In this document: positions 1-64,000 of the stretch, piece by piece
Numbering within the stretch: the stretch's first letter is position 1
Layout of the letters: each line of letters starts with the position of its first letter
Program-made: the position numbers and the translations under genes
Assembly (NCBI GenBank): GCA_003024785.1
Contig: PUQB01000070.1
Coordinates: 457,001 to 521,000 of the forward strand
Length of the DNA stretch: 64,000 nucleotides
Direction: 5' to 3'
Source: Selaginella tamariscina
Taxonomy: Eukaryota > Streptophyta > Lycopodiopsida > Selaginellales > Selaginellaceae
The notes under the pieces: model-generated
Seen by the model: only the letters and a program-made list of their open reading frames with translations
Told to the model about the DNA's origin: nothing
Database searches by the model: none

Positions 1-76
1 AACCCCACACTTTGTTGGACAAAGGAACCAAAAACCTAAAGCATACTTTGATTGCTGCAAGGATCTTCAAAAACTA

Positions 77-385
77 ATGATGGTTCTCATTACTCCAGAT
101 GCGTCATATAATCAGCCTATTTGGATGGGTCAAATTATCGACACACCTGAAGTAATCACAAAAAATAGTATTGTTAAGGTTGCATGGTTCAAACCACAAA
201 AAAGGCGACACGAGAAGGAGAGCGAAAGATATAATGGATGCCTAGAGAAAACATGGTCTCCCAATCAAAAAGACCCAGCATGTTTTATAAATGTTAAATC
301 CATTCGATATGGGTGGATGTCAAGAAGCGTTGATAAAGTCACGATTAACAAAACTGCAAGGGAATGTATGTTTTCTGAAGCTTAA
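77..385 (+). CDS. hypothetical protein or exon fragment
   Basis: Open frame of 102 codons that begins with two Met codons and may be the 3' part of a larger gene running off the left edge. It reads 'PIWMGQIID..' then 'VKVAWFKPQKRR', with a Trp/Pro-rich middle and 'SIRYGWMSRSVDKVTINK' near the end. The pattern of a short beta-rich module followed by basic residues reminds me of accessory domains in plant transposon-encoded proteins, but I do not recognise the family. The frame closes just before very AT-rich DNA, which suits a true 3' end. It could equally be a decayed transposon exon. Confidence 0.3.
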   Translation: MMVLITPDASYNQPIWMGQIIDTPEVITKNSIVKVAWFKPQKRRHEKESERYNGCLEKTWSPNQKDPACFINVKSIRYGWMSRSVDKVTINKTARECMFSEA

Positions 386-1276
386 AGCAATTACAAAATT
401 ATAAAATATCATATATTTAATATTCATAATTATTATAAACTCTTTAATAATAGTACCAAATTGTATACTTAACTATATAAATTTAAAAAATGATATGGAA
501 GATTGACTATATTATTATAGGATTTTATATATATATTATTACTACTACAAATTTTTAATTAATAATGTTATATTTAAATATTAATATTTTAATAACAACA
601 TCAATATTTATATAATGTACCTCTTATGCTCTTCCTTAATTGTTATATTAGGCAATATTTATATAATTTAATACATTCTACTTTTATAATGTTATTAATT
701 TTTGTTCAATGAATGCTATAATTTATTAAAGGGTAGAATACAAAATAGAATATTCTAAAGAATATTCTCTTTTCAAACATATATTCTAAAGAATATTCCT
801 TTAATATTAGAAAATGCTAATTAAATAGCTAAAATTGCTAATTATTAGGAAATGGGACTATAGCCATGCCCATTTTAGTTACAACTTGCATGTACGTCCG
901 TAGATAAATGATCTTTTATGTGTGTATATATATGTTATGCAGATGCAATATGTTCCAATACAATACAATACAATATTAACTGAAGCAATGACAAAATATA
1001 CACACATTTTGGGTTTTTTATAAGAAAATTCCCTTTTGAAGCATTAAAAACAAAGTAATTTAATGGTTAATTATACTAAAATGTTGAAGCTTTTTAAAGT
1101 GTTTGTATAATCGAATAACAAGGTTTCACATTTGAAATATTTTTTAAACGTTTTAAATTAAGACTAAACTAAATTAATAATATATGACATAGTTTAATTT
1201 TAATGTGATCTATTTTGTAAATATTTAACTCACTGGTTCTTGTGAGAATAATCAATTTAATGTGCTCTTTTACTTT
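386..1276. other. AT-rich noncoding DNA; right part is duplicated flank
   Basis: No gene seen. From about 905 to 1276 the sequence matches, in inverted orientation, the segment at about 14780-15170 that flanks the third U/PPR unit. It is therefore the outer edge of an inverted duplication rather than unique DNA. Confidence 0.6.
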
Positions 1277-1300
1277 GGGCCGATTCACACCACACATTAA
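1277..1300. repeat. left terminal inverted repeat of the MITE
   Basis: Perfect 24-bp inverted match to 2096-2119. Similarity falls away immediately inward. Confidence 0.85.
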
Positions 1301-1553
1301 CTTATTAACATTAGCTAAATTTAATGTAATTATCTTCACACCAGCTTAAACATTACATTAAATTTTAAAAAGATAATGTAATGTCATTTATTAATGTAAA
1401 TTTATTCACACCAGTTTAACATTAAATTAAAAGATAATGTTCATTTAATGTTTTCTTTATAAAATTTGGCATTAAGTTAATGCCAAGATTTCTTGGCATT
1501 AACTTAATGCCAAATGCTTTAAGGTTTACATTAGGCCGTCCAAACGCTTCTGC

Positions 1554-1712
1554 CTGGAAATGGCGAGACCTCCAAACGCTCCTGGTGGAAACGGCGAGAT
1601 CTCCAAATGCTCCTGCGTGGAAATGGCGAGACCTCCAAACGCTCCTGCGTGGAAACGGCGAGACTCCAAACGCTCCTGCGTGGAAACGGCGAGACCTCCA
1701 AACGCTCCTCTC
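1554..1712. repeat. GC-rich minisatellite inside the MITE
   Basis: Five direct units of 31-32 bp, each carrying GGAAAYGGCGAGAC followed by TCCAAACGCTCCTG. Units differ by single bases, and one lacks a C. The block is much richer in GC than the surrounding element. Several open frames cross it, but they are repeat-encoded and unsupported as genes. Confidence 0.85.
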
Positions 1713-2095
1713 ACACAACTTAGCATTAAATTTTTAAATTAAATTCTTGTAATTAAATTTTTTAAATATTAAATATTATTTTACAATTTGTGTATGTGCA
1801 TGTGTATGCAGAAACTAAAGGAAAATTCAAAATTTGCAGAACTTAAAATAATATTTAATATTTAAATATAATAAATTAAGCTTTTAATATAAAGTTAATG
1901 TAAAACATATGTGAAAACACATATATGTTAATAACTCTAATGTAATATGGTGTGAAGTTATTTACATTAAGTTACATTAAATTAGGTTATATTAACTAAA
2001 AAATTTTATTGTTGTGATTAACTAATGCTGGTGTGAAGATCAATGACATTAACTAATAACATTAAGCTAATAACAACTAATGTAATATTCATAAC

Positions 2096-2119
2096 TTAAT
2101 GTGTGGTGTGAATCGGCCC
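2096..2119. repeat. right terminal inverted repeat of the MITE
   Basis: Exact reverse complement of 1277-1300, followed directly by TTTACT, which is also present just left of the left repeat. Confidence 0.85.
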
Positions 2120-2169
2120 TTTACTAAATTTGTTTTTAACTTGTACAGCAGCTATAATGTTTATATATA

Positions 2170-3002
2170 AAAGAAACACAATGGATCCATGGCCACGCTG
2201 CATTCCCTGGAAACCAAGAAGCTCCATGCCCTTGAGAGACATAGCTTCCTGGAACACCGGACACACCCAGAACGGGCAAATCCCAAAAAACAAGAGCCTT
2301 CTTTGATAGCATGCCTGGATGGAGCTTAGTCTCCTGGAACGCGCTCCTTGCAGCATATGCCCATAATGTCTTTGTTTGAATCCATGCCAGAGAGAGACAT
2401 CATCTCATGGAACACCATGCTCGTTGCATTCTCCCACCAAGATAATTCTAGAGTGATGAAACAGGTCTTCGATAAGATGCTGGAGAGACACTCAGTCCCC
2501 TGGACTGCCCTGCTAACTGCATATGCGAAACAACATCTGCAGGAAGCGAGACTGATATTTGAAGCAATGCCGGAATAAAACCTCTTCTCCTAGAACTCTT
2601 GCTCAGAAAGGACATCTCAAGGAAGCTAAGCTGCTAAAGCACTCTTCCCATCAGAGACGTCGTTACAGGGCGACTCGACCAATCCTTGAAGAAAACACTT
2701 GGTGCCGATGATAACAAGGCTAGTTGCTTACTCCCAGAATGTGGAATTAACAAAATCCAGATGGATTCTCGACAGCATGCCAGAACGCAACTTGATTGCT
2801 TGTAATGCGTATGTAGATGCGATGCTAAGAAGTCTTTGAGAAAATGCCTGAGAAGAGCAATGCAATGTCTCTTTGAAAATATAACACCTTGCAGTTTGTA
2901 TGAGCAAGCACACCATCTCTTCAAGTGAACTTGGTTGGTATCTCAGTCGATGAAGCAAGGACTATGGACTCTCTGCCTTGAAAAACCACTGCAGCTGCGT
3001 TG
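2170..3002 (+). pseudogene. PPR pseudogene, unit A1
   Basis: Degenerate copy of the intact PPR genes at 20714-22471 and 40994-42751. Matching blocks run in order from 'ATMATL..' through 'MSLFESMPERDIISWNTMLVAF', 'DKMLERHSVPWTALLTAYAK' and 'EARLIFEAMPE' to the region before 'NHYSCV'. Several deletions and stops remove whole repeats; for example, TAA replaces a Gln codon at 2576. Homology stops at about 3002, at the same codon as in the other three pseudogene copies, and a CT/CA microsatellite follows. It faces gene U on the opposite strand, and the two 3' ends are about 130 bp apart. Confidence 0.85.
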
Positions 3003-3018
3003 CATACACTCTCTCTCC

Positions 3019-3069
<51 letters not shown>
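3003..3069. repeat. compound CT/CA microsatellite at the PPR / gene U junction
   Basis: Interrupted (CT)n followed by (CA)n. It separates the truncated PPR 3' end from the 3' flank of gene U. Equivalent GT/GA tracts sit at the same junction in units A2 and A4. Confidence 0.85.
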
Positions 3070-3129
3070 ATAAGACTGACTGGATAAACTTCATTATATG
3101 TCCAACTAATGTTTCATCATTCCCCTTTT

Positions 3130-3569
3130 CTACGTCATTCCAAGGAGATGGTGCAGCATATCTTTGTAGCTAGCGTCGTCCCTATCCGGACAGGGATGAA
3201 AGTATATAACGTACCCATCACTAGTACCGTTCTTCGACTCGCGACTCTTGAATAGCTTGGTGAACTCCTCCTCAGCTCGTCTCACCTTTTTGTGAAGCTT
3301 CATCCTCATCTTTTTATTACTCGTCTCCTTTGTACGATTCCTCAACTTGTTCAACTTGATTGTAACTCTTGCCATCTCTTCGTCATAAAATGGTTCTTCA
3401 GTCAAGTCTATTGGCACTGGAACTCCCTGTCCCACACACGTGTTCACACGCACGCACATACACACGCACACGACATACCTTTTCGAAGAATGAAAGGCGA
3501 CAAGTAACTTTAGCATGGCCATCACAAGTTATGTGAGATACAATGCCCTCATATACTACCTCATCTTCT

Positions 3570-3604
<35 letters not shown>

Positions 3605-5398
3605 GTCCGGCTCCACAATCTGTTATAGAGTGTAAAGGTAAGGATGGATGACCCACGATCTATACGAAAATCGCACTTACATTCCTAGGCGCGGCTTCAC
3701 GATTCTTGATCTCCTTCTGAATGATATAAGAGAAGGTAGCTTTCGGGTGATCCTCAAGCCACTCCATAAACTCCTTGTACCAGAAGCGAGCCACTCTGAG
3801 AACTGTATAGCGAAGCCACTCATTGAAATCCTCCTCCAATTCGTCTTCACTATCCACCGAAAACTTGAAAGTACCAGTCACGTACATCAGCTTCACATTC
3901 TCGTTATACAGTTCGACAACCCCCTCTTCTAGACCTTCCTCCTCAGCCCATTCCTTTGGAAATGGGTGTGGGATCTCGTCGAATGCTGGGTAATACCAGA
4001 AACAGTTCTTTTGCACCTCAATCAGGATACCCGGTCTTTTGGTACTGTGCCTCCTACCACAGTAGTTTAAGGTTACAACATGAACCCTTAATCCCACGGC
4101 TAAGTATGACTTACCCTTTATCACGGGTGACGTACACCGGTAGAGTCGGAGTTCCTTCTATCCTGCAATTACTTAAGTTTAGTACCCAGAACGTACTGTC
4201 AGAGAAATGTTTAAGTCTGCATACCTATATAGTTATTCTGTTTGATGGAATTACACACACACACACACACAGCACAGAGCACGGATTGATATATTAATAT
4301 GTATGTGTATAGGCTTCAATTGCCTACTAATTGCAATACATACCTTAGTTCCACCGACTCCTCAGCTGCGAGTATTGCTGCTTTCCTCGCCTAAACAACG
4401 CATGGTTAAGTTATATGATAGATAGAGAGAGATAGATAGTTTATAGACACCGGATAAACTTGCCTCATCTGCTTGTTCAACCTCAGCCTTCAATTTCTCA
4501 GCGTTGGACGTCAGTGACGATATCTCTTTCGCTAATTTCCGTTCCAACTGCTTTGCCATCCGTAAGTCCTCTTTCAATGCACCCATCTCTAGCAACTGGT
4601 TGATCTAGCTTAATGTACATACACATACACATTTCATCCACACACACAATTACCTTGAGAGTAGGACCTAGCGATTGCTTCATGGCAAGCGATTGCTTCA
4701 TGGCAACAAGCGAGCTTTCCATCCCAGTATTCCATAGATGCACCTCATCTTTGATAGTCCACAGGGTTTCAGCAGCAGCCTCATATTTACGCAGGATGTA
4801 AAACTCGATTTGGGATATATAGCCATAATCGTACGCAGGATCACGTAGCCAGTTCAAGACCTCTGCAAACTCAGATGTTGCAGCTTCAACCAGCCGCTTT
4901 GTAGCAACAAAGTCTTTGTGACTACTATCCCTTGCTTTTGCCAGGCAATTCAGTAGCTTTGTCGCTGTTACACTCTTCCACTGTGGCTTTTCCTGCACCC
5001 AGGAAAATGCTATCATATATCCTCTCTCTCTACATGTGTGTGTGTGTGTGTCTGTATATGTACATGTATGCTAACCTTGATAGTCCATTCTCGTTCGACT
5101 TCCTTAGCTAAGATTGCAATACCAGCCTCCTTATCTTTCTCCTTAAGAAGTTTAAGCTGGCTCAACAAAAGTTCAAATCCTTGGAGCTGAATCAAGCGCT
5201 CTGCCTCCAAAAAGCTGGTCTTTGGCCAGAGAAAGTTGTTGCTTTGTCGACTCTAAACTCATCGAAAGCTCGTACTTGCCCGGCAGTTTGGCAGATTTCG
5301 GTTTCTTAATCGGTAATTCCACAGTCACCGTTTCCGAACGCACGATTTCTGCAAAGAATCGTTAGAGAGAAAGGGGAGAGAAATGCTAAACGCACCCA
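3130..5398 (-). pseudogene. gene U, copy A1 (Tudor/MBD-like coiled-coil protein, damaged)
   Basis: Eight-exon gene on the minus strand, same structure as copy A2. It starts at the ATG near 5398 with exon 1 shortened to ATGG by an in-frame 12-base loss. Exon 3 contains an in-frame repeat of 'LAMKQS'. Exons 6-8 encode 'GLRVHVVTLNYC..', an acidic Glu run and 'VPIDLTEEPF', ending 'YKDMLHHLLGMT'. Two breaks: an extra T in exon 2 (near 5205) shifts the frame, and GATAAAGGG in exon 6 (near 4120) gives an in-frame stop under the intron model used here. Exon 7 is intact, unlike copy A2. Likely nonfunctional, though both lesions are in homopolymer runs and could be assembly errors. Confidence 0.6.
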
Positions 5399-6299
5399 TC
5401 GAAGAACCCTAGCCCTATTCCCCTGCTAGTAGTAGAACCCTAAACCCTGCTTTAAATAATAACAGTATATTTGATCGTATGGTTAATATAAAAGGAGTGT
5501 ATGCTCCTTAAGAATATTATATATAAGATATTCTTTAAATAGTAAAGAATACAAAGAATATTTTATAATAGAGAAGAATATTCGTAATAATGGCCTCTAG
5601 TAGTAAACCTTTATAATGAAATCTTATATTCGTGTGCAAATATTTAAGTCTTACTCACGTGGGTGCGTGCGCTGTGTGTGTTTCATATATATGTAACACA
5701 CACACATTAATGTACTTGAGAGGATGGGTACACTTCCTATGTTAATATCAAGTATAAAACAACTACGATGTTCTATTTATATAATCATGAAATATAATAT
5801 CAGTATATTTATTATTTGCAGTTTAAGTAAACTGATTAAGTTAAGGATGTAATATAGTTGTATTTTATTATTGACTATTAATTATTAATGATTATATTTA
5901 TATAATAAAGTATAGAGAATATCATAATAGAGCTATTATATAACTATACACAAGTATACATAATAATATCTATGGTAAATTTACAACTGTTGTGTAATAA
6001 ACTATATATTGTTATCTATCTGGACATATAGATTTAAACTGCACAAAAATAAACATTAATATAATAGTAATATGTTATTTTTTGTCCCTAATCCACAATT
6101 ATATATGTTTATTAAGGAATATATGCGTGTAATGTATTTAATAAATAAAAACACACGTATATTTAATAAATATATGTTTATTAAGGAGCAAGAGTTTGTT
6201 CTGTTTGAATCTTATTCATTAGTGTGGTGTGTATAACCAAGTATTATTCACAAATTAGTTAATTATTAACAAGTTACCTCATTAACTTCATATAATTAA

Positions 6300-6347
<48 letters not shown>

Positions 6348-6563
6348 TTATACTATAGATATATTCTACAGTTTAATATGGATATAATGAAGTTTAATAG
6401 TCAATTGTTAATTAATAGTTTACTACCTCAAAACGTAAATATTTGAACATGAATATACTTTTGACTATATAATATTCTTAAAGGTAAGCATCATACGATC
6501 AGAATATACTGTTATTAATCCTACAAGTGCGACCTAGCAGGGGAATAGGGTTAGGGTTCTTCG
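5399..6563. other. intergenic between head-to-head gene U copies
   Basis: AT-rich DNA between the starts of copies A1 and A2. Both ends carry AGGGTTAGGGTT or CCCTAAACCC telo-box-like motifs just upstream of the start codons (about 5402-5446 and 6546-6558), and inward of these the two sides match as inverted copies. The part from about 5510 to 6470 is repeated directly at 11106-11845 upstream of copy A3, so it is the duplicated promoter side of gene U. No gene seen. Confidence 0.6.
6304..6344. repeat. (AT)n microsatellite
   Basis: About 20 uninterrupted AT units. The related upstream segment near 11750 has only a short AT run, so this tract expanded or contracted after duplication. Confidence 0.85.
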
Positions 6564-8341
6564 ATGAGGGTCAATTCAGGTGCGTTTAGCATTTCTCTCC
6601 CCCTCTCTCTAACGATTCTTTGCAGAAATCATCCGTTCGGAAACGGTGACTGTGGAATCACCGATTAAGAAACCGAAATCTGCCAAAGTGCCGGGCAGGT
6701 TCGAGCTTTCGAAGAATTTAGATTCGACAAAGCAACAGCTTTCTCTGGCAAAAGACCAGCTTTTGGAGGCAGAGCGCTTGATTCAGCTCCAAGGATTTGA
6801 ACTTTTGTTGAGCCAGCTTAAACTTCTTAAGGAGAAAGATAAGGAGGCTGGTATTGCAATCTTAGCTAAGGAAGTCGAACGACAATGGACTATCAAGGTT
6901 AGCATACATATACAGACACACACACACACACACATAGAGAGAGAGAGATGATATATGATAGCATTTTCCTGGGTGCAGGAAAAGCCACAGTGGAAGAGTG
7001 TAACAGCGACAAAGCTACTGAATTGCCTGGCAAAAGCAAGGAATAGTAGTCTACACAAAGAGTTTGTTGCTACAAAGCGGCTGGTTGAAGCTGCACCATC
7101 TGAGTTTGCAGAGGTCTTGAACTGGCTACGTGATCCTGCGTACGATTATGGTGATATATCCCAAATCGAGTTTTACATCCTGCGTAAATATGAGGCTGCT
7201 GCTGAAACCCTGCGGACTATCAAAGATGAGGTGCATCTATGGAATACTGGGATGGAAAGCTCGCTTGTTGCCATGAAGCAATCGCTAGGTCCTACTCACA
7301 AGGTAATTGTGTGTGTGGATGAAGTGTGTATGTGTATGTACATTAAGCTAGATCAACCAGTTGCGAGAGATGGGTGCATTGAAAGAGGACTTACGGATGG
7401 CAAAGCAGTTGGAACGGAAATTAGCGAAAGAGATATCGTCACTGACGTCCAACGCTGAGAAATTGAAGGCTGAGGTTGAACAAGCAGATGAGGCAAGTTT
7501 ATCCGGTGTCTATAAACTATCTCTCTCTCTATCTATCTATCTATATAACTTAACCATGCGTTGTTTAGGCGAGGAAAGCAGCAATACTCGCAGCTGAGGA
7601 GTCGGTGGAACTAAGGTATGTATTGCAATTAGTAGGCAATTGAAGCCTATACACATACATATTAATATATCAATCCGTGCTCTGTGCTGTGTGTGTGTGT
7701 GTGTGTAATTCCATCAAACAGAATAACTATATAGGTATGCAGACTTAAACATTTCTCTGACAGTACGTTCTGGATACTAAACTTAAGTAATTGCAGGATA
7801 GAAGGAACTCCGACTCTACCGGTGTACGTCACCCGTGATAAAGGGTAAGCCATACTTAGCCATGGGTTTTGTAACCTTAAACTACTGTGATAGGAGGCAC
7901 AGTACCAAAAGACCGGGTATCCTGATTGCGGTGCAAAAGAACCGTTTCTGGTATCACCCAGCATTCGACGAGATCCCACACCCATTTCCAAAGGAATGGG
8001 CTGAGGAGGAAGGTCTAGAAGAGGGGTTGTCGAACTGTATAACGAGAATGTGAAGCTGATGTACGTGACTGGTAGTTTCAAGTTTCCGGTGCATAGTGAA
8101 GACGAATTGGAGGAGGATTTCAATGAGTGGCTTCGCTATGCAGTTCTCAGAGTGGCTCGCTTCTGGTACAAGCAGTTTATGGAGTGGCTTGAGGATCACC
8201 CGAAAGCTACCTTCTCTTATATCATTCAGAAGGAGATCAAGCAATGTGAAGCCGCGTCTGTGAATGATGTAAGTGTGATTTTCGTATAGATCCTGGGTCA
8301 TACATCCTTACCTTACACTATAACAGATTGTGGAGCCGGAA

Positions 8342-8373
<32 letters not shown>

Positions 8374-8801
8374 TGAGGTATATATGAGGGCATTGTTTCT
8401 CGCGTAACTTGTGATGCCCATGCGAAAGTAACTTGTCGCCTTTCATTCTTCGAAAAGGTATGTCGTGTGCGTGTGTGTGTGTGCGTGTGAACACGTGTAT
8501 TGGACAGGGAGTTCCAGTGCCAATAGACTTGACTGAAGAACCATTCTATGACGAAGAGATGGCAAGAGTTACAATCAAGTTGAAGAAGTTGAGGGATCGT
8601 ATGAAGGAGACGAGTAATAAAAAGATGAGGATGAAGCTTCACAAAAAGGTGAGACGAGCTGAGGAGGAGTTCACCAAGCTATTCAAGAGTCGCGAGTCGA
8701 AGAACAGTACTAGTGATGGGTACGTTATATACTTTCATCCCTGTCCGGACAGGGACGACGCTGGCTACAAAGATATGCTGCACCATCTCCTTGGGGAATG
8801 A
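6564..8801 (+). pseudogene. gene U, copy A2 (most complete copy; Tudor/MBD-like)
   Basis: Exons inferred from splice sites and frame: 6564-6579, 6626-6897, 6979-7302, 7352-7492, 7569-7615, 7797-8268, 8327-8457, 8508-8801, modelling about 565 aa. N-terminal half is charged and helical, likely coiled coil ('LAKDQLLEAERLIQ', 'MAKQLERKLAKEISSL'). Exon 6 has 'VGxRV..' and 'RPGILIxVQKN.FWY.PAFDEIP', then 'FMEWLEDHP', resembling SETDB1-type Tudor modules as I recall them. Exon 7 is Glu-rich; exon 8 has 'VPIDLTEE' (SUMO-interaction-like) and ends 'GYVIYFHPCPDRDD..', faintly MBD-like. There is no SET domain. The intron after exon 4 is GC-AG (GAG|GCAAGT). Damage: an extra G near 7850 gives TAA, one G is lost near 8026, and one base is lost near 8378. 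Family assignment is tentative. Confidence 0.6.
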
Positions 8802-8879
8802 CGTAGAAAAGGGGAATGATGAAAGGGGTGAGCTTTTACTGTGTATTGGACATATAATGAAGTTTATGCAGTCAGTCTT

Positions 8880-8880
<1 letters not shown>

Positions 8881-8941
<61 letters not shown>
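8881..8941. repeat. (GT)n(GA)n microsatellite at the gene U / PPR junction
   Basis: Uninterrupted GT run followed by a GA run. The truncated PPR pseudogene begins immediately after it, so the tract sits on the rearrangement breakpoint. Confidence 0.9.
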
Positions 8942-8943
<2 letters not shown>

Positions 8944-9990
8944 CAACGCAGCTTAGTGGTTTTTCAAGGCAACTTCATAGTCCTTGCTTCAAGATACCAA
9001 CCGAGTTCACCTGTACAGTTTCATTCAGATGCCCTGTCTGCGCATTTGCTGAGTCCACGAGACTGTGTTCGACTCAGGCATCCGATCAAAGAAATCTCGT
9101 GGTCGGTCTTTGATATCACGATATTGAAGGAAAAGACGTCAAGCTGGTACTGGCCTGTGTGCTTGCTCCATGCACCCGAGACGGACATACAAACTGCAAG
9201 GTGTTCCATTTTGGCATGTTTTCAAAGAGACATTGCATTTCATGATATGAAGCTCTTCTCAGGCATTTTCTCAAAGACTTTCTTTGCATTGCATCTTGCA
9301 GATGCCTGTTCTGGGCATATGCATTGCAAGCAATCAAGTTGCATGCTGTCGAGAATCTGTCTGGATTTCGTTAGTTCCACGTTCTAGGAGTAAGCAACTA
9401 GGATGGTTATCAGCGGCACCAAGTGTTTTTCACGGCATTCTTTTAAGGATGTCTTGAGCTTGGTCGAGATGCCCAAACTGGGCATATACAAAGAGCATTC
9501 CAGTCCTGGGAACAGGGCTTTAGCTTCCTTGAGATATCTTTTGTGGGCATAACCATTGATCATACAGTTCCAGGAGAAGAGGTTTTGTTCCGGCATTGCT
9601 TCAAATATCAGTCTTGCTTCCTGCATATGCAGTTAGCAGGTCAGTCCAGGGGACTGAGTGTCTCTCCAGCATCTTATCGAAGATCCATTTCATCACTCTG
9701 GAATTGTCTTGGTGAGAGAATGCAGTGAGCATGGTGTGATGTCTCTCTCATAAAGACTCGGCTTCCTTGAGATGCCCATTATGGGCACATGCTGCAAGGA
9801 GCGCGTTCCAGCTCCATGTAGGCTTGTTGGATTTGCCCGTTTTGGGTGTGTCCGGCCAGGAAGCTATGTCTCTCAAGGGCATGCATTCCGTATTGCAGAT
9901 GCCCGTTGGTTGTGTATGCTGAGAGAATGGCGTCACATCTTAGGCAGTGTGTCAAACAGCTTTCAAGGGATACCCTTCTCGGGTATATGT
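8942..9990 (-). pseudogene. PPR pseudogene, unit A2
   Basis: Reads on the minus strand from the 'PSRVYVVV' region near 9990 back to the 'KNHYSCV' codons near 8942. Recognisable blocks include 'QEARLIFEAMPEQNLFSWNCMINGYAHK' split over ordinary text as EARLIFEAMPE and NLFSWNCMINGY, and several 'MPE' motif ends. Whole repeats are missing and the frame changes repeatedly. It is longer and less decayed than the copies in units A1 and A3 and is close to the copy in unit A4. Confidence 0.85.
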
Positions 9991-11885
9991 CGTCGTAAAC
10001 TCTTCTCTTAAGATTATATAATTATAACTAAAATATATAACTCTTTTAATTAATTATTTTTTCAATCTTATGTAGACAACACTTAATTATAATAAAAACA
10101 TGAACATGAAGATAATTTATTATTTATTTTAAATATTTTAGGGATTTTGATAGAATTTAACACACACATACACTTATAGAGCAATTTAATGCCTTCAATT
10201 AATTAATTTTAAAGTGTTTTTAATATCATAGAGGATCAAAAATAAATTATATTTTAAAATTTTAGAGGCTAGTATCATTATTTAATTAGTTTTTTTTAAA
10301 CATTAATTGTGTTACATCACAATTAATATGCATAATAATATATATATATATATATATAGTGTGTTTAAGACATAACTACACACACACAATAAATTACATA
10401 TTCTTTTGTCTGAAGTAGTCGTTGGTTTTGAATCGACTTGAAAATTAAATAATTATAATGTGATTTATTTGTATTTTTAAGTAACTATTTAACTCACTGG
10501 TTGTGAAAAAGAGAGTATTAATGATAAATGTACATTATAATCAATTTAATGTGCACTTTTATTTTTATTAAGCAATCCTTTCTAAAGAAACTTTATTTTT
10601 ACCTTATATGTACAACAGTTATAACTTTTGTTATAAAATATATAAATAAAAACATAAATGGAATTTCAAAAATGAAAGTGATTCTATAATTCTATATAAT
10701 TATCAAATTGACCCTTTAATTTATATAAATTAATCAACTCAATAATACACACACATACATCCACACTGCAATGTTATATATTTTAACATTAAACAATATA
10801 TATTCATCATTTGTATTTCCGAATGAATCAATGTATTAAAAGAAAAATATTTATAATAGTAAAGCATTTTCAAACCAACAGATGTGTTATAAAAAGAAAA
10901 GGATATAATTTGATTGAATAACAAATTTACATATAAAAACATTACAATTATAATTTCAAAAATAATACTTTTTATTGTTACATTATATTAAATAAATAAT
11001 CAAAATATAAAAATAACACATTCTTATATTGATCTCTTAATAACTCTTTTATATTAGAATGTAATTCATATTTCATATATTAATCACTACATACACATGC
11101 ACTTCATAATATAATTATATATAAGATATTCTTTAAATAGTATAGAATACAAAGAATATTTTATAATAGAGAAGAATATTCGTAATAATGGCCTTTAGTA
11201 GTAAACCTTTAAGATGTGAAAGTCATTGAAGGACTTGCTTTTTCTTAGTTCCTATAAAATTATTTAAGTATATTTATTATTTACAGTTTAAGTAAACTGA
11301 TTAAGTTAAGGATGTAATATAGTTGTATTTTATTATTGACTATTAATTATTAATGATTATATTTATAAAAAGTATAGAGAATATCATAATAGAGCTATTA
11401 TATACTATACACAAGTATACATAATAATATCTATGGTAAAAGTATAACTGTTGTGTAATAAACTATATATTGTTATCTATCTGGACATATAGATTTAAAC
11501 TGCACCAAATAAAACATTAATATAATAGTAATATGTATTCTTTGTCCCTAATCCACAATTATATATGTTTATTAAGGAATATATGCGTGTAATGTATTTA
11601 ATAAATACAAACACACGTATATTTAATAAATATATGTTTATTAAGGAGCAAGAGTTTGTTCTGTTTGAATTTATTCATTAGTGTGGTGTGTATAAACAAG
11701 TATTATTCACAAATTAGTTAATTATTAACAAGTTACCTCATTAACTTCATAATATATATAAAATATACTATAGATATATTCTACAGTTTAATATGGATAT
11801 AATGAAGTTTAATAGTCAATTGTTAATTAATAGTTTACTACCTCAAAACGTTAGCTTAAAAGGGGAATAGGGTTAGGGTTCTTCG
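9991..11885. other. AT-rich duplicated flanks between units A2 and A3
   Basis: No gene seen. The part 10010-11105 is a direct copy of about 36880-37925 and, further in, of the flank downstream of the PPR genes (the inverted form is at 25560-25830). The part 11106-11845 is a direct copy of 5510-6470, the promoter side of gene U. The boundary near 11105 joins two duplicated blocks. Confidence 0.6.
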
Positions 11886-14088
11886 ATGAGGGTCGATTCA
11901 GGTGCATTTAGCGTTTCTCTCCTCTTTCTCTCTAACGATTCTTTTGCAGAAATCATCCGTTCGGAAACGGTGACTGTGGAATCACCGATTAAAGAACCGA
12001 AATCTGCCAAAGTGCCGGGCAGGTTCGAGCTTTCGAATAGTTTAGATTCGACAAAGCAACAACAGAGCGCTTGATTCAGCTCCAAGGATTTGAACTTTTG
12101 TTGAGCCAGCTTAAACTTCTTAAGGAGAAAGATAAGGAGGCTGGTATTGCAATCTTAGCTAAGGAAGTCGAACGACAATGGACTATCAAGGTTAGCATAC
12201 ATATACAGACACACACACACACACATAGAGAGAGAGAGATGATATATGATAGCATTTTCCTGGGTGCAGGAAAAGCCACAGTGGAAGAGTGTAACAGCGA
12301 CAAAGCTACTGAATTGCCTGGCAAAAGCAAGGAATAGTAGTCTACACAAAGAGTTTGTTGCTACAAAGCGGCTGGTTGAAGCTGCACCATCTGAGTTTGC
12401 AGAGGTCTTGAACTGGCTACGTGATCCTGCGTACGATTATGGTGATATATCCCAAATCGAGTTTTACATCCTGCGTAAATATGAGGCTGCTGCTGAAACC
12501 CTGCGGACTATCAAAGATGAGGTGCATCTATGGAATACTGGGATGGAAAGCTCGCTTGTTGCCATGAAGCAATCGCTAGGTCCTACTCACAAGGTAATTG
12601 TGTGTTGTGGATGAAGTGTGTATGTGTATTGAAAGAGGACTTACGGATGGCAAAGCAGTTGGAACGGAAATTAGCAAAAAAAGATATCGTCACTGACGTC
12701 CAACGCTGAGAAACTGAAGGCTGAGGTCGAACAAGCAGATGAGGCAAGTTTATCCGGTGTCTATAAACTATCTCTCTCTCTATCTATCTATCTATATAAC
12801 TTAACCATGTGTTGTTTAGGCGAGGAAAGCAGCAATACTCGCAGCTGAGGAGTCGGTGGAACTAAGGTATGCATTGCAATTAGTAGGCAATTGAAGCCTA
12901 TACACATACATATATTCCAAATAAACGTAATATATCAATCCGTGCTCCTCTCTGTGTGTGTGTGTGTGTAATTCCATCAAACAGAATAACTATATATGTA
13001 TGCATACTTAAAACATTTCTCTGACAGTATGTTCTGGGTACTAAACTTAAGTAATTGCAGGATAGAAGGAACTCCGACTCTACCTTTGTACGTCACCCGT
13101 GATAAAGGTAAGCCATACTTAGCTGTGGGTTTAAGGGTTCATGTTGTAACCTTAAACTACTGTGATAGGAGGCACAGTACCAAAAGACCGGGTATCCTGA
13201 TTGAGGTGCAAAAGAACTGTTTCTGGTATTACCCAGCATTTGACGAGATCCCACACCCATTTCCAAAGGAATGGGCTGAGGAGGAAGGTCTAGAAGAGGG
13301 GGTTGTCAAACTGTATAACGAGAATGTGAAGCTGATGTACGTGACTGGTACTTTCAAGTTTTCGGTGGATAGTGAAGACGAATTGGAGGAGGATTTCAAT
13401 GAGTGTCTTCGCTATACAGTTCTCAGAGTGGCCTCGCTTCTGGTACAAACAGTTTATGGAGTGGCTTGAAAGATCACCCGAAAGCTACCTTCTCTTATAT
13501 CATTCAGAAGGAGATCAAGAAACGTGAAGCCGCGCCTAGGAATGTAAGTGCGATTTTCGTATAGATCTTGGGTCATCCATCCTTACCTTTACACTCTATA
13601 ACAGATTGTGGACCGGACGAGGAAGAGGAGAAGAAGAGGAAGAAGAGGAAGAAGAAGATGAGGTAGTATATGAGGGCATTGTATCTCACATAACTTGATG
13701 GCCATGCTAAAGTTACTTGTCGCCTTTCATTCTTCGAAAAGGTATGTCGTGTGCGTGTGTATGTGCGTGCGTGTGAACACGTGTATTGGACAGGGAGTTC
13801 CAGTGCCAATAGACTTGACTGAAGAACCATTCTATGACGAAGAGATGGCAAGAGTTACAATCAAGTTGAACAGGTTGAGGGATCGTATGAAGGAGACGAG
13901 TAATAAAAAGATGAGGATGAAGCTTCACAAAAAGGTGAGACGAGCTGAGGAGAGTTCACCAAGCTATTCAAGAGTCGCGAGTCGAAGAACGGTACTAGTG
14001 ATGGGTACGTTATATACTTTCATCCCTGTCCGGACAGGGACGACGCTGGCTACAAAGATATGCTGCACCATCTCCTTGGAATGACGTA
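11886..14088 (+). pseudogene. gene U, copy A3 (damaged)
   Basis: Same exon order as copy A2, from ATG at 11886 (exon 1 ending at about 11901) to the 'LHHLL' end near 14080. Exon 6 here reads GATAAAGGTAAG without the extra G and stays open through 'DKGKPYLAVGLRVHVV'. This is the evidence that the region is exon rather than intron. Damage: in exon 2, 33 bases are replaced by 2 near 12060 and cause an early TGA; the exon 4 acceptor and first codons are deleted near 12625; one-base gains occur near 13433 and 13468; one base is lost near 13950. No full-length product is expected. Confidence 0.7.
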
Positions 14089-14109
14089 GAAAAGGGAATG
14101 ATGAAAGGG

Positions 14110-14766
14110 TGAGCTCACTGTGTGCTTGCTCATACAAACTGCAAGGTGTTATATTTAAAGAGACATTGCATTGCTCTTCTCAGGCATTTTTCTCAAACAC
14201 TTCTATCTACATACGCATTACAAGCAATCAAGTTGCGTTCTGGCATGCTGTCGAGAATCCATCTGGATTTCGTTAATTCCACATTCTGGGAGTAAGCAAC
14301 TAGTCTGGTTATCATCCCCACCAAAGTGTTTTCTTCAAGAGATGCCCGGCCAGTCTATGTAACGCCGTCTCTGATGGGAAGCGTGCTTTAGCTTCCTTGA
14401 GATGTCCTTTCTGGGCAAGAGTTCTAGGAGAAGAGGTTTTGTTCCGGCATTGCTTCAAATATCAGTCTTGCTTCCTGCAGATGCAGTTAGCAGGGCAGTC
14501 CAGGGGACTGAGTGTCTCTCCAGCATCTTACTCTAGAATTATCTTGGTGGGAGAATGCAACGAGCATGGTGTTGGGCAAGGAGCGCGTTCCAGGAGACTA
14601 AGCTCCATCCAGGCATGCTATCGAAGATGGCTCTTGTTTGTTGGATTTGCCCGTTCTGGGTGTGTCCGGTGTTCCAGGAAGCTATGTCTCTCAAGGGCAT
14701 GGGCACGTCCCGTGGTTAGGCATTGTACCAAGGAGCTTCTTGGTTTTCAGGGAATGCAGCGCCATT
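14110..14766 (-). pseudogene. PPR pseudogene, unit A3 (shortest)
   Basis: Minus-strand remnant of the PPR gene with large internal losses. Surviving pieces match the repeats around 'EARLIFEAMPE', 'FLxAWSLVSWNAL' and 'MPEKS'. The junction microsatellite present in the sister units is missing here, removed by a larger deletion at about 14110-14130. Confidence 0.8.
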
Positions 14767-15712
14767 TGTGTTTATATTAAAGAGCACATTAAATTGAATA
14801 TTCTCACAAGAACCAGTGAGTTAAATATTTATAAAATAGATCACATTAAAATTAAACTATGTGAGTACGGCATATATTAAATTTTAAAATTAAAATCTTA
14901 ATTTAGTTTTGATCCTCTGTGATGTTAAAAACGTTTAAAAATATTTCAAATAAAGCTTCAACAAGCTTTTCAAATTATTGGACAATGCTTTTAAAGTCTA
15001 TGTAAAATCACATTAAATTACTTTGTTTTTAATGCTTCAAAAGGGAATTTTCTTATAATTAAAACCCAAAATGTGTGTGTATATTTTGTTATGTAGTACA
15101 ATTGCTTCAGTTAATATTGTATTGATATTGCATCTGCATAACATCACATAAAAGATCATTTATCTCTGGAAGCTTTAAAAGGTTGATATGCTATCCTGCT
15201 CCTTAATAAACATATATTTATTAAATATACGTGTGTCTGTATTTATTAAACACATTCATATATTCCTTAATAAACATATTAATTGTGGATTAGGGACAAA
15301 GACATATTATTATTATTATTATGTTAATGTTTTATTTTGTGCATATGTCTAGATATATACACGTACGTACCTTAACAGTTCGCTTTCCAAAATCATACGG
15401 TCCTGTTGACTTAGCTGCTACTGGAGAATTTATAAAGCTTAACCATCTTCTTAGAAAGTATTTTAGAATTTGTTAAACCTTCGCAGAACAGCACAAACTT
15501 GTTAGCAAGGACGTAATCAAGGATTGTATAAATAAGTATTATTCATAAATTAGTTAATTATTAACTAGTTATCTTATTAACTTAATAATATATGTATATA
15601 ATATACTATAGATATATTCTACATTTTAATATGGATATAATGAAGTTTAACAGCTATACTTATACCTACAATAGATTGTTTATTACACTTACTACTTTCA
15701 CCATAAATATTA
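14767..15712. other. mosaic of duplicated flank fragments
   Basis: About 14780-15170 is the inverted match of 905-1276. About 15190-15350 is an inverted copy of 11500-11660, and 15520-15660 is a direct copy of 11697-11815. The piece at about 15375-15510 has no counterpart that I see in the window. No gene seen. Confidence 0.5.
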
Positions 15713-18700
15713 TATGAATCCACAATATACAAATTTTTTATTTGTGGAACACCTACTCATGCAGTTGTTGAATGCCATGTGGATGCAACTGAATAATCAC
15801 TCTCAACTAATGGCAGCATTCACAACCCAGGTACTTCTCCTACTCCTATTGCAAACTCTCGTGTCCGGCCGGATTTCTTTCACGGAAATCCTGGAGATGA
15901 TGTGTATCATTGGTTTGACCACTTCACCATGACTACCATATATCATTCGTGCGACGGTGCTCAGTGTTTGCGCGAGTTTCCTACTTGTCTTCAAGGAACG
16001 GCGTTGTAGTGATACAATGGTCTGGACGTTGTAACTCGTGGAGATTGGAGTATTCTTCTAAAGATCTTCAAACATGTATTTGGGCATGCGAACGACTGTG
16101 ACGATGCTTTTCAGTAGTTCCATCTTATTTATCAGGAGCCATTTGAGCCGGTGATGCAGTTTGGTGTTCGCTTTTGGAGCCTTTTGTTGCGTGTAGAACC
16201 TAACATGTCAAAACATATCAAGTTAGGTATGTTGTGACTAGCACTTTGTCAAGACCTTGTGGGGCTTGTGCATGCACTAGCTCCAATGACTCTTGATGAT
16301 GCTTTGAAGCTAGCACAACGATATGAGTCGTCACCTCTCCCACTTGCACCATCGCATTCTCTCGTTCCACTTCATGTTGGGGATGGACTTGTTTCGATGG
16401 AGGTTGATGCTGTTGCTGCTTGTGTACCAACACAAGGTTGGGCCCATGGATGAGGACGTGGATGTCTAATTCGTTGTTGGGCGTGTGATGAGGTTGGACA
16501 CATGTATCGGCGTTGTCAATGGTTTCCCGATTGGCATCCTCCATTTCTAAAGTGGAGGCCCTGGCGTTAACAACATCTAGTTGACGCCATTGTAGTGGAA
16601 GGTCTTGATGCGGTGGATCTTTCGGGAAATAACGAAACGCATGAGTAAAGGAGGGTCCTTGAGCGAATAAATTAGTGACCCCTCTGTCTTTCTTTTGGGA
16701 GTATCATCAAGGGGTTCACTCGGCACCAGTTCATCCAGTTTTCACTTTTCAAGCTCTATAATCACACGCCACATCCTATTCTCTTTCAGTATTTGTGGAT
16801 ACAAGTTCAAGTTTGTCTTTTATTTCTCAGTCTATTGCTACATGTTGCAACCTTCATTTGCATCGTGCGGAAGAACCAGTCTTCATTTTGTATGGCAACG
16901 GACACTCATGCTTGTTCGCGGGATGAAGTTGACATTGTTGTTCTTGTAGATGATCATGAGCTTGAGCTTCAATCTTTAGAGTCAAGCTTTTCATCTTATT
17001 CTTGATATGGATTGGTTGACTTGCAATCATGCCAAGTGTGATTTTGAAAAGTTTCCCCATGTTTGACTCTTCCTTGTCTTTCTTCCATTCCTCTTATTTA
17101 TATTCCACTTTGTCCATCTACTTTTATTCCTTTTGTTTCACCCTTATTTTCAACCATCTTCCCTTTATGCTCTTCCTTTCCCTTTTTAGATCCATCAAAT
17201 GATTGTCTGCAATCGTTGATCAACTCAAGAAGAAGTATGATGATCTTTTCAATTTCGACTTGTCATTTAGGGCCAGGATTATGACATGCCACCTTATTTC
17301 AACTGGGGATGCTAGGCCAATCAAGGTACCTATTCGGCGTCGGTTACTAAAGAACTCAAAATCTTATGAGCAAATGTTAAGGAGATGTTGGAGAAGGGTG
17401 TTATCTGGAAATCTCAAAGTCCTTCGGCGTGTGAAACTCATCTTGTGATGAAGCCGGATAGGAGTGTTTAATTTTGCATCGACTATCGCCTAGTAAATGA
17501 TATAACCATTTCAGATGTGTATTCATTTCCTCATATTGCAGATCTTTTGGATTGACTAGGGCGGAGTTGTTGGTTCACCAAGTCCTTTTGGCTTTACGAG
17601 TTATTGATGATGCTTTTCGGTTTGAGCAATGCTCCAGCAACTTTCCAATGTATAATGGACGAGGTTCTTGCGATATGCTGAAGGTGACTACCAACTTTAT
17701 CGACAATGTTTTAATTCACTCGGATGGAACTTGAGAGGAGCATGTCGGTGATGTACGCAAAGTTTTGGATCAGCTGTGGGAAGTTGGTTTGAAGCTGAAG
17801 CCGTCTAAGTATGTGTTTGGATCCAAGAACACCACTTATCTTGGTTATTGCATTTCCCGTGAAGGTTTGCAAGTCGATCCTGACAAACTTGTTGCAGTTT
17901 TAAAGTTTACTATATCGAAGTGTGTGAATGATGTGCAACACTTTCTTAACAAGGTACAATATTTGGGTCGTTTTGTAGATCATCTTTTAGATCATACTGC
18001 ACCGCTTCAGGCGTTGCTGAAGTCCTTAATATCTTCTTTTGTTTGGTCTAAGGATTACAAGCAGGCATTTGCAGATCTTAAAGAGATATTGACGACTCCT
18101 CCAGTTTTGGCGTACCCTAATTACACTTGTCCATTTATCTTGCGCGTATATGCTTCTGACATTGGTCTCGGGGGCGTATTGATGCAGGAGAGTACGAGTG
18201 TCCCTAGCCAACGAGATCCCATTGCGTACATCAATAGTATGTTACAGCCAACAGAAGTGAACTACTCCACGACAAAAAAGGAGTGTCTAGCAGTAGTTTG
18301 GGGTTTTGAGAAGCTCCATGCCTACTTGCATGGTTCTCGGATGCTATTGAAAGGCGATCATGTAGTAGTCACTTTGTTGTTGAAGCGAAAGAATTTGATT
18401 TGTTGTACTGCTCGGTGTGGGCCTTGAAGCTTAAATCTACGACTTTGAAGTTGTTCATCGCCCCAGGAGTTCTATGACTGATGCTAATACTCTTTCTCGG
18501 GCTCCTCTTCACCTTATCTTTCTTCTTCTACCCCAGAGGAATCAATTCTTCCACATTAGTGGACTTTTTAGACGAAGATTCCGTACCATCAGTAGTTATT
18601 ATGCTTGACGTTCAATGTCCACAAAATGCAGAATTAGAGTTGCTGTCTTTGGATGAGGTTTGGAAGTTCAAAAGGTGGACCCGTGGATTCAAAGGGTTCG

Positions 18701-19912
18701 TGATGGGTTTGAGATCATGTATCACTTACTGATTATTTGCCTTTCAGGCATTTACATTCGCAATATCGCCTTCAGTTTCTCTCGTCCATTTGAGTTGATG
18801 GCGTTTTATTTGATGGGACCTTTTCCACAGTCAACTATTGGCAATGAGTACGTTATTATTGCTTCTAACTACCTAACTCGTTGGGTAGAAGTTGGTGCTC
18901 TTGTTAGTGCGACTGCTTTTGTTGTTTGTCAGTTTCTCCTTAATTGGGTCGTGTTTCAATATTTTTGTCTAGAGCGAATTCTCTCGGACAATGGTCCTAC
19001 ATTTATGGCCGAGGCATTTCATGTTTTAACGTCTCGATTAGGGATACGCCACACTTTCACAAGTGCTTATCATCCTTAGATAGATGGGTTGGTGGAACGG
19101 CTCATCAAGACCTTTAAGGGATGGTTGCGAAATATGTAAACTTTCAACATTTAGATTGGGATGGTTATCTGTCGTCTCTCCGATATGCTTATGTCACTGG
19201 AGTATAAAGTTCCGTTGGTACTTCCCCATATAAGCTCCTGTATGGTCATGACCTAGTGTTACCGACATAGTTGGGTCTACCTTCTTGGTTGCCACGAGCT
19301 ACTGATGCTAGGTCATGGGATCGGTATTTGATGAGCATTCTTCCATTGGTCGGTGCAGAGTCAACAAAATATTTGGGCTGCGTACAAGTAGGACAACAAC
19401 AATGCTACAACTCGCATCATCGTCCTTCTGCAAAGTACAAGGTTGATAAACTGGTGTTGGTTCGTTTTCCCAAACTTACAGTACGTGGTTAAGTTAAGAG
19501 TCTCCTTCCTCGGTGCAAAGGACCATATCGAGTGCTATGGCAAGTAGGACCACAAGTTTATTGAGGTTCGACATGACATGCAACTTGATCCCCCGAAGAT
19601 TGTACACGTGCAACTGTTGAAGTGTTTTGTGTAATGGGAACAAGTTGTGCCGCCTACAAATCCCCAGTGCCTCCTCCTGATGTTCCTCCATATCCGGGGC
19701 CATCTATTAGAGAACCCTAACCAACTTACATCCTTCCGAGAGGAGGGATGATGTAAGATCCACATGTACGACTGCATGTGCACATACTATTATTAGCGTA
19801 GTGGATTTTGATAATCGTTGGATTGGTTTCAATTTAGACCACTCGCTCTTGTATATAAGTTAGGGTTTCTAAACTAATAGAGATACACATTTCTATATTC
19901 CGAACTCTCACA
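15713..19912 (+). mobile_element. Ty3/Gypsy retrotransposon copy G1, 5'-truncated and dead
   Basis: Order gag - protease - RT - RNase H - integrase identifies Ty3/Gypsy. Gag ends with a zinc knuckle 'CWACDEVGHMYRRC' (about 16470-16511). A protease-like DTSSS segment lies near 16800, followed by 'HLILDMDWL'. RT (about 17450-17900) has FIDN in place of the catalytic YxDD (near 17699). RNase H has 'RVYASDIGLGGVL' (near 18145). Integrase has 'SDNGPTF' and 'LVERLIKTFK', but its first Asp is Tyr in 'FYLMGPFP' (near 18808). Many stops and frameshifts occur. The 5' LTR and leader are missing; homology to copy G3 begins near 15713. A purine-rich tract (about 19738-19751) precedes the 3' LTR. Confidence 0.9.
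19752..19912 (+). repeat. 3' LTR of Gypsy copy G1
   Basis: 161-bp short LTR beginning TGTAAGATCC and ending CTCTCACA, the same length as the 5' LTR of copy G3. It contains TATATAAG followed by GTTAGGGTTTCT, a TATA-like and telo-box-like promoter pair. Confidence 0.8.
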
Positions 19913-20144
19913 GACCCTTGGCTTAACTATTTGAGTTTAAGTCAAGGGTACGTTATAGCTCGTGTACGGTTGCATGACATACTATTATTAGTGTAGTGGA
20001 TTTTGATAGCTGTCGGATTAGTTTCAATTTGAACCACTCACTCTTGTATATAGGATTAGTTTCAATTTGAACCACTCGCTCTTGTATATAAGTTAGGGTT
20101 TCTGAACTAATGATATACACATTTTTATATTTTGAGTTCTCACA
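19913..20144 (+). repeat. palindromic linker plus second truncated LTR
   Basis: The 38-bp linker (19913-19950) holds CCCTTGGCTTAA and TTTAAGTCAAGGG, an imperfect inverted repeat. A second LTR-like copy follows at about 19959-20144. It lacks the first ten or so bases of the LTR and has a local duplication of a segment around GATTAGTTTCAATTTGAACC. The same arrangement occurs next to copy G3. Confidence 0.75.
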
Positions 20145-20713
20145 AATACAAATTTATAATTAATTTATATTTTATTATATTTAGTTCCAAAATGCAATTA
20201 GAAATGTAAGATAACTTTACCTTACAAACGTACATATTTTAATATAATGTAATTAATTAAAAAAATATAATTTCTTAACATTTGTTACCATAACATTTTT
20301 AAAACTGATTTAAATATTTTTAATTAAGTATTTTGATTTTAGAAGTCAAAGTATAATGACTGAATTTTTTTAAGGATATATATGTAAATTTAAAACTTTT
20401 AAAGGAATATATATGTAAATATAAAATTTCTAGAAGTATATATATACATATGTAAATATGAAATTTTTTGCAGTATATATACAACTTTTCCTAATTTTAA
20501 TGTGATTTATTTTGTATTTTTGAGTAAATATTTAACTCAGTTGTGTCAGAGATACAATGAATTTATATAATTCAGTAAAATCGATTACATACACTTTGAT
20601 GTGCTCTTATTTTATTAAGCAATCTTATAATATAGGAAAAAAAATTCAAACTTATACAGCATCTAATTTTTTGTTGTTAAAGCGTTATATAATTTGCGCA
20701 TGGAATTAAAAGA
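20145..20713. other. AT-rich 5' flank of the PPR gene
   Basis: No gene seen. It is matched in inverted orientation by 42752-43151. No clear TATA or telo-box close to the PPR start was recognised among the many AT runs. Confidence 0.4.
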
Positions 20714-22471
20714 ATGTCTCACGCGAGTTTATCTGCATCCACGGCCACACTGACGGCATATGCCCGAGAAGGGCATCTCCTGAAAGCCAAGAAGCTCTTC
20801 GACACACTCCCTAACCACGACGTGATCATATGGAACGCCATTCTCTCAGCATACACAGCCAACGGGCATCTGCAATACGGAATGCATCTCTTCTCGTGGG
20901 AAATGCCCATGAGAGACATAGCTTCGTGGAACACCATTTTGGCCGGACACACCCAGAACGGCCAAACGAGAACCATCTTCGATAGCATGCCTGCATGGAG
21001 CTTAATCTCCTGGAACGCGCTCCTCGCAGCATATGCCCACAATGGGCATCTCGAAGAAGCCGAGTCTTTGTTTGAATCCATGCCGGAAAGAGACATCATC
21101 TCATGGAACACCATGCTCACTGCATTCGCCCACAAAGACAACCTCAGAATGATGAAACAGTTATTCGATAAGATGCCGGAGAGAGACTTAGTCCCCTGGA
21201 CTGCCCTGCTAACTGCATATGCCAAGAACGGGCATCTGCAGGAAGCTAGACTGATATTTGAAGCAATGCCGGAACAAAACCTCTTCTCCTGGAACTCCAT
21301 GATCAACGGTTATGCCCAGAAAGGAAATCTCAAGGAAGCTAAAGCACTCTTCGATGCGATCCCACAAAGAGACGTCGTTACATGGACTGGAATGCTCTCT
21401 GCATATGCCCAGACCGGGCATCTCGACAGAGCTCAAGAAATCCTTGAAAGAATGCCATGCAAACACTTGGTGCCGATGATAACCATGCTAGTTGCGTACA
21501 CCCAGAATGAGGAACTAACTAATTCCAGACGGATTCTCGACAGCATGCCGGAGCATAACTTGATTGCTTGTAATGCAATGGTTTCAGCGTATGCCCAGAA
21601 AGGGCATCTGCATGATGCAAAAGAAGTCTTCGAGAAAATGCCTGAGAAGAGCCTCATAACATGGAATGCAATGCTCATAGTGAGTTCTCGCAAGGAACAA
21701 CTAAGTGAAGCAGAGTGTCTCTTTCAAAACATGCCGGAATGGAACACATTCTCGTATAATGAGATGATGAGTTTGTATGCCCGTCTCGGACGCATGGAGC
21801 AAGCACACCATCTCTTTTCTATGATGCGAGAGCAGTACCTGTTTGACGTCGTTTCCTTCAATATCATGATATCGATGTATGTTCAGAATGGGCATGTCTC
21901 TGAAGCCACTTGTCTTTTCAATGAGACGCCTGAGAAGGACCTTCTTTGTTGGACCACAATCTTGAATCTGTATACATTATCCGGAGACATTTTCCAAGCA
22001 CGAGCTTTCTTTGATCGGATGCCTGATTCGGACACCGTCTCATGGACTGCACTCCTTGCAGCAAATGCCCAGACCGGGCATCTGGATGAAACCGTCAAAG
22101 AGTTGTACAAGATGAACTTGGCTGGTATCTCAATCGATGAAGCATGCTTCTCAACTCTCCTTTCTGTGTCCAGTCGCTCGGGAAAGCTGTCCATTGCTAG
22201 GAAATGGTTCTGTTCTATGAGAATGGACTATGGAGTTCCTGCCTTGAAAAACCACTACAGCTGCGTTGTTGATCTGCTAACTCGTGCTGGGCATCTTGGC
22301 GACGCGGAGGATCTGGTTTCTAACATGCCGTTTGTACCTGATGGACTTGAGTGCAGGTGCTTACTTGCCTCTTCGAGAGGGAATGCTCAGGTGCAGTCGA
22401 TTCCTCTTATTCCTGACATTGAACATGGAGCTTCTTATGTGTTGTTGTCTAACGTATATACAACCAGTTGA
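20714..22471 (+). CDS. PPR protein, S-type repeats with short E1-like tail (copy 1)
   Basis: Intronless 585-aa protein, presumed to bind organellar RNA in a sequence-specific way, as is known for plant PPRs. About 17 tandem motifs of 31-33 residues are visible, mostly S-type ('DIISWNTMLTAFAHKDNLRM', 'NLISWNALLAAYAHNGHLEE'-like units ending MPE+R/K). Motif 3 is short by about four residues. L- and P/S-like motifs follow ('ISIDEACFSTLLSV', 'HYSCVVDLLTRAGHLGDAED'), then an E1-like end, 'ASYVLLSNVYTTS'. No E2, E+ or DYW domain is present, so it may have lost its editing tail. The first Met falls directly on a repeat and no obvious transit peptide is visible; an upstream exon is possible. It is a near twin of the copy at 40994-42751. 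Confidence 0.9.
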   Translation: MSHASLSASTATLTAYAREGHLLKAKKLFDTLPNHDVIIWNAILSAYTANGHLQYGMHLFSWEMPMRDIASWNTILAGHTQNGQTRTIFDSMPAWSLISWNALLAAYAHNGHLEEAESLFESMPERDIISWNTMLTAFAHKDNLRMMKQLFDKMPERDLVPWTALLTAYAKNGHLQEARLIFEAMPEQNLFSWNSMINGYAQKGNLKEAKALFDAIPQRDVVTWTGMLSAYAQTGHLDRAQEILERMPCKHLVPMITMLVAYTQNEELTNSRRILDSMPEHNLIACNAMVSAYAQKGHLHDAKEVFEKMPEKSLITWNAMLIVSSRKEQLSEAECLFQNMPEWNTFSYNEMMSLYARLGRMEQAHHLFSMMREQYLFDVVSFNIMISMYVQNGHVSEATCLFNETPEKDLLCWTTILNLYTLSGDIFQARAFFDRMPDSDTVSWTALLAANAQTGHLDETVKELYKMNLAGISIDEACFSTLLSVSSRSGKLSIARKWFCSMRMDYGVPALKNHYSCVVDLLTRAGHLGDAEDLVSNMPFVPDGLECRCLLASSRGNAQVQSIPLIPDIEHGASYVLLSNVYTTS

Positions 22472-25400
22472 TATGCATACACATAAATGTGAATCCACAA
22501 AAACTTTGCTGACTACACCGCAAGACAGATTAACTGGAGATACCATTCTAACCATTCCAGGAAGTGGCATGTGGTAGATTCAAGATATTCAACTATCTCT
22601 CTGATGTCATTCTTTTTGCCCGAAAGAAGTTCAATATGCATACTGAAATGTAGACCGCAATCTGAAGACCATACTGAATATGTATACGACTCTAGTTTTT
22701 AACACCACAAACTTTTAAAAAAAAACTCAAACCTATACTTTTATTATACATCCTTACATTTTTCAGTTATTATTACCTATTGTAAAATAAGCAAAAAAAT
22801 ATTACAATAATTTATAGAAACTCTGTCAGTATTTATTTAAATGTTTAAAGTATGAAAGAAGATTATAACAAGAGTAAAAAGATTATGTTTTAAATTATTA
22901 TTTAACATGGGTTTTTCTTACAAAGAAAGGGTATTATTTTTGGATAACTTTACCCTTAGTACATTTTTATTATTTATTATGTAAAAATTCATTTTTTTAA
23001 TCATTTTTATAGTATTTTCAGCTCTTATCACTTATTTCAAAATAAGCAAAATAATACTACAATAATGTTGTCCATTAATGGAAAATCATTTAATGTAAAC
23101 ATGAATTTTGCATTCACAAATCAAAAACACATTAGGAACACTCAAGGTTCATTATAAAAATACTATCAAAATATATAAATGTAATGCCTAAATGAATTAT
23201 TTTGATTAAAAAGTAAAGAATAAAAAACACTTAATACCATAATGTTCATAAATTAAGTTTTAAATTATTTTTCATTAAAATAATTAGTTATAACGAAGAA
23301 ATGGTATTACTTATGAAACTTTTCTTGTTCATATTATTTACTCATTTACGTGGAGATCATGTGTATTATGCATTATAAAACTTAAATAATTTTAATAAGG
23401 AGCAAGGTTGTATTGTATTTAAAATTAATTAATAATTTTAATAAGTAATTTTTATTTTTTTTCTTACTCTCACACACACATTCTTTTCATATGCATATGC
23501 ATTTCATGAGGCAGTCCTTATTTCATATTTATGCCAATGTTTAATAATTTTGCATTTGTGTGTATGTATGTGTTTGTATTTTACATTTATGTATGTATTT
23601 GTGTTTGTTTTTATGTGTTTCTTATTTGGAAGTTCAATGGTACTTGATTTTATTATGTTTAAATCATCTTTGTCAATTTATTTTGAAATATATCGTTAAG
23701 TTATTTGTATATTAAATAGTAATATGTTAAATATATTTTTAACTGACAAAGTATACACATGTCTTAGTATACATTTATGCATAAATGTATTAATCTCTTA
23801 ATATTTATTCTATTCTATGTTTTTTATTAAACAAGAAAAATGAAGTACCAAAAATAAACTCTTTTATCTTTACATTAAAAAAAAAATTTGAAACTAGCTT
23901 TAATCAATATTTCTTTTCCCTATTTTAAATTGACATGATAATAATATGTGTATGCAAGAAATGAATATATAACATTATGTTTAAATTTATATTGGATATG
24001 TAAATAAAATTTTTTAATTATGCTATTATAGTTATATTATATAAAAGTGAAGAGATTATTACTTAGAAAATTAAAAAGCAATACTAATTAATGTTTTTGC
24101 ATTACAATTATTAAAGTTAAAGTTTTTCTTTCAGAGTGTTATGTAAAAAACAAAATTAAGTAATAAAAAAATGTATTAAAGTGGTGTTAAATAATTAAAA
24201 TAAGAAAAATGAAAAATATAAAATAGAATTTTTACTGAATAATTAAAATATTTGGAATCATTGATTGTATTAATGAACTGTTAAAATATTTTCAAATAAA
24301 TTACAAATATTGTTTAATGATGTCATTATGGTATATATATATATATATATATATATATCAGCCATCTTGGTTTTATTAATGCATATACATATTATACGAC
24401 ATACAAATATACATGAATACATGCCAAGTTAAAAAGGAACAATTATTGTATTTAAAATATATTATTTATATACATAATGATAAAATGTTAAATGTGTTAT
24501 TGGAATATAAGGTATACATATAAAAAATTGTTTTATGCGTTGATGTATATTGTATTATTTATATACACATTAACAAATGTTAAATGTGTTATTCAAATAC
24601 ATATAAATATGTATTAAAGTAATAATCTTAAATATTAAATTTACTCTAGTAGAGTATTACTAAATTATGAGTTTTTTTAATTAAAAAAGAAAAATATAAA
24701 GTTATAAATCACTCAACAGTAATATATAAACTCTTTTATATATTTTTTTATCTTTATCTTTATAATGAAACACTACAGTTCTTAATAGTTTGTTAAACAA
24801 TAGTTTAAAGAAAGTTTCATTACATAACTATAATGTAATTTTGAACAAATCACTTAAATAATGCAAATTTTATTTTTTATTTTTACTTTTTATTGCTTTA
24901 ATAACATGTTTCATTTATATGTTTTATACATTTTTTTATTACTTGATTAGGTATATTTTATGATTTGAATGAAGAGTCTACTTTATATTACTTTTACATT
25001 TTTATTTAATGTATGGTTTTGCATAATATAATTTAATTTTATAATTGTTTAATTTGTAAACTCTTAATTAAATGTTAAATATAATAGACATAGTCTATTT
25101 ATTTCTTATAAATATATATCATTTTCATAATTAAAATACAAAAGAGAAGTATGAGTCAAAAATGTTAATATAAAGAAAAAATATTTTGACATAAAAGACA
25201 AAAGAATTTATATATTGAGATTAAGTGTTTTTGACTCTTTATTTTATTTCTAATAAAAAAATCATAGTTTAATGATATTTTATTAAAGTAAATTTGATAA
25301 TTAAGATTATTACATCCATCATAAAATGTATTTTATATGTATGTAAGAACACATTTAACATTTGATCAATATATATATATAATTAATATAATAAAAATAA

Positions 25401-25874
25401 TAATTATGGAGGTTTAATATTCATTCATTAGCAAAGCGAATCCATTTTTAAATTATATTTTCTTTTTAAATAATAAACACACATATGCCCACATGAACTT
25501 GTGTACATGGAAAGATAATAAAAAATTAAAAATTTAATAAAAAATAAGGATTGCATATTATGAAGTGCATGTGTATGTAGTGATTAATATATAAAATAAA
25601 AATTACATTCTAACATAAAAGAGTTATTAAGAAATCAATATAAGAATGTGTTGTTTTTATATTTTAGTTATTTGTACAATAGATTCAATATAATGTAACA
25701 ATAAAAACTTATATTTTTGAATTATAATTGTAATGTTTTTACATGTAAATTTGTCATTCAATCAAATTATATCCTTTTCTTTTGATGACACATTTGTTGA
25801 TTTGAAAATGCTTTATGATTATAAATATTTTTTTTTAATACATTTAAAATGAATATAATATTTTTCTTTTAATA
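22472..25874. other. AT-rich downstream flank of PPR copy 1
   Basis: About 3.4 kb without a recognisable gene; simple AT runs, e.g. (TA)n at 24332-24358. It is repeated in inverted orientation at about 37640-40990, where homology ends near 25860. Confidence 0.55.
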
Positions 25875-26165
25875 CATAACATGGAATGCAATGCTCATAT
25901 TGAGTTCTCGCAAGCAACAACTGAGTGAAATAGAATGTCTCTTTCAAAACATGCCGGAATGGAATATATTCTCGTGTAATGAGATGATCACCCGTCTCGG
26001 ACACATGGAGCAAGCACACCATCTCTTTTTTATGATGCGAGAGCAATACCTGTTTGACATCGTTTCCTTCAATATCACGATATCGATGTATGCCCAGAAT
26101 GGGCATGTTACTGAAGCCGCTTGTCTTTTTAATGAGACACCCGAGAAGGATCTTCTTTGTTGGAT
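25875..26165 (+). pseudogene. isolated PPR fragment (repeats 11-14)
   Basis: A 291-bp piece matching the PPR gene from 'ITWNAMLI' to 'EKDLLCW', still open but with a four-residue deletion before 'TRLGHMEQAHHLF'. Both edges are abrupt. The left joins the PPR downstream flank; the right joins the RPP30 downstream flank. It marks the breakpoint between two duplicated blocks. Confidence 0.85.
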
Positions 26166-27507
26166 CTTTTATGAATTTTCATTAATTATAATATTCAAAC
26201 AACAATTATTTCTTAAGTTCATAAAACTAACAAATTCAAATGAATTTTCATTAGTCACATTGTTTAATAAAGTTTCAATAATACTTATAATTTGTAACAA
26301 CATGTAACACAACGTTAATATATCTTTAATCCTCTTAAATCTTACATAAATAACTGAACAATCATTAAATAAAATTTCATCAGAAAATTCTATTATAATT
26401 AATTTTTTAAATTAAATAATATAATTTATTTTTATTTTTTACTTCTTATTACTTTGATAACATGTTCTTACTTTATTTATATGTTTTATCATTTCTTTTA
26501 ACACTTTCAAACAAATCAAAAACATTAATTAAAACCAATTGATTATTTTCATAAATTCCACATAGTATAAATATAATTATATAACTTTTCAACTTAACTA
26601 TTTCATTTTAAATGATTAATATAACTTTAAACATAGTGTTATATGTTTATTTCTTATGAATACATATCATTTTATCTCATATTAAAATATTAAAAAAAAA
26701 TATGAAATTAAAATATGAGAGAAGTATAATCATAAATGATATAATATTTTTAACACAGCTAAAAGAGTATATATATTAGTGTTAAGTGTTTTTAACTCTT
26801 TATATTTCCTTTTTTAATTAAAAACAATTGTAATGTACTGATATTTTAGTAGAATAAATTTAATATTTGAGATTATTACCTTGATACATAAAACATATTT
26901 TATATGTATACTTAGACATTTAAATAACACATTTAACATTTTGTTATTGTCCATATAAATAATAAAATATAAATAATAACTAAGAATTTATTTTAAAACA
27001 ATAATATAATTATCAATTGTTATCGAGCTTTAAATAAAATTTTAAACTCAAGCAACAAACATAACTTATGTATGTGAAGCACTTAAATATATGGAATAAG
27101 GAAATAAAAATACTTATTGGCGTTTCATGAATGTTCCTTTTGCTACTGTATACATTTTCACATGTAGACTTCTCTTTTTATAGTTTAAATATGTATGCAA
27201 ACACACACACACACATAAATATACTTTGTAATGAAAAATTTATTTAGAATTATAAATTTAAATTATAATCCTAATAAAATGTAAACATACGTTACACAGA
27301 TCATGTTAAAACTCCAGCTGTGATTTTGGAAAGCAATTTATTAATTTATTTGGTAAATATGTGCAAGTTTAATGAATTAATTAAATAAATATTGTTTCTT
27401 TTATAAATTTTGAACACATACATACAGTCTATGAGGATGCCACTTAAATTCCCGGCGTAAATCATAAAGCTGTTACATATGTAAATCATATTTTAGGCTA
27501 AACAGGA
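26166..27507. other. duplicated 3' flank of the RPP30-like copy
   Basis: AT-rich, no gene seen. It matches about 58957-60290 in inverted orientation, the flank downstream of the full-length RPP30. Confidence 0.6.
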
Positions 27508-28123
27508 CTATGAATTTATACTCTTCCGTACCGGTTCTGCAGCTTCCGTACTCTTCCTCTTTCGTATCGGTTCACTCTTCGTCTGCCGTACAGGTACTAT
27601 TGTTTCTGAGATTGTGTTAAGAGTTGATAAATCCTTGTCAGGAAGCACGTATTCATCTGGTGTGGAGAGGGGATCCCAAGCTGTGGGCACTTCAAACTCT
27701 GCTTGTGAATTATCTATAGCAATCGCTGCCTTGTACGTGTTCCTTCTTGCATAACCACGCAACAGAACTGACCTGAAAATACCCAAACAAGTACATGTTA
27801 TTACGTATAAAGCAAGTGCATTACACTCAGATGAAAACATGGTGTTATACTCGAACATAATTTAGCAACGGTATACTTCAGAGTCAATGATACACATTAA
27901 TAAATATAATATGATATATTAATGGTACTAGAAGCTTACTTGCAGTTTTTTGAGATTGCACCCTTTGCTTGCTCCATTGTTAAACCAAACAATGTTGACA
28001 TATTTGCAACGTCGTTAGGTCCTCTTATTTCAAAAGCTTGTCTTGCTCCACTGCTTAAAATAATATTACGCCCACGAGATGCGGTCACTAACATCTATAA
28101 GACAGTAGGATAAGTACTAAGCT

Positions 28124-28203
<80 letters not shown>

Positions 28204-28801
28204 TACCTGCGTGTTTGCAAATAGTTATATATAGATATATATGTAGATATATATGTGTATATATATGTATGTGTGTGTGTGTGTGTCTCTCTCTCTCTCT
28301 ATTGTGTGTGTGTGTGTGTGTGTGTTTTCCTGAATGACAAGCAACCTCGCTCATATAAAGAGCTAACAGTTATAAATCCTCTGTGCGTGTGTGTGTGTGA
28401 GATACAGCTTGTATAAGAAGCTCACATCTAACAATAAGAAATGTAACTGAGTGTTATATAACGATATATATTTGTTTGTTATAAACGAATCAATGATATG
28501 TGTGTACCTGATCATCTACAACAACTGTGATGCGAGTGTACTGCCTGAAGGGGGAATTGGGCGGTACATTGAGCAGGCGACGATGCAGAAGGGCAGATTT
28601 ATGTACCTCGGGAGAAGCACAGAGGATTGCATCGAGCTTCAATGGCTGTATCCTGCACTTGTCTGACTCCTGCATCACGCCGCTCACAGTGTGTGCTGTA
28701 GCCACGCCCGTATATCCCAGCTGCATACACATCGCCACGCATTCCCGCCTGTTGTGATCCCTCGCACCTCCTTCATCGCATATGTTCAAATCCAAGAACA
28801 T
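27508..28801 (-). pseudogene. internally deleted RPP30-like gene (exons 1, 5 and 6 only)
   Basis: Inverted partial copy of the RPP30 gene at 57190-58849. Exon 1 is 28508-28801 ('MFLDLNICDEGGARDH..'), exon 5 is 27940-28094 ('ARQAFEIRGPNDVANMS') and exon 6 is 27508-27772. Exons 2, 3 and most of 4 are gone; a remnant of the exon 4 end with its donor persists at about 28205-28222 amid TA/GA/GT microsatellites. The lost exons are all multiples of three, so joining 1-5-6 would leave an open frame of 237 aa. The core of the fold would be missing 91 residues, so function is unlikely. It retains the base that the full-length copy lost in exon 6. Confidence 0.85.
28126..28201. repeat. (TA)n(GA)n microsatellite
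   Basis: TA run followed by a GA run in the intron of the deleted RPP30-like copy; it corresponds to the CT/AT/GT tract in intron 4 of the full gene. Confidence 0.9.
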
Positions 28802-28866
28802 TGTTATCCCCACATAAACCCTAAACTTTCTTTATTTAATTACCCTTAACTGCCCTTCTAAAAGGC

Positions 28867-29301
28867 CCACTTTACACTAGCGGGTGGTTAATCGAAATAA
28901 AAGAAATTATTTATTTTATCATGGGTTTAATTTTCCACTTGCTGGTTATTTAATTTATAATCTACATGGCACTTATGTGGCACTTATGTGGCGCCTACAT
29001 GGCTTTTTTGGTGGTAGCTTAATAACCGGGCAATTTTGTCCGGTTGTTATATGGCTACCGAGCATAATTAAATGACATGTGTATCAAGATTAATAAAATT
29101 AGATTTTACTTTTTTTAGCTTTAAAAAAATCAATGAAAAACAAATAAATTAGAACTTTAAAATAAAAAACAAACATGAGATTTAGTAAAATATCACTCAT
29201 TTACATGTAAGAATATTATATATATATAGACACATTAGTTGATATACTTATTTTGCAGAAAGAACATAAGTTATTGTAGATCTCTCTTTCTCTCAACACA
29301 C

Positions 29302-29345
<44 letters not shown>

Positions 29346-29672
29346 ATGTGTATACATTGTTATACACATACATATAGAAAGACATTAGTAAACTATAATT
29401 AATGATTCTATATAAAAAAATAACAATGAAAAGTTGGAGTTTTAATATATTTTTTTAATTAAAAATACTGAGTAGGTGCACATTTATTAAATATGTATGT
29501 GTAATATATATATGTTTATAATAATCGGATTAAATAAAAATTGTGCACTGCTAGTTTATTTTTTAATTCAATTAATCACTCTAATGGAAAAGCACAGTGG
29601 TACTAATAATTAATGACATGGCATTATTTTAATTTACCACCAGCCAAATAACTACCCACTAGTGGAAAGTGG
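28867..29672. mobile_element. MITE-like element with imperfect TIRs
   Basis: About 806 bp with 26-bp ends, CCACTTTACACTAGCGGGTG at the left (28867-28892) and, inverted, CCACTTTCCACTAGTGGGTA at the right (29647-29672), about 4 mismatches. A subterminal echo of the end lies near 28935. It is AT-rich inside with 'CTTATGTGGC' direct repeats near 28973-28992 and has no transposase. It sits exactly between the 5' flank of the RPP30-like copy (homology ends near 28860) and Gypsy copy G2 (homology begins 29673). No target-site duplication was recognised. Confidence 0.55.
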
Positions 29673-32600
29673 TTATTTCTTTTTTGTAGATTTTGTCCTT
29701 TCTTCGTCCACGAATCCACAATAGGCAAATTCTTTGTTTGTGGAGTAGCTACTCATGCAGTTGTTGAATGCCATGTGAATGCAACTGAACAATCACTCTC
29801 AACTAATGGCAACATTCACAACCCAGTGCTCCTATTGCAAACTCTCGTGTTCGGCCAGATTTCTTTCGCGGAAATCTTGGAAATGATGTGTACCATTAGT
29901 TTGACCACTTCACCATGGCTACCATATATCATTTGTGGGACGGTGCTCAATGTTTGTGCGAGTTTCCTACTTGTCTTCAAGGGACGGCGTTGCAGTGATA
30001 CAATGGTCTGGACGTTGTAACTCGTGGAGATTGGAGTATTCTTCTAAAGATCTTCAAACGTGTATTTGGGCATGCGGATGACTGTGACGATGTTTTTCAG
30101 TAGTTCCATCTTATTTGTCAGGAGCCATTTGAGCCGGTGATGCAATTTGGTGTTCGCTTTTGGAGCCTTTTGCTGCGTATAGAACCTAACATGTCAGAAC
30201 ATATCAAGTTAGGTATGTTGTGGCTAGCACTTCGTCAAGACCTTGTGAGGCTTGTGCATGCACTAACTCCAATGACTCTTGATGATGCTTTGAAGCTGGC
30301 ACAACGATATGAGTCGTCACCTCTCCCACTTGCACTGTCGCATTCTCTCGTTCCACTTCATGTTGGGGATGGACTTGTTCCGATGGAGGTTGATACTGTT
30401 GCTGCTTGTGTACCAACACAAGGTTGGGCCTGTGGATGAGGACGTGGACGTTTAGTTCGTTGTTGGGTGTGTGATGAGGTTGGACACACGTATCGGCGTT
30501 GTCAACGGTTTCTCGATTGGCATCCTCCATTTCCGAAGTGGAGGCCTTGCCATCAACAACATCTAGTTGGCGCCATTGTAGTGGAAGGTCTTGATGCAGT
30601 GGATCTTTCGGGAAACAACGAAACGCATGAGTAAAGAAGGGTCCTTGTGCAAATAAATTAGTGACCCCTCCGTCTTTCTTTTGGGAGTATCATGAAGGGG
30701 TTCACTCGGCACCAGTTCATCTAGTTTTCACTTTTCAAGCTCTATTTAATCACACGCCACGTCCTATTCTCCTTTCAGTGTTTATGGATACATGTTCAAG
30801 TTTGTCCTTTATTTCTCAGTCTATTGCTACATGTTGCAACCTTCATTTGCGTCGTGCGGAAGAACCAGTCCTCATTCTGTATGGCAACGTGCGGGATGAA
30901 GTTGACATTGTTATTCGTGTAGATGATCATGAGCTTGAACTTCAATCTTTATGAGTGATGCCAAGTCAAGCTTTTCATCTTATTCTTGATATGGATTGGT
31001 TGACTTGCAATCATGCCAAATGTGATTTTGAAAAGTTTCCCTCATGTTTGACTCTTCCTCGTCTTTCTTCCATTCCTCTTACTTATATTCCACTTTGTCC
31101 ATCTACTTTTATCACTTTTGTTTCACCTTACTTTCAACCATCTTCTCTTTATGCTCTTCCTTTCCCTTTTTAGATTCATCAAATGATTGTTGTTCTGCAA
31201 TTGTTGATTAACTCAAGAAGGAGTATGCTGATCTTTTCAATTTTGACTTATCATCTGGGGCCAGGATTGTGACATGCCACCTTATTTCAACTGGGGATGC
31301 TAGGCCAATCAAGGTACCTATTCAACGTCAGTCACTAAAGGAACTTAAGATCTTATGAGCAAATGTTAAGGAGATGTTGGAGAAGGGTGTTATCTAGAAA
31401 TTTCGAAATCCTTGGGCGTGCAAAACTCATCTTGTGATGAAGCCGGATGGGAGTGTTCAATTTTGTATTGACTATCGCCTAGTAAATGATATAACCATTT
31501 TAGATGTGTATCCATTTCCTCATACTGCAAATCTTTTGGATTGACTAAGGCGGAGCTGTTGGTTTACCAAGTCCTTTTGGCTTCTACGAGTTATTGATGA
31601 TGCCTTTCGGTTTGAGCAATGCTTCAGCAACTTTCCAATGTATGATGGACGAGGTTCTTTGCAATATGCTGAAGGTGACTACCGACTTTATCGACAATGT
31701 TTTAATTCACTCGAATGGAACTTGGGAGGAGCATGTCGGTGATGTACGCAAAGTTTTGGATTGGCTGCGGGAAGTTGGTTTGAAGCTGAAGCCGTTTAAG
31801 TATGTGTTTGGATCCAAGAACACCACTTATCTTGGTTATTGCATTTCCCATTAAGGTTTGTAAGTCGATCCTGACAAACTTGTTGCAGTTTTGAAGTTTC
31901 CTATACCGAAGTGTGTGAATGATGTGCAACACTTTCTTGACAAGGTACAATATTTGGGTCGTTTTGTAGATCATCTTTCAGATCGTACTGCACCATTTAT
32001 GGCGTTGTTGAAGTCCTTAATATCTTCTTTTGTTTGGTTTAAGGATTACAAGTAGGCATTTGCAGATCTTAAAGAGATATTAACGACTCCTTCAGTTTTG
32101 GCATACCCTAATTACACTTGTCCTTTTATCTTGCGCGTATATGCTTCTGACATTAGTCTCGGGGGCGTATTGATCCAGGAGAGTACGAATGTCCCTAGCC
32201 AACGACATCCCATTGCATACATCAATAGTATGTTGCAGCCAACAGAAGTGAACTACTCCACGACAAAAAAGGAGTGTCTAGCAGTAGTTTGGGGTTTTGA
32301 GAAGCTCATGCCTACTTGCATGGTTCTCAGACGCTATTGGAAGGCGATCATGTAGCAGTCACTTTGTTGTTGAAGCGAAAGAATTTGATTTGTTGTATTG
32401 CTCGGTGTGGGCCTTAAAGCTCTAAATCTACGACTTTGAAGTTGTTCATCGCCTCAGGAGTTCTATGGCTGATGCTGATACTCTTTCTCAGGCTCCTCTT
32501 CCACCTTCTCTTTCTTCTCCTGCCCCAAAGGAATCAATTCTTCCAGCATTAGTGGACTTTTTGGACGAAGATTCTGTACCATCAGCAGTTACTATGCTTG

Positions 32601-33892
32601 ACGTTCAGTGTCCGCAAAATGCAGAATTAGAGTTGTTATCTTTGGATGAGGTTTGAGAAGTTCAAAAGGTGGACCCGTGGATTCAAAGGGTTTGTGATGG
32701 ATTTGAAAATCATGTATCACTTGCTGATGATTTGCCTTTCAGGCATTTACATTCGCAATATCGCCTTCAATTTCTCATCCATTTGAGTTGATGGCGTTTT
32801 ATTTGATGGGACCTTTTCCACAGTCAACTATTGGCAATGAGTACGTTATTATTGCTTATGATTACCTAACTCGTTGGGTAGAAGTTGGTGCTCTTGTTAG
32901 TGCGACTGCTTTTGTTGTTTGTCAGTTTCTCCTTAATCGGGTCGTGTTTTAACATTTTTGTCCGGAGCAAATTTTCTCGGACAATGGTCCTACATTTATG
33001 GCCGAAGCATTTCATGTTTTGACGTCTCGACTGGGGATACACCACACTTTCACAAGCATCCTCAGACAGATGGGTTGGTGGAACGGCTCATCAAGACCTT
33101 TAAGGGGATGATTGCGAAATATGTAAACTTTCAACATTTAGATTGGGATGGTTATATGCCGTCTCTCCGATATGCTTATGTCACTGGAGTATAAAGTTCC
33201 GTTGGTACTTCCCCATATAAGCTCTTGTACGGTCATGACCTAGTATTGCCGACGGAGTTGGGTCTACCTTCTTGGTTGCCACGAGCTACTGATGCTAGGT
33301 CATGGGATCGGTATTTGATGAGCATTCTTTCATTGGTCGGTGCGGAGTTAACAGAATATTTGGGCCACGTACAAGTAGGACAGTAACAATGCTACAACTC
33401 GCATCATCGTCCTCCTGCAAAGTACAAGGTTGATGAACTGGTGTTGGTTCGTTTCCCAAACTTACAATACGTGGTTAAGCTAAGAGTCTCCTTCCTTGGT
33501 GGAAAGGACCATATCGAGTGCTATGGCAAGTAGGATCACAAGTTTATGAGGCATGACATGCAACTTGATCCCCCGAAGATTGCACACGTGCAACTGTTGA
33601 AGTGTTTTGTGCAATGAGAACAAGTTGTGTCGCATACAAATCCCCAGTGCCTCCTCCTGATGTTCCTCCATATTCGGGCCCATCTATTAAAGAACCCTAA
33701 CCAGCTTACATCCTTTCGAGAGGAGGGGATGATGTAAGATCCACGTGTACGGCTGCATGTGCACATATTATTATTAGCGTAGTGGATTTTGATAATCGCG
33801 GATTGGTTTCAATTTGGACCACTCGCTCTTGTATATAAGTTAGGGTTTCTAAACTAATAGAGATACACATTTCTATATTCCGAACTCTCACA
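29673..33892 (+). mobile_element. Ty3/Gypsy retrotransposon copy G2, 5'-truncated and dead
   Basis: Same domain order as copy G1. Zinc knuckle 'CWVCDEVGHTYRRC' near 30460; protease-like 'FMDTCSSLSF' near 30783; RT 'MMPFGLSNASATFQCMMDEV' at 31594 with FIDN near 31690; RNase H 'RVYASDISLGGVL' near 32138; integrase with Tyr for the first Asp near 32800 and 'SDNGPTF' near 32976. Multiple stops and frameshifts. The 5' LTR is missing. The purine tract GAGAGGAGGGGATGA precedes the 3' LTR. Confidence 0.9.
33733..33892 (+). repeat. 3' LTR of Gypsy copy G2
   Basis: 160-bp LTR, TGTAAGATCC to CTCTCACA, followed at 33893-33930 by the same palindromic linker seen after G1 and G3. The second LTR is absent; a hAT fragment begins instead. 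Confidence 0.8.
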
Positions 33893-33930
33893 GACCCTTG
33901 GCTTAACTATTTGAGTTTAAGTCAAGGGTA

Positions 33931-34822
33931 TTGATAGTGGTGGTGTTGAGAAAACAAGAGCTTGGCTTTGGGAATAAATGACAGAAGTGATCATGGAAGT
34001 TGGTGTGGAAAATGTGGTGCAAGTTGTGATAGATAATGCATTAAATTGTGTGGCTATGGAGGATTTAATGCAACAAGAATTCCCTCATATCTTACATAGT
34101 CGATGTGTATGCCATGTGTTGGATTTGGCATTGGAGGATATTGAAAGATTGGATTGAGCAACTCCGATCATAGAAAGTTGTACAAAGATTGTTTCATATA
34201 TTACAAAAAAGTCATGGTTGCTTGCCTTATTCCGAAAATTCAGTTCAAATGAGCTTTTGAAACCTGTAAAAACATTTACATACATGTTTATAGTGATTTC
34301 ACAATTGATGCACCCAAAGATTTTGAATGGTTTACGGAAGATGCTGAGTGGAACTCTTCACAATTGTCAAAAATAGCTACTGGATTGTGCATCCGATGAC
34401 AAATTTTAGATGATGCATTTCTTGATAATTGTCAAGAAATCTTTGTTTGAACTACTTCAATCTTGAAGGTGTTGAGGCTTGCTGATTGAGGGTGCTACTA
34501 GTGACTTAATTTATGAGGCAATGGAACATATGATGGAAGAAATAGATAATGTTATTGCTGAACATATCTATGTGTTACCAAAATAGCAAGCATCAAGGCC
34601 ATTATGAAGGAGGATTATGGTGGACAACCTACACATTGGAATATGATGCATTTTATTCTACATAGAGCAGATTATGCAATGCATCGTGCATATATAGATA
34701 TCACACCATTGAATGGGATGGTATATGAAAATTGACTTTAATATTTACGTAGATATTGTCGAGGGAATATGGAATTTTATGACAAAATTAATAACTAATG
34801 AGGGAAATTTGGAAGACATTGA
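33931..34822 (+). pseudogene. hAT-family transposase fragment (DUF659-like)
   Basis: Translation in one frame gives 'DSGGVEKTRAWLWE', then 'VGVENVVQVVIDNALNCVAM', 'FPHILHSRCVCHVLDLALED' and 'TKIVSYITKKSWLLALFRKF', the usual order in plant hAT transposases of the DUF659 group. Stops occur near 33979 and 34156, and later parts are frameshifted. The N-terminal BED finger and the C-terminal dimerisation region are missing. The fragment runs without a gap into gene U copy A4 at about 34823, where 'IEKELRPYR' is shared between the hAT and U reading frames. Confidence 0.8.
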
Positions 34823-35704
34823 GAAGGAACTCCGACCCTACCGGTGTACGTCACCCGTGATATACTTAGCCGTGGGTTTAAGGGTTCACGTTGTAACCTA
34901 AACTACTGTGATAGGAAGCACAGTACCAAAAGACCGGGTATCCTGATTGCGGTGCAAAAGAACCGTTTCTGGTATTACCCAGCATTCGACGAGATCCCAC
35001 ACCCATTTCCAAAGGAATGGGCTGAGGAGGAAGGTCTAGAAGAGGGGGTTGTCGAACTGTATAACGAGAATGTGAACGAATTGGAGGAGGATTTCAATGA
35101 GTGGCTTCGCTATGCAGTTCTCAGAGTGGCTCGCTTCTGGCTTGAGAATCACCCGAAAGCTACCTTCTCTTATATCATTCAGAAGGAGATCAAGAAACGT
35201 GAAGCCGCGTCTGTGAATGATGTAAGTGCGATTTTCGTATAGATCCTGGGTCTTTCATCCTTACCTTACATTATAACAGATTGTGGAGCAGGACGAGGAA
35301 GAGCAGGAAGAAGAGGAAGAAGAGGATGAGGTAGTATATGAGGGCATTGTGGCCATGCGAAAGTAACTTGTCGCCTTTCATTCTTCGAAAAGGTATGTCG
35401 TGTGCGTGTGAACATGTGTTGGACAGTGCCAATAGACTTGACTGAAGAACCATTCTATGACGAAGAGATGGCAAGAAAGTTGAACAAGTTGAGGGATCGT
35501 ATGAAGGAGACGAGTAATAAAAAGATGAGGATGAAGCTTCACAAAAAGGTGAGACGAGCTGAGGAGGAGTTCACCAAGCTATTCAAGAGTCGCAAGTCGA
35601 AGAATGGTACTAGTGATGGGTACGTTATGTACTTTCATCCCTGTCCGGACAGGGACGACGCTGGTTACAAAGATATGCTGCAGCATCTCCTTGGAACGAC
35701 GTAG
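34823..35704 (+). pseudogene. gene U, copy A4 (5'-truncated, exons 6-8)
   Basis: Begins inside exon 6 and lacks exons 1-5. It keeps 'RPGILIAVQKNRFWYYPAFD', the Glu-rich exon 7 and exon 8 with 'VPIDLTEEPF', ending 'YKDMLQHLLGTT'. Internal deletions remove the stretch between 'NENV' and 'NELEED', 'YKQFMEW' and part of exon 7. One T is lost near 34900. No start or promoter of its own. Confidence 0.8.
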
Positions 35705-35779
35705 AAAAGGGGAATGATGAAAGGGGTGAGCTTCCACTGTGTATTGGACGTATAATGAAGTTTATGCAGTCAGTCTTAT

Positions 35780-35781
<2 letters not shown>

Positions 35782-35813
<32 letters not shown>

Positions 35814-35825
35814 TGTGTGTGTGTG
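35782..35825. repeat. (GT)n(GA)n(GT)n microsatellite at the gene U / PPR junction
   Basis: Same place as the tracts in units A1 and A2; the PPR pseudogene begins right after it. Confidence 0.85.
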
Positions 35826-36845
35826 CAGCTGTAGTGGTTTTTCAAGGCAACTCTATAGTCCTTGCTTCATCGACTGAGATACCAACCGAGTTCACTTGTA
35901 CAGTATCTGTACAGTTTCATTCAGATGCCCTGTCTGCACATTTGCTGAGTCCACGAGACTGTGTTCGACTCAGGCATCCAATCAAAGAAATCTCGTGCTC
36001 GGATAAGGATTTAAGATCGTGGTCGGTCTTTAATATCATGATATTGAAGGAAAAGACGTCAAACTGGTACTGGCCTGTGAATGCACCCAAGACGGACATA
36101 CAAATTGCAAGGTGTTTCATTTTGGCATGTTTTAAAAGAGACATTGCATTCCATGATATGAGGCTCTTCTCAGGCATTTTCTCAAAGACTTCCTTTGCAT
36201 TGCATCTTGCAGATGCCCGTTCTGGGAATATAGAATCTGTCTGGATTTCGTTAGGTCCACGTTCTGGGAGTAAGCAACTAGCATGGTTATCATCGGCACC
36301 AAGTGTTTGCACGGCATTCTTTTAAGGATTTCTTGAGCTTGGTCGAGATGCCCGAACTGGGCATATGCAGAGAGCATTCCAGTCCTGCTTTAGCTTCCTT
36401 GAGATATCTTTTCTGGACATAACCATTGATCATAGAGTTCCAGGAGAAGAGGTTTTGTTCCGGCATTGCTTCAAATATCAGTCTCGCTTCCTGCATATGC
36501 GGACTGAGTGTCTCTCCAGCATCTTATCGAAGATCCATTTCATCACTCTGGAATTGTCTTGGTGAGAGGATGCAGTGAGCATGGTGTGATGTCTCTCTCT
36601 CACAAAGACTCGGCTTCCTTGAGATGCCCATTATGGGCATATGCTGCAAGGAGCGCGTTCCAGCTCCATGTAGGCTTGTTGGATTTGCCCGTTTTGGGTG
36701 TGTCCGGCCAGGAAGCTATGTCTCTCAAGGTCATGCATTCCGTATTGCAGATGCCCGTTGCTTGTGTATGCTGAGAGAATGGCGTCACATCTTAGGCAGT
36801 ATGGCAAACAGCTTTCAGGAGATACCCTTCTCGGTATATGTCGTC
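35826..36845 (-). pseudogene. PPR pseudogene, unit A4
   Basis: Minus-strand PPR remnant of about 1.0 kb, closest to the copy in unit A2. Blocks such as 'QEARLIFEAMPEQNLFSWNS', 'MLSAYAQFGHLDQAQEILKR' and 'VLRTDHDLKSLSEHE'-type frameshifted pieces are visible. Several repeats are deleted. Confidence 0.85.
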
Positions 36846-37639
36846 GTAAACTCTTCTCTTAAGAAAATGGTGTGTTTATATAATTAAAACTAAAAATATA
36901 ACTCTTTTAATTACATTCAATTCGTACAACACTTAATTATAATAAAAACATGAACATTAAAAATAATTTATTATTTATTTTAAATATTTTAGGGATTTTG
37001 ATAGAATTTAATATAAACACACACACATACACTTATAGAGCAATTTAATGCCTTCAATAAATTAATTTTAAAGGGTTATATCATCAAATAATAAGGTTTT
37101 TACATGTCAAATATTTTAAAGTGTTTTTAATATCATAGAGGATCAAAAATAAATTATGTTTTTAAAATTTTAGAGGCTAATATCATTATTTAATTAGTTT
37201 TTCTTAAACACTAATTGTGTTACATCACAATTAATATGCATAATAATATATATATATATAAAAATAGTGGTGTTTAAGACATAACTACACACACACAATA
37301 AATTACATGATTTATTTGGTATTTTTAAGTAACTATTTAACTCATTAATTGTGAAAGAGAGAGTATTAATGATAAATGTATATAATTCATTATAATAATT
37401 TTAATGTGCAATTTTATTTTATTAAACAATCCTTTTTAAATGAACTTTATTTTTAACTTGTATGTATAGTAGTTATAACTTTTGTTATAAAATTGTATGT
37501 ATATATATATATATATATAAACAAAAACATAAATGGAATTTCAAGAAATAAAAGTGATTTTCTAGTTCTGTATAATTATCGAATTGACTCTTTAGTTTAT
37601 ATTAATCAGTTCAATAATTTTCAGATGAATAAATATATT
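36846..37639. other. AT-rich flank, direct copy of 10010-10820
   Basis: No gene seen. It links unit A4 to the right arm of the large inverted repeat; similarity to unit A2's flank carries on to about 37925. Confidence 0.55.
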
Positions 37640-40600
37640 AAAAGAAAAATATTTACAATCATAAAACATTTTCAAATCAATAAATGTGTCATAAAAAGAA
37701 TAGGATATAATTTAATTGAATGACAAATTTAGATATAAAAACATTATAATTATAATTCAAAAAATATAACTTTTTATTGTTACATTATATTGAATCTATT
37801 GTACAAATAACTAAATATAAAAACAACACATTCTTATATTGATCTCTTAATAACTCTTCTATGTTAGAATGTAATTTTTATTTTATATATTAATCACTAC
37901 ATACATATGCACTTCATAATATGCAATCCTTATTTTTTATTATCTTTCCATGGACACAAATTTTTATGGGCATATGTGTGTTTATTATTTAAAAAAAAAT
38001 ATAATTTAAAAATGGATTAGCTTTGCTAATGAATGAATATTAAACCTCCATAATTATTATTTTTATTATATTAATTATATATATATTGATTAAATGTTAA
38101 ATGTGTTCTTACATGTCAAAGTATACATATAAAATACATTTTATGATGGATGTAATAATTTCAATTATTAAATTTACTTTAATAAAATATCATTAAACTA
38201 TGATTTTTTTATTGAAAATAAAATAAAGAGTCAAAAACACTTAATCTCAATATACAAATTCTTTTGTCTTTTATGTCAAAATATTTTTTCTTTATATTAA
38301 CATTTTTAACTCATACTTCTCTTTTGTATTTTAATTATGAAAATGATATATATTTATAAGAAATAAATAGGCTATGTCTATTATATTTAACATTTAATTA
38401 AGAGTTTACAAATTAAACAATTATAAAATTAAATTATATTATGCAAAACCATACATTAAATAAAAATGTAAAAAGTAATATAAAGTAGACTCTTCATTCA
38501 AATCATAAAATATACCTAATCAAGTAATAAAAAAATGTATAAAACATATAAATGAAACATGTTATTAAAGCAATAAAAAAGTAAAAAATAAAAAATAAAA
38601 TTTGCATTATTTAAGTGATTTGTTCAAAATTACATTATAGTTATGTAATGAAACTTTCTTTAAACTATTGTTTAACAAACTATTAAGAACTGTAGTGTTT
38701 CATTATAAAGATAAAGATAAAAAAATATATATAAAAGAGTTTATATATTACTGTTGTGATTTATAATTTTATATTTTTCTTTTTTAATTAAAAAACCCAT
38801 AATTTAAAGATTATTACTTTAATATATATTTATATGTATTTGAATAACACATTTAATATTTGTTATTGTGTATATAAATAATACGATATATATCAATGCA
38901 TAAAATAATTTTTTATATATATACCTTATATTCCAATAACATATTTAACATTTTATCATTATATATATAAATATAATATTTTAAATACAATAATTGTTCT
39001 TTTTTCAACCTGGGATGTATTCATGTATATGTGTATGTCGTAGAATATGTATATGCATTAATAATACCAAGATGGCTAATATATATATATATATATACCA
39101 TGATGACATCATTAAACAATATTTGTAATTTATTTGAAAATATTTTAACAGTTCATTAATACAATTAATGATTCCAAATATTTTAATTATTCAGTAAAAT
39201 TCTATTTTATATTTTATATTTTTTCTTATTTCAATTATTATTCATTTTTTCTCATTTAATTATTCAGTAAACATTTTATTTTATATTTTCCATTTTTTCT
39301 TATTTTAACATGTTATTACCTCATTTAAATACTTTAATACATTTTTTTATTACTTAATTTTGTTTTTTACATAACACTCCGAAAGAAAAACTTTAACTTT
39401 AATAATTGTAATGCAAAAACATTAATTAGTATTGCTTTTATATAATTTTTTATTTACATATCCAATATAAATTTAAACATAATGTTATATATTCATTTCT
39501 TGCACACACATATTATTATCATGTCATATTTAAAATGGGGAAAAGAAATATTGATTAAAGTTAGTTTCAATTTTTTTTTAATATAAAGATAAAAGAGTTT
39601 ATTTTTGGTACTTGATTTTTCTTGTTTAATAAAAAACATAAAATAAAATAAATATTAAGAGATTAATACATTTATGCATAAATGTATACTAAGACATATA
39701 TATACTTTGTCAGTTAAAAAACACATTTAACATATTACTATTTAATATACAAATAACTTAATGATATATTTCAAAATAAATTGACAAAGATGATTTAAAC
39801 ATAATAAAATCAAGTGCCATTGAATTTCCAAATAAGAAACACATAAAAACAAACACAAATACATACATAAATGTAAAATACAAACACATACATACACACA
39901 AATGCAAAATTTATTAAACATTGGCGATAAATATGAAATAAGGACTGCCTCATGAAATGCATATGTATATGAAAGAGAATGTGTGTGTGAGAGTAAAAAT
40001 AAAAATAAAAATTACTTATTAAAATTATTAATTAATTTTAAATACAATACAACCTTGCTTCTTATTAAAATTATTTAAGTTTTATAATGCATAATACACA
40101 CGATCTCCACGTAAATGGGTATATAATATGAACAAGGAAATAGTTTCATAAGTAATACCGATTTCTTCGTTATAACTAATTATTTTAATGAAAAGCAATT
40201 TAAAACTTAATTTATGAATATTATGGTATTAAGTGTTTTTTATTCTTTACTTTTTAATCAAAATAATTCATTTAGGCATTACATTTATATATTTTGATAG
40301 TATTTTTATAATGAACCTTGAGTGTTCCTAATGTGTTTTTGATTTGTGAATGCAAAATTCATGTTTACATTAAATGATTTTCCATTAATGGACAACATTA
40401 TTGTAGTATTATTTTGCTTATTTTGAAATAAGTGATAAGAGCTGAAAATACTATAAAAATGATTTAAAAAATGAATTTTTACATAATAAATAATAAAAAT
40501 GTACTAAGGGTAAAGTTATCCAAAAATAATACCCTTTCTTTGTAAGAAAAACCCATGTTAAATAATAATTTAAAACATAATCTTTTTACTCTTGTTATAA

Positions 40601-40993
40601 TCTTCTTTCATACTTTAAACATTTAAATAAATACTGACAGAGTTTCTATAAATTATTGTAATATTTTTTTTGCTTATTTTACAATAGGTAATAATAACTG
40701 AAAAATGTAAGGATGTATAATAAAAGTATAGGTTTGAGTTTTTTTTTTAAAAGTTTGTGGTGTTAAAAACTAGAGTCATATACATATTCAGTATGGTCTT
40801 CAGATTGCGGTGTACATTTCAGTATGCATATTGAACTTCTTTCGGGCAAAAAGAATGACATCAGAGAGATAGTTGAATATCTTGAATCTACCACATGCCA
40901 CTTCCTGGAATGGTTAGAATGGTATCTCCAGTTAATCTGTCTTGCGGTGTAGTCAGCAAAGTTTTTGTGGATTCACATTTATGTGTATGCATA

Positions 40994-42751
40994 TCAACTG
41001 GTTGTATATACGTTAGACAACAACACATAAGAAGCTCCATGTTCAATGTCAGGAATAAGAGGAATCGACTGCACCTGAGCATTCCCTCTCGAAGAGGCAA
41101 GTAAGCACCTGCACTCAAGTCCATCAGGTACAAACGGCATGTTAGAAACCAGATCCTCCGCGTCGCCAAGATGCCCAGCACGAGTTAGCAGATCAACAAC
41201 GCAGCTGTAGTGGTTTTTCAAGGCAGGAACTCCATAGTCCATTTTCATAGAACAGAACCATTTCCTACCAATGGACAGCTTTCCCGAGCGACTGGACACA
41301 GAAAGGAGAGTTGAGAAGCATGCTTCATCGACTGAGATACCAGCCAAGTTCATCTTGTACAACTCTTTGACGGTTTCATCCAGATGCCCGGTCTGGGCAT
41401 TTGCTGCAAGGAGTGCAGTCCATGAGACGGTGTCCGAATCAGGCATCCGATCAAAGAAAGCTCGTGCTCGGAAAATGTCTCCGGATAATGTATACAGATT
41501 CAAGATCGTGGTCCAACAAAGAAGGTCCTTCTCAGGCGTCTCATTGAAAAGACAAGTGGCTTCAGAGACATGCCCATTCTGAACATACATCAATATCATG
41601 ATATTGAAGGAAACGACGTCAAACAGGTACTGCTCTCGCATCATAGAAAAGAGATGGTGTGCTTGCTCCATGCGTCCGAGACGGGCATACAAACTCATCA
41701 TCTCATTCCACGAGAATGTGTTCCATTCCGGCATGTTTTGAAAGAGACACTCCGCTTCACTTAGTTGTTCCTTGCGAGAACTCACTATGAGCATTGCATT
41801 CCATGTTATGAGGCTCTTCTCAGGCATTTTCTCGAAGACTTCTTTTGCATCATGCAGATGCCCTTTCTGGGCATACGCTGAAACCATTGCATTACAAGCA
41901 ATCAAGTTATGCTCCGGCATGCTGTCGAGAATCCGTCTGGAATTAGTTAGTTCCTCATTCTGGGTGTACGCAACTAGCATGGTTATCATCGGCACCAAGT
42001 GTTTGCATGGCATTCTTTCAAGGATTTCTTGAGCTCTGTCGAGATGCCCGGTCTGGGCATATGCAGAGAGCATTCCAGTCCATGTAACGACGTCTCTTTG
42101 TGGGATCGCATCGAAGAGTGCTTTAGCTTCCTTGAGATTTCCTTTCTGGGCATAACCGTTCATCATGGAGTTCCAGGAGAAGAGGTTTTGTTCCGGCATT
42201 GCTTCAAATATCAGTCTAGCTTCCTGCAGATGCCCGTTCTTGGCATATGCAGTTAGCAGGGCAGTCCAGGGGACTAAGTCTCTCTCCGGCATCTTATTGA
42301 ATAACTGTTTCATCATTCTGAGGTTGTCTTTGTGGGCGAATTCAGTGAGCATGGTGTTCCATGAGATGATGTCTCTTTCCGGCATGGATTCAAACAAAGA
42401 CTCGGCTTCTTCGAGATGCCCATTGTGGGCATATGCTGCGAGGAGCGCGTTCCAGGAGATTAAGCTCCATGCAGGCATGCTATCGAAGATGGTTCTCGTT
42501 TGGCCGTTCTGGGTGTGTCCGGGCAAAATGGTGTTCCACGAAGCTATGTCTCTCATGGGCATTTCCCACGAGAAGAGATGCATTCCGTATTGCAGATGCC
42601 CGTTGGCTGTGTATGCTGAGAGAATGGCGTTCCATATGATCACGTCGTGGTTAGGGAGTGTGTCAAAGAGCTTCTTGGCTTTCAGGAGATGCCCTTCTCG
42701 GGCATATGCCGTCAGTGTGGCCGTGGATGCAGATAAACTCGCGTGAGACAT
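40994..42751 (-). CDS. PPR protein, S-type repeats with short E1-like tail (copy 2)
   Basis: 585 aa, the same length and architecture as the copy at 20714-22471. About ten residues differ: for example Ala to Pro in 'LPGHTQ', Ala to Glu in 'LTEFAHKD', Asp to Asn in 'LFNKMPE', Tyr to Trp in 'FSWNEMM', Ser to Leu in 'IMILMYV' and Arg to Lys in 'SMKMDY'. Both frames are intact with no stop, so both may be expressed. Change at fifth-residue or last-residue positions of motifs could alter RNA preference, which cannot be judged here. Confidence 0.9.
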   Translation of the reverse strand: MSHASLSASTATLTAYAREGHLLKAKKLFDTLPNHDVIIWNAILSAYTANGHLQYGMHLFSWEMPMRDIASWNTILPGHTQNGQTRTIFDSMPAWSLISWNALLAAYAHNGHLEEAESLFESMPERDIISWNTMLTEFAHKDNLRMMKQLFNKMPERDLVPWTALLTAYAKNGHLQEARLIFEAMPEQNLFSWNSMMNGYAQKGNLKEAKALFDAIPQRDVVTWTGMLSAYAQTGHLDRAQEILERMPCKHLVPMITMLVAYTQNEELTNSRRILDSMPEHNLIACNAMVSAYAQKGHLHDAKEVFEKMPEKSLITWNAMLIVSSRKEQLSEAECLFQNMPEWNTFSWNEMMSLYARLGRMEQAHHLFSMMREQYLFDVVSFNIMILMYVQNGHVSEATCLFNETPEKDLLCWTTILNLYTLSGDIFRARAFFDRMPDSDTVSWTALLAANAQTGHLDETVKELYKMNLAGISVDEACFSTLLSVSSRSGKLSIGRKWFCSMKMDYGVPALKNHYSCVVDLLTRAGHLGDAEDLVSNMPFVPDGLECRCLLASSRGNAQVQSIPLIPDIEHGASYVLLSNVYTTS

Positions 42752-43151
42752 TCTTTTAATTCCATGCGCAAATTAATAATTATATATATATATATAAACG
42801 CTTTAACAACAAAAATTATAGATTCTATATATATATATATATATATATATACTTCTAGAAATTTTATATTTACATATATATTCTTCTAAAAGTTTTCAAT
42901 TTACATATATATCCTTCAAAAAATTCAGTCATTATATTTTGAATTCTAAAATCAAAATACTTAATTAAAATTATATTTAAATCAGTTTTAAAAATGTTAT
43001 AACAAATGTTAAGAAATTATATTTTTTTAATTAATTACATTATATTAAAATATATATGTTTGTAAGGTAAAGTTATCTTACATTTCTAATGAGTAAGGTT
43101 GCATTTTGGAACTAAATATAATAAAATATAAATTAATTATAAATTTGTATT
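42752..43151. other. AT-rich 5' flank of PPR copy 2
   Basis: Contains (TA)n runs at about 42782-42797 and 42829-42851. It matches the flank of copy 1 in inverted form. No gene seen. Confidence 0.45.
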
Positions 43152-43348
43152 TGTGAGAACTCGAAATATAGAAATGTGTATATCATTAGTCCAGAAACCT
43201 TAACTTATATAAAAGAGAATGGTTGAAATTGAAACTAATCCGACGGCTATTAAAATTCACTACACTAATAATAGTATATATGCACATGCAGTCGTACACG
43301 AGCTTTAACGTACCCTTGACTTAAACTCAAATAGTTAACTCAAGGGTA
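43152..43348 (-). repeat. second truncated LTR plus palindromic linker beside G3
   Basis: LTR-like sequence at 43152-43303, lacking the LTR's first ten or so bases, then a linker at about 43307-43348 with CCCTTGAC and its inverted partner TCAAGGGT. It mirrors the arrangement after G1. Confidence 0.7.
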
Positions 43349-43483
43349 TGTGAGAGCTCGGAATATAAAAATGTGTATCTCTATTAGTTCAGAAACTCTA
43401 ACTTATATACAAGAGGGAGTGGTCAAAATTGAAACCAATCCGACGATTATTAAAATCCACTACGCTAATACGTGGATCTTACA
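43349..43483 (-). repeat. 3' LTR of Gypsy copy G3
   Basis: 135 bp, shorter than the others because about 25 bp around the TGCATGTGCACAT segment are deleted. Confidence 0.75.
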
Positions 43484-46400
43484 TCATTCCCTCTTCTCGA
43501 AAGGATGTAAGTTGATTAGGGTTCTCTAATAGATGGGCCTGGATATGGAGAAACATTAGGAGGAGGCACTGGGGATTTGTAGGCGGCACAACTTGTTCCC
43601 ATTGCACAAAACACTTCAATAGTTGCACGTGTACAATCTTCGGGGGATCAAGTTGCATGTTGTGCTAAACCTCATAAATTTGTGGTCCTACTTGCCATAG
43701 CACTCGATATGGTCCTTTCCACCAAGGAAGGAAACTCTTAGCTTAACCACGTACTGTAAGTTTGGGAAAACGAATCAACACCAGTTCATCAACCTTGTAC
43801 TTTGCAGGAGGACGATGATGCAAGTTGTATCGTTGTTGTTGTCCTACTTGTACACGGCCCAAATATTCTGTTGACTCTGCACGGACCAATGGAAGAATGC
43901 TCATCAAATACTGATCCCATGACCTAGCATCAGCAGCTCGTGGCAACCGAGAAGGTAGACCCAACTCCGTCGGCAACACTAAGTCATGACCCTACAAGAG
44001 CTTATATGGGGAAATACCAACGGAACTTTATACTCCAGTGACATAAGCATATCGGAGAGACGGCATATAACCATCTCAATCTAAATGTTGAAAGTTCACA
44101 TATTTTGCGATCATTCCCTTAAAGGTCTTGATGAGCCGTTCCACCAACCCATTTGTCTAAGGATGATAAGCACTTGTGAAAGTGTGGCATATCCCCAATC
44201 GAGACGTTAAAACATGAAATGCCTCGGCCATAAATGTAGGACCATTGTCCGAGAGAATTCGCTCTAGACAAAAATGTTGAAACACGACCCGATTAAGGAG
44301 AAATTAACAAACAACAAAAGCAGTCGCACTAACAAGAGCACCAACTTCTACCTAACGAGTTAGGTAGTCAGAAGCAATAATAACGTACTCATTACTAGTA
44401 ATTGATTGTGGAAAAGGTCCCATCAAATAAAATGCCATCAACTCAAATGGATGAGAAACTGAAGGCGATATTGCGAATGTAAATGCCTGAAAGGCAAATC
44501 ATTAGCAAGTGATACAGGATTCTCAAACCCATCACGAACCCTTTGAATCCACGGCTCCACCTTTTGAACTTTCCAAACCTCATCCAAAGACAACAACTCT
44601 AATTCTGCATTTTGTGGACACTGAACGTTAAGCATAGCAATTGCTGATGGTACGGAATCTTCGTCCAAAAAGTCCACTAATGCTGGAAGAATTGATTCCT
44701 CTGGGGCAGAAGAAGAAAGAGAAGGTGGAAAAGGAGCCCGAGAAAAAGTATCAACATCAGCCATAGAACTCCTGGGGCAATGAACAACTTCAAAGTCGTA
44801 GATTTATAGCTTCAAGGCCCACACCAAGCAGTACAACAAATGAAATTCTTTGCTTCAACAACAAAGTGACTGCTACATGATCGCCTTCCAATAGCGTTCG
44901 AGAACTATGCAAGTAGCATGAAGCTTTTCCAAACCTCAAATTACTGCTAGACACTCCTTTTTTGTCGTGGAGTAGTTCACTTCTATTGGCTACAACATAC
45001 TACTGATGTACGCAATGGGATGTCGTTGGCCAGGGACACTCGTACTCTCCTACATCAATACGCCCCCGAGACCAATGTCAGAAGCATATACACGCAAGAT
45101 AAAGGACAAGTGTAATCAGGATACACCAAAACTGGAGGAGTTGTCAATATTTCTTTAAGATCTGCAAATGCCTGCTTGTAATCCTTAGACCAAACAAAAG
45201 AAGATATTAAGGACTTTAGCAACGCCTGAAACAATGCAGTACGATCTGAAAGATGATTTACAAAAGGACCCAGATATTGTACCTTGCCAAGAAAGTGTTG
45301 CACATTATTCACACACTTCGATGTAGGAAACTTTCAAAACTGCAACAAGTTTGTCAGGATCGACTTGCAAACCTTCATAAGAAATGGAATAACCAAGATA
45401 AGTGGTGTTCTTGGATCCAAACACACACTTAGACGACTTCAGCTTCAAACCAACTTCCCACAGCCGATCCAAAATTTTGCGTACATCACCGACATGCTCC
45501 TCCCAAGTTCCATCCGAGTGAATTAAAACATTGTCGATAAAGTCGGTAGTTACCTTTAGCATATCGCAAAGAACCTCGTCCATCGTATGTTGGAAAGTTG
45601 CTATAGCATTGCTCAAACCGAAAGGCATCACCAATAACTCGTAGAAGCCAAAAGAACTTGGTGAACCAACAGCTCCGCCCTAGTCAATCCAAAAGATCTG
45701 CAGTATGAGGAAATGGATACACATCTGAAATGGTTATATCATTTACTGGGCGATAGTCGATGCAAAATCGAACACTCCATTCGGCTTCATCACAAGATGA
45801 GGTTCGCACGCCAAGGACTTCGAGAATTCCAGATAACACCCTTCTCCAACATCTCTTAACATTCGCTCATAAGATCTTGAGTTCCTTTAATGACCGATGC
45901 CGAACAGGTACCTTGATTGGCCTAGCATCCCTAGTTGAAATAAGGTGGCATGTCACAATCCTGGCCCCAGATGACAAGTCAAATTGAAAAGATCAGCATA
46001 TTAATTCTTGAGTTGATCAACGATTGCAGCACGACAATTATTTGATGGATCTAAAAAGGGAAAGGAATAGCATAAAGGGAAGATGGTTGAAAGTAAGGGT
46101 GAAACAAAAGTGATAAAAGCAGATGGACGAAGTGGAATATAAGTAAGAGGAATGAAGAAGACAAGGAAGAGTTAAACATGGGGAAACTTTTTAAATCACA
46201 CTTGGCATGATTGCAAGTCAACCAATCCATACCGAGAATAAGATGAAAAGCTTGACTCGGCGCCACCCATAAAGTTTGAAGCTCAAGCTCATGATCATCT
46301 ACATGAACAACAATGTCAACTTCATCCTGCGAACAAGCATGAGTGTCCATTGCCATACAAAATGAAGACTGGTTCTTCCGCACGATGCAAATGAAGGTTG

Positions 46401-47657
46401 CAACATGTAGCAATATACTGAAAAATAAAGGACAAACTCGAACTGTATCCACAAACACTGAAAGGAGAATAGGACGTGGCAATAAAGCTTGAAAAGTGAA
46501 AACTGGATGAACTGGTGCCGAGTGAACCCCTTGATGATACTCCCAAAAGAAAGACAAAGGGTCACTAATTTTTTGCACAAGAACCCTTCTTTACTCATGC
46601 ATTTCATTGTTTCCCAGAAGATCCACCGCATCAAGACCTTCCACTACAATGGCGCCAACTAGATGTTGACGCCAGGGCCTCCACCTCGGAAATGGAGGAT
46701 GCCAATCAAAAAACTGTTGACAACGCCGATATGTGTGTCCAACCTCATCACACGCCCAACAACGAACTAGACGTCCATGTCCTCATCCACGGGCCCAACC
46801 TTGTGTTGGTACACGAGCATCAACAGCATCAACCTCCATCGAAACAAGTCCATCCCCAACATAGAGAATGCGACGGTGCAAGTGGGAGAGGTGACGACTC
46901 ATATTGTTGTGCCAGCCTCAAAGCATCATCAAGAGTCACTGGAGCTAGTGCATGCACAAGCCCTACAATGTCTTGACGAAGTGCTAGCCACAACATACCT
47001 AACTTGATATGTTCTGACATGTTAAGTTCTACACGTAGCAAAATGCTCCAAAAGCAAACACCAAACTGCATCACCGGCTCAGATGGCTCCTGACAAATAA
47101 GATGCAACTACTGAAAAACATCGTCACAGTCGTCCGCATGCCCAAATACACGTTTGAAGATCTCTGGAAGAATACTCCAATCTCCAGGAGTTACAACGTC
47201 CAGACCATTGTATCACTACAATGCCGTCCCTTGAAAACAAGTAAGAAACTCGTGCAAACATTGAGCACCATCCCACAAATGATATATGGTAGCCATGGTG
47301 AAGTGGTCAAACTAATGGTACACATCATCTCCAGGATTTCCGCGAAAGAAATCCAGCCGGACACGAGAGTTTGCAATAGGAGCAGGAGGAGTACTCTGGG
47401 TTGTGAATGATGCCATCAGTTGAGAGTGATTGTTTAGTTACATCCACATGGCATTCAACAACTGCATGAGTAGCTGCTCCACAAATAAAGAATTTGCCTA
47501 TTGTGGATTCATGTACGAAGAAAGGACAAATCTACAAAAAAGAAATAAATTTAGACAATGGAAAAGTTAAATCTAAGAAGACAAAAAGATTGACAAAAAA
47601 AAACACAAATCCAAGCACTTTGTAAGGACAATTAGAGGTGCCCCTCACCTCCACCAA

Positions 47658-47818
47658 TGTGAGAATTCAAAATATAGGAATGTGTATATCCATTAATTTA
47701 AAAACCTTAACTTATATACAAGAGTGAATGGTCCAAATTGAAACCAATCTGACGGTTATCAAAATCCACTACATTAATAATAATATGTGCACATGCAGCC
47801 ATACACATGGATCTTACA
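47658..47818 (-). repeat. 5' LTR of Gypsy copy G3
   Basis: 161 bp, TGTAAGATCC to TCTCACA. Visibly diverged from the 3' LTR, so the insertion is old. Confidence 0.8.
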
Positions 47819-50800
47819 TATTGAATTAAAAAATATATATTTAATTTTTTAGTTTTGAAATTTTAAATTGAATTTCAAAGGTAAATATGTAAATAGAAAA
47901 TTTAGGGCATGGATATATATCCTTTATAATTATTTAACTTCTAAAATCAATTAAAAACTAATGACTAGTTGCAATTTTTGATGATTAAAATTTACATTAT
48001 AATTTTGTAAAAAAACATAAATTATAATGCAAAGTATAAATTCACATAATAATTAACATGCACTAAGTTTGAGAGGAACCTTACAAGTTGTGTTATGACA
48101 TTTATTTGTAATACAAAGATATTCGTGTAATCTAGATAAATTTGAACGTACCCTCAACAAGTTTTAATAGATGTGAACATTTTATTTTCCAAAATAAATT
48201 TACTTATTTCAGTAAAAGAACAAGTAATTATTATTGATGTGATTTAATTTTATATTTCTTAAAACTATTACAAATATAAATATGATTAAATAAATTATTA
48301 ACTTTACATTATTAATCAAATTTAAATTTAAATGTTTAATCTTAATGATTAAGTCTAAATATTTCAAATATAAATTAATATTGGTTGACATTTACATTTT
48401 CTAACTTTATTATGCAAGCTTGAATTTTAACATAACAAATTTAATGCCTGAAAAGTTAAATACATGTTAATTTTAATATAAATTCCATCAACAATTCTCA
48501 TGTTAAATTGTGATCCTGTCAAAAAAGTTTTTTTCCAGATATTATTATAACTGGAGTTTCTCCACGGTTAGTGATGTTTTAACATTTCATTTTTATTTTA
48601 TTTAATTATTTATCTATTATTCATCTCTTTTATTTGCTTCATTTTTTAATTTTAATGATTAGATCCTTGATATATATATATATTATATATATATATATAT
48701 TCTAATAATTTATCCTTGAAGATGCTACAACTTAATTTTTTGATGAATTCGAGAATGTAAAGATTATATCATTATAATAAGCAAGAATAATAATATCATT
48801 ATATAAATATTGTTTTACAGAAGTGTAGAACTTTGAGTGATATTTTTAAAATGTATTTAAAATATTAAAATATGTTAGATAATTTAAATAAATCAACAAG
48901 AATATTTAAATTTTAAATTATTTAATAAACTCAAGAAAAGAAAATATAAAAACAAATATCTAAAGACATATATTTATGTACACATGCATGTGTATAAAAA
49001 ATATATGAACATTACTATTTAACAATGCATAACATTTGCATTGTATATACATATGTATTTATAAATAAATAAAAGTAACTTATATTTATGAACTTTAATA
49101 AATTAAAAGATTAATTTAAAAAATTTAATTATTTATGTATATATATATATATATTTCAAAATTTACATGAGTACACTTTTATAAAAGAAATGAATTGTTG
49201 CATTGCTCACACACACACATATATACTTAAGACATATATATATATTTTATATTCTACTTTTTATTATCAATATTTTAATATATAACTTATTAATTTATAC
49301 AATAATATATACATTGTCTTATAATTAATCAATACAACAATACAGCAAGGTCATTTGAACAGAATTTATTAAATTATACAGATGAATTAAACACATGAGA
49401 ATATAAATTCGTAATAATATTATGATGCACTTGTATATATGTTATAACCGTATTATAATTATAAATTAACATGAAATTATTGTTATAAGTTGTGTTAAAA
49501 ATATTTAAGTATTAAAAATTTTTAGGTTATATTAACAAAAGTGTATTAAAATTATTATGTAAAACTTAATGTAAAATCATCATATTTATAATTTTAATGC
49601 AAACTTAATATAAAAACTTTAAAACTTATAATTTTAATAATTTTTAATAATCTTAAATAACTTACTAATATTCATTACCTATATTTTATATAGAAGAAAA
49701 AATTTGCATTGAAAAATGAAATGTTCATGTTATTTTTAAAAGTTTTACATAAAGTTAATTCTTTTTTGTTAAATCATAACATATCAATGTAAATTTATAC
49801 TTTGCATTATAAATATGCTTTTTTACTCTAGTTTCATTATTATTATCTTTTACGAATTTTTAAATAATATGTAAAAACCTCATTTTAATTGTGTTCAACA
49901 CCATAATTTTATTATCTAAAAGAATCTCAAACATGTATTAAATCATATAATAATTTTTCCATTTGTTTCCAATTAAAACTACCCAAAAAAACAAGTTTAA
50001 TTATAAAAACATATACCTTGTCCACTTAAATATTAACAATTATAATTTAATTTCTTATTAACTCTTCTAAATTAAAATAATTTACAATCAATACATTTGT
50101 AAAATTGAAAATTCACTTTAATAGAGTAAAATAATTATTAAAACAATCATGAAAAATAATGTCTTACATATATCATATCTTTAATATAATTATATAACAT
50201 TAATGCTTTATAATAAATAAAAATGAAATGAATATATATAATTATGTTCAGATTTATATTAAACATGTAAACATAGAATTTTAAATTACAAAGCCATATA
50301 ATTGTAGTTACACTATGCATAAAAAATAAATAATTATTTAAAAAATTGAAAAATAATGATACTTAATGTTTATATATTGAAAGTTACTAGAGTTAAAAAC
50401 TCTTTCATAAGTATCAATATAAAAAATTAAGTAATATAAAAAGGTACTAAAACATATAAAAGAAGTAACAACATGTTGTCAAAGTAAAAAAAAAAAAGAA
50501 AAATATAATAAAATTCTATAATGAATGATTAAAGTGAATGTTTTAAGTGTATAGTTAATAAAGTTTTTATTATTTCAAATAGTTATTAAACAAATCCTCG
50601 AGAATGATTACGTTTCATTGTAACAATAAACATTAATATTATATAGTACCACTGCATAATGAAATTTTTTAAATTTCTTTAATACTCAATGTAATTTACA
50701 TTTCTATTATCCAATACTTCATATTATTAATAAATAATAACATAATTATTTTAAAAAACTTACTTAAGAAAAGCTCTCTTGTTACAACTTAAAAACTTCA

Positions 50801-51408
50801 TTTAATTATTTAATAAAATTCTCCTTTATATTCTTCATTTGTTCTTACTTTAACAACACATTAACACGATATATTATTATGTGTTTAACGTTTACATACA
50901 CTCATTTATTATGGGAACCATACATACATAATAACTAAATAAACATAATAAGAACTCAAATCCTAATATACACATTATGAAATTTGCTACAATTTCACTA
51001 AATTCATTTTCTTACATACTAATTATAACAAGATGAATTTTATGTATATATGTACATACGTATTAATATTTATGTATACATGTTGTATTTACATATATCA
51101 CCCATAGATATTAACACACACACGTCGTTTGGTTACATTAGTATATAAACTTTATATACATGAGCTTGCATTACTATAATGCTATAAATTCATTGTAAAT
51201 AAATAACATTAAACGTGTATGTAATTGAATGAATTATGTAAAAATGTTTCAATATACTCATACACACAAACATTTCTAATTCATATTGTCACATGTTATT
51301 TACTATTTAGAGTTATTTTGTACTAACTCATACAAGGATATCTCTCTCCATATAGATACATGTTTAACTTACAAAGTTTGTTGTTGTACCTTTACTAGCA
51401 TAATTTGA
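47819..51408. other. AT-rich intergenic DNA
   Basis: About 3.6 kb without a recognisable gene, repeat family or RNA gene. Short (TA)n runs at about 48671-48700 and 49137-49154. It is not matched elsewhere in the window as far as I can see. Confidence 0.5.
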
Positions 51409-52477
51409 TTACACCAGTCTCTTGAATGATCTTCCATGAGCAGTTTTCTTTTCCTTTTCGAGGTCGGGCTTTGCCCGGTTTAAGACCTGATAGGAAATAG
51501 CAGCAAATATGTTATTATTTATTTAACATATTGTATGATAAAAGAAGAACATTTATTTTTGTATAATTCTTACCTGAATCAGGCTTTCCACACGTCTTCT
51601 CATTCTTGTATGCATGAAAGCTTTTGAACACTGTTTTATACACACTTTAAGATTATTTAACCATGTGTATATAAACAATGCAGACCTTGACATGGTAGCT
51701 CACGTAAGCATGAAACGTAGAGAGGTTCCACACCGTTCGATCGAGCTTCTCACCCTCCACATGTCGGGGAAAAATAACTAGTTTAGAGAAAAGAATATGT
51801 GAGCCGTGTATGTGTGTGTGTGTGAAAACAAAGCATAAACATATTGCTTAGTTCATATATACATATAATATATACAATACACACATTGCAATGAATACAA
51901 GCACACACACAGAGTCGTATAAACAAAACATACCGAATGAAACAAAACCACAATTTGCATCAAGAGCAGGGCCCGAAACACCCTGAAGCTCCGATGGAGG
52001 ATTTGGAGACCATACACAAGGAGGAGCCATGTTTAAGCCGGATGTTCTCCTGGCTTCCATAAACTCCTGAATTTAGTAATGATAACAATTATAATAACAG
52101 TTACATATGTATATACTACTAAAATAGCAGTTTAATTATAATAGCAAATTAGTAAAACCTGAAGAAATGAAGTGGCAAGCACAGCATCGTTTGCATCTTT
52201 AAATCTCATTGGGAAAACAACCGTCACCTTGTCCGTCTACAGGGTCAAAACCAGAATCAGCATGCGTGCGTGGTGCGTGTGTGTAGTGTGTGTGTGTAGT
52301 TTAATATTCAACATAGGTTAAACAAAGCACACTACACAGAGAGAGAAGCATATTAAGTCAAACACTTACCACGAGTGTGTGTGTGTGTGTGTGTGTGAGT
52401 AGTTTAAGCTTAATTGCTTACTCTACACAGAATCAAGCAGTCGCATCTGTGTGTGTGTGTCTGTCTCTCTCTCTCTT

Positions 52478-52573
<96 letters not shown>

Positions 52574-52660
52574 ATTTAAGTCACACACTTAGTACGAGTG
52601 TGTGCGTGTGTATTTATGTTTCGTAAGGAGAATATGCGTGTCAAGTAAAAGAAAAGCATC

Positions 52661-52715
<55 letters not shown>

Positions 52716-53766
52716 TAGAAAACCTGGGGGACAAGGAAACAAGATTCTTTTGGACGATGCATGAGGGCTATTAATCGGTCAGCATCCGGTGAAACAGTGT
52801 TCAATGCTAAATGTTTCAGTATTTCTCTTAAAGGGGCCCCAAGCACAACAGATCTAACTGATGCAAACTTTGTCAACACATCCATATAAGCTCCTACAAA
52901 ATTATCGCTTATCATATATTAAACCATTAGTGTGTGTGTGTTTTCTGTAATATCATATTATACATATATATTACATCTACCACATAAAATACAGTTTACC
53001 TTCGTCTATTGGAAGCTTTGAAAGGTCGATACGCAATGTTAAGTTGTAACCAGTCTCTGGTGGCTCAACAACACTTGCAAAAGATCCATATGTTCCTCGA
53101 ACAGCCTCAAGGGCACCTGATAAATATATATTATTCAAACAAGTGCGTGCGTGCGAGTCCAAAATCGTTACCAAGTGGAAGATCATCCGAAAACACTGTC
53201 TCAGGTGCAGGCAATGGAAGTCCCAATGAAAGTGTAACATAAGCAGATTCCTTTGCAGCAGACTGTAATGATAATCCCAACTTAGTTAGAACATGGTATT
53301 TGGAGTATATATCCTATTGTATATATGTGGGTATATGTGTACATTTTCCTGAATATATACCCTATGTGTGTGTATGTTGTGTGTGCAGGCTACACTCTAT
53401 ATCTCTCTCTAGGATAGTTAGAAATGGTGGGTGCTTCACATTACACATTCATTTTCCTGAATATATCCTATTGTATATATGTGTGTATATGTATACATTT
53501 CCTGAATATAAATCCTGTGTGTGTGTGTGTGTGTGTGTGTATGGAGTGTAGCCTACCTGAACATGATATCGGACGTCGTTGAACTCAACAAGGTGAAAAT
53601 CTATCTCCAATGGCTTCTCCTGCTTGTTTGTGACACTGAAACACATAATATATTTATACTGCATACATAGGATATAAGAAAATCTCTCTCTATTAGAAGC
53701 TTACGTGCGAAGCCGATTAACCAGGATTTGAAGCACTGCTCGGGCTTGCTGCTGCAGTAAGATCAT
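51409..53766 (-). CDS. ARPC2: Arp2/3 complex subunit 2 (p34)
   Basis: ARPC2 is one of the two core scaffold subunits of the Arp2/3 complex, which nucleates branched actin filaments in the cytoplasm. Ten exons on the minus strand: 53705-53766, 53557-53635, 53172-53262, 53000-53116, 52724-52893, 52159-52236, 51934-52066, 51686-51777, 51574-51630, 51409-51486. Together they give 957 nt, 318 aa, the usual plant length. Diagnostic segments are the 'MILLQQQARAVLQILVNRLR' start, 'YGSFASVVEPPETGYNLTLR', 'TDKVTVVFPMRFKDANDAVL', 'VIFPRHVEGEKLD' and 'CSKAFMHTRMRRRVESLIQ'. All junctions are GT-AG with matching phases and no break. The stop of the armadillo gene is only 148 bp upstream. Introns carry long microsatellites. 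Confidence 0.95.
52448..52568. repeat. (GT)/(CT)(TA)n(GA)n microsatellite in ARPC2 intron 5
   Basis: Long compound tract, with a GA run of over 60 bp; a second GT/GA tract at 52663-52714 lies next to the exon 5 splice donor (exon 5 starts its intron at 52723). Confidence 0.9.
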
Positions 53767-53778
53767 GGCGCCCAAGAT

Positions 53779-53828
53779 CTAGGGTTTAAAACTCTGTTTT
53801 AGGGTTTTAAAACTCTGTTTTAGGGTTC
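53779..53828 (-). promoter_or_regulatory. triple telo-box upstream of ARPC2
   Basis: Three AACCCTA cores on the gene strand within 50 bp, separated by a repeated AAACAGAGTTTT spacer and ending 13 bp before the start codon. Telo-boxes are known in promoters and leaders of growth-linked plant genes; a role here is inference. Confidence 0.6.
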
Positions 53829-53913
53829 TTGATATATTGAAATGAAAATTTCAAAATATATTGTTGATACAATATTTTATTGTTTTAATAACATAAAATA
53901 AATCTACATTAAG

Positions 53914-54387
53914 TTACTTAGTATCATTGGGGACCGATGCAACCTTGTGATCTGTAATAAATCAACATAACCAAATGTTAATTAGTTTAATTTCTATTAT
54001 TAAATTAATTTCATAAGGTGATTAACGTTAAATAATTTACATAATTAAATCTTACCATTTAAAACTCCCAACAACTGGACCAGTGCATCCTGTGCAATAC
54101 TAGATATCTTATCACGATCTTTTAGAATTTGTAATATGGAAGATACCACATCACACTTTATCATTTCCAGCCTCGAAACTTCAAATGAAGCAATAGTTAA
54201 TAGAGCAGCTGCAGCCATCTAAATAAAAACAATTAAATAAATTCATTATAAACAATCATACATGTACATTGAATTTAATACGCTAAACTTCGCATAAACA
54301 CACGCACACGCACACACACACACACGAGTTGTGCAGCTTGCTTTAGAAACGTAGCTGTCTGTAGTCAAAGCTCACGCATGTGTGTGT

Positions 54388-54427
<40 letters not shown>

Positions 54428-54630
54428 CCTCAGACCAGGGAGCACCGAATTTCGAACCAACTCCAGAGGTAGTAAGCATTTCCAAAAAAATTGCTATCCC
54501 ACCTACTTGAACAAGTGCGTGTGTAAAACATAAAATATTAATGGTATACATATACACATTTTCTATAACATAGAAACACGTGGACACACAGACACATAAC
54601 ATGCATATTATACATATGTAATCTCTCTCT

Positions 54631-54689
<59 letters not shown>

Positions 54690-55452
54690 GGTATATAAGT
54701 GCAATAGCTACATCTGTACATGTATATATTCGTATTCTGACCTGCTTGGACAATTTCTTCTGTTGCAGTCGAACACTTCTCACTGAGAACAATAAGTGCC
54801 ATAAGAGCATATTCGTGAGCTACCTCAAGATTTTGGAATATTCCAGAATCAGGTGGAGAAGATTCACCACGAATAAGTTGTACCAAAAGAGGAACACCTC
54901 TATAAGAACAATTTCATCTGCTTGCTCCTTTCCTGAGAGTGCAAAATAGAGTATTACTGCAGTTGCATTCTCGCGTAAACACATCTGCAGTTTGAACATC
55001 TCTCTAAATATCTTTGCATGTTGTTGGTGGTAATAACAGCTCATACACGAACTAAAGCATATAATTAATGATTAGTACACATAATATAGATATCCTACAC
55101 AATATATTTCAATTATGTAAACCTTAAACCTCCTATACGCATACAGTATATCCATGTATGTACACATATATAACGAAATACATACCTCATAACATGCTGC
55201 CGATGGTAATAACAATCAATATCTTTTTCATATTTTCCAGGATCAACGGACAGGATCTTCAATGCCGTAGAAAGCTCATGTTTGTTTAACTCTAACTTCT
55301 TATGTTTTGCACCGTAGTTTGCAATACAAGACATTGCCAACACTCTTGTTGTCAAACCATATTTCTCTGTCACAAGTCTGTCACGTAAACTTCTTAAGTA
55401 GTACCCACACATACACGTCTGTATTGTGCAATCTTATGCATATGCATAGATA

Positions 55453-55510
<58 letters not shown>

Positions 55511-56715
55511 GCAGGGACGCACGCACACACGCACTCACGCACCTCATGAGTGTAGAGACAAGCTGCCTCTCTGAGACACAATCGGCAAGAGAGGTTCCAA
55601 ATATAATCCTGATAAACACATCTGCTAAACCGGGCACCGGATAAGAACTCTCAAGAAGCGATAGAAGCAAATTAACTCCCTCCCGCGTCACATCTTCAAT
55701 GCCCTCATGTGAAAAATTCTTCAAGCTCACAAAATGCATACTCTTCTGAAGCCTTGTCCTACATACATGTGTGTGCGTGCGCGTGTGTTTTCAATGCATG
55801 ACCATCGTGTTATACATGAATGTATTATATAATCATATATTACCTTAGTTAGATTGAGGAGGGCCAAAATGTGCTCGAAAGAAAGTGTTTGGCTGGAAAC
55901 CATAACTCGTAATCCACCTAAACCAGCCCTTCTTGCATGCACATCGTCACTACTTAGTAAAAGTGCGACTTGTGCAAATGCATTCTCAACTCCTGATGCA
56001 AATAATTAGCTTTTGTCAATGTACGTATGTAATATACATATACACAAGCATACATACATACACACAAAGTACATATTTATATATGCACACCCATATATAC
56101 ACAAGGTACGTACCTGTATGTGTAAAACAAATATACATGTATACATATACTCACCATTTGTGAATTCTTTTGGTTCGGAGAGGTGAAACGTGGCAAAAGC
56201 AGCAGCAGCTTGAATCCTCGTTTTAATCACGTTATCAGTCACTAAACAAGTAGATTTAGCCATGTTTACCAGAGCTTTAACTCCCCCACTTCGTAAAACT
56301 AAGCCACGATTAGGGGGATGAAATGAGACAAGGCCCGCAACGGCGGCTGCAGCTAGTTCCCTCGTAACCACGGAATGATTATCACTAATCATGTTTAGTA
56401 GAGCCTGTAATGCACCCGCCTCCGCTGCAAGTGTTTTAACTTCGTACCCCCCTTGTGAAGAGAGAATTATAAGTGACACTGCTGCGAACTCCTTTGCACC
56501 AGGGTTTCGAACCGAGAGTGCGTTAACTATGGTCTTCACACCTTCATGAAGCCTCACTTTATCATTTTCTGTAATACACAACCTCGTGAACACACACATA
56601 TACACATTTTATATTATCAAAAGCAGAGACAGATTATCACAATAGAAAAGCTCTCTCTAACTAATATATGAACACACATACATAAATATACATGTCTCTC
56701 TCTCTCTCTCTCTCC

Positions 56716-56791
<76 letters not shown>

Positions 56792-56860
56792 ATGTGTGTG
56801 CATATACATAAATATGTATATACATATATAGAGAATACCTTGAGCTTTTGTTGAAGACAT
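53914..56860 (-). CDS. armadillo-repeat protein (one frameshift in exon 6)
   Basis: Nine exons: 56839-56860, 56155-56568, 55844-55992, 55543-55745, 55186-55392, 54742-55003, 54429-54502, 54056-54218, 53914-53951, modelling about 510 aa. ARM/HEAT-type helices recur ('FAAVSLIILSSQGGYEVKTL', 'ALLNMISDNHSVVTRELAAA', 'EYALMALIVLSEKCSTATEE', 'MAAAALLTIASFEVSRL'). The family beyond ARM is not clear. In exon 6, 'DEIVLIE' and 'GVPLLVQLIRGE' lie in different frames with no room for an intron (near 54903), a net one-base loss where an 'EAGG' loop is expected. Either the gene is recently damaged or the base is an assembly error; everything else is intact. The exon 6 acceptor is uncertain because a near copy of the exon 5 end lies just upstream. 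Confidence 0.75.
54382..54427. repeat. GT/GA microsatellite in ARM gene intron 7
   Basis: Directly next to the exon 7 donor; on the gene strand the intron opens GTCTCTCTC and runs into CA repeats. Confidence 0.85.
54633..54687. repeat. (CA)n microsatellite in ARM gene intron 6
   Basis: About 55 bp of almost pure CA within about 110 bp of the exon 6 donor. Confidence 0.9.
55454..55511. repeat. (TC)n(AC)n microsatellite in ARM gene intron 4
   Basis: On the gene strand this is GT repeats then GA repeats, starting about 30 bp from the exon 4 donor. Confidence 0.9.
56695..56790. repeat. (TC)n(TA)n(GA)n palindromic microsatellite in ARM gene intron 1
   Basis: The CT arm, TA centre and GA arm together are self-complementary, able to form a long hairpin in the first intron. 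Confidence 0.9.
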
Positions 56861-57189
56861 GTTGTGCCTCTTGGGTTGATTTAAAATATTCCCGTGGCCC
56901 TGAAATTAAGTAATTAACTTTGTTGTGTTAATTAAATAGTAACGTAAATTTATCTGTATGTATTTGAATATTATGCTATTATATATATATAATGTTTAAA
57001 TATACATTTTATAATGTTAAATTTCAATGTATATTCCCAATTACAATTAACCGGATTCAATCACCTTAATGCAGCAGCTCCAACGCAAGACCTAAAATAA
57101 AGTCAGCCCTAACTTGCTCTGTTTTCATATTAGAAGGGCAGTTAAGGGTAATTAAATAAAGAAAGTTTAGGGTTTATGTGGGGATAACA
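56861..57189. promoter_or_regulatory. divergent promoter region between the ARM gene and RPP30
   Basis: 329 bp separate two start codons on opposite strands. A telo-box, TTTAGGGTTTA, is at 57166-57176, 14 bp before the RPP30 start. The inner half is AT-rich. The RPP30-side 60 bp are also kept at the deleted RPP30-like copy (to about 28860). Confidence 0.55.
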
Positions 57190-57531
57190 ATGTTCTTGGA
57201 TTTGAACATATGCGATGAAGGAGGTGCGAGGGATCACAACAGGCGGGAATGCGTGGCAATGTGTATGCAGCTGGGATACACGGGCGTGGCTACAGCACAC
57301 ACTGTGAGCGGCGTGATGCAGGAGTCAGACAAGTGCAGGATACAGCCATTGAAGCTCGATGCAATCCTCTGTGCTTCTCCCGAGGTACATAAATCTGCCC
57401 TTCTGCATCGTCGCCTGCTCAATGTACCGCCCAATTCCCCCTTCAGGCAGTACACTCGCATCACAGTTGTTGTAGATGATCAGGTACACACATATACCCA
57501 TTGATTCGTATATAACAAACAAATACCTGTA

Positions 57532-57590
<59 letters not shown>

Positions 57591-58175
57591 CATGTGTGTG
57601 TGTGTGTGTGTGTGCATATATAAAATATATACTCATATAAAGGTCTTTGTTAATGCATGGATGGTTATATGCACATATACATAGCATAAGCACCCAACGC
57701 ACAACATATGTATATATGTATAGGTGCAAGCAGCTTCGTTAATTTCGGCAAATCCGGTTCTTCAGACATATGACATTGTCGCTGTTCAGCCCATGAGTCA
57801 GAAAATGTTTGCTCAAGCCTGCACTCAGATGGAGGTAAAACTGCCGTTGATTAATATAATATAGCATAATGATGTATATATTAAGATAATATAACACACA
57901 TACGTGTATAAATGTGTGTATTAAGCCTATGCTTGCAGGTTGATGTTATCAGCATGAACATGTGTCAGAAAATGCCATTCAGGATAAAGTCCACTTCCCT
58001 GATTAAAGCTGCGATTGAGGTAATTTTATGTTATTATCATGTACATTGATAAAGTTACTGCATACTTGTTTACAGAGGGGCATCTATTTTGAGATCATCT
58101 ATGGACCTGCTTTATCCGACACCAAGGCAAGAAAAGAACTATTTGCAAACACGCAGGTACATCTCTCTCTCTCTC

Positions 58176-58263
<88 letters not shown>

Positions 58264-58272
58264 ATATATATA

Positions 58273-58307
<35 letters not shown>

Positions 58308-58849
58308 AAGCTTAGTGTTACTTATCCTACTGTCTTATAGATGTTAGTGACTGCATCTCGTGGGCGTAATATTATTTTAAGCAGTGGAGCAAGACAAGCT
58401 TTTGAAATAAGAGGACCTAACGACGTTGCAAATATGTCAACATTGTTTGGTTTAACAATGGAGCAAGCAAAGGGTGCAATCTCAAAAAACTGCAAGTAAG
58501 CTTCTATTACCATTAATATATGATATTATATTTATTAATGTGTATCATTGAACTTCTCATATTGAAGTATACCGTTGTTAAATTATGTTCTAGTATAACA
58601 CCATGTTTTCATCTGAGTGTGTTAATGCACTTGCTTCATACGTGATAAACATGTACTTATTTGGATATTTTCAGTTCAGTTCTGTTGCGTGGTTATGCAA
58701 GAAGGAACACATACAAGGCAGCGATTGCTATAGATAATTCACAAGCAGAGTTTGAAGTGCCCACAGCTTGGGATCCCCTCTCCACACCAATGAATACGTG
58801 CTTCCTGACAAGGATTTATCAACTCTTAACACAATCTCAGAAACAATAG
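57190..58849 (+). CDS. RPP30: RNase P/MRP protein subunit p30 (C-terminal tail frameshifted)
   Basis: RPP30/Rpp1 is a protein subunit of nuclear RNase P and RNase MRP, in tRNA 5' maturation and rRNA processing, with a TIM-barrel fold. Exons: 57190-57483, 57724-57834, 57939-58019, 58076-58156, 58341-58495, 58675-58849, 298 aa. Key segments are 'MFLDLNICD', 'LGYTGVATAHTVSG', 'TYDIVAVQPMSQKMFAQAC', 'RGIYFEIIYGPALSD', 'IILSSGARQAFEIRGPNDVA' and 'SVLLRGYARRNTYKAAI'. I start at ATG 57190 because it matches the family N-terminus. In exon 6 one base is missing near 58791 relative to the partial copy at 27508; the frame then ends early, at 58849, instead of 58956 with a Lys/Arg-rich tail ('PIRKRKSTEAAEPVRKSKRR'). 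The conserved core is intact. Confidence 0.92.
57533..57615. repeat. (AC)n(AT)n(GT)n palindromic microsatellite in RPP30 intron 1
   Basis: Compound self-complementary tract, about 50 bp after the exon 1 donor. Confidence 0.9.
58160..58305. repeat. (CT)n(AT)n(GT)n microsatellite in RPP30 intron 4
   Basis: Begins within 5 bp of the exon 4 donor (58157) and fills most of the intron. Confidence 0.9.
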
Positions 58850-58956
58850 TACCTGTACGGCAGACGAAGAGTGAACCGATACGAAAGAGGAAGAGTACGG
58901 AAGCTGCAGAACCGGTACGGAAGAGTAAAAGAAGAACAATTCATAGTCCTGTTTAG

Positions 58957-60300
58957 CTTAAAATATGATTTACATATGTAACAGCTTTATGATATAACTA
59001 GGAATTTGATTTACGGGGAATTTAAATGGCATTATGTGTTCAAAATTTATAAAACAAATAAGTTTATTTAATTAATTCATTAAACTTGCACATATTTACC
59101 AAATAAATTAATAAATTGCTTTCCAAAATCACAGCTGGAGTTTTAACATGATCTCAACCGTTATCTATGTGTAACGTATGTTTACATTTATTAGGATTAT
59201 AATTAAATTTATAATTCTAAATAAATTTTTCATTACAAAGTATATTTATGTGTGTGTGTGTGTTTGCGTAATATTTAAACTATAAAAAAGATGGATACAT
59301 AGACTAATAATTCATTAAATACATGTTAAATTATAAAGTTTACATGTGAAAATGTATGTAGTAGCAAAAGGAACATCCATGAAACGCTAATGAGTATTTT
59401 TATTCCCTTATTCCATATATTTAAGTGCTTCACATACATAAGTTATGTTTTTTTTGAGTCCAAAATGTCATTTAATTATATTGTTGTTTTAAAATAAATT
59501 CTTAATTATTATTTATATTTATTATTTATATGAACAATAACAAAATGTTAAATGTGTTATTTAAATGTCTAAGTATACATATAAATATGTTTTATGTATC
59601 AAGTAATAATCTCAAATATTAAATTTATTTTACTAAAATATTAGTACATTACAATTGTTTTTAATTAAAAAAGGAAATATAAAGAGTTAAAAACACTTAA
59701 CACTAATATATAGACTCTTTTGCTGTGTTAAAATATTATATCATTTATGATTAATACTTCTCTCATTTTAATTTCATATTTTTTTTAATATATTTGAATA
59801 TGAGATAAAATGATATGTATTCATAAGAAATAAACATATAACACTATGTTTAAAGTTATATTAATCGTTTAAAATGAAATAGTTAAGTTGAAAAGTTATA
59901 TAATTATATTTATACTATGTGGAATTTATGAAAATAATCAATTGGTGTTAATTAATGTTTTTGATTTGTTTGAAAGTGTTAAAAGAGATGATAAAACATA
60001 TAAATAAAGTAAGAGCATGTTATCAAAGTAATAAGAAGTAGAAAATAAAAATAAATTATATTATTTAATTAAAAAAATTAATTATAATAGAATTTTTTGA
60101 TGAATTTTTATTTAATGATTGTTCAGTTATTTATGTAAGATTTGAGAATATTAAAGATATGTTAATGTTGTGTTATGTGTCATTGAAAATTATAAGTATT
60201 ATTGAAACTTTATTAAACAATGTGACTAATGAAAATTCATTTGAATTTGTTAATTTTATGAACTTAAGAAATAATTGTTGTTTAAATAATGTGGTTAGTG
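58957..60300. other. RPP30 downstream flank, duplicated at 26166-27507
   Basis: AT-rich, no gene seen. Inverted similarity to the flank of the deleted RPP30-like copy ends near 60295. Confidence 0.6.
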
Positions 60301-62690
60301 AAACTTCATTTTAATTAATTAATTTTTTAAAATTAGAAAATAATTATTACATAATCAACATTTTTTAGTGTCTTTTAGTGACTTTAAAATTGAACGAATA
60401 ATAGCATTTTATTATAAAATAAACAATAATTGTAAAGTGTAATTCCATAATGAAAAGTTCAAGGTTAATTTTATTAAATAGCTTAAATAATTATTTTTGT
60501 GATAAATTTTAAGTCTCATCACTTTAACACATGCATAAACAATTAAGAATATAAATATTATGAAATACATTTTATATTTCAATTCTTTTAATAATATTTT
60601 CACTATTGCCATAAAATTATTCATTATTATTAAATTTTAAAAAAGATAATTAATTTATTTATCTAATTCTAATCATGGTTAATGGATAAAGATAGTTATA
60701 AAATTTCAGGGTTACAGCGAATTGAGCAAGTCCTTATGCGAGTGCTTAGTAACAATTTAAGAATGGGCCCATGCTACAACCGTCATCAGCGAGGAGAGAG
60801 GGACAAATGCCAGCCTTAAAGAAAAGTAACCACTTTTGAAATGGAGTCTAGACTCTCAATTTGTTGAGGTTGTTATATCATGATTAATATGCTTTTCTAA
60901 AAAAAAAACAAAAAACATATGTTGAAAAAGTAAATAAAGATACATTTGTAACGTGATTAAGGACGAGTGTAAGATTTTACATTCTTTGTCAACATATACT
61001 CCTTAATTTTAATGTTACTTAATCTTATATATAAGAATTAATATGCATATTTAAACATATTTATGCTAACACATAAGCACACAACTTTATAATTTAATAA
61101 AATATTATTCGTGTTTAATACTTACTTACAATTGCCATCAACAAACTTAATTAAGTTCAGAAAGTCTTAACTATGTTTAAATTTTCTTTTATCAAAAAGT
61201 AAATCTTAAAAATAACTTTACAAACATCAAATGTGTACCATAACCTTTACTTTTCATTTGGTTACATTATTTAATGGGTGTCTTCAACTTGTCTTGAGTT
61301 ATTTAGCAACATTAATTAAATTTATGTAAAAAATTAATCTTTTGACACTAATTACTTATGCACGCATTATAACTTGAATACTTATTATCGACTATTTACC
61401 CAATCCTTGTTCTTTTGGATTATTTTATTTTTCTCTTATTTGTAGCCTTTGTTGTATAGAAAATTTAATCAAAAGAACATTAAATTATTAAGAAATTGAT
61501 TTATGAAAATGCACCCTTTCTTATTTCATATTTCTCTTTAAAGTTTGTATAGTCTAACCAACAACTATTAAAATTTATTCATGTTACTCTTTTGTTCATA
61601 TGGTTTATTTTAAATTTAAAATTTTTTAAGCCAAGGTGATTTTATTGTTCGTTTCACATTCTTTAGCTACTTATTATTTTTTTAAACATTATGAATTCAT
61701 ATTTTATTATGTTCTTAAAGAAGTAACTTTTCCACAACAATTTATTTGGACTCAATCTTCACTATTGATAAGCAAACAACTACATTATAATGTTAAAACT
61801 AAAGCAAGGAAAAGCTCTCATTTCTTTTTAAACCCTTATAATAGATCAGGAACATTTAATATAATAATAAAATGTAAAAGGGATTGACCAACATCATTTA
61901 TGTACCAAGATTCTATATAATATATATTATATTTACCTAAATGCGGGAATGCATGGTAACTATATTAATATTATACAATTATTAATAAATATTAATTAAA
62001 TAATAATAATTATTAATTAGGACTATAGAAAATCTCATTTTTGTTTATTATGTATTACAAATCATATAGTTTAAAACACAAAGACAGTGTACTATGTGCT
62101 AGCCAAAAAAGATGTTAAATAGGATGTATAGGCCATACCGATGACATATCCGTATATCTATAGCATGTTATAGATATATTTTAAGTGGCATTCAAATAAA
62201 CAAGATTTATAAGCCTACCAAATAAATTAATAAATTTAATTTATCATCGTTCTTAAGTTGTTTATCGTGCTGAGGTGGAGCTTTAACATGATCTCAATTG
62301 TTGCATGTTTATATCTATGATGTGTAATGTACGTTTACATTATAATTACGATTAATCTTACATAATTTTTTATATTTATGAAAACATACAATTTAAAACA
62401 CATACATAGGGTACATGTGGGAAAATTGTAGTATGTGCTAGCCAAAAAGAAAGAGAGAGATGTTAAGTGTGTTTACATATATAGTTTAATAAAAAAGAAT
62501 GTTAAACAGGATGCATAAACTAATAATTCACTAAACATTATTATTCGATTACATGTGAGACTCCGTCTCTTTAGGTTTACTGGCGAATTACTAGTGAACT
62601 CGAATAAATAAATGAATAAATGAATAATGTAACAAATAATTAAAATTCCACTAAAAATTGAATCAAGTACCCTCCGGTACCATACTCACA
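60301..62690. other. AT-rich intergenic DNA with a small GC-richer island
   Basis: No gene recognised. The segment at about 60705-60880 is clearly richer in GC than its surroundings ('GGGTTACAGCGAATTGAGCA', 'CATCAGCGAGGAGAGAGGGA'), but I see no open frame or RNA fold that I can name. Confidence 0.4.
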
Positions 62691-62714
62691 CCAAATAAAA
62701 CACACAGATAGAAC

Positions 62715-63805
62715 ACTATTCCGCCCCAGCCACCAACTGCAATACTTCAAGTTTTGCTAACTCTAACAACCTGGTTGAACTTGCAGGAGAGAGCCTCGGT
62801 ATTCATATACAATTCACTTCCATAGCAGTGCTTGTCGTGAGATCCGTGAGCTGGTTTATGGACATCGCGCCATAGTTGATGTGTGGGACTAGTTGCTGTC
62901 TCTCCTGCGCGTTTGCAAGGGTCCCATTTGCCCACAAGATCATTAGCATCAATCCCATAGTTTCTCGCAAAATGATTAAATGCATCTTCCACGGACATAC
63001 CACTTCACATACACACACGATGAGTCAAAACACACACACACACACACGGTACCTTGGGATTTCAACATTGAAGTGCTGAAGATAGACCAATTTAGCTCTA
63101 TCTAATGGAGCGAACCAGGTTGTTCAATGGTAAACGATTAAGACACATCACAGCGAATTTGATGTCCATGGGGCGACTGCAAATCTCCTGCACTGCTGCT
63201 CTCAGGCAAGTTTCCGATGCATACTTACCTGCCACTATAACCACTTGCAGCAAATCAACTTGGCTCACAGCATGGAGTACTCCAAAGTAAAGGAAGTGCA
63301 GAAACACCATGGTAGCACGTGCCTCTGTAAGTAGTATAGTTGTTAAAAACTTGTATTCACGTGTGTGTTTGTTTCTAACAAGATACCTAAATCACTTTTG
63401 ACATGCAGCTTAACTTCCTTCTTCCCTGATTCTCTCATTTCACGTTCAAAAGCCTATTTACATCACATGTTAGATATATCAACAAATTGTGCACACACAC
63501 ATCTCTCTCTTACACACACCACATCTCTCTCTCACACACACACAACAAAGACAAAGACAGATTGTTGAAATAGTTACGCACGCAATCACCCATGACCCCT
63601 CTCTAGGGGACACACACACACACACACACAGCAAAAAGAAATAACATATACACAGTCAGGATCAACAGTACGCAACACAGATAACCTTCTTGAAGAAGTC
63701 GCTTTTGCAGGACAGACAAGACGAGCTTACAAGGACTTTGATGCAACGCTCACCCTTGATCAAGTAAACAACCGCATCCGAATGCCGTGAATGAAAGGAT
63801 TCCAT
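62715..63805 (-). pseudogene. BTB/POZ-BACK protein gene (POB1/LRB-like), damaged
   Basis: BTB-BACK proteins of this kind are substrate adaptors of CUL3 ubiquitin ligases. Exons on the minus strand: 63686-63805 ('MESFHSRHSDAVVYLIKGER'), 63387-63453 ('AFEREMRESGKKEVKLHV'), 63053-63324 ('ARATMVFLHFLYFGVLHAVS', then 'VAGKYASETCLRAAVQEICS') and a last exon at about 62715-62995 ('SVEDAFNHFARNYGI', BACK-like). The order and 'MRESxxxxVxLxV' motif match plant POB1/LRB-type BTB domains as I know them. The frame breaks after 'LPLNNLV' (near 63110), where a +1 shift would continue 'PLDRAKLVYLQHFNVEIP'. The last exon also shifts frame before the end. Short and broken, so probably a pseudogene. Confidence 0.6.
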
Positions 63806-64000
63806 GACTGGACCCTAGAGCAGATGGTTTCCGCTTATATATTAGAAATGCATGCGGCATTGACAGACGTCGTCTATATTTGATCGACATTTGGCATAGG
63901 TGTTAAATGCTACACAATATTATATTAAACGCGTGGTGCCGAGGTAACCGTGGTAAATTCCTAAATCGAATTAGGAAAAATACATTATTACATTTACATT
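63806..64000. other. upstream region of the BTB-BACK gene, cut by the window edge
   Basis: No further gene seen in the last 195 bases. Confidence 0.4.

Follow-up and report, generated by a model that had tools for sequence, protein, structure and literature searches.

In the palindromes of the mammalian Y chromosome, gene conversion takes place between the arms, and likeness between them covers nearly the entire arm. The restorer-of-fertility-like (RFL) PPR clusters of rice, as described in PMC5075784, contain intact and decayed members, and unequal crossing over and gene conversion have been invoked there for the likeness within clusters. The soybean I locus is presented as an inverted CHS1-3-4/CHS4-3-1 arrangement with two identical 10.91-kb arms and a 5.71-kb spacer (PMC6710647), and small RNAs and distant targets have been shown for it (PMC6710647; PMC3804491). 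Here, we analysed a window of 64,000 nucleotides from Selaginella tamariscina (contig PUQB01000070.1, positions 457,001 to 521,000), drawn from an assembly of 300.7 Mb in 1,391 contigs, in which a PPR gene is present in each arm of a large inverted repeat. We estimate at roughly 0.75 the probability that the locus reflects local inverted duplication plus conversion within a PPR cluster.

Structure of the locus

Self-BLAST of the window showed two arms in opposite orientation, separated by a spacer of 11.8 kb:

15711-25846, + strand: arm A (self-BLAST, identity profile); outer end cut within the Gypsy leader
37630-47515, - strand: arm B (self-BLAST); its Gypsy copy extends beyond the arm to the 5' LTR
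15711-19912, + strand: Gypsy copy A, decayed, without 5' end; 3' LTR at ~19752-19912
43311-47818, - strand: Gypsy copy B, decayed, with both LTRs; 5' LTR at ~47658-47818
20714-22471, + strand: PPR frame of arm A, open, 585 codons, ending in an E1-like stretch
40994-42751, - strand: PPR frame of arm B, open, 585 codons; protein 98% identical to that of arm A

The arms are joined by two minus-strand matches, 15711-20459 with 47515-42829 (90.4%) and 20653-25846 with 42831-37630 (93.0%), both with an E of 0 and far above chance. As in an inverted segmental duplication, these long homologous arms include non-mobile flanking DNA. Visual inspection of 70 bases at the arm A ends showed no terminal inverted repeats, and no RNA families or tRNAs reached thresholds in the window. 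Arm likeness is not uniform along the length, a point on which the initial annotation is corrected.

Pfam PF01535 matched the two PPR frames at 1.3e-95 and 1.8e-89, i.e., both hold the PPR domains expected of a PLS-type gene. The repeats are mostly of 31 residues, with eight such repeats in a row at residues 97-344, and the frame does not show the 35-residue repeats that mark the P-class RFL clade. No E2/DYW tail was seen by eye in the three frames after the stop, and three near paralogues of the frame end at a similar point. Upstream, 193 bases of 5' leader are present in arm A alone.

About 90% of window bases 1-48000 are matched elsewhere inside the window, and AT-rich repeats are common to several places by self-BLAST. 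The duplicated or mobile pieces of the spacer and surroundings are as follows:

25873-26304, + strand: PPR fragment, just inside the inner end of arm A
26171-28861, - strand: partial inverted RPP30 copy, without the middle exons
29673-33931, + strand: Gypsy copy C, without 5' end and with no PPR gene attached
33978-34154, + strand: fragment with a DUF659 match, which we take to mark a hAT-type transposase
34822-37922, + strand: X/PPR unit 4, whose last ~290 bases double as the inner end of arm B
2224-5481, - strand: X/PPR unit with decayed PPR pieces
6492-9994, + strand: X/PPR unit with decayed PPR pieces
11861-14702, + strand: X/PPR unit with decayed PPR pieces
57130-60309, + strand: RPP30-like gene, three exon pieces of which match RNase_P_p30; either gave rise to the spacer copy or is its sister

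To the left of the arms, self-BLAST gave a further inverted repeat of smaller size (902-5481 with 15165-11861). A third inverted pair is formed by the spacer RPP30 copy and 57130-60309, the latter falling outside the range of the initial annotation. Seven pieces of the X unit, including 4501-5070, 6613-6951, 3660-4157, and 6952-7458, gave no Pfam match. The initial annotation had proposed opposed arms of ~10 kb, each with a dead Gypsy copy and an intact PPR gene, around a spacer of further duplicated or mobile pieces; both minus-strand matches, the Gypsy remnants and 585-codon frame in each arm, and the PPR fragment, RPP30 copy, Gypsy copy C, hAT-type fragment, and X/PPR unit from 34822 bear this out.

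A shared local origin for the three Gypsy copies

Gypsy copy A holds RNase H and integrase-like remnants, while copies B and C hold reverse-transcriptase remnants; a 38-bp inverted repeat follows the 3' LTR of copy A and is present after copies B and C as well. In a tree with 10 genomic relatives, A, B, and C formed one clade (100/100), within which A and C grouped together (96/90). Over 1.9 kb, 140 derived sites were shared by all three copies against every outgroup compared, next to single-copy changes of 45, 47, and 45 and paired changes of 18, 11, and 10. Since the copies form a single clade and share these derived sites, they are local duplicates, and independent insertions of A, B, and C are ruled out. 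The two LTRs of copy B are 16.4% apart, whereas the 3' LTRs of the three copies differ from each other by 3.1-6.7%; therefore, the Gypsy insertion is older than the copies, and their common local origin does not involve separate transpositions. Of the family's loci elsewhere in the genome, 32 were scored; the five worked out in detail (C15, C1331, C890, C654, and C1137) are longer by 70-71 and 269-271 bases at two points, across which copies A and C align unbroken, and copy B against A likewise has no gap there.

Arm B continues into its own 5' LTR and, at its inner end, into X unit 4, and arm A lacks both. At junction 15711, where the outer end of arm A is cut, the Gypsy leader and the repeat flanking it have 2-3 bases in common. 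We infer a B-to-A direction, with arm A probably derived and arm B probably original, although loss of the X unit and 5' LTR from arm A would imitate it.

Uneven divergence of the arms and its possible causes

Divergence between arms was 6.8% in the Gypsy part and 4.8% in the non-TE flanks, compared to 0.7% in a 2.5-kb block that consists of the PPR frame and ~0.8 kb of non-coding DNA. Two stretches of arm A were exceptionally alike to arm B:

20722-23242, + strand: high-identity block, 17 differences in 2520 sites; counterpart at ~40221-42743
24677-25171, + strand: non-coding stretch that may be a second conversion tract, differing at 5 of 493 sites; counterpart at ~38294-38791

A block scan using all changes gave a log-likelihood of 79 against a maximum of 11 in 200 permutations (17/2520 differences inside the block, 416/7166 outside), i.e., in this one assembly the block has edges and exceeds both flanks in likeness, as gene conversion would predict. 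Direct comparison of the gene block (20/2556) with the non-TE flanks (110/2311) gave a Fisher value of 6e-19, for regions picked after the profile was seen and with a flank count that excludes the second tract. Likeness extends to synonymous and non-coding sites, again as conversion would predict: the two PPR frames differ by 3 synonymous and 11 non-synonymous changes (pS 0.0079, pN 0.0080), and the 798 non-coding bases after the stop by 6, compared to 22 in the next 738 (Fisher 0.002). There were no indels in the 1758 coding bases and 2 in the following 798. In the selection test on the frame, an omega of 0.2 or less fits poorly (P of 0.003 or less), which favours conversion, but an omega near 0.4-0.5 is compatible with the 14 changes.

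Gene conversion between the arms can explain this block, as judged from the identity profile. Without conversion, selection or a locally low mutation rate would have slowed the PPR block while the Gypsy part changed fast through methylation-driven decay, an explanation that we regard as unlikely. It draws on a frame that is open and free of indels in both arms, on a Gypsy excess made up mostly of C>T/G>A (e.g., 40 of the 45 changes private to copy A), and on a transversion-only scan of the non-TE part, which picked 20728-25691 (25/4840 vs. 17/520) and not the gene block, so that part of the block contrast rests on transitions. However, strong protein constraint cannot explain the block since pN equals pS, and strong purifying selection is ruled out by this equality together with the alike non-coding part; moreover, divergence just past the stop is as low as in the frame and rises fourfold over the next 738 bases, indels number 2/2556 in the gene block vs. 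30/2311 in the flanks, and the second alike stretch is non-coding. Mutation rate may vary with chromatin or base make-up, which counts against conversion, and the lack of coding indels may leave room for some selection keeping the frame open. Also unlikely is a standing role, in which the inverted layout would repeatedly match the two PPR genes, repeated conversion instead of protein constraint would keep the frames open, and arm-specific 5' leaders, such as the 193 bases, would let the copies be expressed differently.

It is improbable that the locus acts in silencing, with read-through or antisense double-stranded RNA from the arms giving small RNAs on PPR genes as at the soybean locus. The two ~10-kb inverted arms, convergent genes, and spacer do resemble that case, and 1464 of 1738 21-mers over the frame are common to A and B. 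However, a distance of 18.5 kb separates the stop codons (22471 and 40994), which means that any fold-back transcript must span the whole spacer, and the arms are ~93% alike outside the block instead of identical and close enough for read-through. The transition to transversion ratio is 13:7 for the PPR block and 234:38 for the Gypsy sequence (Fisher p 0.02, small numbers), so the block lacks the bias towards cytosine decay shown by the Gypsy copies, which look silenced. CpG observed/expected did not separate frame from Gypsy (0.72 and 0.64-0.70) and was dropped as a silencing mark. Six of the nearest genomic paralogues share no exact 21-mers with the frame, and, among the 40 scored out of 327 candidates, off-window DNA matches reach at most 461 bases at 65-85% identity, which leaves few obvious trans targets; small RNAs directed at the A and B copies may nevertheless be compatible with these points. 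Cruciform extrusion is unlikely with an 11.8-kb spacer. Of the effects first suggested for the arms, pairing gains indirect support, as gene conversion between them best accounts for the identity profile, while antisense transcription and double-stranded RNA are left unsupported. Least probable of all is an artefact, whether through the inverted joining of two haplotypes or of a chimeric molecule, or through polishing that evened out the gene block. Near-identical contig pairs do occur elsewhere in the assembly (L007/L008, 99.6%), but that pair, probably haplotigs, has 8 mismatches in 4 kb whereas the arms are 4.8-6.8% apart outside the block. Furthermore, 11.8 kb of different sequence separates the arms, the sequence beyond each arm differs, the 48000-57000 region is without a second copy, no second PPR frame copy above 54% occurs among the matches listed, and the contig continues to 713,698 bases. 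Arm divergence, together with the lack of second copies among these matches, makes a haplotype join unlikely.

In the scheme of inverted local duplication followed by gene conversion of the PPR segment, which as a whole we consider likely, a unit of old Gypsy insertion, AT-rich spacer, PPR gene, and 3' flank would have given rise to an inverted copy of itself in a local hotspot of duplication, arm A probably being the copy and arm B the original. At about the same time, Gypsy piece C and several X/PPR units would have been copied too. Later, the PPR segment of one arm would have been copied onto the other, resetting the 2.5-kb block of gene and 3' flank to near identity while both sides went on diverging, the Gypsy parts mainly through C-to-T change. 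In this scheme, the old retrotransposon carried by both arms would serve as a clock (6.8% apart) beside a gene reset to 0.8%, giving a clean case, confined to one locus, in which duplication and conversion are separable. Near-identity between PPR copies within a genome does not, then, necessarily mean recent duplication or selection.

Comparison with known systems

Here, as in the rice RFL clusters, intact PPR genes are clustered locally with decayed ones and exchange is invoked; however, the rice genes are P-class and tandem in the scheme of PMC5075784, whereas those described here have mostly 31-residue, PLS-like repeats and form an inverted pair, and the proposed exchange is limited to two arms. 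The locus shares with the soybean I locus gene-bearing inverted arms of ~10 kb and a spacer within a duplicate cluster (PMC6710647; PMC3804491), but the soybean arms are described as identical with a 5.71-kb spacer (PMC6710647), whereas here the arms are several percent apart and the spacer is 11.8 kb. As for the mammalian Y palindromes, the likeness lies in inverted duplicates whose coding segments are kept alike by exchange, and the difference in its extent, which here is one 2.5-kb tract, perhaps two.

Layout of the window and its local duplications

Self-comparison of the window (C1060:457001-521000, on a contig of 713,698 bases) matched arm A to the opposite strand of arm B through two long alignments, of 90.4% and 93.0% identity with gaps counted, and placed a third copy of the arms' Gypsy element, copy C, in the spacer between them. 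A second inverted repeat is formed by X1 and X3, two of the duplicated X/PPR units, whose likeness is 0.94-0.99 in most 200-column steps. Exon pieces lie on the minus strand at 52000-56608.

Features of the window
15711-25846, plus strand, arm A
47515-37630, minus strand, arm B
29673-33931, same orientation as arm A, Gypsy copy C in the spacer
19913-19950; 33893-33931; 43346 downwards, 38-base inverted repeat following each Gypsy copy's 3' LTR
902-5481 and 11861-15165, second inverted repeat (X1 versus X3), with X2 between
52980-53285, minus strand, exon piece with a weak P34-Arc match
56009-56608, minus strand, exon piece with an Arm-repeat match

Approximately 71% of the window's bases have a match elsewhere within it, a share that rises to 90% for bases 1-48000. 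When the genome (300.7 Mb, 1,391 contigs) was searched with 20145-25900, setting aside the dispersed AT-rich piece 20145-20457, all DNA matches fell in the window except one of 43 bases on contig C1057 (40 of 1,345 candidates scored). Searching with just the PPR frame gave off-window matches of at most 461 bases at 65-85% identity (40 of 327 candidates scored). Four copies of the X unit lie in the window, 82-92% identical to X3, along with weaker relatives on contigs C560, C1059, and C678 and short matches of 40-60 bases; no Pfam match was found in the pieces scanned. In the genome search, the RPP30 exon appeared at two places, both in the window and alike at 112/112 residues. The copy at 57130-60309 has additional exon pieces with RNase_P_p30 matches, and the spacer copy is without the middle exon pieces. 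The first-exon copies (28469-28861 and 57130-57525) are 98.5% alike, the remainder of the block ~89%.

The PPR frames of the two arms

Each arm carries one open frame of 585 codons (PF01535 matches of 1.3e-95 and 1.8e-89), in which residues 97-344 form eight repeats of exactly 31 residues each. Residue 5 and the last residue of a PPR repeat read the RNA base. The two proteins differ at ten amino acids, seven of them in recognised repeat stretches and, in each case, away from residue 5 and the final position of the 31-residue repeats; the other three, at residues 77, 495, and 503, lie outside the stretches covered. The frame terminates in an E1-like stretch, and inspection by eye of the sequence behind the A frame showed no E2/DYW tail. 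Since the three frames examined at this end (L003, L005, and L006, out of the six nearest in the genome) stop 6 to 12 codons past the same point, members of the family may typically end in this way. A protein search of the genome gave 286 matches (75 of 5,229 candidates scored); among the matches listed, only A and B exceeded 54% identity. Just upstream of the A frame, ~193 bases (20459-20653) are found in arm A but not in arm B, which gives the two PPR copies different 5' leaders.

Origin of the Gypsy copies and uneven divergence of the arms

The Gypsy copies differ by 6.8% (A-B), 5.9% (A-C), and 7.4% (B-C). Compared over 1.9 kb with an outgroup of ten genomic relatives (L027-L036, out of 32 other loci scored), A, B, and C form one clade (support 100/100), within which A joins C (96/90). 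Among positions with an agreed outgroup state, all three copies are changed at 140, A, B, or C singly at 45, 47, and 45, and A+C, B+C, and A+B alike at 18, 11, and 10; at 2, A and B are both changed but differently. B retains both LTRs, 16.4% apart, while the 3' LTRs of the three copies differ by 3.1-6.7%. The clade, the shared sites, and the LTR distances thus show one old insertion multiplied by DNA duplication and, since A is closer to C than to B, the copying was a short series rather than a single event. Elsewhere in the genome, the relatives are nearly identical to one another (end branches 0-0.0042), while the window's copies of the same family are old and decayed. After the 3' LTR, all three window copies have a 38-base inverted repeat (GACCCTTGG... 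type).

At the outer end, B extends through the Gypsy leader into the 5' LTR and A breaks off within the leader at 15711, adjoining a repeat also present at C1060:441019-441377, with 2-3 bases common to both sides of the join. At the inner end, B extends into X unit 4, of which A holds just the last ~290 bases, followed by a PPR fragment. Both ends are compatible with B as the original and A as its copy; loss of sequence from A would give the same picture.

Divergence between the arms is uneven: 6.8% (272/4000) in the Gypsy internal region and 8.2% (30/366) in the AT-rich spacer, 0.80% (14/1758) in the PPR frame and 0.75% in the 798 bases after it, then 3.0% (22/738), 5.6% (32/571), 1.0% (5/493), and 4.1% (26/636) in the final stretch. 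A block scan of all changes delimited a low block at 20722-23242 (17/2520 inside versus 416/7166 outside), with a log-likelihood of 79 versus at most 11 in 200 permutations. Transitions alone gave the same block; transversions alone gave 20722-24180 over the whole arms (12.8 versus 9.9) and did not isolate the 20722-23242 block when restricted to the non-TE part. Strong protein constraint keeping the arms alike at the frame was ruled out, since the changes there are 3 synonymous and 11 non-synonymous (pS 0.0079, pN 0.0080) and, at an omega of 0.2, the probability of three or fewer synonymous changes among 14 is 0.001-0.003; an omega of 0.4-0.5 is compatible with them. Copying of a segment of one arm onto the other is the better reading of the block.

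Substitution pattern and comparison with a silencing locus

Transitions to transversions number 13:7 in the PPR block versus 234:38 in the Gypsy part (p 0.02), and the non-TE flanks (76:34) are similar to the PPR block; CpG observed/expected showed no difference between the PPR block and the Gypsy part. The two PPR frames converge, with 18.5 kb separating their stop codons. A limited literature search found no publication on a comparable inverted PPR pair. For silencing by such an inverted layout, the nearest precedent is the soybean I locus, where the arms are identical and the spacer is shorter than here (PMC6710647).
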